The notes beneath the pieces were generated by a model, which searched no databases, was not told the DNA's origin, and was given only the letters and a program-made list of their open reading frames with translations. Of a DNA stretch of 64,000 nucleotides, positions 1 to 64,000 are shown piece after piece. The translations under genes and the position numbers were made by a program. Numbering within the stretch: position 1 is the first letter of the stretch; every line of letters begins with the position of its first letter. Location: the NCBI RefSeq assembly GCF_016807805.1, contig NZ_CP063362.1, positions 2,345,001 to 2,409,000 on the forward strand, in the 5' to 3' direction. Source of the DNA: Xanthobacter dioxanivorans. GTDB taxonomy: Bacteria; Pseudomonadota; Alphaproteobacteria; Rhizobiales; Xanthobacteraceae.

Positions 1-214
1 CGGGGGCCTTTTTAAGCCAGCTTTCGATCAACATTCTGATTTTAAATGGTTTTCTTAACGAAACTTTTTTTAGCCCGTAGCGTTGATTTCTTAGCAAATA
101 GCAGTGCATAAGAGGTCAAGCCTTTAATGAATTGGTCACATTCAGGGAATTGTGACTTGACAGGCTACGTGCTCGGATATAGCGCCGCGCACGTTCAGAT
201 GGAAGGTGGCTAAG

Positions 215-427
215 ATGTTCGTGTTCGCTCGCGACTTATACCGGCTACTGGCCGGTCGCGATTATGCGGCCGACATAGCCAAGGACGATTTTGATCGCTG
301 CACTGGTCGGCGCGCGGCCTCACGCCTCTCGCGTGGTAATGTCGCCGTTCAAATGGGCGCATTCGTCACTACCGATGACCTTGAGGCGGAACGCCGGAAG
401 GTTGCGAAGATTTCATTTCGCACCTAA
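215..427 (+). CDS. small hypothetical protein (70 aa)
   Basis: A short open frame that I cannot assign to a family. The ATG at 215 follows a purine-rich GGAAGG about 8 bases upstream; an in-frame GTG at 206 is the alternative start. The product is soluble and mixed-charge, with no membrane segment or signal peptide. It lies alone on the plus strand, upstream of another unknown gene, in DNA of lower GC than the chromosome after 3266. The protein-like composition and RBS spacing support it, but it could be spurious. Confidence 0.45.
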   Translation: MFVFARDLYRLLAGRDYAADIAKDDFDRCTGRRAASRLSRGNVAVQMGAFVTTDDLEAERRKVAKISFRT

Positions 428-462
428 CTTGGCCGGAACTATATCCGGCCAAGCGATTCTTC

Positions 463-1098
463 ATGACCATCAGCGCGTCTGACCTCCTCGCGGAACTCGC
501 GAAGGAGTGGAATAGGATTGAGGGTAGGGCAAAGGAAGCCGAGGCGATCCGGGGTGAGGCTATCGTCGCTGCGATCAACGAAATGCGTTACGCCGGCCGT
601 CGCATTGTTGACTCACTTAGCCCGCCGCCAAACTTGCTAGAAGAAGATATCGAACAATATCGCGTTGATCAGCTAAAGACGGCCAAGGTTTACTTGGTCA
701 ACGCAGATCACGACATTACAGACGCTATTATTTTTGTTGTTCACACAAGGGTAAATGAAACCCTGCAGCGGTATGGAAAGAAAAAGATCATAAAATTTGT
801 TCCTGAATTTGATGATCTTTTTCCAGAAATCGAGGCCGCTCAGGATATCGTGAAAGGCAGCAGGGAAGACCGCGCCACCAGAAGCGCCGAATACAAGCGA
901 CTCGCAGAAGAATATATTCCGAAAATTGCAAAGCTTTACAAGCGAATCAATGAGTGCGAAAAGCTAAAGCTTGATAACATTGAATTTATCAAAAAGTACG
1001 CCAGAACGATAACGTGGATTGCTCTTTTGGGGTCCATTGCAAGTCTTGTTGGCCTCATCCCTCTAGTGCGCGATTTCTATCATTGGTGCGTGGGCTAA
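463..1098 (+). CDS. hypothetical protein with C-terminal membrane anchor (211 aa)
   Basis: Function unknown. The first ~175 residues are charged and mostly helical (many E, K and R), and one hydrophobic segment near residues 183-203 (WIALLGSIASLVGLIPL) is followed by a short tail, so it is a tail-anchored or single-span protein with a large N-terminal domain. Codon use and AT content (many AAA, ATT, GAA) differ from the chromosomal genes, which suggests horizontal acquisition. No obvious RBS precedes the ATG at 463. It sits just before a convergent transposase. Tail-anchored helical proteins in such islands are sometimes defence effectors, but nothing here shows that directly. Confidence 0.65.
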   Translation: MTISASDLLAELAKEWNRIEGRAKEAEAIRGEAIVAAINEMRYAGRRIVDSLSPPPNLLEEDIEQYRVDQLKTAKVYLVNADHDITDAIIFVVHTRVNETLQRYGKKKIIKFVPEFDDLFPEIEAAQDIVKGSREDRATRSAEYKRLAEEYIPKIAKLYKRINECEKLKLDNIEFIKKYARTITWIALLGSIASLVGLIPLVRDFYHWCVG

Positions 1099-1113
1099 AC
1101 GACGCGCTGGAAA

Positions 1114-2070
1114 CTAGCGCTGCCAATACCCCTTCCACACCCGGCTGACCGGATGCGCCATCGCAAGGCCCGCAACGCGGTGCGCGAGCGTTCCGTTGTC
1201 CATCCGGCGATGATCCTCAAGCCAAGCCGCGTGGTCCGCATACTGATGCAGATACTGCGGAGAAACGTGGTGGTGTTGCCCAGCCACCATGCGGCGAAGG
1301 CGGGAAAAGAAGCTCTCAACCTGATTGGTGTTGGTGCCAGCGAGGTCGCTATAGGCCTCGCTGTGGTTGATGCGATGCGTGGTGAACGTGCCGTGCAGAG
1401 CGTCCCAATGGGCGGCTTCATCGGCATAGAAGGTTGAGTTGGGATCGGCGACGCGCTTGGCGATTTCCACGCCCTCGGCTTCCGACCGACCTACCAAAGT
1501 GAGGGTCCGTCCGCCGCGCTGACGCAGGGCGATGACCACGCGGCGCTTGCCGGTCTGGTGCCGAGCAAGGCGGCGGTCAACGCGGTCTTCCTTGACGTTC
1601 GCCGGGCGGATGTGGCCGCCGAAGTAAGCCCCATCAATCTCGACGCTCTCGCCCACGGTCTGCGCATGGACTTCGGCCGACATGGCTTCCCGAAGCTTAT
1701 GGGAAAGGACGAAAGCCGTCTTGTGCTGACAGTCGAGGTCGCGGGAAAGCTGAAGGGCAGAGATGCCCTTGGCCGAATTAACGAAGATGCAGATGGCAGC
1801 GAGGAGATCCGTGAAGCTCATCTTGCGCGACGCGAAGATGGTCCCGCTGGTGACGCTGTACTGGTGATAGCAGCCAGCGCACTTGAACTTGCGGCGGGTG
1901 GTGATGCTGTAGGCCTCAACGCAACCGCAGCGCGGGCAGACCGGCTTGCCATCGTTGTCAGCCCAGCGAACCTTGCAGAACGTGCTGTAGGCCTTTTCCT
2001 CGCCGCCCTGATAGATGCTCTTCAGGGAGAGGGTGCGGGCGGCGGCGGAGAGGAGGAAGTGCTGGGCCAT
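1114..2070 (-). CDS. IS1595-family (ISXO2-like) transposase
   Basis: A DDE-type transposase of 318 aa. The N-terminal zinc ribbon is visible (CPRCGC near residue 45, then CAGC). It is followed by an HTH-like segment and the catalytic core with EIDGAYFGG (first Asp), YADEAAHWD (second Asp) and NQVESFFSRLRR near the C-terminus, a typical ISXO2-like arrangement. Length and domain order fit a complete gene and no frameshift is seen. I could not find convincing terminal inverted repeats or a target duplication, so the borders of the insertion sequence are undefined. It is divergent from the DUF6471 gene, with ~106 bp between the starts. Confidence 0.9.
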   Translation of the reverse strand: MAQHFLLSAAARTLSLKSIYQGGEEKAYSTFCKVRWADNDGKPVCPRCGCVEAYSITTRRKFKCAGCYHQYSVTSGTIFASRKMSFTDLLAAICIFVNSAKGISALQLSRDLDCQHKTAFVLSHKLREAMSAEVHAQTVGESVEIDGAYFGGHIRPANVKEDRVDRRLARHQTGKRRVVIALRQRGGRTLTLVGRSEAEGVEIAKRVADPNSTFYADEAAHWDALHGTFTTHRINHSEAYSDLAGTNTNQVESFFSRLRRMVAGQHHHVSPQYLHQYADHAAWLEDHRRMDNGTLAHRVAGLAMAHPVSRVWKGYWQR

Positions 2071-2097
2071 TTGTCATCATTTCCGATGCGTATGCAT

Positions 2098-2153
2098 CCT
2101 ATATGATGACATTATGCACTGTAGTCAAGGGCAAATGTATCGTATATGATGGC
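2098..2153. promoter_or_regulatory. repeated TATATGATG boxes between divergent genes
   Basis: The intergenic region between the transposase start (2070) and the DUF6471 start (2177) holds two copies of a TATATGATG box: CCTATATGATGAC at 2098-2110 and CGTATATGATGGC at 2141-2153. A related ATGATGACA word lies on the other strand at 2073-2081. The placement between divergent starts is what an operator pair would show. The regulator is unknown. Confidence 0.3.
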
Positions 2154-2176
2154 AATCATCGTTCGGAGGATTGCCA

Positions 2177-2406
2177 ATGGCGGAAGCGATAGACTGGGAG
2201 GCCCGCGTCAAGGGCCTGCTCAAGGCGGAGTTGAAGCGCCGGAACGTGACCTATGCGGACCTGGTTGAGAAGCTTGCCGCCATCGGCGTCGAGGAATCCG
2301 AGCCAAACGTGCGCAACAAGCTCTCAAGGGGAAGTTCACGGCGGTATTCATGCTTCAGTGTTTCGACGCCATCGGCGTTCAGCAGGTCCGGTTATCGGAC
2401 GGGTGA
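2177..2406 (+). pseudogene. DUF6471 family protein, frameshifted
   Basis: The frame starts at ATG 2177 behind GGAGGA (2165-2170). It reads a typical DUF6471 N-terminus (GLLKAELKRRNVTYADLVEKL, then RNKLSRG), a small HTH-like fold of unknown role. After the G run at 2328-2331 the family sequence continues in another frame (KFTAVFMLQCFDAIG, ending at TGA 2404-2406). A run of five G instead of four would restore one ~76-residue protein. As given, the frame runs on to 2455 with an unrelated tail. It is either a real -1 mutation or a homopolymer base-calling error. Confidence 0.7.
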
Positions 2407-2446
2407 CAAAAGTGACTCTTTTACAATGGCTTGCGGTGTAATTGCC

Positions 2447-2473
2447 CTCATATGAAGTGCATAAGCATATGAG
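2447..2473. repeat. inverted repeat CTCATATG-N11-CATATGAG
   Basis: A perfect 8-bp inverted repeat: CTCATATG at 2447-2454 and CATATGAG at 2466-2473. It lies in the 245-bp gap between the DUF6471 gene and the end of the 168-aa gene. The same word recurs near 3161-3208. It may be an operator or a small hairpin; I see no T tract that would make it a terminator. Confidence 0.5.
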
Positions 2474-2651
2474 ACATTGACATTTTTTGCCTAGAGCGGT
2501 ACAAAATGAATGTCGGCGACGGGCTCGCGCCAGCCGCCGATATAAGGTGTCAACGTATCAATAGCATCGGAACCGATCCCGGCGGTGGTGCGCCGGTTCG
2601 GATAACGCCGAAGCTCGGGTACTCGTACATCTTATTCTCCTTTCCCAGCGA

Positions 2652-3158
2652 CTACTCAGCGCTGGTCTGGTCCTCCGTGGGCGAAGGATTGATTGGGGCC
2701 TCTGCATTCGCAGGGGCCTCATTCGTTTCGGCCATGGTAGGGAGGCGGAAATAGCCGTCATCTCCCTTGTTCAGTCGGCCTTTTTTCGCGAACTGATACA
2801 TGATGGGAAGAACCTGCGGCCCCTGCACCCCGGGCCACCAGCGCCTTCCGATCTCTTCCACCAGCTCTGCGGCTGTAAGCCCCTTTCGGCCCACCTTGGT
2901 TGCGTCGCCGATAGCTTGGACAGCCATGTCATAATTGCTCGGGATACCATCCGGGCGAGCAGGTCCCAGCCTAGCCGCAGCGTCCGCCGAAGCTGGGGCG
3001 GGGTCCGCGGTCGGCTGGGGATCATCCCGAACCCAGAACCTGCCGAAAACGCGAAGCGCCATATCAAGCTCGTCCATCTCCCTTTCGAGACGTTCTAGCT
3101 CTGCCGCAATCTCTTTGCGGCGCGCTTCAATGGCGGCGATGTCAACAAGCCGTGTCAT
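2652..3158 (-). CDS. hypothetical protein, coiled coil plus winged-helix-like domain (168 aa)
   Basis: Residues 1-37 form a charged heptad-like helix (IEARRKEIAAELERLEREMDE), a likely coiled coil. A Pro/Ala-rich linker follows (~45-72). Residues 75-140 look like a small winged helix (AVQAIGDATKVGRKGLTAAE, then LPIMYQFAKKGRLNK and DGYFRLP), and the tail is acidic and Pro/Ala-rich. This suggests a dimeric DNA-binding protein, but no family is named with certainty. CATATGA words just upstream of its start (3161-3208) could be its own operator. A plus-strand frame at 2506-2754 overlaps it and is judged a shadow. Confidence 0.65.
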   Translation of the reverse strand: MTRLVDIAAIEARRKEIAAELERLEREMDELDMALRVFGRFWVRDDPQPTADPAPASADAAARLGPARPDGIPSNYDMAVQAIGDATKVGRKGLTAAELVEEIGRRWWPGVQGPQVLPIMYQFAKKGRLNKGDDGYFRLPTMAETNEAPANAEAPINPSPTEDQTSAE

Positions 3159-3160
3159 GG

Positions 3161-3208
3161 CTCATATCACCATATGAATCAGCCGCGCGCAAGACCCCAT
3201 CTCATATG
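3161..3208. promoter_or_regulatory. CATATGA-type boxes upstream of the 168-aa gene
   Basis: TCATAT-CACC-ATATGA forms an inverted repeat at 3162-3177, and a further CTCATATG lies at 3201-3208, directly upstream of the minus-strand start at 3158. The words match the inverted repeat at 2447-2473. The position suggests an operator, perhaps autoregulatory. Confidence 0.3.
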
Positions 3209-3265
3209 TTCCGCGTTTGTGCGAGTATGGGGATAAGTATGGCCTTTGGTGCGTCTGCTACCTAA

Positions 3266-4408
3266 TCCCGCGACTATCCGCCCGAGAAGCTCGACATCAA
3301 GCTGGTGGTGGAGGAGGACGATGCCGGCACCCGCGCCGCCATCGCCGCGGAGGGCCTTCCGCCGCATATGGAAGAGCTGGCGGTGCCGCCGGTCGGGCCA
3401 CGCACCAAGCCGAAGGCGCTCGACGTGGCGCTGCCTTTCGCCCGCGGCACCTTCGTCGCCATCTACGATGCGGAGGACCTGCCCGAGCCGGACCAGCTGC
3501 GCCGGGCGCTGGAGGCCTTCCGCGCCGGCGGGCCGTCGGTGGCCTGCGTGCAGGCGCGGCTGTGCGTGGACAATGGCGAGGACAGCTGGATCTCCGGCCA
3601 TTTCGCGGCCGAATATGCCGGCCAGTTCGACGTGCTGATGCCCATGCTGAGCGCGCTCGGCCTGCCCATCCTGCTCGGCGGCACCTCCAACCACTTCCGC
3701 CGCCGGGTGCTGGAGGAGGTGGGTGCCTGGGACCCCTTCAACGTCACCGAGGATGCGGACCTCGGCATCCGCCTCGCCCGCGCCGGCTGGGCCACCCGGG
3801 TCATCGCCTCCACCACCTACGAGGAGGCGCCGGTAACGTCGCAGGCCTGGCTCGGCCAGCGCACGCGCTGGCTCAAGGGCTGGGCGCAGACGCTGCTGGT
3901 GCACAGCCGCAGCCCGCGGGTGCTGGTGCGCGATCTCGGCGCCCGCGGCACGCTCGCCCTCGGCGTGCTCACCGCCGGCCCCTTCGCGGCAGCCCTGGTG
4001 CATCCCTTCTGTCTCGCCCTCTTCGCCGGCGACGTGGTGCGCGGTGTGGTGGGGCTGCCCTGCGACACGCTGGCGGAGGTTCTCACCTCCGCGCTCACCT
4101 ATTCGACCCTGGCTGCGGGCTATGCCGGCTCGGCGGTGACGGCGGTCGCGGGGCTCCGGCGCCGGGGGCTGCCCGTGCGCTGGTGGATCATCCTCACCAT
4201 CCCGGCCTACTGGCTGCTGCTGTCGGTGGCCGCCTGGCGGGCGGTGGGGGAGCTGGTGCGGCGACCGCATTTCTGGCGCAAGACCGAGCACGGCCTCGGC
4301 CGGCGCCGCGGGCCGGCAAGGGAGCCGGCACGGGAGCCGGCCAACGATGCGTTCAGAAGTAGCGCTTCAGCTCCGCCGCAGCGTCGGCCGGCGGCCGCTT
4401 GGAATTGA
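3266..4408 (+). pseudogene. family 2 glycosyltransferase, 5'-truncated
   Basis: This is the C-terminal part of a membrane-associated, processive-type GT2. The frame is open only from 3266 (TAA at 3263-3265) and begins inside the GT-A fold at SRDYPPEKLDIKLVVEEDD, a point normally well inside the protein. Visible motifs are IYDAEDLPEPDQ, a TEDADLG acidic motif and QRTRWLKGW (QxxRW). These are followed by about four hydrophobic segments (~200-330). The nucleotide-binding N-terminus and any upstream domain are missing, and the preceding DNA is compositionally different, so acquisition of the 1-3265 segment probably removed them. The first internal ATG is 3305. The 3' end overlaps the SCO gene end by ~56 bp, tail to tail. 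Confidence 0.8.
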
Positions 4409-4952
4409 ACGGCGCGACGAACGCCCCGGTCTTGTCCATGAGATAGACCACCGCCGTGTGGTCCATGGTGTAGTCGCCACCGGAAAGCGGCACCTTGCGG
4501 GAATAGACCCGATATTCCTTCTTCATGGCGTCCACCGCCTCCGGCGTGCCGGTGAGCCCCTTCAACTGGGGCGCGAAGCTCGCGAGGTAGGACTTCATCA
4601 CCGACGGCGTGTCGCGCTCCGGGTCGACCGTGACGAAGAAGGCCTGCACCTTGTTCGCGTCGGGGCCGAGGGCGGCGAAGATCTCCGACATCTCGAACAG
4701 GGCGGTAGGGCAAACGTCCGGGCAATGGGTGAAGCCGAAGAAGATCAGGCTCGGCTTGCCCGCAAGAATGGCCTGCGTCACCGGGGCGCCGTCCTGGTCC
4801 ACGAGGCTGAATGGCCCGCCGACCTGCGCCGTGCCGGTGCTGGTGATTTTCGGCACCGGCGCCGGCATGAGCATGGTGACGGCGGTGACGAGCACGAGGG
4901 CGCCGGCGGCGAACGCCGAGAACAGGACGATCAATCTGCTGCGTTGGGACAT
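4353..4952 (-). CDS. SCO1/SenC family copper chaperone
   Basis: A 199-aa thioredoxin-fold protein that delivers copper to the CuA site of cytochrome c oxidase. One N-terminal membrane segment (~residues 8-28) anchors it, with the domain in the periplasm. The copper ligands are visible as CPDVC (FTHCPDVCPTAL) and the downstream His in TMDHTAVVYLMD. ATG 4952 is chosen because it follows a GGAG; the frame extends upstream to 5057 with non-family sequence. The small membrane-protein gene just upstream (4991-5185) is probably cotranscribed. Family identity is secure; the oxidase it serves is not in the window. Confidence 0.93.
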   Translation of the reverse strand: MSQRSRLIVLFSAFAAGALVLVTAVTMLMPAPVPKITSTGTAQVGGPFSLVDQDGAPVTQAILAGKPSLIFFGFTHCPDVCPTALFEMSEIFAALGPDANKVQAFFVTVDPERDTPSVMKSYLASFAPQLKGLTGTPEAVDAMKKEYRVYSRKVPLSGGDYTMDHTAVVYLMDKTGAFVAPFNSKRPPADAAAELKRYF

Positions 4953-4990
4953 GGCTCTCCTGCGCCCGTCCGGCGCGGCTCCAGGCGGGA

Positions 4991-5185
4991 TCAGAGGCAG
5001 GATGCGATGCCTGCGTTCAGGATGTCGAAGAAGACGGTGGCGCCGTAGCGTTGCCACAGGAGCGCCGCCGCTGCGAACAGGGCTCCCGCGAACAGAGCGA
5101 GGACAGCCAGCGCCACCCGCCCCGCCGCGTTCCGCTCCGCGGTGCGCGGCGCCTCGACCACCTGCGGATGGTGAATGTGCGCCAT
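4991..5185 (-). CDS. small single-span membrane protein upstream of SCO gene
   Basis: About 64 aa from ATG 5185 (or 73 aa from ATG 5212). A His-containing N-terminus (MAHIHHPQVVE) precedes one hydrophobic span (RVALAVLALFAGALFAAAAL), and it ends in YGATVFFDILNAGIASCL. Function unknown. It is upstream of, and in the same direction as, the SCO gene with a 38-bp gap, so a link to copper or oxidase biogenesis is plausible but inferred only from position. Confidence 0.6.
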   Translation of the reverse strand: MAHIHHPQVVEAPRTAERNAAGRVALAVLALFAGALFAAAALLWQRYGATVFFDILNAGIASCL

Positions 5186-5212
5186 TTCAAACTCGCCGGG
5201 CCAGCTCCCCAT

Positions 5213-5661
5213 GGCGCAAGACTAGCGCGGACCGGCGGTAAATTCCAATCTCGCCCCGGCCGGGCATGGAAAGCGGCAAGTTGCGGGCTGCGCAGCCGCA
5301 AGAATCGCGGCCGCGGCCTGCTTGAGGCGCCGTGCCGGGGGTGGGGGGATGGCCGGAAAGCGAGGCAGCGTTCCGATGCAGGCCCGGACGCGCTTTGCAA
5401 ACGGCGGCTAAACCGATTTGTCCGGGCGTTGACGCCAATCCGCCTCCGTCCTAGGTTCGGGCCATGCTGGAGCCCGGAAACGATAGCCTGCGCCACTTCG
5501 TGGCCAAGCGGCGAATTCCCCGCCCGGTCGACGGGGTCGGCCGGGTCAACTGACGCGCCGTTCCGGAGGCTGTCCAGCGGCGCGACCCAAACGGGGCCCT
5601 GCGGCCTTTGTTCGCACCGCTTGCGGCGCATCTGCGCGTTCTGTTCCGGAAATCACTCCCC
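5213..5661. other. gene-free interval
   Basis: This 449-bp stretch lies between the divergent small membrane-protein gene and the ACT-like gene. Frames here on both strands have Arg/Pro-rich shadow composition. No RNA gene, terminator or convincing operator is seen. It presumably carries the two divergent promoters. Confidence 0.4.
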
Positions 5662-5973
5662 ATGTCCCACGTCCCCTTCCCTGACGGCGCCGCTACGGCC
5701 GGCGCCGGGCTCTACCGTCTCGTCGTCGAGGCGGAGCCCGATCCCAATTCCCTGCTGCGTCTGCTCGAGCCGTTCGTGATCCACGATGTGCTGCCGCACC
5801 GCATCGACTGTGCCTCCACCGCGGAGGCCTGCGCGGTGGAGCTCGAATTCACCGCGACCGCGGATCTCGCCACGCGCCTGCACATGCGCCTGTCCACCCT
5901 GGTGTGCGTGCGCGATGCCGCCCTCGCGCCCGCCGCGGCGCCGATCGCGGGCGCGCTTGGCGCCGCGGCCTGA
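5662..5973 (+). CDS. small ACT-like domain protein (103 aa)
   Basis: The frame from ATG 5662 gives about 103 aa. Its pattern resembles a lone ACT/IlvM-type regulatory domain: LYRLVVEAEPDPNSLLRLLE as strand 1 and helix 1, then VLPHRIDC, VELEFTA and a C-terminal helix with LSTLVCVRDAAL. ACT domains usually bind amino acids and regulate metabolic enzymes. The longer frame from 5608 adds unlike sequence. It lies 10 bp before the AEC transporter gene and is probably cotranscribed, so it might relate to transport or metabolism of the same substrate. Domain assignment is by eye and moderate. Confidence 0.6.
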   Translation: MSHVPFPDGAATAGAGLYRLVVEAEPDPNSLLRLLEPFVIHDVLPHRIDCASTAEACAVELEFTATADLATRLHMRLSTLVCVRDAALAPAAAPIAGALGAAA

Positions 5974-5983
5974 CGGAGCCCTC

Positions 5984-6925
5984 ATGCTGAACACGCTTGC
6001 CGACATCGCCATCATCGTCCTGCCGGTTTTCGGCATGGTGGCGGTGGGTTACCTGTCCGCCCGGATCGGTCTCGTCAGCGAACGGGCGACGGACGGCCTC
6101 GCGGAGTTCGTGTTCTCCCTGTCGGTACCGGTGCTGATCTTCAAGACGCTGAGCGAGTCGCAGCTGCCGCAGGCGCAGCCCTGGGGCTACTGGATCTCCT
6201 ATTTCGTCGGCGCCTTCTTCGTCTTCGGCCTCGCCATGCTGGCGGCGGAGAGGCTGTTCGGCCGCGGCCGGCAGGAAGCGGTGATCCACGGCTTCGCCGC
6301 CGGACAGGCCAACACCGTGTTCGTCGGCGTGCCGCTGATCCTCAAGGCCTATGGGCCGGAGGGGGCGGTGCCGCTCTTCCTTCTCATCGCCATCCACCTG
6401 CCGGTCATGCTGGTGGCGGCCACCGTCCTGCTCGAGGGCAGCGCCGGATTCTCCCGCGGCACCCTGGTGAAGCTGGTGAAGGCGCTGGCCTTCAACCCCA
6501 TCCTGGTCGGGATCTACGCCGGGGCCCTGGCGCGCGTGCTCGACATCCAGGCCGTCGGCGTCCCCAAGCAGATGGTGGATCTCCTCGCGGCCGCCGCCAC
6601 GCCCTGTGCGCTCATCTCCCTCGGCCTGTCGCTGAAGCGCTATGGCATGGCGGGGGGCGACATCGCCCCATCGGCGCTCATCTGCGTGCTGAAGCTGCTC
6701 GTTCACCCGGCGGCGGTGCTCGCCTTGACCTTCGTCTTCACCATGCCGCCGGTCTGGGCCGGCGTGGCGGTGCTGTTCGCCGCTATGCCCAGCGGCATCA
6801 ACGGCTATCTCCTGGCCCAGCGCTACGGCATCGGCGTGGGCACCTCCACCAGCGCGGTGTCCATGTCCACCGGGCTGGCGGTGGTGAGCGTGGCCTTCTG
6901 GCTCTACGTGCTGGGCGTGGGCTGA
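5984..6925 (+). CDS. AEC family transporter (auxin efflux carrier-like)
   Basis: A 313-aa integral membrane protein with about ten hydrophobic segments arranged as two repeats, as expected of AEC permeases, which export or exchange small organic acids such as malate or malonate. Family-like features are FSLSVPVLIFKTL near residue 45, GFAAGQANTVFVGVPL near 110 and a C-terminal AAMPSGINGYLLAQRYG. The ATG at 5984 follows GGAG. Its 3' end overlaps gluQRS by 22 bp, tail to tail. Substrate not predictable. Confidence 0.9.
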   Translation: MLNTLADIAIIVLPVFGMVAVGYLSARIGLVSERATDGLAEFVFSLSVPVLIFKTLSESQLPQAQPWGYWISYFVGAFFVFGLAMLAAERLFGRGRQEAVIHGFAAGQANTVFVGVPLILKAYGPEGAVPLFLLIAIHLPVMLVAATVLLEGSAGFSRGTLVKLVKALAFNPILVGIYAGALARVLDIQAVGVPKQMVDLLAAAATPCALISLGLSLKRYGMAGGDIAPSALICVLKLLVHPAAVLALTFVFTMPPVWAGVAVLFAAMPSGINGYLLAQRYGIGVGTSTSAVSMSTGLAVVSVAFWLYVLGVG

Positions 6926-7818
6926 AGGCCCAGGCGCCGCCGGATCTCCTGCGGTGTCGCCCCGCCGGCGCGCAGGGCGGCGAGGCTGGTGGCGGCGTTG
7001 CTCTTCGACAGCTTGTGCCCACTCGCGTCGAGGATCAGCCGATGGTGGTGGTAGACCGGCGTGGGCAGGCCGAGGAGGCGCTGCAGCAGCACGTGCACGG
7101 ACGTGGCGTGATAGAGGTCCATGCCCCGGATGACGTGGGTGATGCCCTGCGCCGCGTCGTCCACCACCACCGAGAGGTGGTAGGAGGTGGGCACCTCCTT
7201 GCGCGCCAGCACCACGTCGCCCCAGGCCGCGGCGTCGGCGGCCACCGTCTCGCGCGGCCCCTCGGGCGTATCCCGCGCTTCCGGCCAGGCGAGCGGCCGG
7301 TCGCCTGCGGCCGCTGCCAGCGCCGCGGCCATGTCCAGCCGGACCACGAAAGGGGTGCCCCCCACGCGCCGGGACGCGCGCTCCGCGTCCGTGAGGACCG
7401 CGCGGGGGAAGGGGAAGAGGGGCGCGCCGTCGGGATCGCGCGGGGCGGGCCGGCCGGTGCGGGCTTCCGCCTCGATGACGGCGCGGGCGATGTCGGAGCG
7501 GCTCTCGAAGGCGGGATAGACGAGGCCCATGGCGTCGAGCCGGGCGAGGGCGGCGGCATAATCGGCAAAATGCGCCGACTGGCGGCGCGGCGGCGCGTCC
7601 GGGGCGACGCCGAGCCAGGCGAGGTCCTGGAGAATGCCCTGCTCGTATTCCGGGCGACATCGGGTGGCGTCGATATCCTCCATGCGCAACAGGAAGGTGC
7701 CGCCCATGCGCCGCGCCGCCTCGGCGTTCATCAGGGCGGAGAAGGCGTGGCCGAGGTGCAGCCGGCCATTGGGGCTCGGCGCGAATCGGCACACGAAGGG
7801 GACGGCGGGCACGCACAT
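6904..7818 (-). CDS. gluQ: glutamyl-Q tRNA(Asp) synthetase
   Basis: A truncated GluRS-like class I enzyme that charges glutamate onto queuosine at position 34 of tRNA-Asp. The 304-aa length matches the family, which lacks the GluRS anticodon-binding domain. FAPSPNGRLHLGHAFSAL carries the HLGH-type ATP motif near the N-terminus, and HKLSKS near residue 270 is the KMSKS-type loop. Start ATG 7818 is chosen because the family begins a few residues before the FAPSPNG motif; the upstream extension is shadow. It stands alone on this strand between convergent and divergent neighbours. Confidence 0.92.
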   Translation of the reverse strand: MCVPAVPFVCRFAPSPNGRLHLGHAFSALMNAEAARRMGGTFLLRMEDIDATRCRPEYEQGILQDLAWLGVAPDAPPRRQSAHFADYAAALARLDAMGLVYPAFESRSDIARAVIEAEARTGRPAPRDPDGAPLFPFPRAVLTDAERASRRVGGTPFVVRLDMAAALAAAAGDRPLAWPEARDTPEGPRETVAADAAAWGDVVLARKEVPTSYHLSVVVDDAAQGITHVIRGMDLYHATSVHVLLQRLLGLPTPVYHHHRLILDASGHKLSKSNAATSLAALRAGGATPQEIRRRLGLQPTPST

Positions 7819-7955
7819 GAGCGGAACATCTAGGGGATCAACGGCAACGGATGGTACCCATCCGGTGCGAAAAGTTGATCCACCGGACCAAAGAGTTGCG
7901 GTCGGACCGCCAGCGCGGCGGCCGGCGCCGCCCAGCGCTGCCTCGGGAGGGCAGG

Positions 7956-8606
7956 ATGAAGGAGCCACATCTTTCCGACCAGGCGGTGTTCGACCGCGCG
8001 CTCGACGACTTGGTCGGCCTCGATCCGCGCCTCGCCCCGCTGGTGGCGGTGGCCGGCCGCCCGGCGCTGCGGCGCCGTCCGCCGGGCTTTGCCGGGCTCG
8101 CCGCGGTGGTGGTGGCGCAGCAATTGTCGGTGGCCTCCGCCCGCGCCATCTTCGGCCGGCTGGAGCTGACCCTCGGTGGCCCGCCCAGCGTTGAGGCCAT
8201 GCTCGCGGCGACCCCCGAGGCGCTGCGCGCCGCCGGCCTGTCCGCACCGAAGATCCGCACCCTGACCGGCATCGCGCGGGCGCTCGCGGCGGGGGAAGAG
8301 GACCTCGACCGGCTGGCCGGCCTGCCGGCCGACGCGGCGGCGGAGGCACTCACCCGCCTGCCGGGCATCGGGCTGTGGACCGCCGACATCTATCTCCTGT
8401 TCTGCCTCGGCCGCGCCGATGCCTTTCCCCATGGCGACCTCGCCTTGCAGGTGGCCCTGGGCGACGCCTTCGATCTGGGCGGCCGGTGCACGCCGATCGG
8501 GCTGAAGGCGATCGCCGAGGACTGGCGGCCCCTGCGCGGCGTGGCGGCGCACCTGCTCTGGGCCTATTATGGCGCGCGGCGGGCGCGGCAGGGCGCGCCG
8601 GCCTGA
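7956..8606 (+). CDS. DNA-3-methyladenine glycosylase II-like (AlkA/HhH-GPD)
   Basis: A 216-aa HhH-GPD base-excision glycosylase that removes alkylated purines. The helix-hairpin-helix is LPGIGLWTADIYLLF (~residues 132-146), followed by the catalytic Asp in FPHGDLALQ. VVVAQQLSVASARAIF is the usual conserved helix of the domain. It is shorter than E. coli AlkA because the N-terminal beta domain is missing, as in many alphaproteobacterial forms. ATG 7956 follows GGGAGG. A second alkylation-repair glycosylase (Tag) lies at 19710. Confidence 0.88.
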   Translation: MKEPHLSDQAVFDRALDDLVGLDPRLAPLVAVAGRPALRRRPPGFAGLAAVVVAQQLSVASARAIFGRLELTLGGPPSVEAMLAATPEALRAAGLSAPKIRTLTGIARALAAGEEDLDRLAGLPADAAAEALTRLPGIGLWTADIYLLFCLGRADAFPHGDLALQVALGDAFDLGGRCTPIGLKAIAEDWRPLRGVAAHLLWAYYGARRARQGAPA

Positions 8607-8653
8607 CCGGCCCGGTTCGCTCCCTGCGGCGCCCCGCATTTCTGGTGACCGCC

Positions 8654-9355
8654 ATGCGCTTTCCCCTCGACGGTGTCTCCCTCGACGATCCCATCCTCGA
8701 AGGCCCGAGCCTGCGCCCCCACCACGGCGGCGATCCCGATGCGCTGGTGGTGCTGCTGCACGGTTACGGCGCCGACGGCCGGGACCTCATCGACATCGGC
8801 AAGGCCTGGGCCGACCTCCTGCCCGGCGCCGCCTTCGTCTCGCCCCACGCGCCCGATCCCTGCGAGGGTGCGCCCATGGGGCGCCAGTGGTTCCCGCTCA
8901 CCTTCCGCGATCCGCACGAGCTGACCCGCGGGACGGAGGGGGCCGCGCCCATTCTGCGGGAATTCCTGGCGGCGGAACTCGCCAAATATGACCTGCCGCC
9001 CGAACGCCTCGCTCTGGTGGGCTTCAGCCAGGGGGCCATGATGGCGCTGAAAATCGCCACCACCGCCGTCGTGGCGCCGGCGGCGGTGGTGTCCTATTCC
9101 GGCATGTGGGCGGAGGCGGCCGGCGGGCGGGGCGACATGGTGCTCCCCGCGCGGCCGCCGGTGCTGCTGGTGCACGGCACCGAGGACGAGGTCGTCCCGG
9201 CCGAGGCGCTGTTTGCTTCCGCGCGCGGGCTCGCCGAAGCGGGGGTGCCGCTGGAATGGCATCTGAGCCCGGGTCTGGGCCACGGCATCGACGATGCGGG
9301 CCTTGCCCATGGCGGGGCTTTCCTTGCGGAATTCCTGGGCCGGCGACGGACCTGA
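8654..9355 (+). CDS. alpha/beta hydrolase (phospholipase/carboxylesterase family)
   Basis: A 233-aa YpfH-type serine esterase. It shows the oxyanion-hole segment VVLLHGYGADGRDL (~residues 31-44), the nucleophile elbow GFSQGAMMAL (~residue 120) and the Asp/His partners in VHGTEDEVVP and GLGHGIDD. No signal peptide, so cytoplasmic. ATG 8654 is 47 bp after the glycosylase gene, so the two may be cotranscribed. The physiological ester is unknown. Confidence 0.88.
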   Translation: MRFPLDGVSLDDPILEGPSLRPHHGGDPDALVVLLHGYGADGRDLIDIGKAWADLLPGAAFVSPHAPDPCEGAPMGRQWFPLTFRDPHELTRGTEGAAPILREFLAAELAKYDLPPERLALVGFSQGAMMALKIATTAVVAPAAVVSYSGMWAEAAGGRGDMVLPARPPVLLVHGTEDEVVPAEALFASARGLAEAGVPLEWHLSPGLGHGIDDAGLAHGGAFLAEFLGRRRT

Positions 9356-9456
9356 GCCGGCGTCCAGTATCCGCAGGTGCGCGGGGTGGATTGGCGGCCC
9401 GCTTCACAAGAATGACACGCTGCATATAGAGTATCGCCCGCGCACGGGATCGCTAG

Positions 9457-10050
9457 GTGCGATTCGGTGAGCAAGACGAGGAGTTGGGTCTCTTGACCAC
9501 TGCTTTGTCACCCGGGGCTTGGCCAGCGCTCGTGCTCAATGCGGATTACCGCCCCTTGAGCTACTATCCGCTGTCGGTCTGGAGCTGGCAGGATGCGATC
9601 AAGGCGGTCTTCCTCGATCGGGTGAACATCGTCGAATATTACGACAAGGCGGTGCGAAGTCCGGGCTTCGAGATCAGGCTGCCCAGCGTTGTTTCGCTAC
9701 GGACTTTCGTCAAGCCCACACGACAACCGGCCTTCACCCGCTTCAACGTCTTTCTCCGCGACCGCTTCTCCTGCCAGTATTGCGGCTCTCGCGACGACCT
9801 CACCTTCGACCATCTCATCCCCCGCTCGAAGGGTGGCCAGACCACCTGGGAAAACGTGGTTGCCGCCTGCTCCCCCTGCAATTTGCGCAAGGGCGGCCAT
9901 ATGCCGGGCGATGCGGGCATGTGGCCGGCGCAGATGCCCTTCCAGCCGTCCGTGCACGATCTGCACCAGAACGGCCGCCACTTCCCACCCAACTATCTCC
10001 ACCAAAGCTGGATGGATTATCTCTACTGGGATACCGAGCTGGATCCCTGA
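9457..10050 (+). CDS. HNH endonuclease family protein
   Basis: A ~197-aa protein common in alphaproteobacteria. A N-terminal region (ALVLNADYRPLSYYPLSVWS) precedes an HNH nuclease motif: FSCQYCG, then LTFDHLIPRSKGG, and NVVAACSPCNLRKGG, with the paired CxxC zinc ligands. The start is uncertain: GTG 9457, or a downstream TTG around 9493 (TTGACCACTGC). It is a chromosomal single gene, convergent with dsbB, not part of a visible restriction system. The role of this family is poorly known. Confidence 0.85.
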   Translation: MRFGEQDEELGLLTTALSPGAWPALVLNADYRPLSYYPLSVWSWQDAIKAVFLDRVNIVEYYDKAVRSPGFEIRLPSVVSLRTFVKPTRQPAFTRFNVFLRDRFSCQYCGSRDDLTFDHLIPRSKGGQTTWENVVAACSPCNLRKGGHMPGDAGMWPAQMPFQPSVHDLHQNGRHFPPNYLHQSWMDYLYWDTELDP

Positions 10051-10058
10051 GCCGACGC

Positions 10059-10646
10059 TCAGGCTTTGCGACCGGTTGTCGCGCCGAGGAAGGCGACGAC
10101 CGCAAGGCCCGCGGCGATCAGCGCGTTCCACCCGGCCATGGAGATGCCGAAGAGGCGCCATGCGGCCTCGTCGCAGCGCGGCACCTTGGCGGTCCTGAGC
10201 GAGGAGAGAATGTCGTCCGACAGGACCGGCGTGCCGGTGCAGGTGGTGGGGCCGGGCCAGAAGTGCCACTCGATGCCAGCGTGATAGACGGCGAGGCCGG
10301 CATTCCAGACCATGGCCAGGCACAGCACCCCGAGCAGCACCCGCGCCACGCCCGAACGCCCGCCGCGCGCCGCCGCGAACGCCAGCAAGCCTATGGGAAC
10401 AGCGGCGTAATAGGGCAGGCGCTGGTCGAGGCAGAGCGGGCAGGGGACAAGGCCAACCACCAGCTGGAAATACCATGCGGCCGCCAGGGCGAAGACGGCG
10501 CCCGCCACCACCAGCAGCGATGCGGTTTGAGGATGACGCAGGGGCAAGGAAAAGGCCTCTTCCGGACGGCGGCGGGATTCGACGCGCAAGGCGATAGCTC
10601 CCCGCCGACGGCTTTGTCCATGCCCCCGGCGGACGATGCCGTGCAT
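10059..10646 (-). CDS. dsbB: disulfide bond formation protein DsbB
   Basis: An inner-membrane quinone reductase that reoxidises DsbA-type oxidases. Four hydrophobic spans are visible. The first periplasmic Cys pair is in LVPCPLCLDQR and the second is the CTGTP and PRCDEA pair in the second loop, so both redox pairs are present. The start is unsure: ATG 10646 gives an Arg-rich 35-residue extension, and an internal GTG or ATG near FSLPLRHPQ would give ~165 aa, closer to the family. It is convergent with the HNH gene, 8 bp apart. Confidence 0.88.
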   Translation of the reverse strand: MHGIVRRGHGQSRRRGAIALRVESRRRPEEAFSLPLRHPQTASLLVVAGAVFALAAAWYFQLVVGLVPCPLCLDQRLPYYAAVPIGLLAFAAARGGRSGVARVLLGVLCLAMVWNAGLAVYHAGIEWHFWPGPTTCTGTPVLSDDILSSLRTAKVPRCDEAAWRLFGISMAGWNALIAAGLAVVAFLGATTGRKA

Positions 10647-10844
10647 GTGACCCGGATCCCGGTGGAGGGTGAGCAGGGGGCGGGCGGTGGCCGAACACCT
10701 TGGAACTGTTCTTACTCAGGGGCATCCGTATGGCGCTGCGGTGCGGCATGGGGTATAAATTTGCTAGTCGTCTTCGGAGGCATTCGCATTGCGTTTCTCC
10801 GGCGGCGGCATATTTTGGTCATAGCTACGAAGATTGCAGCCGAA

Positions 10845-11390
10845 ATGAACGAGATGCCCCGCTCCCGCTCCACATTCGGTGCCCCGTTCAACGCGGGCCA
10901 TGATATCCACGACGAGCCGGTCCTCCCCGTCGCTCAGTTGCGGGACATCAGCACGGCGCGTCGCACGGGCTGCCCCTTCCATGACGTACGCGAGATGCTG
11001 AAGGAAGTGGGCCTTCGCCCCACGCGCCAGCGCCTCGCCCTCGGCTGGCTGCTCTTCGCCAAGGGTGATCGTCACGTCACCGCGGAAATCCTCCACGAGG
11101 AGGCCATCAAGGCCCGCTTCCCGGTGTCCCTCGCCACGGTCTACAACACGCTGCACCAGTTCACCGAGGTGAGCCTCCTGCGCGAAGTGGCGGTCGACGG
11201 ATCCAAGACCTATTTCGATACCAACGCCTCCGACCACCACCATTTCTACCTCGAAGGCCAGAACGACTTGGTCGACATTCCGGCCACGGACGTGGCGGTG
11301 AGCCTGCTGCCCGAGCCGCCGGAAGGCTACGAGGTGGCCCGCGTCGACGTGGTGGTGCGCCTGCGCCGCAAGGGTACGAATCGCGGCTGA
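10845..11390 (+). CDS. irr: iron response regulator Irr (Fur family)
   Basis: A 181-aa Fur-superfamily regulator typical of Hyphomicrobiales, which represses or activates iron and haem genes when haem is scarce. The haem regulatory motif is RTGCPFHDVREML (GCPxH), so haem-triggered turnover is likely. The winged helix follows (VGLRPTRQRLALGWLLF, SLATVYNTLHQF), then the His cluster in NASDHHHFYLEG. ATG 10845 is taken; ATG 10854 is an alternative. The frame is open far upstream with shadow sequence. I do not see a clear ICE box upstream. Confidence 0.93.
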   Translation: MNEMPRSRSTFGAPFNAGHDIHDEPVLPVAQLRDISTARRTGCPFHDVREMLKEVGLRPTRQRLALGWLLFAKGDRHVTAEILHEEAIKARFPVSLATVYNTLHQFTEVSLLREVAVDGSKTYFDTNASDHHHFYLEGQNDLVDIPATDVAVSLLPEPPEGYEVARVDVVVRLRRKGTNRG

Positions 11391-11774
11391 CACCCGCTGC
11401 GACCAAGCGCGCTGCGAACCAAGGCTGTTGCTTGAGGGTGCGGGATGGGTTTGGGCTGCGCCCGTTCTCCCTCCGTCGCCGGGAAGAGTCTGGTCGGCTG
11501 TGGCGGCATCGGCGTGAGAGCGTGCCCCGTGGCGAGCCCGGACGACCGTCCGATTGCCGCAGACGGGTGAGACGCGGAGATTTCCGCCGGGTTCGCCTCC
11601 GGCCATCCACGAGCCATCTGCCCCTTCCCGCCAGATCTCCGTCGTTCTCCCCCGGCCGGCGCACGCCGGGCCGCGCGGCGCTGCCTCGGGCGAACCGCGC
11701 CTGCCGGTTTCCTCGCCCGCCAACCTCCTCTATTCAGGTCATGCGCCATTGGCGGCCGGTTCTGCGAGGCGGAG
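11391..11774 (+). other. gene-free interval
   Basis: This is a 384-bp gap between irr and proC. Frames here are Arg/Pro/Ser-rich and lack RBS support. No terminator with a T tract and no RNA gene is recognised. Confidence 0.4.
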
Positions 11775-12611
11775 ATGAGTGAAAGCGTGTTGAAATCCCT
11801 GTCGGGCCCCGTGGTGCTGCTCGGTGCCGGCAAGATGGGCGGCGCCATGCTGGAGGGCTGGCTGAAGCTCGGCCTTCCCGCCGACAAGGCCGTGGTCCTT
11901 GATCCGAACCTGCCGGCGGAAACCGCCGCCGCCCTCGCCGGGCGGGGCGTCCTGGTCAATCCGGCGCTCGCATCGCTCCCCGCCCCCGCCGTGCTGCTGC
12001 TGGCGGTGAAGCCGCAGGTGGCGCCCGAGGCCCTGCCGCCGGTGGCGCCCCTGGTGCGGGCGGGCACGGTAGTGGTGTCGATCATGGCCGGGCGCACTCT
12101 CGGCACCATGGCCGGCATCCTCGGCGCCCAGGCCGCCATCGTGCGCGCCATTCCCAACACCCCCGCCGCCATCGGGCGCGGGGTGAGCGTCGCGGTGGCC
12201 GGACCGACCGTCACCGCCGCCCAGCGCGAGCTGGCCACGGCGCTGCTCGGCGCCATCGGCATCGTGGAATGGATCGGCGACGAGGCGCTCATGGATGCGG
12301 CCACCGCCGTCTCCGGCTCGGGTCCGGCCTACGCCTTCCTGCTTGCCGAGGTGCTGGCCCAGGCCGGGGTCGCGGCGGGACTGCCGGCCGAGCTTTCCGC
12401 CCGCATCGCCCGCGCCACCGTGTCCGGCGCCGGTGCCCTCATGGACCAGTCCGACCTGCCGGCGGCAACCCTGCGCCAGAACGTCACCTCCCCGGGCGGC
12501 ACCACGGCCGCGGCCCTCGCCGTGCTGATGGATGCCGGCAAGGGCTTCGGCCCGCTGATGGTGGAGGCGGTTGCGGCGGCGACCAAACGGGGCAAAGAAT
12601 TGGCCGGCTGA
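11775..12611 (+). CDS. proC: pyrroline-5-carboxylate reductase
   Basis: This enzyme catalyses the last step of proline synthesis, NAD(P)H-dependent reduction of pyrroline-5-carboxylate. The 278-aa protein has an N-terminal Rossmann motif VLLGAGKMGGAMLEGW (~residues 14-29), then VLLLAVKPQ, and the C-terminal signature region with AVSGSGPAYAF, TLRQNVTSPGGTT and ALAVL. ATG 11775 follows a GGAG. Full length, no anomalies. It is followed after 66 bp by the TetR-like gene. Confidence 0.95.
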   Translation: MSESVLKSLSGPVVLLGAGKMGGAMLEGWLKLGLPADKAVVLDPNLPAETAAALAGRGVLVNPALASLPAPAVLLLAVKPQVAPEALPPVAPLVRAGTVVVSIMAGRTLGTMAGILGAQAAIVRAIPNTPAAIGRGVSVAVAGPTVTAAQRELATALLGAIGIVEWIGDEALMDAATAVSGSGPAYAFLLAEVLAQAGVAAGLPAELSARIARATVSGAGALMDQSDLPAATLRQNVTSPGGTTAAALAVLMDAGKGFGPLMVEAVAAATKRGKELAG

Positions 12612-12677
12612 CGGCCGGTCCGATGCCCTGCGCCGGTCGCAGGCCGGCGCCGCCGGCTTTACGCGCGAGGAGCGGCC

Positions 12678-13333
12678 ATGACCTCCGAGACCACCCGAGA
12701 CGCCTGCCTGCGCGCCTACCTGGAGCTTCTCGCCGAGCGCCCCGACGCCCGAATCGCCCTCACCGACGTGGCGGCCCATTGCGCCGTGTCCCTCGCCGAG
12801 ATGCGCGCGTCCTTTGCCTCGACGGGTGATCTTCTCGCCGCCTTTTTCCGCGCCACCGACCGGCACGTGCTGGCGGAAGGGGGCCGGATGCGGAGGATTT
12901 CGCCGGCGAGGGGCCGAAGGAGCGCCTGTTCGAGGTGCTGATGCGCCGGCTCGATGCGCTGGAGCCCCACAAGGCGGCGGTGCGCGGCCTGCGGCGGTCG
13001 GCGCGGACCGATCCGGCGCTGGCCCTGCGTCTGCTGCGGCTGTCGGAGGCCTCCCAGCGCTGGATGCTGGCGGCGGCCGGCATCGATTGCACCGGCCTTT
13101 CGGGCAGCGTCAGGGCCAAGGGGCTGGCGCTGCTCTTCGCGCGCGTGATCGATGTCTGGCTCGAGGATGAAGATCCCGGCCTTGCGCCCACCATGGCGGC
13201 CCTCGACCGGGAACTCGCCGGCGGGGCCAAGCTGCTCGGCATGCTGGACGATATCGCCTACATCGTCCTGCCCTGGCGCAAGCGGCGGGCCTCGGCGGAG
13301 CGGGCAGGGGCGCCCGCGGCCGAGGAGGGGTGA
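12678..13333 (+). pseudogene. TetR-like transcriptional regulator, frameshifted
   Basis: The N-terminal half (12678-12883) reads an HTH of TetR type (ARIALTDVAAHCAVSLAEM). After the G5 run at 12879-12883 the family continues in another frame (DAEDFAGEGPKERLFEVLM ... DIAYIVLPWRKR) to the stop at 13331-13333. Six G would give one ~218-aa protein; as written, the first frame ends at 12941. Both halves keep normal codon use, so a missing G in the assembly is as likely as a real mutation. The ligand-binding half has a COQ9/TetR-like helical look. Target unknown. Confidence 0.75.
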
Positions 13334-13406
13334 GGTGGCGCGCGGGGAGGTTCGGCGAACGTGACCGGAGGCCGGCGGTGAGCCGTCGTCGCTTTCAGGC
13401 AGGTGG

Positions 13407-13429
13407 ATCCCCCGGACGAGCCGGGGGAT
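13407..13429. terminator. GC-rich hairpin between convergent genes
   Basis: ATCCCCCGG (13407-13415) pairs perfectly with CCGGGGGAT (13421-13429) around a 5-base loop. It lies between the convergent TetR-like and ilvE genes. It lacks a T tract on either strand, so it is only a candidate transcription end. Confidence 0.35.
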
Positions 13430-13489
13430 GAGCGTTGGCAGGCAGGGCGGGAACGGAGGAGAGGCCTCCGCCGATTCCCTGCGGCGGCC

Positions 13490-14383
13490 TCAGGCCGCCT
13501 TCTGCTTCGGGCGCACCTCGGCGGAATAGGAATCCATCAGCTGGTGGGTGATGCCCGAGGGGATGAAGCTCCAGTCGGCGATGGCGCCCACCGGGGTCAC
13601 TTCCGCCGCCGTGCCGGTGACGAAGCATTCGCTGAAGGAGGACAGCTCCTCCGGCCTGATGTGGCGCTCCACGACTTCCATGCCGTGGCGACGAGCGATG
13701 TCGATGACCGTGCGGCGGGTGATGCCGTCCAGGAAGGCGTCCGGCGTGGGCGTGTGGATCACGCCGTCCTTGACGAAGAAGATGTTGGCGCCGGTGCACT
13801 CGGCCACGTAGCCGCGATAGTCCAGCATCATGGCGTCGGCGAATCCCCGGCGTTCCGCCTTGTGCTTGGAGATGGTGCAGATCATGTAGAGGCCGGCGGC
13901 CTTGGCCTTGCAGGGGATGGTGGCCGGATCGGGCCGGCGGAACTCGGCAAGGTCGAGCCGCAGGCCCTTCAGGCGCTGCTCGGGATCGAAATAGCTCGGC
14001 CACTCCCACACGCCGATGGCGAGGTGGATGGTGTTGTTCTGGGCCGACACGCCCATCATCTCGCTGCCGCGCCACGCCACCGGGCGCACATAGGCATCCA
14101 CGAGGCCATTCTTCTCCAGCGTCGCCTTCTTGGCGGCGTCGATCTCGCCGATGGAATAGGGAATGGTGAAGTCCAGCATCTCCGCCGACAGGCGCAGGCG
14201 CTCGGAATGCTCGGCGCTCTTGAAGATCTGGCCGCCATAGGCGCGCTCGCCCTCGAACACGGTGCTGGCATAATGCAGGCCGTGGGACAGGACGTGCAGC
14301 TTGGCATCGGCCCACGGCACGAACACGCCATCGTACCAAATCCAGCCGTCACGCTGATCGAAGGGGGTACCCTGAGCGCTCAT
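13490..14383 (-). CDS. ilvE: branched-chain amino acid aminotransferase
   Basis: A PLP-dependent class IV aminotransferase of 297 aa, making Leu, Ile and Val from their 2-oxo acids. Visible features are SHGLHYASTVFEGERAY near residue 33, the PLP-lysine region CKAKAAGLYM, YRGYVAECTGANIFFV (fold-IV Glu) and the phosphate-binding GITRRTVIDIA. ATG 14383 follows GGAG. It is divergent from a MarR gene with 213 bp between the starts, which contain an inverted repeat. Confidence 0.95.
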   Translation of the reverse strand: MSAQGTPFDQRDGWIWYDGVFVPWADAKLHVLSHGLHYASTVFEGERAYGGQIFKSAEHSERLRLSAEMLDFTIPYSIGEIDAAKKATLEKNGLVDAYVRPVAWRGSEMMGVSAQNNTIHLAIGVWEWPSYFDPEQRLKGLRLDLAEFRRPDPATIPCKAKAAGLYMICTISKHKAERRGFADAMMLDYRGYVAECTGANIFFVKDGVIHTPTPDAFLDGITRRTVIDIARRHGMEVVERHIRPEELSSFSECFVTGTAAEVTPVGAIADWSFIPSGITHQLMDSYSAEVRPKQKAA

Positions 14384-14505
14384 GATCTCGAACTCCTTGT
14401 TCCGGCCGCGTCGTTCGCGCGGCTTTCCCCCATTCGCTCCGCAGCGCCTTTGCAGCGGGAACGCATGGAGATATCTTTACGCCTGCTAAAGAAGCTGGCA
14501 AAGGC

Positions 14506-14553
14506 ACGAAACGATCGATCCGAAGAACCTCATCTCGCGACCGATCATTTCGT
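14506..14553. promoter_or_regulatory. inverted repeat in the ilvE/MarR divergent region
   Basis: ACGAAACGATCG at 14506-14517 and CGATCATTTCGT at 14542-14553 are inverted copies with one mismatch, 24 bp apart. A related ACGATCAAAACGA lies at 14573-14585. The location 44 bp before the MarR start suggests an operator for that regulator or the divergent promoter. Confidence 0.4.
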
Positions 14554-14596
14554 CTGACGGGTGCTTTGAGTAACGATCAAAACGAAAAAAGTCAAC

Positions 14597-15169
14597 ATGG
14601 CTGACATAAACTCTCTCATCCTGCCTGGTCCCGCCGCCGAGCGCCCCGCCACCGGCGAGGCCCCCGGCGCCCTCCCGCTCGTGGATTTCGTCGAGCTTCT
14701 GTTCTTCGCCTACCGCGATTTCGTCGGCGATCCGGACGAGATCCTCGCCCCCATCGGCTTTGGCCGGGCGCACCATCGGGTGATCCACTTCGTGAACCGG
14801 CACCCGGGCATGCGCGTCACCGACCTGCTCGACATCCTGCGCATCACCAAGCAGAGCCTCGGCCGGGTGCTGCGCGAGCTGGTGGACGAGGGCTTCGTCG
14901 AGAGCCGGGCGGGGTCTTCCGACCGCCGGCAGCGCCTGCTCTTTCCCACCTCCAAGGGCGAGGCGCTGGCGTGCGAGTTCGTCGGCCTGCAGAGCCGGCG
15001 CATCGCCACCGCCCTGGAGGCGAGCGGACCGGACGGGCGTGAGGCCGTGCGCCGCTTTCTTCTCGCCATGATCGACCCGGAGGATCGGGTGGCGGTGGAA
15101 CGGCTGATCCAGCGCGCCGACAGGGCCGCGCGGTCCCGTCCCGCGTCGAGGCCGCCGGACGCCGCGTGA
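14597..15169 (+). CDS. MarR family transcriptional regulator
   Basis: A 190-aa winged-helix regulator. The DNA-binding core is HHRVIHFVNRHPGMRVTDLL, then TKQSLGRVLRELVDEGFVE and the wing SDRRQRLLFPT. Flanking helices would form the dimer. It starts divergently from ilvE, next to a two-component system, an arrangement I recognise from other Hyphomicrobiales. The inverted repeat at 14506-14553 could be its site. Effector not known. Confidence 0.88.
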   Translation: MADINSLILPGPAAERPATGEAPGALPLVDFVELLFFAYRDFVGDPDEILAPIGFGRAHHRVIHFVNRHPGMRVTDLLDILRITKQSLGRVLRELVDEGFVESRAGSSDRRQRLLFPTSKGEALACEFVGLQSRRIATALEASGPDGREAVRRFLLAMIDPEDRVAVERLIQRADRAARSRPASRPPDAA

Positions 15170-15288
15170 GGCGGTGGCCGCTGACGCGGCGCGTGGAGTG
15201 TGCGAAGACGAGGCCATGCAGACCTTCAACATCGATCGTCCTCTCGTCGAAGGACCTCCGGCACCGGCACGCCGGCACGGGTGCCGTC

Positions 15289-16002
15289 ATGGCTGATGCC
15301 GCGCCCGTCTCCGTGGCGCTCGCCGACGATGCGCCCCACCTTCTCGTCGTCGACGACGACAGCCGCATCCGCACCCTGCTCTCGCGCTTCCTCACCGAGA
15401 ACGGCTATCGCGTCACCACCGCCGCCTCCGCCGCCGAGGCGCGGGGGCGGCTCGACGGGCTCACTTTCGACCTGCTGGTGCTGGACGTGATGATGCCGGG
15501 GGAGAGCGGGCTCGACCTCGCCCGCGACCTGCGCCGCTCATCCGCGGTGCCCATCCTCATGCTCACCGCCCGCTCGGAGACGGCCGACCGCATCACCGGC
15601 CTGGAGGCGGGGGTGGACGACTATCTCGCCAAGCCGTTCGAGCCGCGCGAGCTGCTGCTGCGCATCGGCTCCATCCTGAAGCGGGCGCTACCGCCGGCGC
15701 AGAAGGCGATCGAGAGTGTGCGCTTCGGCGAGTTCAGCTTCCACCTGGAGCGCGGCGAGCTCAGCCGCGGCGGCGAGATGGTGCGCATCACCGAGCGTGA
15801 GCGCGACATGCTGCGCGCCCTGGCCGAGGAGCCGGGAGAAACGGTTCCGCGCCTTGCCCTCGCCGGCGGCGGAGCGGCCAGCGAGCGCGCCGTCGACGTG
15901 CAGGTGAACCGCCTGCGCCGCAAGCTGGAGCGCGATCCCGCCAATCCCATGCATCTCCAGACGGTGCGCGGCATCGGCTATCGCCTGGTGGTGACGCCTT
16001 GA
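15289..16002 (+). CDS. OmpR-family response regulator
   Basis: A 237-aa two-component response regulator. The receiver has the acidic pair VVDDDSRIR, the phospho-acceptor Asp in LLVLDVMMPGE, then MLTARSE (Thr) and the conserved Lys in YLAKPFEPREL. The C-terminal winged helix includes AVDVQVNRLRRKLE and QTVRGIGYRL. ATG 15289 begins the family-like sequence; the frame extends upstream without support. It overlaps the kinase gene by 4 bp, so they are cotranscribed. It resembles regulators often called PetR; targets unknown. Confidence 0.92.
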   Translation: MADAAPVSVALADDAPHLLVVDDDSRIRTLLSRFLTENGYRVTTAASAAEARGRLDGLTFDLLVLDVMMPGESGLDLARDLRRSSAVPILMLTARSETADRITGLEAGVDDYLAKPFEPRELLLRIGSILKRALPPAQKAIESVRFGEFSFHLERGELSRGGEMVRITERERDMLRALAEEPGETVPRLALAGGGAASERAVDVQVNRLRRKLERDPANPMHLQTVRGIGYRLVVTP

Positions 16003-17387
16003 GCGTGGCGGAAAGCGGCCCCTCGGGATTCAGGCTGGTCGGAGGCTGGCTGAAGGAGGCCAACACCCGCTTCGCCGCCTGGTTCAACCGGGTGACGCCC
16101 AAGGGCCTCTATCCGCGCTCGCTGCTCATCATCGTCACCCCCATGGTGATTCTCCAGTCCGTGGTGGCCTTCGTGTTCATGGAGCGCCACTACAGCACGG
16201 TCACGCGCCGCCTCTCCGCCGCCGTCAGCCAGGACATCTCGGCGGTGGTGGCGCTCTACGGCGTGCTGCCGCGGGACAAGGACTTCTCCGCCCTGCGCTC
16301 CATCGCCTGGCGCAACCTGCGCCTCAAGGTGGACGTGCTGCCCCCCGCGCCCCTGCCGCCGCCGGGGCCGAAGCCGTTCTTCTCGGTGCTCGACAGCGCC
16401 CTGTCCCGGGAGATCGGCGCGCGGGTGAAGGAACCGTTCTGGATCGACACGGTGGGCCGCTCCAACCTCATCGAGGTGCGCATCAAGATGGAGGACGCGG
16501 TGCTCCTCGTCTTCGCCCCGCGCAATGCCGCCTACGCCTCCAACTCGCACATCTTCCTGCTCTGGATGGTGGGCACCTCGCTGGTGCTGCTCACCGTGGC
16601 CATCCTGTTCCTGCGCAACCAGATCCGCCCCATCGAGAACCTGGCCGACGCCGCCGAGGCCTTCGGCAAGGGGCGGGACGTGGAGAATTTCCGCCCCCGC
16701 GGCGCGCGCGAGGTGCGGCGGGCGGCGGTGGCCTTCCTGGAGATGAAACGGCGCATCGAGCGGCAGATCGAGCAGCGCACCACCATGCTCGCGGGCGTCT
16801 CCCACGACATGCGCACCATCCTCACCCGCTTCAAGCTGGAGCTGGCCTTCCTGCCCGATGGCGCCGACACCGAGGCGCTGAAGAAGGACGTGGACGAGCT
16901 CCAGGGCATGCTGGAAGCCTATCTCGCCTTCGCCCGCGGCGACCCCGGCGAGCAGGCGGCTCTCACCGACATGGGGCAGGTGATCGAGGACCTGCGCCTC
17001 AATGCCGAGCGCGACGGCGCCACCGCCGAGGCGAGCTTCATGGGGCCGCCGCTGGTGGAGGTGAAGGGTGACCAGCTCAAGCGCTGCATCGGCAATCTGG
17101 TGAACAATGCGGTGCGCCACGCCAGGCGCGTCGCCATCACCGGCACGCGCGACGCCCGCTGGCTGATCGTGACCGTGGACGACGACGGCCCCGGCATTCC
17201 CGAGGAGAAGCGGGAGGAAGTATTCCGCCCGTTCCTGCGTCTCGATGACGCGCGCAACCAGGACGACGGCGGGTCCGGGCTCGGCCTCGCCATCGCCCGC
17301 GACATCGCCCGCGCCCATGGCGGCGAGGTGCTGCTCGCCGACAGCCCCATGGGCGGCCTGCGGGCCAGCGTGCGCGTCCCGGTGTAG
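15999..17387 (+). CDS. EnvZ-like sensor histidine kinase
   Basis: Membrane sensor of about 462 aa. TM1 lies near residues 40-60 and TM2 near 183-205, with a ~120-residue periplasmic domain between them. A HAMP region follows (~206-256), then the phospho-acceptor His in GVSHDMRTILTRFK and the ATPase boxes: CIGNLVNNAVRHA (N), DDDGPGIPEE (G1) and GSGLGLAIARDIA (G2). The TTG at 15999 overlaps the regulator stop; GTG 16005 is an alternative start. It phosphorylates the adjacent OmpR-type regulator. The signal is not known. It ends 7 bp before the convergent dihydroorotase gene. Confidence 0.92.
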   Translation: MSVAESGPSGFRLVGGWLKEANTRFAAWFNRVTPKGLYPRSLLIIVTPMVILQSVVAFVFMERHYSTVTRRLSAAVSQDISAVVALYGVLPRDKDFSALRSIAWRNLRLKVDVLPPAPLPPPGPKPFFSVLDSALSREIGARVKEPFWIDTVGRSNLIEVRIKMEDAVLLVFAPRNAAYASNSHIFLLWMVGTSLVLLTVAILFLRNQIRPIENLADAAEAFGKGRDVENFRPRGAREVRRAAVAFLEMKRRIERQIEQRTTMLAGVSHDMRTILTRFKLELAFLPDGADTEALKKDVDELQGMLEAYLAFARGDPGEQAALTDMGQVIEDLRLNAERDGATAEASFMGPPLVEVKGDQLKRCIGNLVNNAVRHARRVAITGTRDARWLIVTVDDDGPGIPEEKREEVFRPFLRLDDARNQDDGGSGLGLAIARDIARAHGGEVLLADSPMGGLRASVRVPV

Positions 17388-17393
17388 AGTCCC

Positions 17394-18734
17394 TCAGTCC
17401 TGCGGCGCCAGCGTCTCCAGGAAGCGGATGGGCGCGCCGGAGGCGGGGCCAGTGAGCTCGCCTTCCCACATCACCTTGCGGCCGCGCACGAAGGTGCCCA
17501 CGGGCCAGCCGGTCACCTCCTTGCCATCGTAGGGGGTCCACTTGGCGCGGGAGGCGATCCAGGCGGCGGTGATGGTGGCGCGGCGCTTCAGGTCCACCAC
17601 CGTGAAGTCCGCGTCGTAGCCCACGGCGATGCGCCCCTTGCCGGCGATGCCGAACAGCCGCGCCGGGCCGGCGCTGGTGAGGTCCACGAAGCGCTCCAGC
17701 GTCAGGCGCCCGGCAGCCACGTGGTCGAGCATCAGGGGCACCGTGGTCTGCACGCCGGTCATGCCCGAGGGGCTTTCGGGATAGGGCTTGGCCTTCTCCT
17801 CCAGCGTATGGGGGGCATGGTCGGATCCCAGCACGTCCACCACGCCGCTCGCCAGCGCCGCCCACAGGGCGTCGCGATGGCGCGCGCCGCGCACCGGCGG
17901 GTTCATCTGCGCCAGGGTGCCGAGGCGCTCGTAGCATTCGGGCGCCGCCATGGTGAGGTGATGGGGCGTCACCTCCACCGAGGCCACGTCGCGGGCATCG
18001 GCCAGGAATTCCATCTCCTCCGCCGAGGTGACATGCAGCACGTGCACGCGGGCGCCGGTCTCGCGGGCGAGGGTGACGAGGCGGCGCGTGGCGGTGAGCG
18101 CGGCGATCTCGTCACGCCACACCGGGTGGGAGGAGGCATCGCCCGGCACCCGCAGGGGCTTCCTCTCCTGCAGGCGGGGCTCGTCCTCGCAGTGGAAGGC
18201 GGCGCGGCGGCGGATCACCTTGAGGATGTTGCGCACGCCATTGTCGTCCGCCACCAGCAGCGAACCGGTGGACGAGCCGATGAAAACCTTGATGCCCGCC
18301 GCGCCCGGCAGGCGCTCCAGCTCGGGCAGGTCCTTCACATTGTCGTGGGTGCCGCCCACATAGAAGGCGAAGTCGCAATGCATGCGGGCGGTCGCCCGCG
18401 CCACCTTGTCCGCCAGCGCCGCGGCGGAGGTGGTCTGGGGGATGGTGTTGGGCATCTCGAACACGCCCGTCACCCCGCCCATGACGGCGGCAAGCGAGCC
18501 TGTCTCCAGGTCTTCCTTCTGCTCCAGGCCCGGCTCGCGGAAATGCACCTGGGTATCGATGACCCCGGGCAGCACGTGCAGGCCCGTGGCATCCACCACC
18601 TCGCCCGCGCTCGCGGCGCCGAGGGTGCCGATGGCGCGGATGCGTCCGCCGGAAACGCCGATGTCCGCAACCTGGATGCCGGCGGGCGTGGCGACGGCGC
18701 CGCCCTTCAGCAGGAGGTCGAAGGTTGGAGACAT
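17394..18734 (-). CDS. pyrC: dihydroorotase (class I-like)
   Basis: An amidohydrolase of 446 aa, assigned to cyclisation of carbamoyl-aspartate in pyrimidine synthesis. The metal site is visible in part: the bridging Lys in GIKVFIGSSTG, His residues in AAFHCEDE and VHVLHVTSAEE, and the Asp in LGSDHAPHT. The usual first HxH pair reads DTQVHFREPG, with Gln replacing the first His. I recall the same Gln in relatives from this order. A hydantoinase/allantoinase-like role cannot be excluded. No pyrB is in the window. Confidence 0.85.
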   Translation of the reverse strand: MSPTFDLLLKGGAVATPAGIQVADIGVSGGRIRAIGTLGAASAGEVVDATGLHVLPGVIDTQVHFREPGLEQKEDLETGSLAAVMGGVTGVFEMPNTIPQTTSAAALADKVARATARMHCDFAFYVGGTHDNVKDLPELERLPGAAGIKVFIGSSTGSLLVADDNGVRNILKVIRRRAAFHCEDEPRLQERKPLRVPGDASSHPVWRDEIAALTATRRLVTLARETGARVHVLHVTSAEEMEFLADARDVASVEVTPHHLTMAAPECYERLGTLAQMNPPVRGARHRDALWAALASGVVDVLGSDHAPHTLEEKAKPYPESPSGMTGVQTTVPLMLDHVAAGRLTLERFVDLTSAGPARLFGIAGKGRIAVGYDADFTVVDLKRRATITAAWIASRAKWTPYDGKEVTGWPVGTFVRGRKVMWEGELTGPASGAPIRFLETLAPQD

Positions 18735-18809
18735 TTGGCACTCGCTCTTGCTGGAGATGGGCTCGCGGCCTTAAATCTGGTTTTTATTTTTCTGACAAGG
18801 ACGGCCCCC

Positions 18810-19688
18810 ATGCCCGTCATTCATTTGACCGATCGTGTGCTCATTCGCGCTTCAGGCCCCGATGCGTCCAAATTCCTCCACGGCGTCATCACCTGCAACG
18901 TCGCCACCATGGCGAAGGGGGAGGCCCGCTACGGCGCGCTTCTGACCCCGCAGGGCAAGATCATCTCCGACTTCCTGTTCTATAGCGAAAGCGAGGACGC
19001 CTTCCTGTTCGACGTTCCCGCCGAGCGGGCGGAGGACCTGTTGAAGCGCCTCGTCTTCCATCGCCTGCGGGCCAAGGTGGCCTTCGAGACGGCGGACGGC
19101 CTCGCGGTGGCCGCCGTGTTCGGCGAGGTGGCCGAGGTGCCCGAGGGCGCGCTTTATGGCGATCCCCGCGTTGCCGCCCTGGGTGGGCGGCTGGTGCTGC
19201 CCCGCGCGGCGGCGGAGGCCCTTTCCTCCGATGCGGCCCCCTACGAGGCGCAGCGCATCGCGCTGGGCATCCCCAAGGGCGGTCCCGACTTCACCTATGG
19301 CGACACCTTCCCTCACGAGGCCGACATGGACCAGCTCGGAGGCGTGGACTTCAAGAAGGGCTGCTATGTGGGCCAGGAGGTGGTGAGCCGCATGGAGCAC
19401 CGCTCCACCCCGCGCAACCGGCTGGTGGAGGTGCTGTTCCCGCAGCCGCTGCAAGCGGGGCAGCAGATCACGGCCGGGGACAAGAGCGTGGGGCTGATCT
19501 CGTCGGTCACCGAGGGGCGCGGCATCGCCACGGTCCGCCTGGACCGGACTTCCGACGCGAAGGCCGAGAACGTGCCGCTCATGGCCGGCGACGTGGCGGT
19601 GGAACTGCGCCGGCCCGACTGGGCCAGCTTCTCCATGGATTGGGAGAAGAAGGTGAGCGAGCTGGACCGCAAGTTCCAGGGGAACTGA
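18810..19688 (+). CDS. ygfZ: folate-binding protein YgfZ (iron-sulfur cluster maturation)
   Basis: A GcvT-like protein of 292 aa that uses tetrahydrofolate to help assemble or repair Fe-S enzymes. The family signature is KKGCYVGQEVVSRMEHRS, with the conserved Cys, near residue 188. The N-terminus (VLIRASGPDASKFLHGVITC) resembles the GcvT fold. ATG 18810 is chosen over the long upstream shadow frame. It is divergent from pyrC and followed at 21 bp by tag, so ygfZ and tag are probably one transcript. Confidence 0.92.
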   Translation: MPVIHLTDRVLIRASGPDASKFLHGVITCNVATMAKGEARYGALLTPQGKIISDFLFYSESEDAFLFDVPAERAEDLLKRLVFHRLRAKVAFETADGLAVAAVFGEVAEVPEGALYGDPRVAALGGRLVLPRAAAEALSSDAAPYEAQRIALGIPKGGPDFTYGDTFPHEADMDQLGGVDFKKGCYVGQEVVSRMEHRSTPRNRLVEVLFPQPLQAGQQITAGDKSVGLISSVTEGRGIATVRLDRTSDAKAENVPLMAGDVAVELRRPDWASFSMDWEKKVSELDRKFQGN

Positions 19689-19709
19689 GTTCAGGGAAAC
19701 CGAGGGGGG

Positions 19710-20324
19710 ATGATGGACGAAGTCGCGGCAAGGCCGGTGCGGGCGCCGACCATCCTGCACGCGGATGGTGTGACGCGTTGCTTCTGGTGCGGCACCGACC
19801 CGTTCTACATGGCCTATCACGACGACGAATGGGGGGTGCCCGAGCATGACAGCCGGGCCCTGTTCGAGAAGCTGCTGCTGGACGGCTTCCAGGCCGGGCT
19901 CTCCTGGATCACCATCCTGCGCAAGCGGGAGAATTTCCGCCGCGCCTTCGACGGCTTCGACCCCGAGGCCGTGGCCCGCTACGACGCGGCCAAGGTGGAG
20001 GCGCTGATGCAGGATGCCGGCATCGTGCGCAACCGGGCCAAGGTGGAGGGCGCGGTCCTCTCCGCCCGCGCCTACCTGGACCTGCGGGACAGGGGAATCG
20101 CCTTCTCCGACTTCATGTGGGAGGCGGTGGACGGGAATACGAGGCGGAACCGGCCGCAGCGCATCGCCGACATCCCCGCCGAGACGGCGCAATCGCGGGC
20201 GCTCTCCAAGCGGCTCAAGGGGCTCGGCTTCAAGTTCGTCGGCCCCACCATCGTCTATGCGGCCATGCAGGCCTGTGGCCTGGTGGACGACCACCTGGCC
20301 GGGTGCCATTGCGCCAAGGCGTGA
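19710..20324 (+). CDS. tag: DNA-3-methyladenine glycosylase I
   Basis: A 204-aa repair enzyme that excises 3-methyladenine. Features include RCFWCGTDPFYMAYHDDEWG (conserved Cys, Trp, Tyr and DDEWG), FEKLLLDGFQAGLSWITIL with the catalytic Glu, and the C-terminal zinc ligands in HLAGCHCAKA. GGGGG precedes the ATG pair at 19710/19713. Full length. A strong hairpin terminator follows at 20345-20376. Confidence 0.95.
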   Translation: MMDEVAARPVRAPTILHADGVTRCFWCGTDPFYMAYHDDEWGVPEHDSRALFEKLLLDGFQAGLSWITILRKRENFRRAFDGFDPEAVARYDAAKVEALMQDAGIVRNRAKVEGAVLSARAYLDLRDRGIAFSDFMWEAVDGNTRRNRPQRIADIPAETAQSRALSKRLKGLGFKFVGPTIVYAAMQACGLVDDHLAGCHCAKA

Positions 20325-20344
20325 GGCGATACCCCTTCGGGCAA

Positions 20345-20376
20345 AAAGAAACCCCGCCGTGAGGCGGGGTTTCTTT
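20345..20376 (+). terminator. rho-independent terminator after tag (bidirectional)
   Basis: A perfect 14-bp stem: AAAGAAACCCCGCC (20345-20358), loop GTGA, GGCGGGGTTTCTTT (20363-20376). A/T ends give T tracts on both strands, so it can end both the ygfZ-tag transcript and the convergent DUF4167 transcript. Confidence 0.9.
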
Positions 20377-20398
20377 GATTGGGACCGGGCGTGCCGGC

Positions 20399-21465
20399 CT
20401 ATTCGTTGAACAAAGCGGGCTGCTCGGGAGCGGCCGGCTGCTCGCCGCCCTCCTCGGCCCGGTCGGTGCGGGTGCGGAAGCGGCGACGGCGTCCACGCGG
20501 GGCGCCCGTCGCCTCGGCGGCTTCAGCCACCTCCTCGCGGGGAGCTTCGGCTTCCACCCGAGGTTCCACCCGAGGCTCCGGACGGGGTTCCTGACGGGGC
20601 TCGGGGGCGGCGCGCTCCTTGGTCACGGCCGGCGTGCCGGTGATGAAGGAGGGCAGGCCCAGATCCTGCTCTTCCTCGCGCGGGGGCAGATCGCGGAGGG
20701 GAAGGTCGCGGGGGGAGCGGCCTCGCGGGCGGGGCGGGGCGCACGGGGCTGCTCCGCCTCTTCGACGCGCGGCTGGCGCGGAGCCCGCGGCGCGAAGCCC
20801 TCGGCGTTGTTGTCGTCGCGATTGCGGCGGCGGAACTCCCGCGGCTCACGCTGTTCGCGGGGCTCGCGCGCCTGCTCCCTGGGCTCGCGCGGCTCCCTGA
20901 ACTCCCGCTGCTCGCGCGGCTCGCGTTGCTCCCTGGACTCGCGCTGTTCACGGGGCTCGCGCTGCTCCCTGGGCTCCCGCGCCTCGCGGGGCTGGTAGCC
21001 CTCGCCATTGTCATCGTCGCGGTTGCGGCGGAAGCCACCCTGGCGGTTGTCGCGCTGCTGGCGGTCGTCGCGTTGCGGGCGGTCGTCGCGCTGCTCGCGC
21101 GGTTGGTAGGGCTGCTCGCCGCGACCATAGGGCTGGGGCGCATCCAGGCCGCCGATGTCGTCCATGTCGTCGTCGTCCGCCTCGTCGTCGCGGCCGAAGC
21201 CGGGCGGGGGCGCGAACTGGCCCTGGAGGGAGGCGATGAGGCGAAGATAATGCTCGGCGTGCTGCAGGTAGTTCTCCGCCGCCACCGGGTCACCGGAGGA
21301 TTGGGCGTCGCGGGCGAGCTGCTGGTATTTTTCCGCAACGTGGTGGGCCGTTCCACGCACCTTCACATCCGGCCCGTTGGACTCGTACACCCGTGTCAGG
21401 GGGTTCGAGCTGCGCCGGTTGTTGTTGTTGCGGCCGCGCAAACGCTTCTGCTGACCATTTCTCAT
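20399..21465 (-). pseudogene. DUF4167 domain protein, frameshifted
   Basis: The N-terminus (RLRGRNNNNRRSSNPLTRVY, and YLQHAEHYLRLI near residue 70) is the DUF4167 domain of alphaproteobacteria. A long low-complexity Arg/Glu/Gln/Pro segment follows, with REPREQ-type repeats (~residues 120-230). At the G6 run 20710-20715 the frame shifts; in the other frame the family tail continues (PRDLPLRDLPPREEEQD, LGLPSFITGTPAV) to 20399. Seven G would restore a ~355-aa protein. The written first frame ends at 20623. This is probably a homopolymer base-calling error. The domain likely binds RNA or ribosomes, but function is unproven. Confidence 0.8.
20770..21120 (-). repeat. in-gene tandem repeats coding for REPREQ-type units
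   Basis: Within the DUF4167 gene, 15-18-bp imperfect units encode alternating REPREQ, RESREQ and REFREP blocks. They are prone to slippage, and this part may differ between strains. Confidence 0.6.
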
Positions 21466-22007
21466 GTGGATCGATCTCTACTCGCCCGGCGTTCACGCCG
21501 CCGTGTGCGCCCGGACGCTCAGCGCCGGTCAAATCCGCATCCCGCCGGGATGTGGGGCCCGGGCGGCGCGCACTGTGCCTCGCAGGGGATGAACGTCAGC
21601 TTCGCGAACCCCGCCTGCATCGGCGTTCGCGCTGTTCACGAAAGGCGTCGATCAAGAAGTCTGGATCAGTTTGACCATAGAGCCCAGTTCCGCGCCCCCC
21701 AGCACGGCCGCCCAATTCCACGAGACGCAGCGTGGCTTCCCGGCCCGCATGCGTTCAACACCGTGAAGCGATCTCACCTCAGGATGGGATCCCGGCGCAG
21801 CATATGCGCGCCTGTGGATCTCACATCCCCAGCGACCGAAATATCCGTTTGAGATTTCGGAAGCCCGCCTCGACCCCTCGGGGCCGACGCCTCGGTTCGA
21901 TTCCTGAGATTGACACTAGCGATTTCGGTCTGATGTTCCAAGCGCTTTTTTCGCACCTGCACGCTCCGCGCCCCGGCCGATGCAGCCGGGCCACACCTTT
22001 GGGCGCC
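21466..22007. other. gene-free interval
   Basis: This 542-bp gap lies between the DUF4167 start and the end of prmC. Frames here lack RBS and protein-like composition. It must carry the DUF4167 promoter. No tRNA, terminator or operator was recognised. Confidence 0.4.
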
Positions 22008-22892
22008 TCAGGCGATCCGGGCGGCGAGGGCGCGCGGCACGCCGCCGAGGTCCCGCCGGGCCGGGCCGCACACCGCAAGTCCCCGGGCGCGGAGGAGCGC
22101 CGCGACGCTCGCCTCCTGCCCCGCGCCCAGTTCGAGCACCGCGCCGCCGCCGGGGCGCAGCAGACGGGGCAGGCCGGCGGCGATGGCGCGGTAGGCGTCG
22201 AGGCCGTCCTCGCCCGCCACCAGGGCCAGCGCCGGATCGAACAGGCGCACCTCGCGCGACAGGCCCGCCATCTCCCCGGCGGTGATGTAGGGCGGGTTGG
22301 AGACCACGAGGTCGAAGCCGCCCGCCAGCGCCGCCCCCCAGTCGCCCACCAGCACCGATGCGCGCGGGGTGAGGCCGGCCCGGGCGAGATTGTCCCGGGC
22401 CGTGCGCGCCGCGCCCTCGGAGCGGTCGAGGCCGATGCCGGTCGCGCGGGGGCGCTCCAGCAGCAAGGCGGCGAGAATTGCGCCTGTCCCGGTGCCCAGA
22501 TCGAGGATTCGGAGCGGCACGGCGACATCCGGGAACATGTCGAGGGCCGCCTCCACCACGGTTTCCGTGTCCGGGCGCGGCTCCAGCGTGTCCGGCGAGA
22601 GCAGGAGGTCGAGGCTCCAGAAGGCGCGGTGGCCGAGGATCCGTCCCACCGGCTCGCCGGCGGCGCGGCGGGCGAGGAAGGCTTCGGCCGCCGCCTCGGC
22701 CGCCGCCGGCACCGGTTCTTCGCCCCGCGTGAACAGGTCGCCGGGGTCGGTGGCGAGGGCGTGGGCCAGGAGCAGGCGCGCATCGAGGTCGGGCGTCTGG
22801 CAGCCCGCGGCCGCCAGCGCCGTCGTCATCCGGCGGCGCAGGATCGCGATGGCGGGGGCGTCAGACACGGGGGAGGCCGCGCACGGCGTCAC
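22008..22892 (-). CDS. prmC: peptide chain release factor N5-glutamine methyltransferase
   Basis: A SAM-dependent enzyme that methylates the Gln of the GGQ motif in release factors. The 294-aa protein has an N-terminal helical domain, the SAM motif [16 protein letters not shown] (~residues 128-143) and the catalytic NPPY in [13 protein letters not shown]. It overlaps prfA by 4 bp (ATGA-type coupling), matching its function: its substrate is encoded by the gene just before it. Confidence 0.95.
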
Positions 22893-23971
22893 GCCTCCTC
22901 GGCGGCCGCGAGCAAGGCGGCCTGGTGCTCAGTGAGCAGCGGATCGATGATCTCGTCGAGCGCCGTGCCGGCCATCACCTCCTCCAGCTTGTAGAGGGTG
23001 AGGTTGATGCGGTGGTCGCTGACGCGGCCCTGCGGGAAGTTGTAGGTGCGGATGCGCTCGGAGCGGTCGCCGGACCCCACCTGCCCCTTGCGCTCGGCGG
23101 CCCGGCCGGCTTCCTTCTTCTGGCGCTCGTCGTCGAGGAGGCGGGCGCGCAGCAGGGCCATGGCCCTGGCCTTGTTGCGGTGCTGGGAGCGCTCGTCCTG
23201 CACCGCCACCACGGTGTTGGTGGGCAGGTGGGTGATGCGCACCGCGCTTTCCGTCTTGTTCACGTGCTGGCCGCCGGCGCCCTGGGCGCGGTACACGTCG
23301 ATGCGCAGGTCGGCCTCGTTGATGTCCACGTCCACCTCCTCCGCCTCCGGCAGGACGGCGACGGTGGCGGCGGAGGTGTGGATGCGCCCGCCCGCCTCGG
23401 TGGCGGGGACGCGCTGCACCCGGTGCACGCCACTCTCGAACTTCAGCCGCGCGTAGGCGCCGCGCCCGTGCACCGCGGCGACGATTTCCTTGAAGCCGCC
23501 CATGGTACCCTCGCTCTCGGCGAGCACCTCCACGCTCCAGCCCTTCTCGGCAGCGTAGCGCGTGTACATGCGGTACAAGTCGCCGGCGAACAGGGCCGCC
23601 TCGTCGCCGCCGGTGCCGGCGCGCACCTCCAGGATGACGCCGCGCTCGTCCATGGCGTCCTTGGGCAGCAGGGCGAGGCGGACGGCGGTGGCGAGCTCGC
23701 CGATCCGATCCTCGAGCCGTTCCACCTCCGCCTCGGCCAGCGACCGCATCTCGGGATCCGCGGCGGATTCGGCGAGGAGCTCGTGCGCCCCTTCCAGGTC
23801 ATGCTCGGCGCCGCGCAGGGCGCGCACCTGCTCCACCACCGGGGAGAGGTCGGAGAATTCACGGCCGAGGCGCACATATTCCTCGCCCTCCGCGCCGGCG
23901 GACAGGGCGGCCTCGATCTCGGCATGGCGCGCGACCAGCTGGTCGAGCTTGGCGGTGGGCAGCACGGTCAT
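22889..23971 (-). CDS. prfA: peptide chain release factor 1
   Basis: Release factor for UAA and UAG stops, 360 aa. The GGQ loop is in [16 protein letters not shown] (~residue 230). The RF1 anticodon-like PxT region sits in the middle domain ([16 protein letters not shown]). ATG 23971 (MTVLPTAKL) is preferred over the TTG two codons upstream. It belongs to the ptsP-prfA-prmC run on this strand, with coupled translation to prmC. Confidence 0.95.
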
Positions 23972-24066
23972 GACCAAAGCGTTTTCAGCAAAAGTGGATA
24001 CCCGGTCTTGCGTTCCAAGAACGCGTTCAAGGCTGTGCCCAGGGCGCGATCCGATCGGCGCGTGCT

Positions 24067-26343
24067 CTAGAGCGGCAGGCCGCTCGCCTTGGCGAAGGCG
24101 GTGAGGGCGGCGCGCGGATCGGCCGTTCCGGAATGGTCCTCCAGCATGGGCAGGAGGATGCGGCGGGCGGCGGAGACGTCCAGCTCCAGCATCATCGCCT
24201 TCACCGGGCCGATGGCCGCCGGCGACACCGACAGCGCCCGGTAGCCCAGCGCGGCGAGCGCCACCGCCTCCAGCGGTCGCGAGGCGAGCTCGCCGCAGAG
24301 CGTCACCGGCTTGCCGTGGCGCAGGCCCGCCTCCGCCACCATGCGGAACGCCCGCAGCGCCGGGGGAGACAGGGGGTCGAACCGGTCCGCCACCCGCACG
24401 TTGGAGCGGTCGGCCGCATACAGGAACTGCACCAGATCGTTGGAGCCCACCGACAGGAAGTCGGCGCGCGACAGGATCTCGTCCAGCTGGAAGAGGAGCG
24501 AGGGCACCTCCACCATGGCTCCGACGAACACCTTTTCCGGCAAGCCATGGCCATGCTTGCGCAGGTGGGTCAGCTCGCGCTCGACGATGGCGCGGGCGCG
24601 GTCGAACTCGTCCACGGCCGCCACCATGGGGAACATGAGGCGCAGCTCGCGTCCCGACCCGGCGCGCAACAGCGCTCGCACCTGGCTGCGCAGCAGGCCC
24701 GGCCGGTCGAGGCCGAGGCGGATGGCGCGCCAGCCCAGGGCCGGGTTCTCTTCCTCCACCGTGCGCATATAGGGCAGCACCTTGTCGCCGCCGATGTCGA
24801 GGGTGCGGAAAGTGACGGGCCGGTCTCCGGCCGCGTCCAGCACCGCGCGGTAGAGCTTCAACTGCTCGGAGATGCGCGGAAAGGCCGAGGCGATCATGAA
24901 CTGCAGCTCGGTGCGGAACAGGCCGATGCCCGCCGCGCCCGTCTCGGCGATGTGCGGCAGGTCCACCAGCAGGCCGGCATTGAGGTGCAGGTCCACGTGC
25001 ACCCCGTCCTTGGTGACGGAGGGGCGGGTGCGCAAGGCGGCGTACTGGGCCTGGCGGCGGGCGCGGAAGCGCACCTTCTCCGCATAGGCCTCCTCCACGT
25101 CGCCGGGCGGGCGCAGATGCACCTCGCCCGCCTGCCCGTCCACGATCATCGGGTCGCCGGGGTCGGCAAGGCCCGCGGCATTCTCCACCTGCCCGACGGC
25201 GGCGATGCCCAGCGCCCGCGCGACGATGGTGACGTGGCTGGTGGTGCCGCCTTCCTCCAGGACCAGGCCGCGGATGCGCGAGCGGTCATAGTCGAGGAGC
25301 GCCGCCGGGCTCATGTTGCGGGCGACGAGAATGGCGTTCTCCGGCAGCGCCTCGCGCTCCGGGCCGCGGTTGCGGCCGGTCAGCTCGCGCAGCAGGCGGT
25401 TGGCCAGGTCGTCCAGGTCGTGCAGGCGCTCGCGCAGATAGGGGTCGGAGGCGCGCATCATGCGGGCGCGGGTATCCGACTGCACCCGCTCCACCGCGCC
25501 CTCGGCGGTGAGGCCGGAGAGCACGGCCTCGCGCATCTTGTGCATCCAGCCGCGGTCGTGGGCGAACATGCGGTAGGCCTCGAGGATGTCGCGATGCTCG
25601 CCGGCCTTGGCGAGGCCGTCATCCTCCAGCATGACGTCGATGGAATGCCGGAGCTTGCCGATGGCGGCATCGAGCCGGGCGGTCTCCTTCACCACGTCGT
25701 CGGCGATGACGTTGGTCACCTTGACGCGCGGCTCGTGCAGGACCACGTGGCCGAGGCCCAGCCCGTCGGCCAGCGCCACCCCCTTCAGGTGCAGCGGCCG
25801 GCGGATGGCGGGCTCGGCGCCGGGCTTGGCCAGCGCGGTGAGCTCGCCCGAGGCGATCATCTCCGCCAGCACCATGGCGGTGGTCTGGAGCGCCTCGATC
25901 TCCTCTTCCGTGTAGGTGCGCCGCGCCCGGTTCTGCACCACCAGCACGCCCAGCGTGTTGCCGGCGCGCAGGATCGGCACGCCGAGGAAGGAATTGTAGA
26001 CCTCTTCCCCGGTTTCCGGCCGGTAGGCGAATTCGGGGTGGGCCTGGGCGTCGGACAAGGCGAGGGATTCCGCCTCGCGGGCGACGTGGCCGACCAGGCC
26101 TTCGTCCACCCGCATGACGGTAAGATGAACTGCATCCCGGTTCAGGCCCTCGGTGGCATAAAGCTCGAGGGTCTGGTCCACACGCAGCACATAGACCGAG
26201 CAGACCTCCGCCACCATGTTGGCGGCGATCAGCACCACGATCTTGTCGAGGCGGTCCTGCGCGCTGACCGGCTCCGCCATCACCTCGCGGAGGCGCCGGA
26301 GCAAAACGCGCGGACCGCCGAGCGCGCCACGCATCGGCCGCAT
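24067..26343 (-). CDS. ptsP: phosphoenolpyruvate-protein phosphotransferase PtsP (EI-Ntr)
   Basis: First enzyme of the nitrogen phosphotransferase chain; it takes phosphate from PEP and passes it to NPr. The protein is 758 aa. A GAF domain covers ~residues 30-170, and the phospho-His domain carries [16 protein letters not shown]. The PEP-binding barrel contains [25 protein letters not shown] and the Cys in [10 protein letters not shown]. Complete. It lies between lysC and prfA on the same strand, a conserved order in this bacterial group. The GAF domain may sense glutamine, as in relatives. Confidence 0.95.
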
Positions 26344-26411
26344 CCTTAAAGTGTCGGCGGGCTCAAGTCCCGCGGGGCTCTCGAACGAACGGCGCGCCCC
26401 GCGGTCCGCCC

Positions 26412-27671
26412 TCAGCTGTCGAGCCCGTATAGCGAATGGAGAGTCCGAACCGCAAGTTCGGTATAAGCCGCATCGATCAGGAAGGAGATCTTGATCTCCG
26501 ACGTGGTGATCGCCCGGATGTTGATCCCCTTGCCGGCGAGGGCCTCGAACGCCTGCGCGGCAACGCCGGCGTGCGAGCGCATGCCGATGCCGATCACCGA
26601 GACCTTGGTCACGTCGCTCGCGCCCTCCAGCGACTGGAAGGCGATGGAATCCCTCGCCTTCTCGATCACCGCCTTGGCCCGTTCGAAGTCGGCGGTGGGC
26701 ACGGTGAAGGTGATGTCGGTGTAGCCATCGGCCGACACGTTCTGCACGATCATGTCCACGTTGATGTGGCTTTCCGCCAGCGGCCCGAACACGGCGGCGG
26801 CGATGCCGGGCTTGTCGGCCACCCGGCGGATGGAGACCTGGGCTTCGTCCTTGGAGAAGGCGATGCCGGTGACCACCTGCGATTCCATCTGGCTTGCCAC
26901 GATCTCCTCCTCGTCGCAGATGAGCGTTCCGGCCTTCTCCACCTCGCCCATTTCCGGGGCGTCGGGGTCGACGAGGCTGGAGCGCACGAAGGTGCGCACA
27001 TTATGCACCATGGCGAGCTCCACGGAGCGCACCTGCAGCACCTTGGCCCCCAGGGAGGCCATTTCCAGCATTTCCTCGAAGGCGATGCGGTCGAGCCGGC
27101 GGGCCTTGGGCACCACCCGCGGGTCGGTGGTGTAGACGCCGTCCACGTCCGTATAGATGTCGCACCGCTCCGCCTTGAGGGCGGCCGCGACCGCCACGGC
27201 GGAGGTGTCCGAACCGCCGCGGCCGAGCGTGGTGAGGCGGCCGGTGGGCAGGTGGACCCCCTGGAAACCGGCGATCACCGCCACCTCGCCACCGTCGACG
27301 GCGGCCCCGAGCTTCTCCCCGTCGATGTCGAGGATGCGGGCGGTGCCGTGGGCGTCGTCGGTGGAGATGGGGATCTGCCAGCCCTGCCAGGAGCGGGCGT
27401 CGATGCCCACTTCCTGCAGCGCGATGGCGAGCAGCCCCGAGGTCACCTGCTCGCCGGAGGCGACGACCGCGTCATATTCGCGCGTGTCGTAAAGGGCGGA
27501 GGCGTCCTTGCACCAGCCCACCAGCTCGTTGGTCTTGCCGGACATGGCCGAAACCACCACCGCCACCTTATAGCCGGCCGCCACTTCGCGCTTCACATGG
27601 CGCGCCACGTTGCGGATGCGATCGATATTGGCGACCGAGGTGCCGCCGAACTTCATCACCAGCCGAGCCAT
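26412..27671 (-). CDS. lysC: aspartate kinase
   Basis: Phosphorylates aspartate, the first step to Lys, Thr and Met. The 419-aa protein begins with the kinase signature VMKFGGTSVANIDRIR. TTLGRGGSDTSAVAVAAAL and YTDVDGVYTTDPR follow, and two C-terminal ACT domains (from ~residue 265) allow feedback inhibition. Complete. It starts at 27671 and leads the lysC-ptsP-prfA-prmC run. Confidence 0.95.
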   Translation of the reverse strand: MARLVMKFGGTSVANIDRIRNVARHVKREVAAGYKVAVVVSAMSGKTNELVGWCKDASALYDTREYDAVVASGEQVTSGLLAIALQEVGIDARSWQGWQIPISTDDAHGTARILDIDGEKLGAAVDGGEVAVIAGFQGVHLPTGRLTTLGRGGSDTSAVAVAAALKAERCDIYTDVDGVYTTDPRVVPKARRLDRIAFEEMLEMASLGAKVLQVRSVELAMVHNVRTFVRSSLVDPDAPEMGEVEKAGTLICDEEEIVASQMESQVVTGIAFSKDEAQVSIRRVADKPGIAAAVFGPLAESHINVDMIVQNVSADGYTDITFTVPTADFERAKAVIEKARDSIAFQSLEGASDVTKVSVIGIGMRSHAGVAAQAFEALAGKGINIRAITTSEIKISFLIDAAYTELAVRTLHSLYGLDS

Positions 27672-28019
27672 CGCTCGTGCCTTTCTTCGCCTGGAAAACC
27701 CTTCGGGAGACGCGTTGGCGGCCCGCGCGGCGGCGGGCCCAGGCCGGCGTCATTTTCGCCGGCTTGGCTCCATGCGGCGCGCTGTGGCGCGCGGGACGAG
27801 GCGAGTGGAAGTGGCCGAGCGGAACATTGCCAATACGTCCTGCCGCACGGGTTCGCATGAGGTCGCGCGGCTTGTTGGGGCGCCTCCATAGCGGCAACCG
27901 TGCGCCGGGGCAACCATCCGCGCGCAAGTCGGGCGGGGAGGGGCGGGGAACAAGTCCGCGACGGGTCTTGCCGCGCCCTCGCTCTTGCCCGGCCCGGTGG
28001 CCTCGGCCATGAAGCGGGC
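27672..28019. other. divergent promoter interval, no gene seen
   Basis: A 348-bp gap between the lysC and HIT-family starts. Frames here look like shadows (Arg/Pro/Ala-rich). It probably carries the lysC promoter. No riboswitch or RNA gene is recognised. Confidence 0.4.
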
Positions 28020-28445
28020 ATGACCCGCGATCCTGATCCCTTCCGCCTCGATCCTCGCCTCGCTGCCGACGGCACCGCCGTGGGCGGGCTTGTCCTGTGC
28101 CACCTTTACCTTGTGGATGACGCCCGCTTCTTCTGGGTGGTCCTGGTGCCGCGCCGGCCGGGGGCCGTGGAGATCATCGATCTCGATCCGGCCGACCGCC
28201 CGCGCCTGATGGAGGAGATCGCCGCGGTCTCGCAGGCGGTAAAGGCGGTGTCGGGCTGCGCCAAGCTCAACGTGGCGGCGCTGGGCAACATGGTGCCGCA
28301 GCTCCATGTGCACGTGATCGGCCGCAATCCGGGCGATGCCGCATGGCCGGGGCCGGCGTTCGGCGCCGGCATCCGCGAGCCCCTGGAGCCGGGCGCGCGC
28401 GCCGCCCGGCTTGCCGCCCTGCGGGACCGTCTTTCCCCAACGTAG
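28020..28445 (+). CDS. HIT family protein
   Basis: A 141-aa histidine-triad nucleotide-binding protein. The active-site motif is QLHVHVIGR (HxHxH-type, the third position being part of HVIGR) with LNVAALGNMVPQ before it, as in alphaproteobacterial HIT enzymes that hydrolyse nucleotide adducts. The ATG at 28020 is chosen; upstream sequence is not protein-like. It probably shares a direction and promoter region with nudC, 132 bp on. Confidence 0.88.
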   Translation: MTRDPDPFRLDPRLAADGTAVGGLVLCHLYLVDDARFFWVVLVPRRPGAVEIIDLDPADRPRLMEEIAAVSQAVKAVSGCAKLNVAALGNMVPQLHVHVIGRNPGDAAWPGPAFGAGIREPLEPGARAARLAALRDRLSPT

Positions 28446-28577
28446 CGTGGCGCGCCGACCCGACCGGCACGCCTTGCCTCCCCGCTGCCCGCATGCGACC
28501 GTCCCGTCAGCATCGGCGCGCCGGCGGCGCGCGTTGTTCTTCCAGGGTCAGCCCCGCTTCAGGATCAGCCCCGCTTC

Positions 28578-29513
28578 ATGTCCGTCATCATCCGTCCCGA
28601 ACTCGGCGCATGGCCGGCCCTCGGCTATGTCGGCAGTCCCCTCGACCGTGCGGCCCATCTGCGCGCCACCGCCGGCGACCTCATCGCGGACCCGGCCGCG
28701 CGCTTCTATCTGCTCGGCGGCGAATTGGTGGCGATGAAGGGCGCGGAAGCCCCGTTCGACCCGCTGTTCCTGCACGGGGAAGCCCGGGCGCGGGGGCGGG
28801 GGGAGCCGCTCTTCCTCGGACTTGCGGACGGCGCGCCGCGCTTCGCCTTTTCCTTCGATCCCGGCCTCAGGGAGATACTGGAAGGCGAGGGGCTGAAGGT
28901 TCTGGACCTGCGTTCCATCGCGGTGGGCGGGCTGGTGGCGGCGGACCATCTGGGGCCGGTCGCCAGTGGCAAGGCGCTGCTCGCCTGGCACGGCCGGCAC
29001 GGCTTCTGCGCCAATTGCGGCCAGGCCAGCCGCATCGTGGACCAGGGGTGGCGGCGGGATTGCCCCTCCTGCGGGACCCAGCACTTCCCGCGCACCGATC
29101 CGGTGGTGATCATGCTGACGGCGGCGGGCGACCGGTGCCTGCTCGGCCGCCAGCCGCATTTCGCGCCCGGCATGTGGTCCTGCCTCGCCGGATTCGTCGA
29201 GCCGGGGGAGAGCATCGAGGAGGCGGTGCGGCGCGAGACGCTGGAGGAGGCGGGCATCGCCACCGGGCGGGTCACCTACCGCACCTGCCAGCCCTGGCCC
29301 TTCCCCATGTCGCTGATGATCGGCTGCCTCGCGCAGGCGACGAGCCGGGACATCGTCATCGACCGCAACGAGCTGGAAGACGCGCGCTGGTTCGACCGGG
29401 ACGAGGTGGCGCTGATGCTCGCCCGCACCCATCCGGACGGCCTGTTCGTGCCGCCGCCCGTCGCCATCGCGCACCACCTCATCCGCGCCTTCGTCGAAGG
29501 CATCCATGCCTGA
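28578..29513 (+). CDS. nudC: NAD(+) diphosphatase NudC
   Basis: Hydrolyses NAD(H) and can remove NAD caps from RNA. The 311-aa protein has an N-terminal domain, a zinc ribbon (FCANCGQASR and DCPSCGTQHFPRTDP), then the Nudix box GFVEPGESIEEAVRRETLEE. The tail keeps the family SLMIGCLAQA segment. ATG 28578. The last 8 bp overlap the next gene, so the two are likely cotranscribed. Confidence 0.95.
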   Translation: MSVIIRPELGAWPALGYVGSPLDRAAHLRATAGDLIADPAARFYLLGGELVAMKGAEAPFDPLFLHGEARARGRGEPLFLGLADGAPRFAFSFDPGLREILEGEGLKVLDLRSIAVGGLVAADHLGPVASGKALLAWHGRHGFCANCGQASRIVDQGWRRDCPSCGTQHFPRTDPVVIMLTAAGDRCLLGRQPHFAPGMWSCLAGFVEPGESIEEAVRRETLEEAGIATGRVTYRTCQPWPFPMSLMIGCLAQATSRDIVIDRNELEDARWFDRDEVALMLARTHPDGLFVPPPVAIAHHLIRAFVEGIHA

Positions 29514-31314
29514 TCGGGCCGCGACCGAGCCGCTCCGGCCGGAACACCGGCCCTTGGCCCTGCTGCGGCGGATCCGCAATCGCCTCTTTCCCGATCCCCG
29601 GCGCGGGACCCGTCCGCCGCGCCGCCCGTCCTCGCTGGTCTACGGCCTCGATGACGCCGTTCCCCCGGCGGCCCTCGTGCCGCTCGCCGCCCAGCACGCC
29701 ATGCTGGCGGTCACCTTCCTGATCTATCCGGTGCTGGCGGCCACCGAGGCCCGGCTGCCCGCCGACCAGATGTCCTCCATGCTCTCGGCCTGTGCCATGA
29801 GCATCGGCATTGCCACCGTCATCCAGTGCCTGCGCACGCGCATCGGCTCGGGGTACCTGGCCGTGCACATTCCCGCCCCCGGGGCGATCCCGCTCGCGGT
29901 GCAGGCGCTGTCGCTGGGCGGGCTCGGCCTCATGGCAATGACCACGCTGCTGGTGGGCATCTGCCAGCTGTTCGTGGCGCGCCTGGTGCGGCCGTTGCGC
30001 GTGCTGCTGCCGCCCGAGGTGTGCGGCGTGGCGGTGAGCATGCTGGGCGTGTCCCTCGCCAGCCCGGCGCTCCGGCGGGCGCTTGGCCTTGATCACGGGC
30101 CGGGGGTCGGGGAGAACGCCTCCATCGCCAGCCTCGCCACGGTGGGCATCATCGTCGCCGTCACCGTGTTCGCGCCGCGACGGCTGAAGCTGTTCGCCGT
30201 CTTCGCCGGCGCCGGCATCGGCTGGGCGCTCGCGCTCTTCCTCGGGGTGGGGCACCCCAATGCCGAGGCGGCGATCGCCGCGGCGCCTTTGGTCGCCCTG
30301 CCCACGCTCACCCTGCCATCGTTCAGCTTCGCCCCGTCCCTGTTCCCGCTGATGGCGCTCCTGGTGCTGATGAACCTCGTGGACGTGCTCTCGGTCATGG
30401 TCTCGCTGGAGAAGATGAACGATGCCGACTGGCGGCGCGCCGACATGCCGGCGGTGCAGCGGGCGGTGACCACCTGCGGCATCGGCAACATCCTGAACGG
30501 CCTCACCACCGGCTTCCAGGCCGGGCTGTCCTCGTCCTCGGTGGGCCTTGCCTTCGCCACCCAGTCAACGGCGAGGGTCATCGGCGTGCTCGCCGGGGTG
30601 ATGATCTTCGCCATCGCCTTCCTGCCGAAGGCCATCGTTGCGCTCACCCTCATCCCCTCGCCGGTGATCGGCGGTATCCTGCTCTACACGTCCGCTTACC
30701 TGGTGGTGGCCGGCATGGATCTCGTCACCTCCCGACGCCTCAGCGAGCGGCGGGTGTTCGTGGTGGGCCTGTCGGTGCTGGCCGGGCTCTCGGTGGCCCT
30801 CCTGCCGCTGGTGACGCAGCTTCCGCCAGTGCTGCAGCCGCTCTTCTCCACGCCGTTGTCGGCCGGGGCCATCTGCGCCATCGTCCTCAACCTGCTGTTC
30901 CGCATCGGCATCGCGCAGGAGGCGGGGGAGATCGTGCCGGACAGCGCCCACGCCTTTCCCTATGCGCGGGACTTCCTGGAACGGCACGGCGACGACTGGG
31001 GCGCGCGCCGGGACGTCATCGCCGCCGCCATCCCCACGGTGGCCCAGGCGCTGGAGCTGGTGGCCGACAGCGGCATCGCCGAGGGCCCCATCGAGCTGCG
31101 CGCCCGTTTCGACGAGACCCATCTCGACGTGTTCATCGTCTATGAGGGCGAGGTGGTGGAGCCGCCCAAGCAGCGGCCGTCGCCGGAGGCCCTGCTCGGG
31201 GATGCGAAGGAGCAGGCATCCTTCGCCGCCTGGATGCTGAAGCGCCTGTCCGACGACGTACGCTTCGGCAGCGTCGGCGGAAAGGCGCGCATTTCCCTGC
31301 GCTTCGACCACTGA
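29506..31314 (+). CDS. NCS2-type purine/pyrimidine permease with C-terminal RsbW-like domain
   Basis: A 602-aa protein. Residues ~50-465 form a polytopic transporter with 12-14 spans; [30 protein letters not shown] and the central [16 protein letters not shown] resemble nucleobase permeases. Residues ~470-602 are soluble: [19 protein letters not shown], then a strand pattern [20 protein letters not shown] and [11 protein letters not shown]. By eye that looks like an anti-sigma or histidine-kinase-type ATPase fold. Such a tail is not part of standard uracil or xanthine permeases. The start overlaps nudC by 8 bp. Substrate unknown. Confidence 0.8.
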
Positions 31315-31341
31315 GCCGGGGGCGGCCCGGGCGGCCTCGGC

Positions 31342-32214
31342 TCAGTAGGTCTCTTCCGAGCTCGGCAGGCTCGCCCGGTAGGGATGGGCGGGGTAGACGC
31401 CGAGAATGCGCAGCTCGCGCGAGAAGAAGGCGAGCTCCTCCAGGGCCAGCTTCACCGGCCGGTCGTCCGGGTGGCCGTCCACGTCGGCATAGAACTGGGT
31501 GGCGGTGAAGTGCCCGTCCATCTGGTAGGATTCGAGCTTGGTCATGTTCACGCCGTTGGTGGCGAAGCCGCCGAGCGCCTTGTAGAGGGCCGCCGGCACG
31601 TTGCGCACGCGGAACACGAAGGTGGTGATCACCGGCCCGTTGCCGGCCGTCGCCCAGTCCCCGTCGCGGGAAAGGATGATGAAGCGCGTGGTGTTGTGCG
31701 CCTCGTCCTCGATGTTCTCGGCGAGGATGTCGAGCCCGTAGATCTCCGCGGCAAGGCGCGAGGCGATGGCGGCGCGGGTCACGTCGCGCGCTTCCGCGAT
31801 CTCGCGGGCCGAGCCGGCCGTGTCGGCGCCGATCACCGGCGTGAGGTTGAGGGTGCGGATGACCTTGCGGCACTGGCCGAGGGCCATCACGTGGCTCTGG
31901 GCGGTCTTGATGGTGGCGAGGCTGGCTCCCTTCACGCCCATGAGCTGGTGGGAGAGGGGCAGGAAATACTCGCCCACGATGTTCAGGCTGGACCGCGGCA
32001 TGAGGTGGTGGATGTCCGCCACCCGCCCCGCCACCGAATTCTCGATGGGGATCATGGCATAGCCGGCGGCGCCACCCTCGACGCCGGCGAAGGCGTCCTC
32101 GAAGGTGGCGCAGGGCACCGCCTCGAAATCCGGGAACGCCTCGCGGCAGGCGATGTGCGAATTGGCGCCGGGCTCGCCCTGAAAGGTGATGCGGCGGATC
32201 ATGGGTGCCTTCAT
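31342..32214 (-). CDS. pheA: prephenate dehydratase
   Basis: Converts prephenate to phenylpyruvate in phenylalanine synthesis. A 290-aa monofunctional enzyme: [20 protein letters not shown] at the start, the catalytic region with [27 protein letters not shown], and a C-terminal ACT domain with [19 protein letters not shown] (Phe-binding ESRP-type segment reads KLESYQ). It overlaps the kdsB stop by 4 bp, so translation is coupled. Confidence 0.95.
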
Positions 32215-32968
32215 GGCCTGTGCTGCGCCTGTTTCTGCAAGAGAATCTCACGCGCCCGCTCGAGGTGGGCGGGCGTGTCCACGCCGAGCGGTACCGCATC
32301 CACCACCGCCACGTCGATGCGCATGCCGGCTTCCAGCGCCCGCAGCTGCTCCAGCTTCTCCCGCTTTTCCAGCGGCGAGGGCGGCAGCGCCACGAACCGG
32401 GCCAGCGCGGCCCGGCGATAGGCGTAGAGCCCGATATGGTGATAGAGCGGCCCTTCCCCGGAGGGCGCCGTGGCGCGGGTGAAATAGAGCGCCCGCAACA
32501 CATCGGGCGCGATCGGCGAGCCCACCACCTTGACCACGTTGGGATCGGTGCGCTCGTGCGCCTCGCGGATCTCGGCGGCGAGGGTCGCGATGTCCACGGC
32601 CGGGTCGGCCAGGGGGCCAGCGCCCGGCGGATGGTGGCGGGATCGATGGTGGGCAGGTCCCCCTGCACGTTCACCACCACCTCCACCGCGCCGTCGGGGT
32701 CGAGCACGCCGAGGGCCTCGTGGATGCGATCGGAGCCGGAAGGATGGTCGGGACGGGTCATCACCGCGGCGAATCCGGCGGCGGTGACCGCGGCGGCGAT
32801 TTCCGCGGCGTCGGTGGCCACCGCCACCCGGCCGATGCCGGCTGCGACCGCACGCCGCGCCACCTCGACAATCATGGGCCGGCCGCCCACGTCGGCGAGC
32901 GGCTTGCCGGGCAGGCGCGTCGCGGCCATGCGCGCGGGAATGAGCACGAGCACGCGGCTCAGGGACAT
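32211..32968 (-). pseudogene. kdsB: 3-deoxy-manno-octulosonate cytidylyltransferase, frameshifted
   Basis: Activates KDO for lipopolysaccharide. The start at 32968 reads the family N-terminus ([19 protein letters not shown], then [12 protein letters not shown] and [10 protein letters not shown]). At the G5 run 32612-32616 the frame is lost, and the family sequence resumes in another frame ([40 protein letters not shown]) to 32211. Six G would restore a ~253-aa protein. KDO activation is normally essential in such bacteria and the two halves are intact, so a sequence error is the likely cause. Confidence 0.9.
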
Positions 32969-33190
32969 GGTGCGGCGGGTCCTTGTCGGCAGCGCCGGCC
33001 CCCGGCATGGGGAGTGGCATTGGGGCGCGCCTTATACGGGTTGCCTCGTTACGGTCAAAGTGCTTAGTGTCGCCGGCGGTGCGCGGGCCTCCTGCGCGCC
33101 GCTCATCGACATGCTTGCAAGCCCGGCCGCACGCTTTATTTCCTGCGCCGAGGCCGGCGAAGATCAAGGGCTCCGAGGGGCGAAGCGCCG

Positions 33191-33742
33191 ATGGATTCTT
33201 TTGAATTAAACAAGATCGCAGGTGCGGTTCTGGGCACCCTGGTGCTCACCCTCGGTCTCGGAATCGTTTCCGAAATTCTGTTCACGCCCGAGGCGCCTGC
33301 CAAGCCCGGCTTCGACATCGTGGTGCAGGAAGGTGGCGGCGGCGCCGCCACGCCGGCCAAGGCCGCCGAAGTGCCGATCGAGCAGCTGTTCGCCACCGCC
33401 TCCGTCGAGAAGGGCGCCTCGGCCGCCAAGAAGTGCGCCGCCTGCCACAACTTCCAGGAAGGCGCGGGCGCCAAGGTGGGGCCGGATCTCTACGGCATCG
33501 TCGGCCGTCCCGTCGCCTCGGTGGCGGGCTTCGCCTATTCCGCGGCGATGAAGGCGAAGGGCGGCGACTGGACGCCCCAGGCCCTCAACACCTTCCTCAC
33601 CAACCCGAAAGCCGCGGTGCCCGGCACCGCCATGGCCTTCGCCGGCATTCCGAAGGAAGCCGAGCGGGCGGATCTCATCGCCTACCTCAACTCGCTCTCC
33701 CATAGCCCCAAGCCCCTGCCGACGGCGGCGGCGGCCAAGTGA
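33191..33742 (+). CDS. cycM: membrane-anchored cytochrome c (CycM-like)
   Basis: A 183-aa electron carrier to cytochrome oxidase. An uncleaved N-terminal segment (~residues 9-30) anchors it to the inner membrane, an Ala/Gly-rich linker follows, and the c-type haem motif is KKCAACHNF (CxxCH, ~residue 80). The axial Met is probably in GTAMAFAGI. This matches the CycM group of Hyphomicrobiales. It is divergent from kdsB, with a terminator at 33924-33955. Confidence 0.9.
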
Positions 33743-33923
33743 GGATGAAGTGAGGACGCCGCGAACCGCGTGAGCTTGAGTGTGCGCGCGGATGGATTAC
33801 GCCGGCCGAGGCGGGGCACCGCCGGGCCGGGGCAATGGGCGGGGACCTTCACCGGTCGACGCCTTCCAGGCGCCGCGCCCTTTCACGCCATTGTCATCGT
33901 TGCCCTTGCGACGCCCGTTACGG

Positions 33924-33955
33924 AAGGCCGGTCCCCGAAGACCGGCCTTTTTCTT
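33924..33955 (+). terminator. rho-independent terminator downstream of cycM
   Basis: AAGGCCGGT (33924-33932), an 8-base loop, ACCGGCCTT (33941-33949), then TTTTTC. It lies 180 bp after the cycM stop. The surrounding 362-bp interval (33743-34104) holds no gene that I can support. Confidence 0.85.
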
Positions 33956-34104
33956 TGCGTCCCTGTCCCGCGCCGGGGCGGCGTGCCCGTCCGGCGCCCG
34001 CCGGCCGGCGTCGCCGCTGGACGGGCCGCCATGTTTCTGCCGTCGCGAACGGTGCCATAATCGGCTATCCCGGTCCTCGCCTGGATCTTCTACCGGAGAC
34101 GCCG

Positions 34105-36111
34105 ATGCCCGTGCCGCCCGTCCGCCTTGTTCCGCTCCTCGCCGCTGTGGTCTGGTCCTGCCTTGCGACCCCCGCCGCGGCGCAGGCGCCGAGCCAGGCC
34201 GCCCCGGCCTCGCAGGCGCAGGCGGAGGCAAAGTCCGAGCCGGCCAAGATCGAGCCGGCCAAGATCGAGCTGGCCAAGACCGAAGCGGCCAAGACCGAAG
34301 CGGTCACCCCTGACGCGACGAAGCCCGAAGCGGCCTCCGGCCCGATCTTCCGCCATGGCCTCTCGCTCATGGGCGCGGTGAAGTATCCGGCCGATTTCAA
34401 GCACTTCGACTACGTCAATCCGGACGCGCCCAAGGGCGGCCTGCTGCGGCTGGCGGACGACGGCACCTTCGATACCTTCAACTTCGTGGTGCCCCGCGGC
34501 ACCCCCGCCGCCGGTGTCGAGCTCATCTACGATACGCTGATGACGAGCTCGTACGACGAGGTGGCGAGCGAGTACGGCCTGATCGCCGAGGGGGTGAGCC
34601 ACCCGGCGGATTTCTCCTCCGTCACCTACCGGCTGCGGGCCAACGCACGGTGGCACGACGGCGCCCCGATCACGCCCGAGGACGTCGTCTTCTCGTTCGA
34701 GGCGCTGACCGCCAACAACCCCACCCAGAAATTCTACTACAGCCACGTGGTGAAGGCCGAGAAGACCGGCGCGCGCGAGGTGACCTTCACCTTCGACCAG
34801 GCGGGCAACCGCGAGCTGCCGCAGATCGTCGGCCAGCTCGCCATCCTGCCCAAGCACTGGTGGACCGCGACGGATGCCGCCGGCAAGCCGCGCGACATCG
34901 GCCAGGGCACCCTCGAAGTGCCGCTCGGCTCCGGCGCCTACCGCATCAAGGGCTTCGTCGCCGGCCGCTCCATCACCTACGAGCGGGTGAAGGACTATTG
35001 GGGGCGCAACCTGCCGGTGAATGTGGGGCGCGACAATTTCGACGAGATACGCTACGAGTATTTCCGTGACGACACGGTGATGCTCGAAGCTTTCAAGGCC
35101 GACCAGTATGATTTCCGCTCCGAATCCTCCGCGAAGAACTGGGCGACCGCCTATGACTTCCCGGCCCGGACGGACGGGCGCGTCATCCTCCAGATGTTCG
35201 AGAACCGCGCCTCGGCCACGGTGCAGGCGTTCATCCCCAACCTGCGCCGCGACAAGTTCAAGGATCCGCGCGTGCGCCGGGCGATGAACTACGCGCTCGA
35301 TTTCGAGGGTATGAACCACACCCTCTTCTTCGACCAGTACAAGCGCATCAACTCCTTCTTCTTCGGCACCGAGCTTGCCGCCACCGGCCTGCCGGAGGGG
35401 CGCGAGCGCGATATTCTCGACGCCCTCAAGGACAAGGTGCCGAAGGAGGTGTTCACCGCCACCTACACCAATCCGGAGAACGGCTCGGAGGAGAGCCGCC
35501 GGAGCAACCTGCGCGAGGCGGTGCGCCTGCTGAAGGAGGCGGGGTGGGAGGTGAAGAACCGCAAGCTCGTCAACGCCAAGGGCGAGCCCTTCACCCTGGA
35601 GTTCCTCATCGCCAGCCCGGCCATGGAACGCGTGGTGGTGTTCTACAAGCCGGCGCTGGAGCGGCTCGGCATGAGCGTGAGTGTGCGGCTCGTGGATTCG
35701 TCCCAGTACATCAACCGGCTGCGGGCGCGGGACTTCGACATGATCGTCTCCGGCTGGGGCCAGTCGCTGTCGCCGGGGAATGAACAGCGCGACTATTTCG
35801 GCTCCGACGCCGCCGATCGGGAGGGCTCGCGCAACTATGGCGGCGTCAAGGATGCCGCGGTGGACGCGCTGGTCGACAAGGTGATCTACGCCACCGACCG
35901 CGCCGACCTCGTGGCCGCCACCCACGCCCTCGACCGCGTGCTGCTATGGAACGAGTACATCATTCCGGCATGGACGCTGAACGCCACCCGCACGGCGCGC
36001 TGGGATCGCTTCTCTCATCCCAAGGACCTGCCGGCTTATTCCTTCGCCTTCCCGACCATCTGGTGGTTTGATGCGGCGAAGGCGGCCAAGATCGGCGGCG
36101 GCACGAAATGA
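34105..36111 (+). CDS. yejA: oligopeptide ABC transporter substrate-binding protein (YejA-like)
   Basis: A periplasmic binding protein of 668 aa in the SBP_bac_5 family. The signal peptide is at residues 1-27 (VPLLAAVVWSCLATPAAAQA). A Lys/Glu/Ala/Pro linker of imperfect EPAKIE-type repeats follows (~residues 40-72), then the YejA start FRHGLSLMGAVKYPADFKHF and FDYVNPDAPKGG. First gene of a Yej-type operon. Peptides of this system often include microcins or small peptides; the true substrate is unknown. ATG 34105 follows GGAG. Confidence 0.92.
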   Translation: MPVPPVRLVPLLAAVVWSCLATPAAAQAPSQAAPASQAQAEAKSEPAKIEPAKIELAKTEAAKTEAVTPDATKPEAASGPIFRHGLSLMGAVKYPADFKHFDYVNPDAPKGGLLRLADDGTFDTFNFVVPRGTPAAGVELIYDTLMTSSYDEVASEYGLIAEGVSHPADFSSVTYRLRANARWHDGAPITPEDVVFSFEALTANNPTQKFYYSHVVKAEKTGAREVTFTFDQAGNRELPQIVGQLAILPKHWWTATDAAGKPRDIGQGTLEVPLGSGAYRIKGFVAGRSITYERVKDYWGRNLPVNVGRDNFDEIRYEYFRDDTVMLEAFKADQYDFRSESSAKNWATAYDFPARTDGRVILQMFENRASATVQAFIPNLRRDKFKDPRVRRAMNYALDFEGMNHTLFFDQYKRINSFFFGTELAATGLPEGRERDILDALKDKVPKEVFTATYTNPENGSEESRRSNLREAVRLLKEAGWEVKNRKLVNAKGEPFTLEFLIASPAMERVVVFYKPALERLGMSVSVRLVDSSQYINRLRARDFDMIVSGWGQSLSPGNEQRDYFGSDAADREGSRNYGGVKDAAVDALVDKVIYATDRADLVAATHALDRVLLWNEYIIPAWTLNATRTARWDRFSHPKDLPAYSFAFPTIWWFDAAKAAKIGGGTK

Positions 36112-38044
36112 CCCTCTCCCGCCGCACCCTGCTGCGCCTTGGCGCCGCCTCCGCCGGCCTTGTGCTGCCCGGCGCCCGCGCCATGGGCCAGACGCGTGCG
36201 AGCCCGCCGAAGCCGGCCGATGCGGCCGCCGCCGAGGCCGACGGCGCCGTCTCCGGCGCCGTGGAGCGGCATGGCCTGTCCGTCTTCGGCGACCTCAAGT
36301 ATCCGCCGGGCTTCACCCATTTCGACTATGTGAACCCCGCCGCACCGAAGGGCGGTCCGTTTTCCACGGCGGTGCGCGGCACCATGTACAATCAGGCCTT
36401 CGGCACCTTCGACAGCTTCAATGCCTACAATCAGCAGGGCAACGGGGCGCAGGGCGTCGAGCTGCTGTTCGACACGCTGATGACCCCCGCCGAGGACGAG
36501 CGCGGCGGCATGTACGGCTGCCTCGCCTCGTCGGTGGTGATCGCCGACGACGGGCTCACCTATCGCTTTCGCCTGCGTCCCGAGGCGCATTTTCACGACG
36601 GCGCGCCGGTGACCGCGGACGACGTGGCCGCCTCGTTCGACGCTCTGAAGAGCGAGGGCCACGGCAATATCCGCCTCGCTTTGTCCGACCTCCTCGCGGC
36701 AGAGGCGGAGGGCCCGCGCGAGGTGGTGCTGCGCTTCCGCGCCGGCCGGGCGCGGGACGTGCCGCTGGTGGCGGCGGGCATGCCCGTCTTTTCCAAGGCC
36801 CATCTGGCGAAATATCCGTTCGCCCGCTCGTTCCTCACCCCGCCGGTGGGCTCCGGGCCCTACAAGGTGGAGCGCTTCGAGCAGGGCCGCTTCGTGGAAT
36901 ACCGTCGCGTGCCGGACTATTGGGGCCGCGACCTGCCGGTGATGAAGGGGCGCTTCAACTTCGACACCGTGCGCTACGAATATTTCCGCGAGCGCATTCC
37001 CGCCCTGGAAGCGTTCAAGGCCAAGGTCTACCTCTTCCGCGAGGAGTTCACCGCCCGCGAATGGGCGACCCAGTATGATTTTCCCGCGGTCCGCGAGGGC
37101 AAGGTCAAGCTGGAGACGCTGCCGGACGAGTCCTTTTCCGGCGTTCAGGGCTGGTTCTTCAACACGCGGCGGGCCAAGTTCTTCGACCGGCGCGTGCGCG
37201 AGGCCATCGGGCTGCTGTTCGATTTCGACTGGACGCGCCGTAACCTCATGTACGACAGCTACAACCGCACGGTGTCGTTCTTCCAGAATTCGGACATGAT
37301 GGCGGTGGGCAAGCCCTCCCCGGAGGAGCTGAAGCTGCTCGAGCCCTTCCGCGACCGCGTGCCGGAAGAAGTGTTCGACGAGGTCTACGTGCCCCCGCCA
37401 CCGATGGCTCGGGGGAGGACCGCGCCCTGCGTCGGCAGGCCCTCGACCTGCTGAAGGACGCGGGCTACACGATCCAGCAGGGGCGCCTGGTGGACGGCCG
37501 GGGCGAGCCCTTCACCATCGAGTTCCTCGACGCCGAGAGTTCCATCGAGCGGCACACCTCCCGCTTCATCGGCCACCTGAAGCGGGTGGGCATCGAGGGC
37601 TCGTTCCGGCTGGTGGATCCCGCGCAGTACGAGATGCGGGTGCAGAATTTCGACTTCGACATCATCGTCAAGCGCTACGGGTTCTCCCCCTATCCGGGCC
37701 GCGAGCTGCACTCCTATTTCTCCACGGAAGCGGCGCGGACCCGCGGTTCCAACAACATCGCCGGCATCGCCGATCCGGTGGTGGACGCGCTCATCGCCAC
37801 CGCCATCGCCGCGCCGGACCCGGCGACCCTGGTCACTGCCTGCCGGGCCCTCGACCGGGTGCTGCGGGCAGGGCGCTACTGGATACCTCAATGGTATTCC
37901 GGCGCCTTCCGCATCGCCTATTGGGACCAGTTCGACCGTCCGGCCGTGAAGCCCCGCTACGACCTCGGGGTGCGTGACACCTGGTGGAGCCGGTCCCAGG
38001 AAAAGGCGCAGGAGAAGGCTCAGGACGCCCCGCGGGGCGGTTGA
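36108..38044 (+). pseudogene. second YejA-like binding protein, frameshifted
   Basis: Starts at ATG 36108, overlapping the first binding-protein stop by 4 bp. The N-terminus SRRTLLRLGAASAGLVLPGA looks like a twin-arginine signal, unlike its neighbour. HGLSVFGDLKYPPGFTHFDY matches the paralogue. At the C5 run 37392-37396 the frame is lost (first frame ends at 37454); the family continues in another frame (TDGSGEDRALRRQALDLL, then GRGEPFTIEFLD) to 38044. Six C would restore a ~645-aa protein. Likely a sequence error. The two binding proteins could give the transporter two substrate ranges. Confidence 0.85.
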
Positions 38045-38090
38045 CGCGGACCGGCTGCGGCGGCACCGTCGTGCCGGATCGGGAGACGTA

Positions 38091-39206
38091 ATGCTCGCTT
38101 ACATTCTTCGCCGCATCGCCCTCATGGTGCCGACCATTCTCGGCATCATGTTCGTCTCGTTCGTGGTCATCCAGTTCGCGCCCGGCGGCCCGGTGGAGCG
38201 GGTGATCGCCCAGCTCACCGGGCAGGACGTGTCGGCGACGGCGCGGATCTCCGGTGGGGGAGGGGACTTCTCCGGCGGCGCCGCGGCGGCGCAGGCGGGA
38301 GGGGCGATGGATGCCGTCGCCTCCAAGTATCGCGGCGCGCAGGGCCTCGACCCTGCCTTCATCAAGCAGCTGGAAAAGCAGTTCGGCTTCGACAAGCCCG
38401 CGCATGAGCGCTTCCTGAAGATGATCACGGACTATGCCACCTTCGATTTCGGCCGCTCCTACTTCCGCGACATCCGGGTGCTCGACCTGATCGCCGAGAA
38501 GCTGCCGGTCTCCATCTCGCTCGGCCTGTGGATGACGCTGCTGACCTATGCGATCTCGATTCCCCTCGGCATCTCCAAGGCCATGCGCGACGGCTCGCGC
38601 TTCGACATGTGGACCTCGGCGGTGATCATCATCGGCTACGCCATCCCCTCCTTCCTGTTCGCCATCCTGCTCATCATCCTGTTCGCGGGCGGCTCTTTCC
38701 TCGATCTGTTCCCCCTGCGCGGGCTCACTTCGGAGAATTTCTGGCAGATGAGCTGGCCCGAGCGCATCGTCGACTATGCGTGGCACCTGGTGCTGCCGCT
38801 CACCTCCATGGTGCTCGGGGCGTTCGCCACCATGACGCTGCTCACCAAGAACTCGTTCCTCGAGGAGATCCGCAAGCAGTACGTGACCACGGCCCGCATG
38901 AAGGGCCTCGGCGAGCGGCGGGTGCTCTACGGCCATGTGTTCCGCAACGCCATGCTCATTGTGATCGCCGGCTTTCCCGGCGCCTTCATCTCCGCCTTCT
39001 TCGCCGGGTCGCTGCTCATCGAGACCATCTTCTCCCTCGACGGGCTCGGGCTCCTGGGCTTCGAGAGCGTGCTCAACCGCGACTATCCGGTGGTGTTCGC
39101 CACCCTCTACATCTTCTCCCTGGCCGGCCTCGTGGTGGGCCTCGTCTCGGACGTCACCTACATGCTGGTCGATCCGCGCATCGACTTCGAGACGCGGGAG
39201 GTGTGA
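38091..39206 (+). CDS. yejB: ABC transporter permease YejB
   Basis: An inner-membrane permease of 371 aa (BPD_transp_1). MLAYILRRIALMVPTILGI is the typical first span. A periplasmic Gly/Ala-rich insert lies at ~50-85. Further spans surround the EAA-type coupling loop ARMKGLGERRVLYGHVFRNA. ATG 38091 is preceded by GGGAG. Partner of YejE; 3 bp separate the two genes. Confidence 0.93.
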   Translation: MLAYILRRIALMVPTILGIMFVSFVVIQFAPGGPVERVIAQLTGQDVSATARISGGGGDFSGGAAAAQAGGAMDAVASKYRGAQGLDPAFIKQLEKQFGFDKPAHERFLKMITDYATFDFGRSYFRDIRVLDLIAEKLPVSISLGLWMTLLTYAISIPLGISKAMRDGSRFDMWTSAVIIIGYAIPSFLFAILLIILFAGGSFLDLFPLRGLTSENFWQMSWPERIVDYAWHLVLPLTSMVLGAFATMTLLTKNSFLEEIRKQYVTTARMKGLGERRVLYGHVFRNAMLIVIAGFPGAFISAFFAGSLLIETIFSLDGLGLLGFESVLNRDYPVVFATLYIFSLAGLVVGLVSDVTYMLVDPRIDFETREV

Positions 39207-39209
39207 GCC

Positions 39210-40418
39210 GTGGACGCCGTGCCCCTGCTCCAGCCGGGCGAGCCCACCGATGTGCCCGCGGCCCGCGACCTGCCCCACGGACAGCTCCAGCCGCCGGGCG
39301 AGACCCGGCCGGCGGGGCGCTTCGCGCTCTCGCCGCTCAACCGGCGGCGCCTGTCCAACTTTCGCGCCAACCGGCGCGGCTACTGGTCGTTCATCGTGTT
39401 CATGGTGCTGTTCGTCGTCAGCCTCGGAGCGGAATTCATCGCCAACGACAAGCCGGTCTTCGTCTCCTATGACGGCGGCTGGTACTTCCCCGTGGTGCGG
39501 GCCTATCCGGAGACCACATTCGGCGGCGACTTCGAGACGGACGCGGACTATCGCGACCCCTTCCTCCAGAAGCTGATCGCCGAGAAGGGCGGGTGGATGA
39601 TCTGGCCGCCCATCCACTTCTCCTATTCCACCCACAATCTGGACCTGCCCACCCCCGCGCCCTCTCCGCCCACCTGGATGCTCACCGAGGCGCAGTGCAA
39701 GGCGGTGGCGCTGAAGAAGGGCGTCGCCGGCTGTTCGGGGCTCGAATACAACTGGCTCGGCACCGACGACCAGGGCCGGGACGTGGTGGCGCGGCTCATC
39801 TACGGCTTCCGCATCTCGGTGCTGTTCGGCCTGATCCTGACGGTGATCTCGTCCGTGGTCGGCGTCGCCGCTGGGGCGGTGCAGGGCTATTTCGGCGGCT
39901 GGGTGGACCTCCTGTTCCAGCGCTTCATCGAGATCTGGACGGCCATTCCCTCGCTCTATCTTTTGCTCATCATCTCCTCCGTGCTGGTGCCGGGCTTCTG
40001 GGTGCTGCTCGGCATCCTGCTTTTGTTCTCCTGGGTGTCGCTGGTGGGGCTGGTGCGGGCGGAATTCCTGCGCGCGCGCAATTTCGAATATGTGCAGGCG
40101 GCCCGGGCGCTGGGCGTCGGCAACCTCACCATCATGACGCGGCACATGCTGCCCAACGCCATGGTGGCGACGCTGACCATGCTGCCCTTCATCCTGTCCT
40201 CGTCGGTGATGACGCTGACGGCGCTGGACTTCCTCGGCTTCGGCCTGCCGCCGGGCTCGCCCTCGCTCGGAGAGCTGCTCTCGCAGGGCAAGAGCAACAT
40301 CCAGGCGCCCTGGCTCGGGCTGACCGGATTCTTCACCGTGGCCGTCATGCTCAGCCTGCTCATCTTCATCGGCGAGGCGGTGCGCGACGCCTTCGATCCG
40401 CGCAAGACCTTCACGTGA
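39210..40418 (+). CDS. yejE: ABC transporter permease YejE
   Basis: The second permease, 402 aa, of the DppC/OppC type. A Pro-rich N-terminal tail (~1-45), a first span, a periplasmic insert and then five spans. The coupling loop is ARALGVGNLTIMTRHMLPNA. NWLGTDDQGRDVVARLIYG is the family signature. It starts with GTG 39210. Translationally close to yejB and followed 11 bp on by the ATPase gene. Confidence 0.93.
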   Translation: MDAVPLLQPGEPTDVPAARDLPHGQLQPPGETRPAGRFALSPLNRRRLSNFRANRRGYWSFIVFMVLFVVSLGAEFIANDKPVFVSYDGGWYFPVVRAYPETTFGGDFETDADYRDPFLQKLIAEKGGWMIWPPIHFSYSTHNLDLPTPAPSPPTWMLTEAQCKAVALKKGVAGCSGLEYNWLGTDDQGRDVVARLIYGFRISVLFGLILTVISSVVGVAAGAVQGYFGGWVDLLFQRFIEIWTAIPSLYLLLIISSVLVPGFWVLLGILLLFSWVSLVGLVRAEFLRARNFEYVQAARALGVGNLTIMTRHMLPNAMVATLTMLPFILSSSVMTLTALDFLGFGLPPGSPSLGELLSQGKSNIQAPWLGLTGFFTVAVMLSLLIFIGEAVRDAFDPRKTFT

Positions 40419-40429
40419 GGGATCGAGAC

Positions 40430-42061
40430 ATGGCCACCCTTCCCCTCCTTGCCGTCGAAGACCTCTCCGTCGCCTTCCGCCGGGATGGCGAGACGGCTCT
40501 GGCGGTGAAGAACGTCTCCTTCCAGCTCGCCAAGGGGGAGACGCTGGCGCTGGTGGGCGAATCCGGCTCCGGCAAGTCGGTCACGGCGCTCTCCATCCTG
40601 AAGCTGCTGAACTATCCCGCCGCCAGCCATCCCTCGGGGCGGATCCTGTTCGAGGGGAAGGACCTGCTCACCGTGCCCGAGCGGGACTTGCGCGCCGTGC
40701 GCGGCAACCGCATCACCATGGTGTTCCAGGAGCCCATGAGCTCGCTCAACCCGCTGCACACCATCGAGCAGCAGGTGGGGGAGATGCTCACCCTCCATCG
40801 CGGCATGGGCGCGGCCGCCGCGCGGGCGCGGACGCTGGAGCTTCTGGCCGAGGTGGGCATTCCACAGCCGGAGACGCGCCTTTCCGCCTATCCGCACCAG
40901 CTCTCCGGCGGCCAGCGCCAGCGGGTGATGATCGCCATGGCGCTGGCCAACGAGCCGGACCTGCTCATCGCCGACGAGCCCACCACCGCCCTCGACGTCA
41001 CCGTGCAGGCGCAGATCCTCAAGCTGCTGAAGGAGTTGCAGGCGCGCCTCGGCATGGCCATGCTGTTCATCACCCACGACCTGCACATCGTGCGCAAGAT
41101 CGCCGACCGGGTCTGCGTCATGCAGCGGGGCGAGATCGTGGAGCAGGGCGGGGCGGAGGAGACCTTCCTCCATCCGCGCCATCCCTACACCAAGGCCCTG
41201 CTGAAAGCGGAGCCGAAGCCCGATCCCGCCCCCACTTCGCCGGATGCGCCCATCGTGGTGGAGGCGAGCGACCTCAAGGTGCATTTTCCCATCAAGCGCG
41301 GCATCCTGCGCAAGACGGTGGGGTTCGTGAAGGCGGTGGACGGTGTCTCCATCGCCATCCGCCGCGGCGAGACGCTGGGGGTGGTGGGCGAATCCGGCTC
41401 GGGCAAGACCACGCTCGGCCTCGCGCTGCTGCGGCTCATTTCATCCAAGGGGCCGGTGACCTTCCTCGGCCGGCGCATCGACGGCCTGTCCTTCAAGGGC
41501 ATGCGGCCCCTGCGCTCGGACATGCAGATCGTGTTCCAGGATCCCTATGGTGCGCTCTCGCCGCGCATGTCGGTGGCGGACATCGTCGGGGAGGGCCTGC
41601 TCGTCCACCAGCGCGGGCTCTCGGCGGCCGAGCGGGATGCGCGGGTGGTGGCGGCGCTGGCCGACGTGGGGCTCGACACTTCGAGCCGGCACCGCTATCC
41701 GCACGAATTCTCCGGTGGCCAGCGCCAGCGCATCTCCATCGCCCGCGCCATGGCGCTCGAACCCTCCTTCGTGGTGCTGGACGAGCCCACCAGCGCCCTC
41801 GACATGATCGTGCAGGCGCAGATCGTGGACCTGCTGCGCGCCCTCCAGAGGAAGCGCGACCTCACCTTCATGTTCATCTCGCACGATTTGCGCGTGGTCT
41901 CGGCGCTGGCCAGCCGCATCCTCGTCATGCGCGACGGCAAGATGGTGGAGGAGGGGGCGGCCCGCGAGGTGTTCGAGCGGCCGAGGGAGGCCTACACCCG
42001 CGCCCTCTTCGCCGCCGCCTTCGACCTCGAGACCGCCGGGCAGGGCGTGGTGCGCCAGTGA
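40430..42061 (+). CDS. yejF: ABC transporter ATP-binding protein YejF (two domains)
   Basis: A fused double ATPase of 543 aa energising the YejBE permease. Each half has a Walker A ([15 protein letters not shown] and [15 protein letters not shown]), a signature motif ([15 protein letters not shown] and [15 protein letters not shown]) and a Walker B ([12 protein letters not shown] and [12 protein letters not shown]). Both sites look catalytically complete. ATG 40430. It overlaps the next gene by 4 bp (GTGA). Confidence 0.95.
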
Positions 42062-42711
42062 CACGGACCGACCTCCCCGAGGATCGTCCCGCGCGGGCGG
42101 ACGTGGAAGGCCCCGAGCTGCTGGCAAGGGGCTTTCGTCCCTACGAGCGCTACCGCATCGTGCTCCACCACGAAGACGGGTCCAGCGACGTGCAGTCCCG
42201 CGACATCATCCGCGCCGGCAGCGTGGTGGGAGTGCTCGGCTACGACCCGGAGCGGGAGCTCGTGGTGCTCATCCGCCAGTTCCGCTTCGGTGCCCATCTC
42301 GTCCACAACCGGGGCGACATGGTGGAGATCGTCGCCGGCATCGTCGAGCAGGGGGAGGGCTACGAGGCCGCGGCCCTGCGCGAATGCGGGGAGGAGGCGG
42401 GGGTGGTGCCGCGGGCGCTGATCCCCATGCTCCGCTTCGTGCCTTCGCCGGGGGTGAGCGACGAGTTCGCCGTGCTCTTCCTCGGCCTCCTCGATTCCGC
42501 CGCTCTTCCGCAGCAGGCCGGGGCGGAGGCCGAGACGGAGCGCACCTATCCGTTCGCGGTGAAGCTGGATGACGCCCTCGCCGCGGTCGAGGCGGGGCGA
42601 ATGATCAATGGCTATGTGATCATTGCGCTGCAATGGCTGGCATTGAACCGCCACCGCCTGCCCGCGCTCCTGGCGGGGGTGGCGACCCTGGCCGGGGCGG
42701 CGACGGCGTGA
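42058..42711 (+). CDS. NUDIX hydrolase (ADP-ribose pyrophosphatase type)
   Basis: A 217-aa Nudix enzyme. VLIRQFRFGAHLVHN precedes the Nudix region, GIVEQGEGYEAAALRECGEEAG, in which the G-x5-E-x7-RE-x2-EE pattern is readable. This arrangement is typical of ADP-sugar pyrophosphatases (NudF/TrgB group). GTG start at 42058 overlaps the yejF stop, so it is part of the same transcript. A functional link to peptide transport is not known. Confidence 0.88.
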   Translation: MTRTDLPEDRPARADVEGPELLARGFRPYERYRIVLHHEDGSSDVQSRDIIRAGSVVGVLGYDPERELVVLIRQFRFGAHLVHNRGDMVEIVAGIVEQGEGYEAAALRECGEEAGVVPRALIPMLRFVPSPGVSDEFAVLFLGLLDSAALPQQAGAEAETERTYPFAVKLDDALAAVEAGRMINGYVIIALQWLALNRHRLPALLAGVATLAGAATA

Positions 42712-42778
42712 AGATGTCGCCGCGTGCCGGGAGGGCGCGCCTTCCCATGCGCCGCCGCATCGGCTCCGCGAGGGCGGT

Positions 42779-43594
42779 CTACAGCAGGTGCCGCCCGGTG
42801 AGGGCGTAGCAATAGGTATCGAGCAGTTCGGCCTCCTCCGCACGGAGCGAGCCGTCCGCCTTGACCACCCGCAGGCCCGCCTTCAGCACGGTGGCGATGG
42901 CCTCGTTCCCGCTCTCGAACAGGGTGTCGAGGGCACCGTCGATCGCCTCCGTGGTCGGGCGCAGGCGACCCACATAGGCCGCGAGCCGCTCGCGCTCCGC
43001 CCCGGTGAGGTCGAGCCCCTCGGCGCTGCAGGCGCGTTCGCAGAAGAAGACCACTTCCTCGGCTTCCGCCGCGCCCATTTCCCCATCGGCGAGGGCGAGC
43101 GCCGCGAGCAGCACCACCCCCGTCTTGCGGGTGATGGTGCGGATCCGGTCCCACCGCACGTCGGCGGGCTCGTCCGGCGGCACGATGATGGCGTTCTTCG
43201 GCCATACGAAGCCGAAGGTCTCGAAGAAGAAGCGCGAGAGCGGCTCGCGCCGCGCGCCGTCCAGGTCGGTGATGGCGGTGATGCGGTCCACCCGGAAGGC
43301 CCGCGTCGCCTGCCGCTCGTGGCACTTGGCGATGAGGATGGGCACGCCTTCCACATTGCGCTGCACGGCCCACACCGAGATCCGGCGATGGCTCTCGTTG
43401 CCGGCGTGGTCCACATAGTCGATGGCGAAGGACTGCCCGTCCGCCGGGTCGTGGTCTTCGCCATGGCCCGCGGCGAGCTCGTCGTGGGGATCGTCGGCGG
43501 GGACGCTCAGGCGTCCGGCCGAGGCATAGAGCGGCGCGCCGAACAGCTCCACGCGGTCGGCGAGGAAGGTCTTCAGCGACGTGATGGCGTTCAT
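42779..43594 (-). CDS. WYL-like and TerB-like domain protein
   Basis: A 271-aa protein. Residues ~50-125 resemble a WYL-type ligand-binding fold (SFAIDYVDHAGNESHRRISV, then RAFRVDRITAITDL), and residues ~160-271 a TerB-like helical domain (LALADGEMGAAEAEEV, then VVKADGSLRAEEAELL). There is no HTH. The combination suggests a ligand-responsive adaptor, not a transcription factor. ATG 43594. Convergent with the Nudix gene. Function unknown. Confidence 0.75.
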   Translation of the reverse strand: MNAITSLKTFLADRVELFGAPLYASAGRLSVPADDPHDELAAGHGEDHDPADGQSFAIDYVDHAGNESHRRISVWAVQRNVEGVPILIAKCHERQATRAFRVDRITAITDLDGARREPLSRFFFETFGFVWPKNAIIVPPDEPADVRWDRIRTITRKTGVVLLAALALADGEMGAAEAEEVVFFCERACSAEGLDLTGAERERLAAYVGRLRPTTEAIDGALDTLFESGNEAIATVLKAGLRVVKADGSLRAEEAELLDTYCYALTGRHLL

Positions 43595-43689
43595 GGCGCG
43601 GTCACCCGGGGCAGGCAGGTCTGCCCCGCTCTTGTAGCCGGCTGTGCCGCCGCGATCTAGCGCCCCGGTGGGGCGGGATGCCCGCCCGG

Positions 43690-43974
43690 TCAATCGTCGA
43701 ACAGGTGGTCGGCTGCCGTGATGAGGCCGAGCTGGGGATTGGCGGCGCAGTATTCGCCGAGCTTGCCCGCATTGGCCACGAACCGGTCGGTGTCGATCAC
43801 CGGCGGCGCGTCGTCATCCTTATAGTAGCCATCGAGCCAGGACAGGATGACCGTGATGGTCGGCTTGTCGCTGGAGATGAACTGCTGGCAGGTCATGGTG
43901 GAGAGGTCCCACTTCTCGGCGGCGGCGGGAACGCAGGCGCCGACGAGAAGGATGAGAGCCAGGGCGTGTTTCAT
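43690..43974 (-). CDS. HdeA/HdeB family protein
   Basis: A 94-aa secreted protein. Signal peptide ~1-19 (ALALILLVGACVPAAAE). The mature part has WDLSTMTCQQFISSDKP and GEYCAANP, the two Cys that form the HdeA-type disulfide. HdeA/B proteins are periplasmic acid-stress chaperones; alphaproteobacterial members are less studied. It is the last chromosomal gene before the left att site. Confidence 0.85.
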   Translation of the reverse strand: MKHALALILLVGACVPAAAEKWDLSTMTCQQFISSDKPTITVILSWLDGYYKDDDAPPVIDTDRFVANAGKLGEYCAANPQLGLITAADHLFDD

Positions 43975-44111
43975 GGTGCCCCCCTTAGCGTCGCTCTGCG
44001 GAATGGCGGCGACGTTGAATTAAACCTAGCACGGCCCCGAAACACCGGCCACGTGCAACCGGGCCGTGAGGCACGGTTTCTGGCGGCCGAGTCGATGGGA
44101 AACGGAGGGAT

Positions 44112-44142
44112 CTTTGGGATGGTGCTGCGAGAGAGGATTGAA
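44112..44142. repeat. attL (copy of tRNA-Thr 3' end)
   Basis: A 31-bp sequence identical to 61553-61583. It contains the last 20 nt and CCA of tRNA-Thr plus 8 bp beyond, without the rest of the tRNA. It marks the left end of the integrated element. Confidence 0.9.
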
Positions 44143-44203
44143 TTCAAAAATGAACGGGATAATATATTGAAAACAATGAAGAAAAAATATGAACGGAGGT
44201 ATT

Positions 44204-44232
44204 TTGGACGCTTGGACGGGAAGGTTTTGGAC
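44204..44232. repeat. three TTGGAC repeats, candidate left integrase arm sites
   Basis: TTGGAC at 44204-44209, 44212-44217 and 44227-44232, all in the same direction, 62 bp inside attL. A similar triplet lies inside attR. Spacing and position fit arm-type integrase sites. Confidence 0.55.
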
Positions 44233-44333
44233 AATTAACATGGATGTTATGTTATTTTAGGTTTGATCTGCGTCCGTCTCGCCCTCTTTGCCGTCCTTGC
44301 AGTTACGAAAGGTATGGGTACAGTTCGCTAGGG

Positions 44334-45206
44334 ATGGGCTTCTGGGCTAGGGAAATGCTTGATTTTTCGTCGATGGGGTTTGATCGCGCGCTGGGGATCA
44401 TTGGCCTTGTAGTCGGCATATTATCTATATGGCTTGCTCGGCACTATTATAAAAAGAGCCTTGTTACAAAGATCATTGGTTTTTGCGTTACGGAACCTAT
44501 TCGACTTTCTACGTCTTCTGACGTTAAATCGTCCGTCGATGGAGAAATTTACGACTATTTAGAAAAAAGATACTATTTATTGTGGAATAAAGGGTCGTCG
44601 GCGATCGAGTATAGCGATTTTATTTCAGATATACAAATTAAACGGGACGCTGAAGGCGAGGAAGAGCATATTGTAAGGGTTTCAATTGTAAAAAAGGATA
44701 GTCTAGTTGATATAAAAGAGATGAAAGACGGGTCCTTTAGGCTGAATTTGCTTAGACCCGGCGAAGCGATTGTATTTTGCGTATATTATAGAGAGAAAAA
44801 TTTCATGCCGACTTTGTATATATCAACAAAAGTAAAAGAGATGGTTCGTCGTGAATTCTTTACGATTGACATTATGCGATACATCGGCGCATTTTTGGCA
44901 TCCATTTTTGCTCTTTCTGCTGTGTTGACCGATTTTTTTGGAGCTTTTTCAATTGATGATAATGTAATTAAATATTTTGAAAATAATTATAGCAAACCTG
45001 TTCTCGGCGGAATGGCGCTTGTCGCGCTGTTTTCGATGTTTGGAGCGATTATTGCAATTGGATATCTGGCGAATTATATTTTCAAATTACTTATCTGGCG
45101 AAATAGATCTGGAATAGTTAACGACTACGCAGCGGTTTATTTATCAACACTGAATTTGAAGCACAACGATGTTTGGAGATATTACGATATAAAGGATTTG
45201 GGCTGA
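44334..45206 (+). CDS. AT-rich three-span membrane protein, element cargo
   Basis: Unknown protein of about 290 aa (320 aa if the ATG at 44244 is used; those extra residues are not protein-like). One span near the N-terminus (LGIIGLVVGILSIWLA), a soluble central domain of ~130 residues, then two spans near the C-terminus (IGAFLASIFALSAVL and ALVALFSMFGAIIAIGYLA). Far more AT-rich than the surrounding genes. It lies next to attL, on the strand opposite to the late genes, a usual place for cargo such as defence or exclusion genes. No catalytic motif is visible, so any such role is a guess. Confidence 0.7.
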   Translation: MGFWAREMLDFSSMGFDRALGIIGLVVGILSIWLARHYYKKSLVTKIIGFCVTEPIRLSTSSDVKSSVDGEIYDYLEKRYYLLWNKGSSAIEYSDFISDIQIKRDAEGEEEHIVRVSIVKKDSLVDIKEMKDGSFRLNLLRPGEAIVFCVYYREKNFMPTLYISTKVKEMVRREFFTIDIMRYIGAFLASIFALSAVLTDFFGAFSIDDNVIKYFENNYSKPVLGGMALVALFSMFGAIIAIGYLANYIFKLLIWRNRSGIVNDYAAVYLSTLNLKHNDVWRYYDIKDLG

Positions 45207-45355
45207 GGTGGCGCCAGAAGAGGCCAGTCCACCAGCCCACGCCGACCGCAAGCGTCACACTTCAGGCACGCGGGCACGTCTCGCGCTTTGAGGTGGAGGA
45301 TGGTCGCCGGGCGTGCCATGCCTGACCAATGGACAAATAGGGAACATTCTCAAGC

Positions 45356-45387
45356 TGAAAAAGGCGGCACCGGGGAGGTGCCGCCTT
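45356..45387 (-). terminator. rho-independent terminator, end of minus-strand small-gene cluster
   Basis: AAGGCGGCACC (45361-45371), a 5-base loop, GGTGCCGCCTT (45377-45387). Read on the minus strand the stem is followed by TTTTTC. It would end transcripts of the 45400-46465 genes. Confidence 0.85.
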
Positions 45388-45399
45388 GCTGGTGCAGAA

Positions 45400-45681
45400 T
45401 TACGGCTCGATGAAACGAACTCCATCCTCATATGTGTAGCACCGGGCGCCATCGGTCAGGATGTACACGGTCCCGCTATCGCCGCCGTCGCCTGCCGTGC
45501 CGGTGAAGGGCAGATCGTCGCCCTCCGAGCGAGCGACGCGGATACCGGCACGGTCCTCCCGCACATCGAAGGTGCCGGGGAGGGGTTCGCGCTGGCGAAG
45601 CTTCCGAGCGATCGCTGAGGCATCTTCGGCGGACACCGGCCGCAGGTTGTGCAGGGCTTCGTCATCGATCAGGTAGGTCAT
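45400..45681 (-). CDS. hypothetical element protein (93 aa)
   Basis: Unknown. Acidic, soluble, with a C-terminal strand-rich part (VYILTDGARCYTYEDGVRFI). Start ATG 45681 with a purine-rich AAAGGA upstream. Last gene of a minus-strand cluster and closed by the hairpin at 45356-45387. Confidence 0.65.
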   Translation of the reverse strand: MTYLIDDEALHNLRPVSAEDASAIARKLRQREPLPGTFDVREDRAGIRVARSEGDDLPFTGTAGDGGDSGTVYILTDGARCYTYEDGVRFIEP

Positions 45682-45739
45682 TTAACAGGTCCTTTGCGTG
45701 AGATTGGGAGTTTGGAGGGCGTCACTTGGCGCCCTGGGG

Positions 45740-45898
45740 TCAGTCGAGCTCGGCGAGGAGCGCGTCTAGCTCCTCGTCTGAGAGGTCGGGCGGCCGATCA
45801 GGTTGAAGGGCCTTCGGATCGGCGTTCGCGATCTCGGCGAGGTCGGCGCGAAGAGCCGCATCCGCGTCAGGCTCTGCCTTCGTCGCTTTCTCGCTCAT
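45740..45898 (-). CDS. small acidic protein (52 aa)
   Basis: A short gene: ATG at 45898, TGA at 45740. It begins MSEKATKAEPDADAALRADL and ends DEELDALLAELD; strongly acidic and helical. Its start overlaps the stop of the upstream basic protein gene by 4 bp (ATGA), typical of coupled phage genes. Function unknown; the acidic/basic pair may bind each other. Confidence 0.6.
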   Translation of the reverse strand: MSEKATKAEPDADAALRADLAEIANADPKALQPDRPPDLSDEELDALLAELD

Positions 45899-46134
45899 GG
45901 GTGCGCGCCGGCCGGATCGAGCACGTTCAGAAGCCGATCAACATCGGGCTCAGGAAGCCTCTCGATACGTTTCTCAAGTGCTCTGAGGTTCGCCGCACGC
46001 ATCTTGGCGCGGCGCCTGCGTTGATCCTCGCGCCAACGGCGCCGTCTCAGGTCTGGCGACAGTTGAGCGATGTAACGGGCCTGCGACGCGCGGAAGTACG
46101 CGCGCCGTTCGTCTGTTGAGAGGTCTTTGAGCAT
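45895..46134 (-). CDS. small basic protein (79 aa)
   Basis: Highly Arg-rich helical protein (RRRRWREDQRRRRAKMRAAN) of a type that could bind nucleic acid. Starts at ATG 46134 and is coupled to the acidic 52-aa gene. No family is recognised. Confidence 0.6.
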   Translation of the reverse strand: MLKDLSTDERRAYFRASQARYIAQLSPDLRRRRWREDQRRRRAKMRAANLRALEKRIERLPEPDVDRLLNVLDPAGAHP

Positions 46135-46225
46135 GGGTCGTCCTGCGTCGTTTCACTGACAGGACATTCATAGCGGCCGGATCGATGCGCTCGTTCGATT
46201 TCGTTCACGAATCCGTGATGTCGAA

Positions 46226-46465
46226 TTACCGGGCCGGGACCATTGCTGCCCAACGCTCGCCACCAGCCGGCAAGGGGTTCGCTTCCTCGAAATGATCGCG
46301 GGCCTCAAAGCGGGCGATGGACGCCGGAACGATGCCAGCGTGTTCGGCGAGGAACGCGGCCACGTCACGGGAGTCCAGACGGCTGGCAAAAGGCTCCGGG
46401 AGAAGAGCCGCCAGGCGCTGCACGATCTGCGCGTGAACATGATCCGGAAGATAGATGTTCGTCAT
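46226..46465 (-). CDS. hypothetical element protein (79 aa)
   Basis: Begins MTNIYLPDHVHAQIVQRLAA, resembling a short ribbon or helix protein that precedes phage early genes. Soluble. It is the first gene downstream of the control region (46466-46747), whose inverted repeat could control its promoter. Function unknown. Confidence 0.55.
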   Translation of the reverse strand: MTNIYLPDHVHAQIVQRLAALLPEPFASRLDSRDVAAFLAEHAGIVPASIARFEARDHFEEANPLPAGGERWAAMVPAR

Positions 46466-46545
46466 CTGGTGTATTCCCTGCGTTTGATCGAGAGAATCGC
46501 AACGTACACCAGACGTAATAGCTTGTAAAACAAAGAAAAACTTCA

Positions 46546-46589
46546 GTCAATCTTGATTTAAGCAGCCGGGGAGTTAAATCAAAATTGAC
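46546..46589. promoter_or_regulatory. 16-bp inverted repeat, candidate operator
   Basis: GTCAATCTTGATTTAA (46546-46561) and TTAAATCAAAATTGAC (46574-46589) are inverted copies with one mismatch, 12 bp apart. It lies 81 bp before the start of the 79-aa gene, in an AT-rich stretch. A near-palindrome GACTCTTAGA-ATC-TAAAGAGTC also lies at 46688-46709. It may be an operator or part of an origin. Confidence 0.5.
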
Positions 46590-46647
46590 TTAAGCGGGCC
46601 GGAAGTCCCTAGGGTTCGCCGCAGGTGCCTCGGGAGCCGGAGAGTTC

Positions 46648-46856
46648 TAACCGGTGAAAATGTGTAACGCCGCTCAGGAATCTAGAAGACTCTTAGAATC
46701 TAAAGAGTCCTTATATACTTGAGAAACGCGTTACAGTATTTCACCGGTTAGAAACCAAAAGCATCCTCCGGCTTGTGGCTAACCGGCTGTGATTCAATGA
46801 AAACACCCTCCCGGCTTCCTTCACCGGTTTGCCTAACCGGTGAAATCCTGTAACGC
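46648..46856. repeat. three iteron-like 23-bp repeats
   Basis: TAACCGGTGAAA-N3-TGTAACGC occurs at 46648-46670 (+), 46728-46750 (- orientation) and 46834-46856 (+), with all fixed positions identical. An inverted half copy TTCACCGGTT precedes the third (46820-46829). The second overlaps the stop, and the third lies inside, the adjacent 201-aa gene. They may bind a replication initiator or a late-gene activator. Confidence 0.75.
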
Positions 46857-47353
46857 TCCCACACTCCGGCTTGCTCCAACGCTTCTAGCCATCCGAGCGC
46901 GGTCTGGCCTTGCCGGACGGTCCAAGCCTTCCCGGTTCGTGCGGCCATGGCTTCAGCCATTTCCCGATGCGTCGGAGCCTTCCCCGTCTCCGCAAGGTGC
47001 GCGGCGTAGAGCGCGCGCGCGGCGCCGATCTCCTTTGCCCGCTTGCGCAATTTCCGCTGCGGCCTGCCGTCCTGTGCCAGCCAAAGGCGAAGCGCTTGCA
47101 TCTCGCATCGCAGGCGGTCTAGGTCCACCGGCTGGCGCGTCCAGATCGGTTTCAGCGCCGCACGGTGGCGTTCCACACGCGCGCGGGTTGCCTCCTTCCG
47201 GCGATCTGCCGAAAGGCGCTGGCGGGCTTCCTTGTTGATTTGCGCGTTGTGTTGCTTTCGGTCGCGGTGTTGCTGTTCGCGGCGGTCCCAAAACTCGCGA
47301 AAAATTTCGTAGTTCTCGCGCACTCCGGCGAGATTGCTGCTATACTCTGTCAT
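46748..47353 (-). CDS. hypothetical protein with winged-helix-like C-terminus (201 aa)
   Basis: The N-terminal ~110 residues are charged and helical (many R, E and Q). Residues ~125-175 (APTHREMAEAMAARTG, then TALGWLEALEQAGVWERYR) look like a winged helix as in RepA or regulators. The gene encodes part of one 23-bp repeat in its own C-terminus, and another overlaps its stop. It could therefore be the protein that binds the repeats. No primase or helicase motif is seen. Start ATG 47353. Confidence 0.6.
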   Translation of the reverse strand: MTEYSSNLAGVRENYEIFREFWDRREQQHRDRKQHNAQINKEARQRLSADRRKEATRARVERHRAALKPIWTRQPVDLDRLRCEMQALRLWLAQDGRPQRKLRKRAKEIGAARALYAAHLAETGKAPTHREMAEAMAARTGKAWTVRQGQTALGWLEALEQAGVWERYRISPVRQTGEGSREGVFIESQPVSHKPEDAFGF

Positions 47354-47429
47354 GTCGAAGCTGTTTCCCCATGCTTTGACTGGCGCGGTCGCTCCTCCGC
47401 GTTAACTCTGTGACTGCTGACGATGCCCT

Positions 47430-47468
47430 CCCCCGCGAAGTCGAGAACCTTCGCGGGGGCTTTTCTTT
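47430..47468 (+). terminator. plus-strand terminator without an annotated gene upstream
   Basis: CCCCCGCGAAG (47430-47440), 8-base loop, CTTCGCGGGGG (47449-47459), then CTTTTCTTTT. Only the plus strand has the T tract, yet both flanking genes are on the minus strand. It may end a small RNA or antisense transcript from 47354-47429, or terminate read-through. Confidence 0.7.
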
Positions 47469-47542
47469 TCGATGGCGCTACGCGGAACCCGTGAGCGCCA
47501 CCAACCGGGTATTATAGCGGCGAGTGAGCCGGGCGCTTTTTG

Positions 47543-49546
47543 CTATCGGTACTGATCGCGATGCAGAATGCCTCTCGGGCGCTGCTGCTGCCGCACGAAC
47601 TCGAACATTTCCTCCCGGAGCAAATTGCGCAGTCCCGTAACCATTTCGTCTGATAGCGCTCGGTTTTCCGAGAGCGAACCGCCGCCCCCGGTGACGTTCA
47701 CCACGGGCGCGAAGGTGATGGCCGGCGCCGCAGGCTGTGCCGCCTGAACGTTGACCGTTGGCGGCCGGATCGAGCGCAGTACATCATGGGGAACGATGCC
47801 GCCCGACTTGCCGGGCGTGAAAAGCTCCGGTCCCTTCTCGCCCACCAGATAGGACTTGCCGCGCTCCACATCGCCACCACCAGCGCGGGCGCCCCCGAAC
47901 ACGGCGCCGACGATACCGCCGCCCCCGCTGGTGCCGAACATGCCGGCAAGGGGGCCGGTGCCCAAAATCGCAGCCTGAAGCGCCAGCTTAATCAGGTTGT
48001 CGAGCACATCGGCGAGCACGTCATTCAGGGAGCGGGCGCCGGTCACAAGCCCATGGATCGAGTCCGACAACTGGCTCCCGACTTCCTGCTGTAGCTCCCG
48101 GTTCGCCTCCATCTTGTGTTCGGCGTTCTGAAGCTCCTGCGCTGCGCGGGCGTGCGCGTCGGCCTCGGCTTCGATCTCGGCGCGAAGCTGCGGCGTGATG
48201 GTCTTTCCAGCCTCACGCGCGGCGTTCAGGAGCCGTTCAACGTCCAACGCCTTCTGCTTCTCAAAGGTGCTCCGGCCAACGGCCGCAGCTTCGATCTGAA
48301 GCACGCGCGTTTGTTCGTTCATGGCGCGGGTCGCGCGCTCATATTGGTCAATCGACTCCTTGCCGTCCTTCCCGCCCACAACGGGGAAATCCGCCGCCTT
48401 GATGGGCTTCGCCTTCTCCTGCGGCCGGTAATTCCGATCAGGGTCGGAGCCGATGCCGCCACTGCCGGCGAGCTTCGGGGCGGGCGGGAACAGATATTCC
48501 GTAACGGTGTCTGTGCCGAAGATCGCCTGATTCAGCTTCTTGCCGAGGTTCAGGCCGTTGTCGGAAATGTACTTCTGAAGATCGGCGAGCTTTTGCAGAA
48601 GGCCGACAACCTCCTTGATGGGGTCGGTCGCCTTTTGAAAGCCCTCGGTCATGCTGTCGAGTTCGGCCACAAGCGCCTTGGAGAAGCCGGCCGACTTGTC
48701 CACCTCGCCCGTCATTTTCAAAATCGCATTCAGGATTTTGGTCGTGGCCTGTTCAATGGTCGTTTCGGCCGATGCCGCCTGTTCGCGAAGCTCGCCGACG
48801 CCAGCCTGAAAGCCCCTGAAAAACGCGACGTTGCTGATCTTCCCGTCAGTCACCAGAGCCTTGAGCTTGCTGACGGAACCTGCGGCCTCTTCAATCCCGC
48901 GCGCAACCGCCTGCAGGATCGGCCGGGCGGCCTCGTTCACGCTGTTGAATTCCTCCGCCTGAACGCGCGAGGAGCCGAGCAACTGCGACAACTGAAGGAG
49001 CGCACCGGATGCCTGTTCCGGCGAGGTGCCGGCGACGCGCAACGCGGTGGCGATATCCTCGGAGAACTGAATCAGTTCGTCACGCGTGGCGCCAAGTTCC
49101 TTGGCCGATTGCGTCGCCCTGCCGAACAGCGTCACCAGCGATTCAAGCGGCACGTTCTGCCGCTGGGCCGCAACAAAGAGCCGATCAAGGGTGTTCGTGA
49201 GGTCCGCACCCGAAAGGCCGGCAACCTTCAGCGCATTGTTCAGGGATTGCCACTGATTCAGGTTGTTCACGATGGCGCGGCCTCCGAACGCCGCCGCGAC
49301 CACGCCGCTAAGGCGCGCCGCCGCTGCCGCGAAGGTGTCGCCGCTCCCGATATCGGCAAGGCTCTTGCTGGCCTTGCTGCTGGCCTCTGCCATGCTCTTT
49401 TCAATGCGGGATTTCGCCCGATCCGCGCGCTTTTCGATGTTGCCTAGGGACTGATCGGCAACCTGTTGCGAGCGCCTGAATCCGCGTTCCAACGTCGAAT
49501 TATCGACGCTAAAGCCAATTTCGAGTTTGCCGTCGTTCTCTGCCAT
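47543..49546 (-). CDS. phage tail tape measure protein
   Basis: A 667-aa protein. The N-terminus has tape-measure-type coiled coil (FSVDNSTLERGFRRSQQVA), a central conserved region (LGATRDELIQFSEDIATALR), hydrophobic/Gly-rich spans near 560-590 (GTGPLAGMFG, GGGGIVGAVFGGA) and the usual SYLVGEKGPELFTPGKSG near 600. It follows the terminase directly, without a tail tube gene before or minor tail genes after. Short for a siphophage, so the tail would be short too. Confidence 0.88.
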   Translation of the reverse strand: MAENDGKLEIGFSVDNSTLERGFRRSQQVADQSLGNIEKRADRAKSRIEKSMAEASSKASKSLADIGSGDTFAAAAARLSGVVAAAFGGRAIVNNLNQWQSLNNALKVAGLSGADLTNTLDRLFVAAQRQNVPLESLVTLFGRATQSAKELGATRDELIQFSEDIATALRVAGTSPEQASGALLQLSQLLGSSRVQAEEFNSVNEAARPILQAVARGIEEAAGSVSKLKALVTDGKISNVAFFRGFQAGVGELREQAASAETTIEQATTKILNAILKMTGEVDKSAGFSKALVAELDSMTEGFQKATDPIKEVVGLLQKLADLQKYISDNGLNLGKKLNQAIFGTDTVTEYLFPPAPKLAGSGGIGSDPDRNYRPQEKAKPIKAADFPVVGGKDGKESIDQYERATRAMNEQTRVLQIEAAAVGRSTFEKQKALDVERLLNAAREAGKTITPQLRAEIEAEADAHARAAQELQNAEHKMEANRELQQEVGSQLSDSIHGLVTGARSLNDVLADVLDNLIKLALQAAILGTGPLAGMFGTSGGGGIVGAVFGGARAGGGDVERGKSYLVGEKGPELFTPGKSGGIVPHDVLRSIRPPTVNVQAAQPAAPAITFAPVVNVTGGGGSLSENRALSDEMVTGLRNLLREEMFEFVRQQQRPRGILHRDQYR

Positions 49547-51163
49547 TTATGCCGCCTGATCTTTGTAGAAGTCGCGAATGAATTCAGCATCATCGATGGC
49601 GCGGCCGGGCAACTCGCTGTCAAATGCGAGCTTTACGGCCATGGCCGCAGCAACGGCGCCGTCGATTTTCAGTTCAGACTTGCCCTTGTGGAATCGTTTG
49701 TAGCCGTCTGCCGTCTTCACGGTGTGGACGTTCTCAAAGCACCAGCGCAGGACGGGGTTGCCGCCATGCTGAAACTGTCCGGCAACGATGGCGCGCTCTA
49801 GCTCATGCACGGCCGGGCACATGCTGCCGTTTGCCTGCGAGAACTGGAATACCGGCAAGCCCTGATTTGTCAGCGTCGCGAGCGTGGGATTGGCGCCCTT
49901 CGGATCAACGCCGATCTGTTGCACGTTCAGCTCGCCGCAGATTTCCACAAGCCGTCGATGGAAAAACTCATAGTCAATCGCATTGCCGGGCGACTTCTCA
50001 ATGAAGCCGGCATCCGTCCACTCGCGATAGCCTGCCGTGGCGCGCTTCATAAGCTGTTCTTCGGGAAGGAAGAACCAAGGCCGGACCAAGTATCCGCCTT
50101 TTCCGTCACGCCAAGCGGCGACAATGCAGGTCATGTCATAAACCTGCGAAAGGTCGATTCCGAGCCAGCACGGTTCGGCCTTCAGCGCCTTGAAATCGAT
50201 CTCATCGGCGCCCTTGTCATACACGCCCATGTCAACGAACGGGGCGGCCGAATTGTCGGCCCAAACGTTCAGGTTGTACTGAAGGAAATTGGCCTTGGTG
50301 CTGGGGACGCTTTCAGCCTGCTTCGCCTGATCCCGCATGGCGGAAATCGACTGATAGGGCGGCACGCATGAAAGGCCGGGGTTCACGCGGAACCATACCC
50401 GTTCGTCCTTCCAATCTTCGTCGGCGCTGGCCTCGAAAAGCACCGGGAGAACGGTCTGATTCACCTCGTCGCCGCGAGCGATGCGCCGGGCCTGCTCATA
50501 CTGAGCCCACGCGATATGCTCGCGTCCCGCTCCTGCCGTCGATGCGAGGATGACCAGTGGGTCTTTCTTAACGATCGCACTCTCTAGAGCATTCCACAGC
50601 TTGAGCGTTTCCCAGCTATGAAGTTCGTCACAAATGATTAGGGATGGGCTACGCCCGTGCTGCGTTTTCCCATCACTCGCGATCGCTTCGAAAAATGTAC
50701 CATGCTTTTTCGAAATGATCTTGTGCCGATAATCGAGCAATTTACTCACATTTATGAGCCGCTTATCCATCCGGATAATATCGACGGCTTGTTTGTGAAC
50801 AAGCGCGGCCTGTTTGCGATCTGCAGCCGCAGCAATAACCTCACTAAACGGCTTCCGCTCAGGTCCAAGGGTATGCAGTAGCGCGAGGGCAGCGCAGAGG
50901 GTCGTTTTCCGGTTGCCGCGAGGCAGGAGCATGGGAACCCGTTTTACGATGCGGGTCCCGTTAGGATGGCGCGGGCCATAGATGGCGAGCACAAGCCGCT
51001 CTAGCCACGGGTCCACCTGAAAGGAGTTGCCGGGTGAGGTGCTTTCCGGGTGCCGTAGCGCCTTTAGGAAGCGCACCGCACGCGCGCCATATCCAAAGGG
51101 GTCGGGAATTGGGCTGCTATCAAAGAGCCAGGTCGGATGAGTCTTCGGAATCATCGTCTTCAA
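49547..51163 (-). CDS. terminase large subunit
   Basis: The packaging motor, 538 aa. ATPase domain: Walker A-like LLPRGNRKTTLCAAL (~residue 82), Walker B LIICDELHSW (~residue 178), then coupling ILASTAGAG. Nuclease domain: GIDLSQVYDMT, VDPKGAN and a late Asp in KIDGAVAAAMAV. It belongs to the HK97/P27-linked group. It overlaps the small subunit gene by 44 bp. Complete. Confidence 0.93.
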   Translation of the reverse strand: MKTMIPKTHPTWLFDSSPIPDPFGYGARAVRFLKALRHPESTSPGNSFQVDPWLERLVLAIYGPRHPNGTRIVKRVPMLLPRGNRKTTLCAALALLHTLGPERKPFSEVIAAAADRKQAALVHKQAVDIIRMDKRLINVSKLLDYRHKIISKKHGTFFEAIASDGKTQHGRSPSLIICDELHSWETLKLWNALESAIVKKDPLVILASTAGAGREHIAWAQYEQARRIARGDEVNQTVLPVLFEASADEDWKDERVWFRVNPGLSCVPPYQSISAMRDQAKQAESVPSTKANFLQYNLNVWADNSAAPFVDMGVYDKGADEIDFKALKAEPCWLGIDLSQVYDMTCIVAAWRDGKGGYLVRPWFFLPEEQLMKRATAGYREWTDAGFIEKSPGNAIDYEFFHRRLVEICGELNVQQIGVDPKGANPTLATLTNQGLPVFQFSQANGSMCPAVHELERAIVAGQFQHGGNPVLRWCFENVHTVKTADGYKRFHKGKSELKIDGAVAAAMAVKLAFDSELPGRAIDDAEFIRDFYKDQAA

Positions 51164-51494
51164 TCATGGTGGGGCGGCTGCGGCTCATGGGCGTCAGTCC
51201 GAGTTCCGCCGCGATCTGGCGCGCCGTCGCCAACGCCTTGTCCTGTGCGCGGCACAGGGGCAGGCTGAACGCGGCCTGCAACGTGCGCTCGATCTCACGG
51301 GCGCGGCCTTGCGCGATGCAGTAGTTTTCAAGCTGGCCTAGGTCGGATTGCGTGAGAATGCGACGCTCGATCAGCGGCCGGATGCAGCGCTTCCATTCCT
51401 TTTTCGCGTCCGGGGAGAGCCACGCGGGCGGGGCCGGGGCTTTCGTCAGGGCGCCGGCTGTGCTGGCGATGGTGCTGGGCTTCCTTCCTTTCAC
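51120..51494 (-). CDS. terminase small subunit (P27 family)
   Basis: A 124-aa DNA-recognition subunit. The core PPAWLSPDAKKEWKRCIRPL and LTQSDLGQLENYCIAQGR is the P27 signature. GTG at 51494 is chosen because GTGA overlaps the stop of the preceding gene by 4 bp, as elsewhere in this operon; the longer frame to 51581 is shadow. Confidence 0.88.
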   Translation of the reverse strand: MKGRKPSTIASTAGALTKAPAPPAWLSPDAKKEWKRCIRPLIERRILTQSDLGQLENYCIAQGRAREIERTLQAAFSLPLCRAQDKALATARQIAAELGLTPMSRSRPTMIEDDDSEDSSDLAL

Positions 51495-51823
51495 GGGCCG
51501 ATCCTCTTCGCGTCGATCTGGATGGCCTGCCGCCTGCCGAGCACCTTCAGGCCGACGATGTTGAAGCGCTCGCCGCCCCAAATCAGCCGGTCGGTCATCT
51601 TCAGATCGGCCACATAGCGAATGAGAAAGCTGGCCTTGATGGTGATCCGGGAGCCGGCTTCCGTGGGCTCTTCCTCCCGAACGTCTTCGAGGAGTTCGGC
51701 GCGAATATCGAAGCGCGGCGTCCAGACAGTCACCTGATTGCGATAGGCACCGGTCGCGGCCTCGCCGCGTTCAATGGTGAGCTTTTCCAAGAGGGCGCCA
51801 GCGCGCACGGCTACATCACGCAT
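51491..51823 (-). CDS. phage head closure / head-tail adaptor protein
   Basis: A 110-aa SPP1 gp16-type protein that closes the connector after packaging. Features: LLEKLTIERGEAATGAYRNQ at the start, then IRAELLEDVREEE and DRLIWGGERFNIVGLK. ATG 51823 chosen; 8-bp overlap with the upstream gene, 4-bp overlap with the terminase gene. Confidence 0.8.
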   Translation of the reverse strand: MRDVAVRAGALLEKLTIERGEAATGAYRNQVTVWTPRFDIRAELLEDVREEEPTEAGSRITIKASFLIRYVADLKMTDRLIWGGERFNIVGLKVLGRRQAIQIDAKRIGP

Positions 51824-52250
51824 CGGTCGCCACCTCCTGCATGACCGCATCAAGCGCAACGGTCGCGTGGGCGAGGTCTTGTTCGCTGGCGTCGCGGTCG
51901 CTGGTGACGCTCACGCCAAGGCCATGAACGATCCAGCCGTCACCACGCCAAGGCGCCCATGTCGCACCGGAGAGGGTGCGGGCAATGGCGCCTGTGATCT
52001 GGCGACAGAGAACCGCGTTGTCTTCGTCGCGAGTCCAAACATCGAGGTCTAGAAACACCTTGTGGTGCCACGTCTCGTAATGGTCGGGCGGGGTCCAATC
52101 CGCGTTGCCGATCTGCACCAGCGGGCCGGCATCGGGCTCCGAATAGGAATCAACGAACCGTTCTGGCGGGCACAGATCGGTGAATTCCGGCGACGCCAGA
52201 AGGCGTTCCGCGACCATCTTGGTAAGGGCTAGAACGGGATCGAGGCTCAT
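51816..52250 (-). CDS. DUF3168-type tail completion protein
   Basis: A 144-aa protein resembling gp17-like tail terminators (DUF3168): PVLALTKMVAERLLASPE, then ADWTPPDHYETWHHKVFLDL and TVALDAVMQEV. It should cap the tail or join it to the head. The start overlaps the gp10-like stop as ATGA. Confidence 0.75.
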   Translation of the reverse strand: MSLDPVLALTKMVAERLLASPEFTDLCPPERFVDSYSEPDAGPLVQIGNADWTPPDHYETWHHKVFLDLDVWTRDEDNAVLCRQITGAIARTLSGATWAPWRGDGWIVHGLGVSVTSDRDASEQDLAHATVALDAVMQEVATDA

Positions 52251-52639
52251 CGCTTGATCGCCCTCCGCAGCGCGGCCTTGCGGCGGTTGCGAAACTTGCT
52301 GCGGAGGCGCCGCAGCGTCGGCCACCAGAAGTGTCGGCCGGTCATCTTCCGGGAGCCGAATTCCACGATATGGCCGTACCGAGTGCGCTCATTGCCTGCG
52401 GTCACGACGAACGTGTTCGCGGGGACGGTGCGCGCTCCACCACGGGAATAGGCGGGGGTGCGCTGTCCGGGGCCGGTGACGACGATGCTCTTGCGCAGGT
52501 CGCCGGACTGCTTTGGCACCTTCCGGCGCACCTCGCGGGCGAATTCCTTGGCGCTGGCCTCCTGTGCCTTCAGGGCTTCTGCCCTGATGGCCTCTTCCTT
52601 GGCGGCAATGAAGGCGCGAAATTGATCGGCCATGCTCAT
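52247..52639 (-). CDS. HK97 gp10-like putative tail-component protein
   Basis: A 130-aa basic protein of the HK97-gp10 family: KVPKQSGDLRKSIVV, then RYGHIVEFGSRKMTGRHFWWPTL-type region and an Arg/Lys-rich C-terminus. Acts at the head-tail joint. The ATG 52639 start overlaps the connector stop as ATGA; ATG 52633 is also possible. Confidence 0.82.
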   Translation of the reverse strand: MSMADQFRAFIAAKEEAIRAEALKAQEASAKEFAREVRRKVPKQSGDLRKSIVVTGPGQRTPAYSRGGARTVPANTFVVTAGNERTRYGHIVEFGSRKMTGRHFWWPTLRRLRSKFRNRRKAALRRAIKR

Positions 52640-52935
52640 CGGATTGCCAGCGGCACGGGGAAGGACCAAGCCGAAATCAGGTCTTCCACGCCAAGCGGCA
52701 GGGAATAAACCTGCGTCCCGTAGGTGGTGGCCTCCCGGTTGCTGTAGAGGTGCGCGGCGTACATCAGAATCGCCAGATCAATCGGAGCCGGGATGCTGCC
52801 GTTGAACTGATCGAGTCCGCCCACCTTTTGCCCGATCATGACCGATGCGACGGCAAGCTGACGGCTCAACACGGCGTCTTCATCGCCACTGGAAAGGCGA
52901 AGGTGTTCCTTCAGATCATTCAACGTAACGGCCAT
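52636..52935 (-). CDS. head-tail connector protein (gp6-like)
   Basis: A 99-aa protein of the HK97 gp6/SPP1 gp15 group. LNDLKEHLRLSSGDEDAVL at the N-terminus and LAILMYAAHLYSNREATTYG are typical. It forms a ring below the portal. First gene of a block of four joined by 4-8 bp overlaps, leading into the terminase. Confidence 0.85.
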   Translation of the reverse strand: MAVTLNDLKEHLRLSSGDEDAVLSRQLAVASVMIGQKVGGLDQFNGSIPAPIDLAILMYAAHLYSNREATTYGTQVYSLPLGVEDLISAWSFPVPLAIR

Positions 52936-53068
52936 CTAACCATAAAACTCCAATTTGACAGAGACTCGCGCGTGTCTGCCCGCGCCGGTCCCTAAGCAGT
53001 CGAGAGAAGTCTTTAACCACCCCCGGCTGCATATATTGTACAGTACATGGGCGTGAGTATCCACGTCA

Positions 53069-54430
53069 TCATGTCAGGTTTGGCTTTCTTCTGTCGTTCT
53101 GCGATCGGTATTGCTCTATCGTGAGCACGCGTTCTATTGGGTAGCCTCGCCTTACTCTCGTTTGCAGCGCGCTACGTTTCACGCCTAGGTGCTGCGCCCA
53201 CTGCGTTAGCGTCATGGTGAGGCCGTTGAACGTGTAGGTTTTGCCAAGCGTCTCAGGGCGTGGTTTGCGGGGTTTCGGTTCCTTCGGCGGCTTGGGCTGT
53301 TTTGGGGGCTTAGGCGGCTTAGGGGGCTTAGGGGGTTTCGGCGCCTTGGGCGGCTTAGGTGCCTTCGCCGGCTTAGGTGCCTTGGGCTCTTTCTTCGTCG
53401 GCGCTGGCACGGGCTTAACCTTCGGCTCGCGGGGCTCGTGCGCGGTCCAGAATTCGAGGCCGTCGTTATCCTTGTCGGCGCGGATCAGGGCGTCATCAAT
53501 GGCGCGCTCATAGACGATGGATTCGTCTTCGGCGTCGTAATCGAAGCCATGTGCGAACAGTCGATCATCATCGGAGTTCGACGTGGTGGTGTTCTGTGCG
53601 CGCCACTTCACGAAGGCCGACGCCGTGGCCTTCAGGTCTTGGCGGTTCTTCGCAAACCACTCTTTGGCGAGTTCGATGTGCTTCGCCTTGCAATGGGCGC
53701 GGCGAGGGTCGGCCTCAATGTTGGCGATGCACTCTTCTAGGGTCGCCGGCATGATGACGACGCTGGCCTTCAGCTTGCGGCACCATGTGGCACGGGCGGC
53801 CGGATCGGGGTCGGCAGTGATGAACCATGCGCGGCGGTAGCCGTTGGGCTCGCCTAGCAGCTTCAGGGCCTTGTTTCTGATCTCAAGAGCGTCGCGGGCG
53901 TAGCTGGCGGGTGCCTGATAGAGCGGCGCCTTTGCCAGCTTCGCCATGATGGTCGGCATATCGATGATGATGTCATCGGGGCCGGCACGTTCGGCGACGT
54001 AGGTGCTTTTGCCGGAGCCGGGTGCGCCTGCAACGATAGTGACGGGGCAGGTGGGCGGCTTATCAATGAAGGGGTGCGCGAGCGCATTGCTGCCGCTGCG
54101 GTGCTCTTCGGACTGCTTGGCGCTGGAATGGCACCGAACGCAAAGCGGTTGCCAGTTCTTCCGGTCCCAGAACAGGTTCACGTCGCCACGATGGGGCCGG
54201 ATATGGTCAACGATGGTGGCCTTCGCTCCGCAGCGGCACAGGGGGTGCTTGGCGAGGAAGCCGGCGCGGGCGCGGTCCCATTTGCTGGAATAGCCGCGAT
54301 CTCGCGCGGAAGGGCGGTTCCGATCAGAGGCGGCTTTGCGGGCGCGGTCGCGGGCGATCTGACATTCGCATTTCACGCCATAGGGGACGATTTTCCCACA
54401 ACTGCAACGCCTTGGTGCCGCCTCTGCCAT
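53069..54430 (-). CDS. HNH nuclease fused to P-loop kinase-like and HTH-like domains
   Basis: A 453-aa fusion. Residues 9-23 hold Cys pairs; ~45-105 form an HNH nuclease (CRCGAKATIVDHIRPHRGD, then QPLCVRCHSSAKQ). Residues ~128-280 are a P-loop domain with GAPGSGKST at 135-143 and IIIDMP at 155-160. Residues ~338-391 are a Lys/Pro repeat (KPP). Residues ~397-453 resemble the HTH found in phage proteins (TLTQWAQHLGVKRSALQTR). HNH proteins usually help cos-type terminases as ~100-150-aa proteins; the fusion is unusual. No frameshift is needed. Located five genes before the terminase. Confidence 0.85.
   Translation of the reverse strand: MAEAAPRRCSCGKIVPYGVKCECQIARDRARKAASDRNRPSARDRGYSSKWDRARAGFLAKHPLCRCGAKATIVDHIRPHRGDVNLFWDRKNWQPLCVRCHSSAKQSEEHRSGSNALAHPFIDKPPTCPVTIVAGAPGSGKSTYVAERAGPDDIIIDMPTIMAKLAKAPLYQAPASYARDALEIRNKALKLLGEPNGYRRAWFITADPDPAARATWCRKLKASVVIMPATLEECIANIEADPRRAHCKAKHIELAKEWFAKNRQDLKATASAFVKWRAQNTTTSNSDDDRLFAHGFDYDAEDESIVYERAIDDALIRADKDNDGLEFWTAHEPREPKVKPVPAPTKKEPKAPKPAKAPKPPKAPKPPKPPKPPKPPKQPKPPKEPKPRKPRPETLGKTYTFNGLTMTLTQWAQHLGVKRSALQTRVRRGYPIERVLTIEQYRSQNDRRKPNLT
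53258..53419 (-). repeat. in-gene KPP/KAP tandem repeat
   Basis: 9-bp units, mostly AAGCCCCCT-like on the minus strand, encode about 16 Lys-Pro-x steps (residues ~338-391) that separate the P-loop domain from the HTH-like end. A flexible or polyproline-like spacer, prone to slippage. Confidence 0.75.
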
Positions 54431-54569
54431 CTTGAAATCCGTAACGCGTTCCGTTTTTGAGAAAGGGTGTGACCGCGCCCGCCTTGACTCTCTCTTGCGC
54501 GTGGCAGGGGGCAGAGAGGCGGGCTTTCCGCTGTTCGGCTGGTCACGTCGCCGTCAAATGCCGCCCCCT

Positions 54570-55145
54570 CTAAGCCGTCATGTTCTTAAGTGTTTCAAAG
54601 GCTTGGCGATCAAACGTGTTGCTCAAGGCGGCTTCGGCGCGTTCATCGTCGTTCGGCTCATAGCCGGGTTGTGCCTTCCGCCAGACACGCATTGCCTGGG
54701 CGATCTCATGGGGCGTCGCGCGCCACGCCGCATCGGGGCTCCAATGCAGGATGCCGGTCGCGAAGCCGAACAGTTCGGCGAGGGCTTTGTTGAAGGCGAC
54801 GGGCCGGCTCGGCTCGCGCGAGGTGCTGGCGCGGGCGTCGGGATCGGCGCCGGCAAGCCGCAGGGTGAACCGATAGAGCGGCAGGGAAACGGCTTCCATG
54901 CGTTTGCGGAGCGGGCCGGAGCCAGTCAGCCACGCAAGCGCACGGGCGCGCTGTTCGCCATCTTCGATGCCGTAGGCGAACAGATCGGCGACGATGCCGA
55001 GGTGTCCCTTGAAGAGCTTGCCGCAGAAATCGGCGGGCTCCGGGCCGTGCTCCTCTGCGATGGCGAGCGCGCACCGCAGGGAGGGCCGAAGCCGGACGGT
55101 GAACCCGTCCAGCTTCAAGGTTGTCTCTTCGTTCAGAAGGCGCAT
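54570..55145 (-). CDS. tail assembly chaperone-like protein (GTA/TAC_6-like C-terminus)
   Basis: A 191-aa protein. Residues ~125-160 (ELFGFATGILHWSPDAAWRA, then TPHEIAQAM) resemble the small Phage_TAC_6 chaperones known from gene transfer agents. The N-terminal ~100 residues resemble a gpG-type domain (TTLKLDGFTVRLRPSLRCAL). Such proteins load on the tape measure during tail assembly. It is far from the tape measure gene here. Moderate confidence. Confidence 0.6.
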   Translation of the reverse strand: MRLLNEETTLKLDGFTVRLRPSLRCALAIAEEHGPEPADFCGKLFKGHLGIVADLFAYGIEDGEQRARALAWLTGSGPLRKRMEAVSLPLYRFTLRLAGADPDARASTSREPSRPVAFNKALAELFGFATGILHWSPDAAWRATPHEIAQAMRVWRKAQPGYEPNDDERAEAALSNTFDRQAFETLKNMTA

Positions 55146-55148
55146 AGC

Positions 55149-55298
55149 TCACGCCTTAACGAGAATGAGGGCGCCATCGTCGTCCGTTAGAAGGGCGCCA
55201 TTGTCATCCGCGAGAAAGGCGTAACCGGCCGGCGGCCTTGTAGATTCAGGCCGTCGCCGGATTACGCTCAGTTGGAAAATGCAGCGGAACATAAACAT
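55149..55298 (-). CDS. small phage protein (49 aa)
   Basis: From ATG 55298. Ends in GYAFLADDNGALLTDDDGAL plus ILVKA, a repetitive pattern that I recognise from short proteins in phage structural operons. Its gene stops 3 bp before the chaperone-like gene. Role unknown. Confidence 0.5.
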   Translation of the reverse strand: MFMFRCIFQLSVIRRRPESTRPPAGYAFLADDNGALLTDDDGALILVKA

Positions 55299-55308
55299 CG
55301 TGGCTGCC

Positions 55309-55638
55309 TCAGATGGTGATGACCGCGACGCGGTCGCCACGTCGCACGGCAAAGGCCGTGGGCATGTAGCCGCCGACGCGCCATCCGTTACGGATTTGAC
55401 CGCTCGCGGGGACGGCCGCGACGGGTGCAGCGCCCGTCACCACCCACACGTCAGCGTTGCTCCAGATGTTCACGAATCCGAAGCCGTCCGGCGCGTCGCT
55501 CGCCGTCGAAGTGGCGACAGAGGTCGCGCCGCTGGTGACAACCTCTGTCTTCGTCTTTTCGCCAAGGGCGATGCCGGCCGACATACCCTCAGCCGAGCGA
55601 TTGCCGAGCTCGCAAAACGAGATTTCAACGCGCGCCAT
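55309..55638 (-). CDS. hypothetical phage structural protein (109 aa)
   Basis: Beta-rich, Ala/Thr/Val-rich, no charged helices; ends RRGDRVAVITI. Its start overlaps the stop of the 128-aa gene. Position after the capsid suggests a capsid decoration or tail-tube-like protein, but I see no family signature. Confidence 0.6.
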   Translation of the reverse strand: MARVEISFCELGNRSAEGMSAGIALGEKTKTEVVTSGATSVATSTASDAPDGFGFVNIWSNADVWVVTGAAPVAAVPASGQIRNGWRVGGYMPTAFAVRRGDRVAVITI

Positions 55639-56024
55639 CAGGCCACCGGACGCGAAGCGGCGTCGCCCTTCACCAGCACGGCGCCAGCCGCAATGCTGGT
55701 GCCGCTGTTCTTGGTGATGACGGCGCGGACGTAGCGCTTGTGGCCGCGATATCCCACCTTCAGCACCGCGTCGGCCGACAGGCTCGCCGGGAAAGCGCCA
55801 TGCAGGTCCGAGGCGGCAACGTCGGTGAAGTCGCCGGGCGTGGTGGTGTCGCTCTCCTGAAGCTTCGCGGTGAAGTTGCCGGAGCCGGCAACGGCTCCGG
55901 TGTTCAGCACCAGCACGGCGCTGTTGAAGCCGAGGAGGTCGAGGGCCGGGCCGGTGGCGGTGGCGGAAAGCACGGCGGGGCCGATGGCCTGAACCACGCC
56001 CACGTTGTTCATGAGGTCACGCAT
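55638..56024 (-). CDS. hypothetical phage structural protein, possible capsid decoration (128 aa)
   Basis: Follows the capsid gene by 16 bp. The sequence is beta-rich with FNSAVLVLNTGAVAGSGNFT and YRGHKRYVRAVITKNSGTS, the pattern seen in small proteins behind HK97-type capsid genes. Role in capsid decoration is an inference from position. Confidence 0.65.
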   Translation of the reverse strand: MRDLMNNVGVVQAIGPAVLSATATGPALDLLGFNSAVLVLNTGAVAGSGNFTAKLQESDTTTPGDFTDVAASDLHGAFPASLSADAVLKVGYRGHKRYVRAVITKNSGTSIAAGAVLVKGDAASRPVA

Positions 56025-56040
56025 TGTCAGTGTCTCCTGT

Positions 56041-57198
56041 TCAGGCCGTCGCCATCTTCAGCTTGCGCAGGGCCTTGGCCTGCACCACGCCAGCGCCGAC
56101 ACGGCGGGTCGCATGGATGCGGGTCATGCCTTCGGTGGCGAGAAGGTAGGGATTCGAGAAGGTGGAGAGCGCGAGGCGGTCCACGATGCGATAGGCGGTG
56201 GCGAAGTCGCCAAAGAGGATCGGGAAGGCGTCGGCTTCTGCGTCCGCCATATCCACGGCTTCCACCACGGGCCGACCGAGGATCGTTTCGGGCGTGCTGG
56301 CGGAATAGGCGGGCTGCCACAGGTAGTTGCCGGCACCATCCTTGATCTTGCGGATGGTGGCGAGAACCCTGCTGTTCATGATCCACGTCCCGCGCTGGCG
56401 GTAAGCGGCAGGCATGTCGTACATGAGCGAAATCAGAGCGTCGGCGGAAAGGTTCGTCGCGTGCCCGTTCAGGGTGTGCTGAATGCCCGCATCATTCATG
56501 ATGCCGGCCGGAGCGAGCACGCCGTCGCCATGCAGGAAGGCAAGCCCTTCCTTCACGCCGAAGTCTTCCGCGAGCGCGAGATTCACCTCGGCGAGGGCCT
56601 GCGGACCATCGGTGAGAAGCTGGTTGGAAATATCGACGTGGGTCGTCATCTCGCGGATGACGATTTCGGCCTGCCCAAAGCTGGGCTCCGAACCCTCGGA
56701 AGGCTGGTTCTCACCCTTCCACTTCGCGTTGGTGGTGCCGGTGCGCTTGGGATAGGTGACGCTGGGGGCGCCCGTGGTGCGCACGCTGGCGAGTGCGCGG
56801 ATGGGGGAGAATTCCACCAGATCGCGAATGAATTCGGCGGACACCTCATGCGGGGCAAAGTAGCCGCCAGCGGTGTCGGTCGAAACCGTGAGGGCCTTCA
56901 GTTCGTCGGCCGAGGCCGCGTTGCCGTGGCGAAGGTAGGACGCGAATGCCTTACGCTCGATCTCGCCTGCGTCGGCCTTGCGGTCGGTGATGATGCCGGG
57001 GCGGGACAGCTTGGCCTCTATCTTGGCGAGCGTGGCCTTCACTTCGGAGAGCTCGCCGGCATCGGCGACATTGGCGCTCTTGGTCTCGATGGCCTTCAGG
57101 CGGTCATCAACGGACTTGGTGAGTTCGTCGAGGGCCGCCGTCACAGCGTCAACGGGATCGGCGTCCTTCAGTTCGATGGTCGGAAAATGCAGGGACAC
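56041..57198 (-). CDS. major capsid protein (HK97 fold)
   Basis: A 385-aa capsid subunit. The N-terminal ~100 residues form the delta domain, coiled (TAALDELTKSVDDRLKAIE), removed by the protease. The mature part contains GGYFAPHEVSAEFIRDLVEF, ATVRTTGAPS-like segments, ISNQLLTDGPQALAEVNLAL and LGRPVVEAVDMADAEADAF, typical HK97-fold segments. Directly after the protease gene. Confidence 0.92.
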   Translation of the reverse strand: MSLHFPTIELKDADPVDAVTAALDELTKSVDDRLKAIETKSANVADAGELSEVKATLAKIEAKLSRPGIITDRKADAGEIERKAFASYLRHGNAASADELKALTVSTDTAGGYFAPHEVSAEFIRDLVEFSPIRALASVRTTGAPSVTYPKRTGTTNAKWKGENQPSEGSEPSFGQAEIVIREMTTHVDISNQLLTDGPQALAEVNLALAEDFGVKEGLAFLHGDGVLAPAGIMNDAGIQHTLNGHATNLSADALISLMYDMPAAYRQRGTWIMNSRVLATIRKIKDGAGNYLWQPAYSASTPETILGRPVVEAVDMADAEADAFPILFGDFATAYRIVDRLALSTFSNPYLLATEGMTRIHATRRVGAGVVQAKALRKLKMATA

Positions 57199-57208
57199 GG
57201 GGTTTCCT

Positions 57209-57715
57209 TCAGTGAGAGCGAAGAGCCGAGGCGGCTCGGGTGATGGCCTCGGCGATGGCGAGCACCGACGCGGCGGATTTGGCGGACGTGACGCGCGCGC
57301 CGGGATGGCTGGGCACGGTCACAAGCGAGACTTCCACGAGGTCCAGGGCGGAAATGATCCGCCCACGGGCGCCGACGCGGGGCGCGGCCTTGCGGGTGCT
57401 GAAGCCGATCGAAAGGCCAGAGACGGCGCCGGAGCGCACCAGCGCCCGCACCTCACGGGCGCGGGGCATGTCCTCCACCAGAAGGCGACCTTTCACGACA
57501 AAGCCGGTGGCGGTCTCGGCTGCGCTCTCCCAAACGCCGATGGCGTCGTTCGGGTCGTGGCCGAACAGGATCGGCAGGGGCGTGCGCACGCTGGCGAAGG
57601 CGCCCTTTTCGATCACGTCGCCCACGCGGTCGGGCGTGCCGAAGGGCCATGCAACGCCTTCGATGGCGCCGGTATCGTCAACGGTGAAGGTGGATTTGAT
57701 CTCAAGCCGGTTCAT
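57209..57715 (-). CDS. HK97-type prohead protease
   Basis: A 168-aa serine protease. GVAWPFGTPDRVGDVIEKGAF opens the domain, the His is in LFGHDPNDAIGVW and the Ser region is SGAVSGLSIGFSTRKA. Ends in LVEVSLVTVPSHPGARV. ATG 57715 chosen; GTG/ATG further up adds 6 residues. Immediately precedes the capsid gene. Confidence 0.9.
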   Translation of the reverse strand: MNRLEIKSTFTVDDTGAIEGVAWPFGTPDRVGDVIEKGAFASVRTPLPILFGHDPNDAIGVWESAAETATGFVVKGRLLVEDMPRAREVRALVRSGAVSGLSIGFSTRKAAPRVGARGRIISALDLVEVSLVTVPSHPGARVTSAKSAASVLAIAEAITRAASALRSH

Positions 57716-57953
57716 GCTGGTGCTCCGGCTCAAGATCGAGAGAGTTTAGAAGCTCAACGATGATCTCGCGCTTCCAAGCGGGAGTGATGACGATTTCGAG
57801 TCCACCACTCGGATCATGGGCGAAAGCTTCGTGATGCTTGTCACGGTCGCTCAAAAGCTCTTCGCAGAGCGCTTTGAAGGCGAGGAACACCGGGCCATCA
57901 AACATCCGATCGATGGCGCCACTATCGATTTGCAGCGCCGGGGTTTCACTCAT
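57702..57953 (-). CDS. hypothetical phage protein (83 aa)
   Basis: Small acidic protein (MSETPALQIDSGAIDRMFDG at the start) between the TAC-like and protease genes, overlapping both by 8-14 bp. No family recognised. Codon use matches the operon, so it is probably real. Confidence 0.6.
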   Translation of the reverse strand: MSETPALQIDSGAIDRMFDGPVFLAFKALCEELLSDRDKHHEAFAHDPSGGLEIVITPAWKREIIVELLNSLDLEPEHQHEPA

Positions 57954-58281
57954 CGGCGTTCACCTCCGGCTCGGGCTCGGCTTCGCCATCCCATGCCGCA
58001 GAGAGGATTTCGACTGCGAGGGTGTGAGCCGGCTTCAACGGCGCGCCATCAACGAAAATCTCGATCATGTTTTTCGCGGCCTCCGGGGAGGTGCCGGCGC
58101 CGATCAGGGCAAACCGGATGATCTCGATCAGGTCGCGGTGATGGAAGCGGCCGGAAACGACACGCTGCGAAATCTCGCCGATGCCGAGGTCAAGGCGCTT
58201 CTCCAACTGCACAACCTGCGGCGCCAGATCGAAGGAATATTCGTCATCGCCAAGGAAGCGGTGAATCCGGGTCGTCGTCAC
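57946..58281 (-). CDS. GTA-like tail assembly chaperone (TAC_11 type)
   Basis: A 111-aa protein that resembles the gene-transfer-agent family Phage_TAC_11: FDLAPQVVQLEKRLDLGIGE, then FHHRDLIEIIRFALIGAGTS and a C-terminal acidic tail. GTG 58281 is chosen because it overlaps the stop of the upstream gene (GTGA). It normally lies next to the tape measure; here it sits between portal and protease. Confidence 0.65.
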   Translation of the reverse strand: MTTTRIHRFLGDDEYSFDLAPQVVQLEKRLDLGIGEISQRVVSGRFHHRDLIEIIRFALIGAGTSPEAAKNMIEIFVDGAPLKPAHTLAVEILSAAWDGEAEPEPEVNADE

Positions 58282-58496
58282 TTGCCGGCCTCCGAATGTG
58301 CGGGGGCCAGGTCGTCGGCATTCCACGCGGGAGAGGTGCCGAGGGTGTCGAGGTCCAGCACCACGGGCACGCCGCGCCGGGGGCGGCCGTTGATACCGAG
58401 GGCGTTCAGCCGGCGCAGGGCGATTGAGAACGGGCCGTTGGCCTGCGCAAAGTCGGCCGCGACCTTGGCGTGATTAAGCATTACCGGGAAGTCCAT
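58278..58496 (-). CDS. hypothetical phage protein (72 aa)
   Basis: Small protein overlapping the portal gene end by 23 bp and the TAC-like gene start by 4 bp. RRLNALGINGRPRRGVPVVL is its most distinctive part. No family recognised; real because of the tight coupling. Confidence 0.55.
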   Translation of the reverse strand: MDFPVMLNHAKVAADFAQANGPFSIALRRLNALGINGRPRRGVPVVLDLDTLGTSPAWNADDLAPAHSEAGK

Positions 58497-59745
58497 CGTT
58501 GTTCCGATTGTCCGGGGATGTGGAAGAGGTGGTGTTCGGGTTCACGAACGCCTTGCCGTCCGCGTAGGGCGGCAGGTTCTCGCGCGCGCGGGCCTCATTG
58601 GGATTGAGCACGCGGGCGGTAATGAGCTTGCCGTAGGCGTCGGCACGCGCGGCGATATCCATGCGCGTGAGGTCATCGGCGAGGAATTCAGCGAAGTAGG
58701 TGTCGCGCTCGGCTTCGCTAAAGAGCTTCATCGCGACTTCGTTTTCCCAACGCGCCAGCCAAGGCCGAAGGCTATACGTCAAGAATTCGGCGCCCATTTC
58801 GGAGGTGTTCGCCCACGTCCCGCGCTCAAGGTCAAAGAGCATGTGCGGCGGAACGCGGAAAAGCCGGGCGATCTCGGTGACAGAGAAGCGCCGAAGTTCA
58901 AGGAATTGAGAGTCGACAGAGGTGAAGCTGATCGGAATGTACTTGGCGATTCCGACGCCAATGAGAGCCGAATAGTTGTTCCGGCCGGCAAGGGCAGTCT
59001 TGAGGCCGTCGCGGTTGGCTGTCGTCGCTTCCTTGTTGCTAGTTTCAAGCGAGAACAGGCCGTCCGGCCGGGCACGATTGCGAAAAAGGGCCTTGCCGTG
59101 CTCTTCGAGGAGCATCGCCAATTCGATGGCGCCTTTGCCCTGCTGGATCGGAGAGGCGCCGGAATAGCCGTTCAGGCTCGGCCCCATGAGGTGGAAGATT
59201 TCGGAGGGCTGATAGATGGTTTCGCGGTTGTCGCCGTGGCGCACCTTATACACGGGCGCCCATGTGATCTGATCGAGTTCGACCGTGACGGCGGCAGGCG
59301 AGAGGCGCCAAAGCTCCACATAGTCGCCGGAGCGATTGATCAGGGCGTAGCCGTTGCCGTAGAGAAGAGCGTCGCGGGTAAGCTGTTCTTTGAACCACTG
59401 TGCCGAATGGATTTCGGACACGCGATTGCGTAGGACGCTATAAATCGGATGATCGGTGGCGCGATCCTTGGCGCCGTCTTCACCGCGCTTGTACGTGACA
59501 AGCGGCAACTGCCCAACAGCTTCGGCGATGGCTTGAACTGCCGCCCGCACGGCGGTGCAATTCATTGCCGTCTCTTCATTGACCGTTACCTGAAGGGTGC
59601 CAGCATCGGAGGCCGGCGCGCCGATCAACTGCCAGAGCCAAGCGGCATCGGTGGATGTCAGGGGAGAGGGCGCCGGGCGGCTCGGGGCCGCCTTCACCTC
59701 ATCGGCGGCCTCACGATTTCGACGAAAAAGATCGAAAATTCCCAT
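58474..59745 (-). CDS. phage portal protein (HK97 family)
   Basis: A 423-aa portal through which DNA is packaged. Typical segments: TAMNCTAVRAAVQAIAEAVG, QLTRDALLYGNGYALINRSG, IFHLMGPSLNGYSGASPI, RFSVTEIARLFRVPPHMLFD and LTYSLRPWLARWENEV. Complete. It is the first gene of the late operon, 97 bp after the integrase remnant, whereas in HK97-like phages it follows the terminase. Confidence 0.92.
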   Translation of the reverse strand: MGIFDLFRRNREAADEVKAAPSRPAPSPLTSTDAAWLWQLIGAPASDAGTLQVTVNEETAMNCTAVRAAVQAIAEAVGQLPLVTYKRGEDGAKDRATDHPIYSVLRNRVSEIHSAQWFKEQLTRDALLYGNGYALINRSGDYVELWRLSPAAVTVELDQITWAPVYKVRHGDNRETIYQPSEIFHLMGPSLNGYSGASPIQQGKGAIELAMLLEEHGKALFRNRARPDGLFSLETSNKEATTANRDGLKTALAGRNNYSALIGVGIAKYIPISFTSVDSQFLELRRFSVTEIARLFRVPPHMLFDLERGTWANTSEMGAEFLTYSLRPWLARWENEVAMKLFSEAERDTYFAEFLADDLTRMDIAARADAYGKLITARVLNPNEARARENLPPYADGKAFVNPNTTSSTSPDNRNNDGLPGNA

Positions 59746-59841
59746 TGGCTATAGTGAAACCCGTATCTATTCCCCATTAGAATAGCACGGCAAATCTGCG
59801 TGATATAGCCTTTCCACCTCAGATTTTCGGAAAATCTCTGT

Positions 59842-61470
59842 TTAGGTGGCCGTTTTCTCGCCTTCGTCGTCAACCTTCGCTGTGTAATGGGGCATTTGGC
59901 GGATGGCCGCATAAGCAGCCTTCAAGGTCACGTCGCCATAATCTTCGCCGGCTGTTCACGCTGCGTGCCCCTGAATCTTGTCGATCACACGCGCATCTAG
60001 CCCAAGCTCCCGCGCTACTGTCTTCAGCCGATGGCGCCATCCATGATTAGGGTCTACCTCACGCGAAACGACGTTCAGCGCCCGCACCCACATGGCGAGC
60101 CGGCCGGCGATCTGCTTTGAGGGGTGCGATTTCCCGGTGCGGTCTGGATTGTCGAGATAGAAGAGCGGGCCGTCTGGTGCCGCCTTCACGAAATCCAGAA
60201 AGCCCATTTCGATCAGTTGGGGATGCAGCGGCGCGTCGCGATATTGCCCCGTCTTCACGCTGCCGGCCTCCGGTGCGATGCGCACAAAGGCGATGCCGTT
60301 CTCTTCCCGCACGTCTTGTTTGCGGAGCTGGGTCATTTCAGCGACGCGGGCGCCGGTATGGGCGCAGAGCCACGGCACCCACCTTTTCGCCGCCGTCATG
60401 GGCACCGACTCGCGCGTCCTGGGGTTGTCGGAGGGCTTGGGCTTATGGTCGCGCGCGGCCTTCAGAATGGCGTTGGCTTCCTTGAGCGTGAAGCCCTTCT
60501 CCCGGTTCTGCACCTTTTTCAAAACGCGCACCTTCACCTCGCGCGCCGGGTTCGTCTTCAGGCGGTCGTTATCGACTGCCCACTGAAACACGGCGCGAAG
60601 GGCCGCGATGTTCGTGTCACGAACCGTCTTCGGCGACATGGTGGCGAGCAAGGCGTCTTTCCACGCGACCACATCCGCCTTCGTGAGGCGGCTAGCGTCG
60701 TCGTGTCCGAGGTGCTTGATGAACGCCTTAAAGCCGGGCGTCCAACGCTTCTCCGCTTCGGCGCCACGGCCGGACGCGCGAAGCTCGGCTAGGTAGCCGT
60801 CCAACAGATCGAGAATGCGGACACGCTCGCGTGGGGCAGGGGCGGGCTGGGCATCAGGCTTCAGTGCAGGGTGAGCGGGCTCGGCTTCAGGTTCGCCCGC
60901 GTTGCGCTCGCTAGTGCGCTTCATGACTTCGATCTGCACCCCTGCCAGCGTGCGGGCGATGGCGCGCCATTCGGGGGTGCCGGGTTCGGCCTTCACCAGC
61001 TTGACACGGGCGTGGGCGTCTATCGCCCATCCGATGGTCGCCGCGATCTTGTCGTCTGGTGCTGCGCCGGATGCGACTTCCCGCAGCGCGGCCATATAGG
61101 CCGGAGCAAAGATGCGCTCATAGACGGCCGGATCGAAGCCGGACGATGCGAAGGCTCCGGCATCGCGAAGCGCCGCGTCTAGGTCCAACTCTGATTGGTA
61201 GTGGTGCCGCGCGAGGCTGGGCGTGTCCAAGGCGCGGGAGAGCCGGGGAGGGGCGTCCGTGCCTTGGGCGAGCTTCAGGCGCGCCTCGTCTAGGATGCCG
61301 TGAAATCGCGCGAGCACCGCATGGGATCGGCGCTCGGCTTCTCGCCGATTGCCCCCTAGCGACTCGTGAAGCTCGCTCTTGCCGACGATCTCCCGAAGCT
61401 CCTTCGGTACGCCGATGCGCACGAAAAAGGTGGTGCCCCGTTGCCGTACGTGTGGGGTCTTCGCAGCCAT
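59842..61470 (-). pseudogene. tyrosine-type integrase with in-frame stop
   Basis: Phage integrase for the tRNA-Thr site. ATG 61470 (MAAKTPHVRQRGTTFFVRIG) starts the arm-binding domain; the core domain (~275-505) has the Arg in HTGARVAEMTQLRK, HGWRH (HxxR) and IQGHAA (GH). TGA at 59956-59958 then ends the frame at 504 aa. Beyond it, the same frame continues with EDYGDVTLKAAYAAIRQ, containing the catalytic Tyr, to TAA 59842. CGA to TGA would explain the change. As written, the enzyme lacks its nucleophile. The frame upstream of 61470 runs through attR and the tRNA and is not coding. Confidence 0.85.
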
Positions 61471-61483
61471 GTCCGCCTCGATT

Positions 61484-61512
61484 TTGGACAGTCGTTGGAC
61501 GGAGCTTTGGAC
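61484..61512. repeat. three TTGGAC repeats, candidate right integrase arm sites
   Basis: TTGGAC at 61484-61489, 61495-61500 and 61507-61512, all in the same direction, between the integrase start and attR. They match the triplet inside attL (44204-44232). Confidence 0.55.
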
Positions 61513-61560
61513 AAGAGGTGAGGATTTGCAAGGGTTTCTAGCGTTTGCAACGCTTTGGGA

Positions 61561-61635
<75 letters not shown>

Positions 61636-61970
61636 GCGCCGGCGGGCGGGAAATGATCCATCGCCCCGCGGCGACGTCGTCTTCCGTCGTCAGGCGGCCT
61701 CCTCTGCCACAAGCGGACGGCGGGTGCAAGGGGGCGGTCCTTCGATCCGGCCGGAGGGGGACGGCCATGAACATATAACTGCACGCCGCCGCCTCCCCGT
61801 CCGCCGGTGCGTGGGGCGGTGCCGGGCTGTCCCCTCCCTCCGATCGGCGCGTCCGGCAAGCCTGCTGCGGCCCTGGGCGCCTCGCGGCGCAATTTTGCGC
61901 GTGCACACGTCTTGAGCGTGGCGCGTTCCGCAGCTAGCCTCCAGATCACCAAGCCGGAACGGGGGACAGG
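61636..61970. other. gene-free interval upstream of potG
   Basis: 335 bp between the tRNA 5' end and potG. It should hold promoters of both (tRNA on the minus strand, pot operon on the plus). Frames here are shadows. No terminator or riboswitch is recognised. Confidence 0.4.
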
Positions 61971-63137
61971 ATGGCTGCGGACAAGGCGCGCAAGGAAACC
62001 ATCGGCGCCGTCCGGCGCACGTTCGCCCCATGGGCGGACCCGACGAAGAAACCCTTGATCCGCTTCGAGAACGTGGTGAAGCGCTTCGGCGATTTCACCG
62101 CCGTGGATCATGTGAGCCTCGACATCTACGAGCGCGAGTTTTTCGCGCTCCTCGGCCCGTCCGGCTGCGGCAAGACCACGCTCATGCGCATGCTCGCCGG
62201 CTTCGACGAGCCCTCGCAGGGCCGCATTACCCTGGCGGGAGAAGACCTCGTGGGCGTGCCGCCCTACCGGCGGCCAGTGAACATGATGTTCCAGTCCTAC
62301 GCCCTGTTCCCGCACATGAACGTCCAGGACAACATCGCCTTCGGCCTCAAGCAGGACAAGATGTCGAAGGCCGACATCGACGCCCGCGTCGAGGAGATGC
62401 TGACCCTCGTCAAGCTGGAGAAGTTCGCCAAGAGGAAGCCGCACCAGCTCTCCGGCGGCCAGCGCCAGCGGGTGGCCCTCGCCCGCTCCCTCGCCAAGCG
62501 CCCCAAGGTGCTGCTGCTCGACGAGCCGCTCGGCGCCCTCGACAAGAAGCTGCGCGAGGAGACCCAGTTCGAGCTCATGGACCTGCAGATGGACCTGGGC
62601 ATGACCTTCCTGATCGTGACCCACGACCAGGAGGAGGCGATGACGGTGGCCGACCGCATCGCCGTGATGAATCACGGCGTCCTCGTGCAGGTGGCCCCGC
62701 CCTCGGAGATCTACGAGCAGCCCGCCACCCGCTACGTGGCGGACTTCATCGGCGAGGTGAACCTCATCGAGGGCACCATCACCGAGGCCGGCCCGGACGA
62801 GACGCACCTCACCTCCTCGGTGACGCGCTTCCCGCTGGTGGTGACGCAGGGCGTCGCGGCCAAGGCGGGCGATCCCGCCTGCCTCGCCATCCGCCCGGAG
62901 AAGCTGCGCATCTCCCTCGATCCGCCGGCTGACCTGGCCGAAAACTGCTTCCAGGGCGAAATCTGGGACATCGGCTATCTGGGCGACCTCTCCATCTACC
63001 ATGTGGAGCTGCCCTGCGGCACCCGCATCAAGGTCTCGCAGCCGAACCTGTCGCGCGTGGTGGCGCGGCCCATCAGCTGGGACGACAAGGTGTGGGTGAC
63101 GTTCGCGCCCCATGCCGGCGTCCTGCTCACCCGCTAA
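61971..63137 (+). CDS. potG: polyamine ABC transporter ATP-binding protein (PotG/PotA type)
   Basis: A 388-aa ATPase. Walker A GPSGCGKTTLMRML (~residue 62), Q-loop MMFQSYALFPHM, signature [15 protein letters not shown], Walker B VLLLDEPLGALD and a His in LIVTHDQEEAMTVAD. The C-terminal TOBE region (~300-388) supports a polyamine/Fe/sulfate type. With PotH next, putrescine import is likely. ATG 61971 follows GGGACAGG. A potF binding protein is probably outside the window. Confidence 0.92.
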   Translation: MAADKARKETIGAVRRTFAPWADPTKKPLIRFENVVKRFGDFTAVDHVSLDIYEREFFALLGPSGCGKTTLMRMLAGFDEPSQGRITLAGEDLVGVPPYRRPVNMMFQSYALFPHMNVQDNIAFGLKQDKMSKADIDARVEEMLTLVKLEKFAKRKPHQLSGGQRQRVALARSLAKRPKVLLLDEPLGALDKKLREETQFELMDLQMDLGMTFLIVTHDQEEAMTVADRIAVMNHGVLVQVAPPSEIYEQPATRYVADFIGEVNLIEGTITEAGPDETHLTSSVTRFPLVVTQGVAAKAGDPACLAIRPEKLRISLDPPADLAENCFQGEIWDIGYLGDLSIYHVELPCGTRIKVSQPNLSRVVARPISWDDKVWVTFAPHAGVLLTR

Positions 63138-63151
63138 CCCTGGAGGCGCAC

Positions 63152-64000
63152 ATGGCCATGGCGGGTGAAAAGGGCGGGGGCCGCTGGTTCGTGATCGCGG
63201 TGCCCTATCTGTGGCTGCTGGCGCTGTTCCTGGCGCCGTTCCTCATCGTCTTCAAGATCTCCCTGTCGCAGGACGTGGTGGCCCAGCCGCCCTACGAGCC
63301 GCAGCTCGATCTTTCCCAGGGCTGGGCCGGCATCACCCAGTTCCTGTCGGGCCTGAGCTTCGCCAACTACGGCTACGTGCTCGATTTCTCCAACGAGTTC
63401 CTGGAGGCCTACGGCTCGAGCCTGGTGATCGCGTCCATTTCCACCATCCTGCTGCTGGTGGTGGGCTATCCCATCGCCTACGCCATGGCGCGGGCGCCGC
63501 GCTCCATCCAGCCGACCCTGCTGATGCTGGTGATCCTGCCCTTCTGGACCTCCTTCCTCATCCGCGTCTATGCGTGGATCGGCATCCTCTCGCCGGAGGG
63601 GCTGCTCAACCAGGCCCTGATGGCCCTGGGCGTGATCGACACGCCGCTGGAGATCCTCAACACCAACCTCGCCGTCTATATCGGCATCGTCTATTCCTAC
63701 CTGCCGTTCATGGTGCTGCCGCTCTATTCGGCGCTGGAGAAGCTGGACCTGACGCTTCTGGAAGCCGCCGCCGACCTCGGCTGCCCGCCCTCCAAGGCGT
63801 TCTGGACCATCACCTTTCCGCTGTCCCTGCCGGGCGTGGCGGCAGGCGCGCTGCTCTGCTTCATCCCGGCGGTGGGCGAGTTCGTGATCCCGGATCTGCT
63901 CGGCGGCTCCGACACGCTGATGATCGGCAAGTCCTTGTGGACGGAGTTCACCGTCAACCGCTCCTGGACGGTCTCATCCGCGGTGGCGGTGCTGCTGCTG
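63152..64000 (+). CDS. potH: putrescine ABC transporter permease PotH (partial, cut by window end)
   Basis: Open frame from ATG 63152 (GGAGG at ~63142-63146) to the end of the window without a stop, so the C-terminus is missing. About 283 residues: first span WFVIAVPYLWLLALFLAPFL, a periplasmic loop with SFANYGYVLDFSNEFLEAYG, further spans, and the EAA loop EAAADLGCPPSKAFWTITFP. This is typical of PotH/PotB-type permeases. Confidence 0.92.
   Translation, partial: MAMAGEKGGGRWFVIAVPYLWLLALFLAPFLIVFKISLSQDVVAQPPYEPQLDLSQGWAGITQFLSGLSFANYGYVLDFSNEFLEAYGSSLVIASISTILLLVVGYPIAYAMARAPRSIQPTLLMLVILPFWTSFLIRVYAWIGILSPEGLLNQALMALGVIDTPLEILNTNLAVYIGIVYSYLPFMVLPLYSALEKLDLTLLEAAADLGCPPSKAFWTITFPLSLPGVAAGALLCFIPAVGEFVIPDLLGGSDTLMIGKSLWTEFTVNRSWTVSSAVAVLLL

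Follow-up and report, generated by a model that had tools for sequence, protein, structure and literature searches.

The window analysed here, a 64-kb stretch of the Xanthobacter dioxanivorans genome, holds a mobile element at 44112-61583 (the window element) that probably belongs to a widespread, mostly tRNA-integrated family of capsid-forming satellites of about 17.5 kb, whose tail tip, and in this member also the tail tube, would be derived from a helper. Homology assigns to the window element its own head, neck and DNA packaging functions, as well as a tape measure protein (TMP, the tail ruler), two tail assembly chaperones and a tail terminator. Since tube and tip are seemingly absent, the rest of the tail is probably borrowed from another virus. 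A family of satellites resembling capsid-forming PICIs (cfPICIs) is the best reading of the window element and its relatives. An earlier note on this DNA had described a compact satellite-like element that forms capsids and encodes a TMP and chaperones of its own, a reading supported both by homology and by a set of 23 delimited elements.

The window element spans 17,472 bp between exact 31-bp direct repeats detected by a repeat search (attL, 44112-44142; attR, 61553-61583); in a longer register, 33 of 34 bases match. The right copy overlaps the integration site, a tRNA-Thr (GGT) gene called by ARAGORN (61561-61635, minus strand), which confirms the att repeats proposed at this tRNA. G008 presents an empty site, where the aligned flanks stop about 385 bp apart. 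The integrase recognized in the earlier note is present as a tyrosine integrase ORF of uncertain start (59956-61605, minus strand; phrog_1, 3e-32), but a TGA in frame at 59958-59956 truncates it ahead of the conserved end, which carries the catalytic tyrosine; the frame stays open past the stop. Two relatives have no such stop, and longer copies in G005 and G009C29 are 83-84% identical. With its premature stop the window copy looks grounded: as the integrase is truncated, its own enzyme probably no longer excises or integrates the element.

The portal, protease, capsid, four head-tail joining proteins, TerS, TerL and TMP named initially all have PHROGs or Pfam matches. The minus strand encodes a portal protein (58474-59745; phrog_12, 5.7e-95), a prohead protease (57209-57733; phrog_80, 3.7e-44) and an HK97-fold major capsid protein (56041-57198; phrog_10, 2.1e-76) that, among solved sequences, matches the RcGTA capsid best (6tb9, 1.2e-31). 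Behind the capsid gene lies a 128-aa protein (55638-56024) assigned to capsid decoration from its predicted jellyroll structure. Then come an HNH nuclease with a P-loop part and a repetitive linker (53069-54430; phrog_2323 HNH, 2e-26; phrog_4581, 5.1e-48), a gp6-like head-tail connector (52636-52935; PF05135, 8.6e-11), an HK97 gp10-like neck or tail completion protein (52247-52669; PF04883, 2.3e-8), a tail terminator or gp17-like tail completion protein (51816-52325; PF11367, 9.6e-9; phrog_176, 5e-4), a head completion (closure) protein (51491-51859; PF05521, 7.6e-11), TerS (51120-51581; phrog_83, 1.8e-26) and TerL (49547-51163; phrog_9, 2.5e-120). The same strand bears a 72-aa protein with no function assigned (58278-58496) and counterparts about 30% identical in G005 and both G009 elements, an 83-aa protein with no family match in profile searches including PADLOC (57702-57953), a 109-aa protein with no match above family cut-off in PHROGs, Pfam, PADLOC or NCBIfam (55309-55638) and a 67-aa ORF of weak coding signal (55149-55352).

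The tail genes, also on the minus strand, comprise a 667-aa TMP directly behind TerL (47543-49546; phrog_17300, 8e-76; PF20155, 4.1e-45) and two tail assembly chaperones, one of the TAC_11 or GTA-gp10 type (57946-58326; PF11836, 6.9e-16) and one of the TAC_6 type (191 aa, 54570-55145; PF09550, 4.5e-6). The single "tail tube" label in the window element (phrog_8985, E=4.5e-20) falls on the TAC_11 protein. Pfam describes Phage_TAC_11 as "Phage tail tube protein, GTA-gp10"; on its Pfam family and predicted fold this protein was rejected as a tube, its AlphaFold (AF2) model being a beta hairpin with five helices, not a beta-rich tube. PDB searches with it returned no significant match, a result that speaks neither for nor against a tube. 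A second candidate, the 128-aa protein, matches a major tail protein weakly (E=0.002); it was discarded because its jellyroll model resembles capsid-decoration proteins and because the G060 and G106 elements contain homologues of it as well as a tube gene that was confirmed. Two of its listed homologues bear the name head decoration protein.

Among the proteins of the window element we found no tube, distal tail, hub, fibre, lysin, holin, CI, AlpA, primase or helicase, PHROGs having been run against every listed window protein and Pfam, PADLOC and NCBIfam against part of them. This agrees with the initial observation that tube, baseplate, fibre and lysis genes were not seen, and departs from a complete temperate phage in tube, tip and lysis genes, within the reach of profiles, which a very divergent tube could escape. 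The proteins without family (109, 83, 72 and 201 aa), a 320-aa ORF, and the tube, gpM or distal-tail genes of some relatives would suit a minimal self-sufficient phage with tube, tip and lysis genes too divergent for recognition. We find this quite improbable: no unassigned window ORF reaches the length of a megatron protein (1155 aa in phage vB_MseS-P1) or, at E 1e-3, matches a profile for distal tail or hub, the delimited elements yield no megatron match (0/23), and the predicted models disfavour the decoration and TAC_11 proteins as tubes.

Some features lie outside the structural genes. The 201-aa protein (46748-47353, minus strand), a possible regulator with a LexA-like DNA-binding match below cut-off (PF01726, E=0.011), has homologues in G005 and G009C13; it was not retained as a repressor or Rep, all its matches in PHROGs, Pfam and NCBIfam being sub-threshold. 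Four copies of CTAACCGGTGAAA (three exact, one with two mismatches) occur in both orientations at 46647-46845, with longer arms. This palindromic motif was rejected as a conserved origin, with no copy at up to one mismatch in G005, G009C13 or G132; G009C29 has one such copy, outside the element core. Small ORFs of 93, 52, 79 and 79 aa (45400-46465, minus strand) have no function assigned. The AT-rich 320-aa ORF (44244-45206, plus strand) has no Pfam, PADLOC or NCBIfam family; it may encode a membrane protein, with a weak match to one (phrog_21538, E=0.046), and it may be cargo.

The case for a satellite family is carried by the relatives. From 30 mapped TMP-bearing loci, we delimited 23 TMP-bearing elements bounded by direct repeats, the window element included. 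They measure 15,906-20,805 bp (median 17,761), and 22 of the 23 sit at tRNA genes, with several tRNA genes and differing integrases involved. Family profiles recovered TMP, TerL, TerS, portal, protease, capsid, HNH and connector in all 23, and gp10, terminator and HCP in 22 each; in every element TMP either overlaps the end of TerL or starts no more than 41 bp away from it. TAC_11 and TAC_6 were each found in 18, and a TAC_18-type chaperone (PF23812) in four, all lacking TAC_11, so that a tail chaperone is present in 22 of 23. Tube and gpM, whose labels were confirmed on members, were detected in six and seven elements, respectively. The absence of a tube is a trait of the window element's branch, not of the whole family: the earlier phrase "tail length and chaperones but not the tube" fits the window element, but not the family. 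Profiles for distal tail, hub, peptidase and megatron matched none of the 23, while each of these tip profiles found 13-21 proteins in a pooled set including ordinary phage loci. For lysis genes, a single-phage lysozyme probe and family scans of 99 leftover proteins of relatives established none; with a one-phage probe and 25 of 50 PHROG families listed, this absence is weaker than that of tip genes. A primase profile matched two of the 23 elements as well as G104 and G129 outside the set; primase-type proteins occur in G104 and G073a, and an excisionase/regulator PHROG matched four of the 99 leftover proteins. A G104 protein judged AlpA-like by eye was dropped, having no family match. Two leftover proteins match a tail-fibre family.

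These elements also bear on whether the window element is a decayed prophage, that is, an ordinary siphophage that lost its tail, lysis and replication genes by deletion. The truncated integrase of the window copy fits such decay, as do the peptidase- and megatron-like fragments retained behind TMP in an IMG/VR relative (L211). However, the relatives did not turn out to hold some 20 kb more phage genes; the delimited ones carry the same compact set of about 17.5 kb. G005 and G009, from the same genus, share the gene order of the window element, and its other structural ORFs are similar in length to theirs. The family order, with portal first and TerS-TerL-TMP last, is unlike that of 22 ordinary phage-type loci, and none of 347 matching phage records covers 80% of the window TMP. 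Since 23 elements bounded by repeats show the same core and size, the window element is not a chance deletion, and we hold decay to be an unlikely explanation, though half true of this copy with its truncated integrase. That size is conserved suggests that each small capsid takes up one unit genome.

Wider surveys show how far the TMP follows TerL. A TerL survey of the host's order was positive in 30 of 397 genomes; TMP adjoins TerL in 21 of 29 loci fetched (from 32 non-self matches), and is not adjacent in the other eight nor in any of five testable loci outside the order. IMG/VR gave at least 579 matches; within the top 80, 73 contigs leave space for a TMP gene, which adjoins TerL in 56 of them and not in 17; the contigs above 12.5 kb (n=52) have a median length of 17.1 kb, and neither hub nor lysozyme was found in them. 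A distal-tail gene is present in a few IMG/VR or Jiella loci (L035, L215, L224, L225, L284). On a TerL tree built by a quick method (L049 and L158 omitted; L110 and L159 on long branches), the TMP label requires 7 changes against a mean of 11.6 when shuffled, none of 500 shufflings being that low. The tail part of the family is not fixed, and TMP is not universal among TerL loci.

The C-terminal part of the window TMP, within residues 394-621, is matched by three phage-type TMPs (L019, L028, L029), each followed by a distal-tail gene, and a TAC_11-type gene precedes TMP in 19 of the 22 ordinary phage-type loci. The alphaproteobacterial siphophage vB_MseS-P1 of Mesorhizobium (PP232116) shares a homologous part of TMP and TAC_11, but its 40.8-kb genome starts with TerS-TerL, followed by portal and, further on, tube-TAC_11-TMP-distal tail-hub-megatron-lysozyme. 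Median TMP length is 698 aa in the 23 elements versus 931.5 aa in the 22 phage-type loci.

Under the satellite reading, TMP and chaperones of the satellite would join helper tail-tip proteins upon helper infection, and, in the case of the window element, the TMP of the satellite would serve as the track on which helper tube subunits polymerise. Terminator and neck proteins, again those of the satellite, would link this tail to the satellite head, TerS and TerL of the satellite would fill the head, and the helper would lyse the cell. A tentative extension, which we consider possible, is that the satellite dictates the tail: its chaperones would load its own TMP with helper tube, giving a chimera with head, neck and tail length from the satellite and tube and tip from the helper. 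TMP joined to TerL would then form a portable cassette of head and ruler, and one would expect local phages to have longer tails than the satellites, in line with the TMP medians. TMP and chaperones might instead act as an interference device titrating helper tail proteins, the satellite tail being wholly helper-made: cfPICIs reportedly require only helper tails (available text of PMC10690885), and tail-assembly interference exists as a defence (available text of PMC11364771). This has little likelihood, as all 23 elements have TMP tied to TerL within the structural module and 22 of them retain a terminator of their own.

In the host genome, the only matches to PF09343 (distal tail) and PF13550 (Phage-tail_3) fall in an apparent gene transfer agent (GTA) cluster, so that no resident helper is seen with the two tip families searched; a TerL_ATPase family search returned the window element only. 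GTAs have tail-tip genes and are not known to carry an integrase or att sites. The window element shares related capsid and chaperone families with RcGTA-type agents, but differs from them in its att repeats, integrase ORF and 667-aa TMP, and no tip genes were found in it. The GTA of the host, rather than a phage, is very unlikely to be the tail donor. Its cluster is the sole tail-tip locus found with the two families, the RcGTA capsid is the best solved-sequence match of the satellite capsid, and the TAC_6 protein and TMP match the rcc01693 (E=0.024) and RcGTA_tape (E=0.029) models, both far below cut-off; but such scores are weak and GTA clusters are common in Alphaproteobacteria.

In the available text of PMC10690885, capsid-forming satellites depend on helpers only for tails, and a widespread family with its own ruler and chaperones would shift the line between satellite-made and stolen parts. 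The family offers a natural test of what determines tail length and of which TMP contacts decide helper range, and searches for such elements can use the TerL-TMP pair as a simple marker. Among the literature listed on TMP-bearing satellites, on alphaproteobacterial or Rhizobiales ones and on cfPICIs, no description was recognizable as this family; the original cfPICI and SatelliteFinder papers may describe it. Like cfPICIs (available text of PMC10690885, PMC10448857 and PMC11389934), the window element combines integrase and att sites, though its integrase is truncated, with its own capsid, protease, portal, head-tail connectors, HNH, TerS and TerL, no tail-tip or lysis gene having been found; the cfPICI definition is that of PMC10690885. 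It differs in carrying its own TMP, TAC_11 and TAC_6, where cfPICIs take the whole tail from the helper phage, which mobilises them in particles with satellite heads. PHROGs and Pfam gave no match to AlpA or an excisionase, nor to Pri-Rep or another replication gene, among its proteins; an alpA homologue is a cfPICI signature gene (PMC10448857, in part), and strict cfPICI membership therefore fails. The earlier view that described satellites lack a TMP does not stand, as putative E. coli satellites published in 2023 carry capsid and decoration genes, a putative TMP, a baseplate piece and little other tail, and a tyrosine integrase close to tRNAs is present in most of them (PMC10448857, in part). 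Those are described there without terminase, protease and adaptors, whereas the window element has terminase, protease and head-tail adaptors, and its TMP is tied to TerL. The Streptomyces satellites MulchRoom and MiniFlayer are likewise small, with their own capsid and packaging genes; in the available text of PMC10690885, the tail length of MulchRoom is consistent with that of its helper and thought to be helper-encoded, whereas the tail ruler of the window element is the satellite's own.

The element at 44112-61583 is bounded, as an earlier note had proposed, by 31-bp att repeats (44112-44142 and 61553-61583) with a tRNA-Thr gene at the right end; the repeats enclose a span of 17,472 bp whose G+C content is below that of most of the surrounding chromosome. 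PHROGs and Pfam confirmed the integrase, portal, protease, capsid, four head-tail (neck) proteins, TerS, TerL and tape measure protein (TMP, the tail ruler) first read from the sequence, and also assign an HNH protein and two tail chaperones. All assigned genes lie on the minus strand except ORF 44244-45206, an AT-rich frame adjoining attL on the opposite strand and without curated family; G+C is 41.6% in 44001-45000 against 69% in the preceding kilobase, and the ORF is likely to be recently acquired cargo. The HNH nuclease (53069-54430) additionally contains a P-loop part along with a long Lys/Pro repeat; it also matches phrog_4581, called terminase small subunit, beside the separate TerS. 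Among named sequences, those closest to the decoration protein come from Xanthobacter (76-80% identity), a genus of Hyphomicrobiales, which is probably the order of the host and the one covered by the order-wide searches below. At 46647-46845, around the 3' end of a 201-aa gene, there are four copies of CTAACCGGTGAAA in both orientations, three exact and one differing at two positions; these copies, possibly regulator or origin sites, were not found in the related elements G005, G009C13 and G132.

The same gene set recurs in relatives, where the earlier note had proposed looking for it. A TMP search of 200 relatives gave matches in 23 genomes, its own included. Two same-genus genomes hold three syntenic elements (one in G005, two in G009), and an element with this gene order is also present in G132, a genome of another family. 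The G005 and G009C29 elements share the tRNA-Thr site and the neighbouring transporter gene, and have longer integrases, 83-84% identical to that of the window; the other G009 element has a different integrase and is located at tRNA-Leu. Searching the order with TerL gave matches in 30 of 397 genomes; of 32 loci mapped, 30 carry a TMP, and direct repeats of 17-67 bp bound 23 of these, overlapping a tRNA gene in 22. A repeat pair was not found in the other seven (G009C29, which ends at a contig end, G104, G376, G051, G479, L035 and L038), in several because the sequence ends. The earlier note had entertained a decayed or deletion-derived prophage. The 23 bounded elements, however, all measure 15,906-20,805 bp (median 17,761), and larger ones could have been detected, since 27-40 kb was examined for nearly all of them. 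So uniform a size, in elements that differ in integrase and site, speaks for a single packaged unit rather than for deletion by chance.

The genome G008 has an empty site with both flanks present. Across the genus (L114-L125) the tRNA-Thr/potA site is variable: the window's left flank was seen in G008 only, and other integrases (~45% identical) occupy it in G002 and G010. Genome G073 carries two closely related elements, at tRNA-Ser and tRNA-Glu (L082, L084), with different integrase genes.

By family profiles, portal, protease, capsid, HNH, connector, TerS, TerL and TMP are kept in 23/23 bounded elements, and neck and terminator proteins in 22 (missing in G223). An integrase was scored in 22; that of G132 overlaps the repeat and was identified separately. 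The TMP gene starts at most 41 bp from the TerL stop or overlaps TerL. The chaperones TAC_11 and TAC_6 each occur in 18/23, and a previously unlabelled family proved to be a third chaperone type, Phage_TAC_18, present in four of the five elements without TAC_11. A decoration protein is found in 12, gpM (Phage_min_tail) in seven and a tube in six, backed by PHROGs in five (G106, G060, G325, G182, G194) and resting on our in-house profile in G295. The tip families (distal tail, hub, peptidase, megatron) match in 0/23.

In the comparison set of 22 ordinary phage-type loci (L031-L055 less L035, L038 and L049; the 22 loci L056-L077 were left out), a TAC_11-type gene precedes TMP in 19, and at least one tip-family match follows it in 17. 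Median TMP length is 698 in the satellites (n=23) versus 931.5 in these loci (Mann-Whitney p ~1e-6, relatedness not corrected). Close relatives are lacking among known phages: none of the 347 records that match the TMP covers 80% of it, and TerL identity is ~30-31% among the matches listed (30 of 1429) and below 60% in all 1429.

A TerL alignment scan of IMG/VR gave at least 579 relatives, the best 80 of which were analysed. Among these, TMP directly follows TerL in 56 of 73 contigs with enough downstream sequence, and 44 of the 52 contigs above 12.5 kb measure 14-21.1 kb; of the other eight, four are shorter and four exceed this range (22.9, 23.1, 35.7 and 65.3 kb, examined only in part). Because TMP matches in 40 of these 52, tube in 29 and distal tail in two (peptidase one, megatron fragment one, hub and lysozyme none), the tail part is graded: TMP usual, tube frequent, tip rare. 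Many contigs may be predicted prophages, and therefore do not demonstrate packaging. One compact element (L211:13998-14733) has peptidase- and megatron-like fragments behind TMP, possibly a relic of a full tail module. Outside the order, TerL lacked TMP in 5/5 testable loci (one more had no room), so the TerL-TMP pairing may be largely confined to this order.

Replication genes differ between elements: primase-type proteins occur in G104 and G073a, the primase profile also matching G073b and G129, and G194 has a helicase/primase-like protein; a follow-up check upheld the tube, gpM and primase labels on family members. It also led us to withdraw the AlpA label that a G104 protein had received on visual inspection. 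Seven of the 23 elements encode, between TMP and att site, a protein carrying the Rep/HUH-like motifs LHxHG and GWxxYxxK (L176:4697-5821, L164:5225-6715, L182:5225-6442, L166:5169-6692, L170:6134-7036 and two more); this unclassified family is a candidate rolling-circle-type Rep, and the four members scanned had no PHROG match. Replication genes of these kinds were not found in the window element, in line with the earlier note.

The window integrase is cut short by an in-frame TGA ahead of its conserved end, possibly a sequencing error; intact copies are present elsewhere in the genus. Tail-tip matches in the host genome (two families tried) fall only in a gene-transfer-agent-like (GTA-like) cluster at ~3.635-3.653 Mb (L128, L129), where portal, protease, capsid, DUF2460 and Phage-tail_3 families match. 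That no resident helper was seen does not weigh against the satellite reading, because the capsid-forming PICI (cfPICI) EcCIEDL933, as described in a review (PMC11389934), was mobilised by none of 17 resident prophages.

Homology shows that the satellite encodes head, neck, packaging, ruler, chaperones and terminator; a helper would probably supply the tip, lysis and induction, plus the tube for the window element. Helper-supplied tail parts are proposed in part because the C-terminal part of the window TMP is common to three phage-type TMPs with a downstream distal-tail gene (L019, L028, L029). Tail length would then be set by the satellite. The E. coli satellites with a putative TMP and no terminase were proposed before (PMC10448857); what appears new, as far as our searches reach, is a TerL-TMP unit accompanied by chaperones, found widely within one order and in elements of near-constant size. 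The window element would work as cfPICIs do, but we do not class it as one, because it lacks alpA and Pri-Rep, both in the cfPICI signature list of PMC10448857, and carries tail genes.
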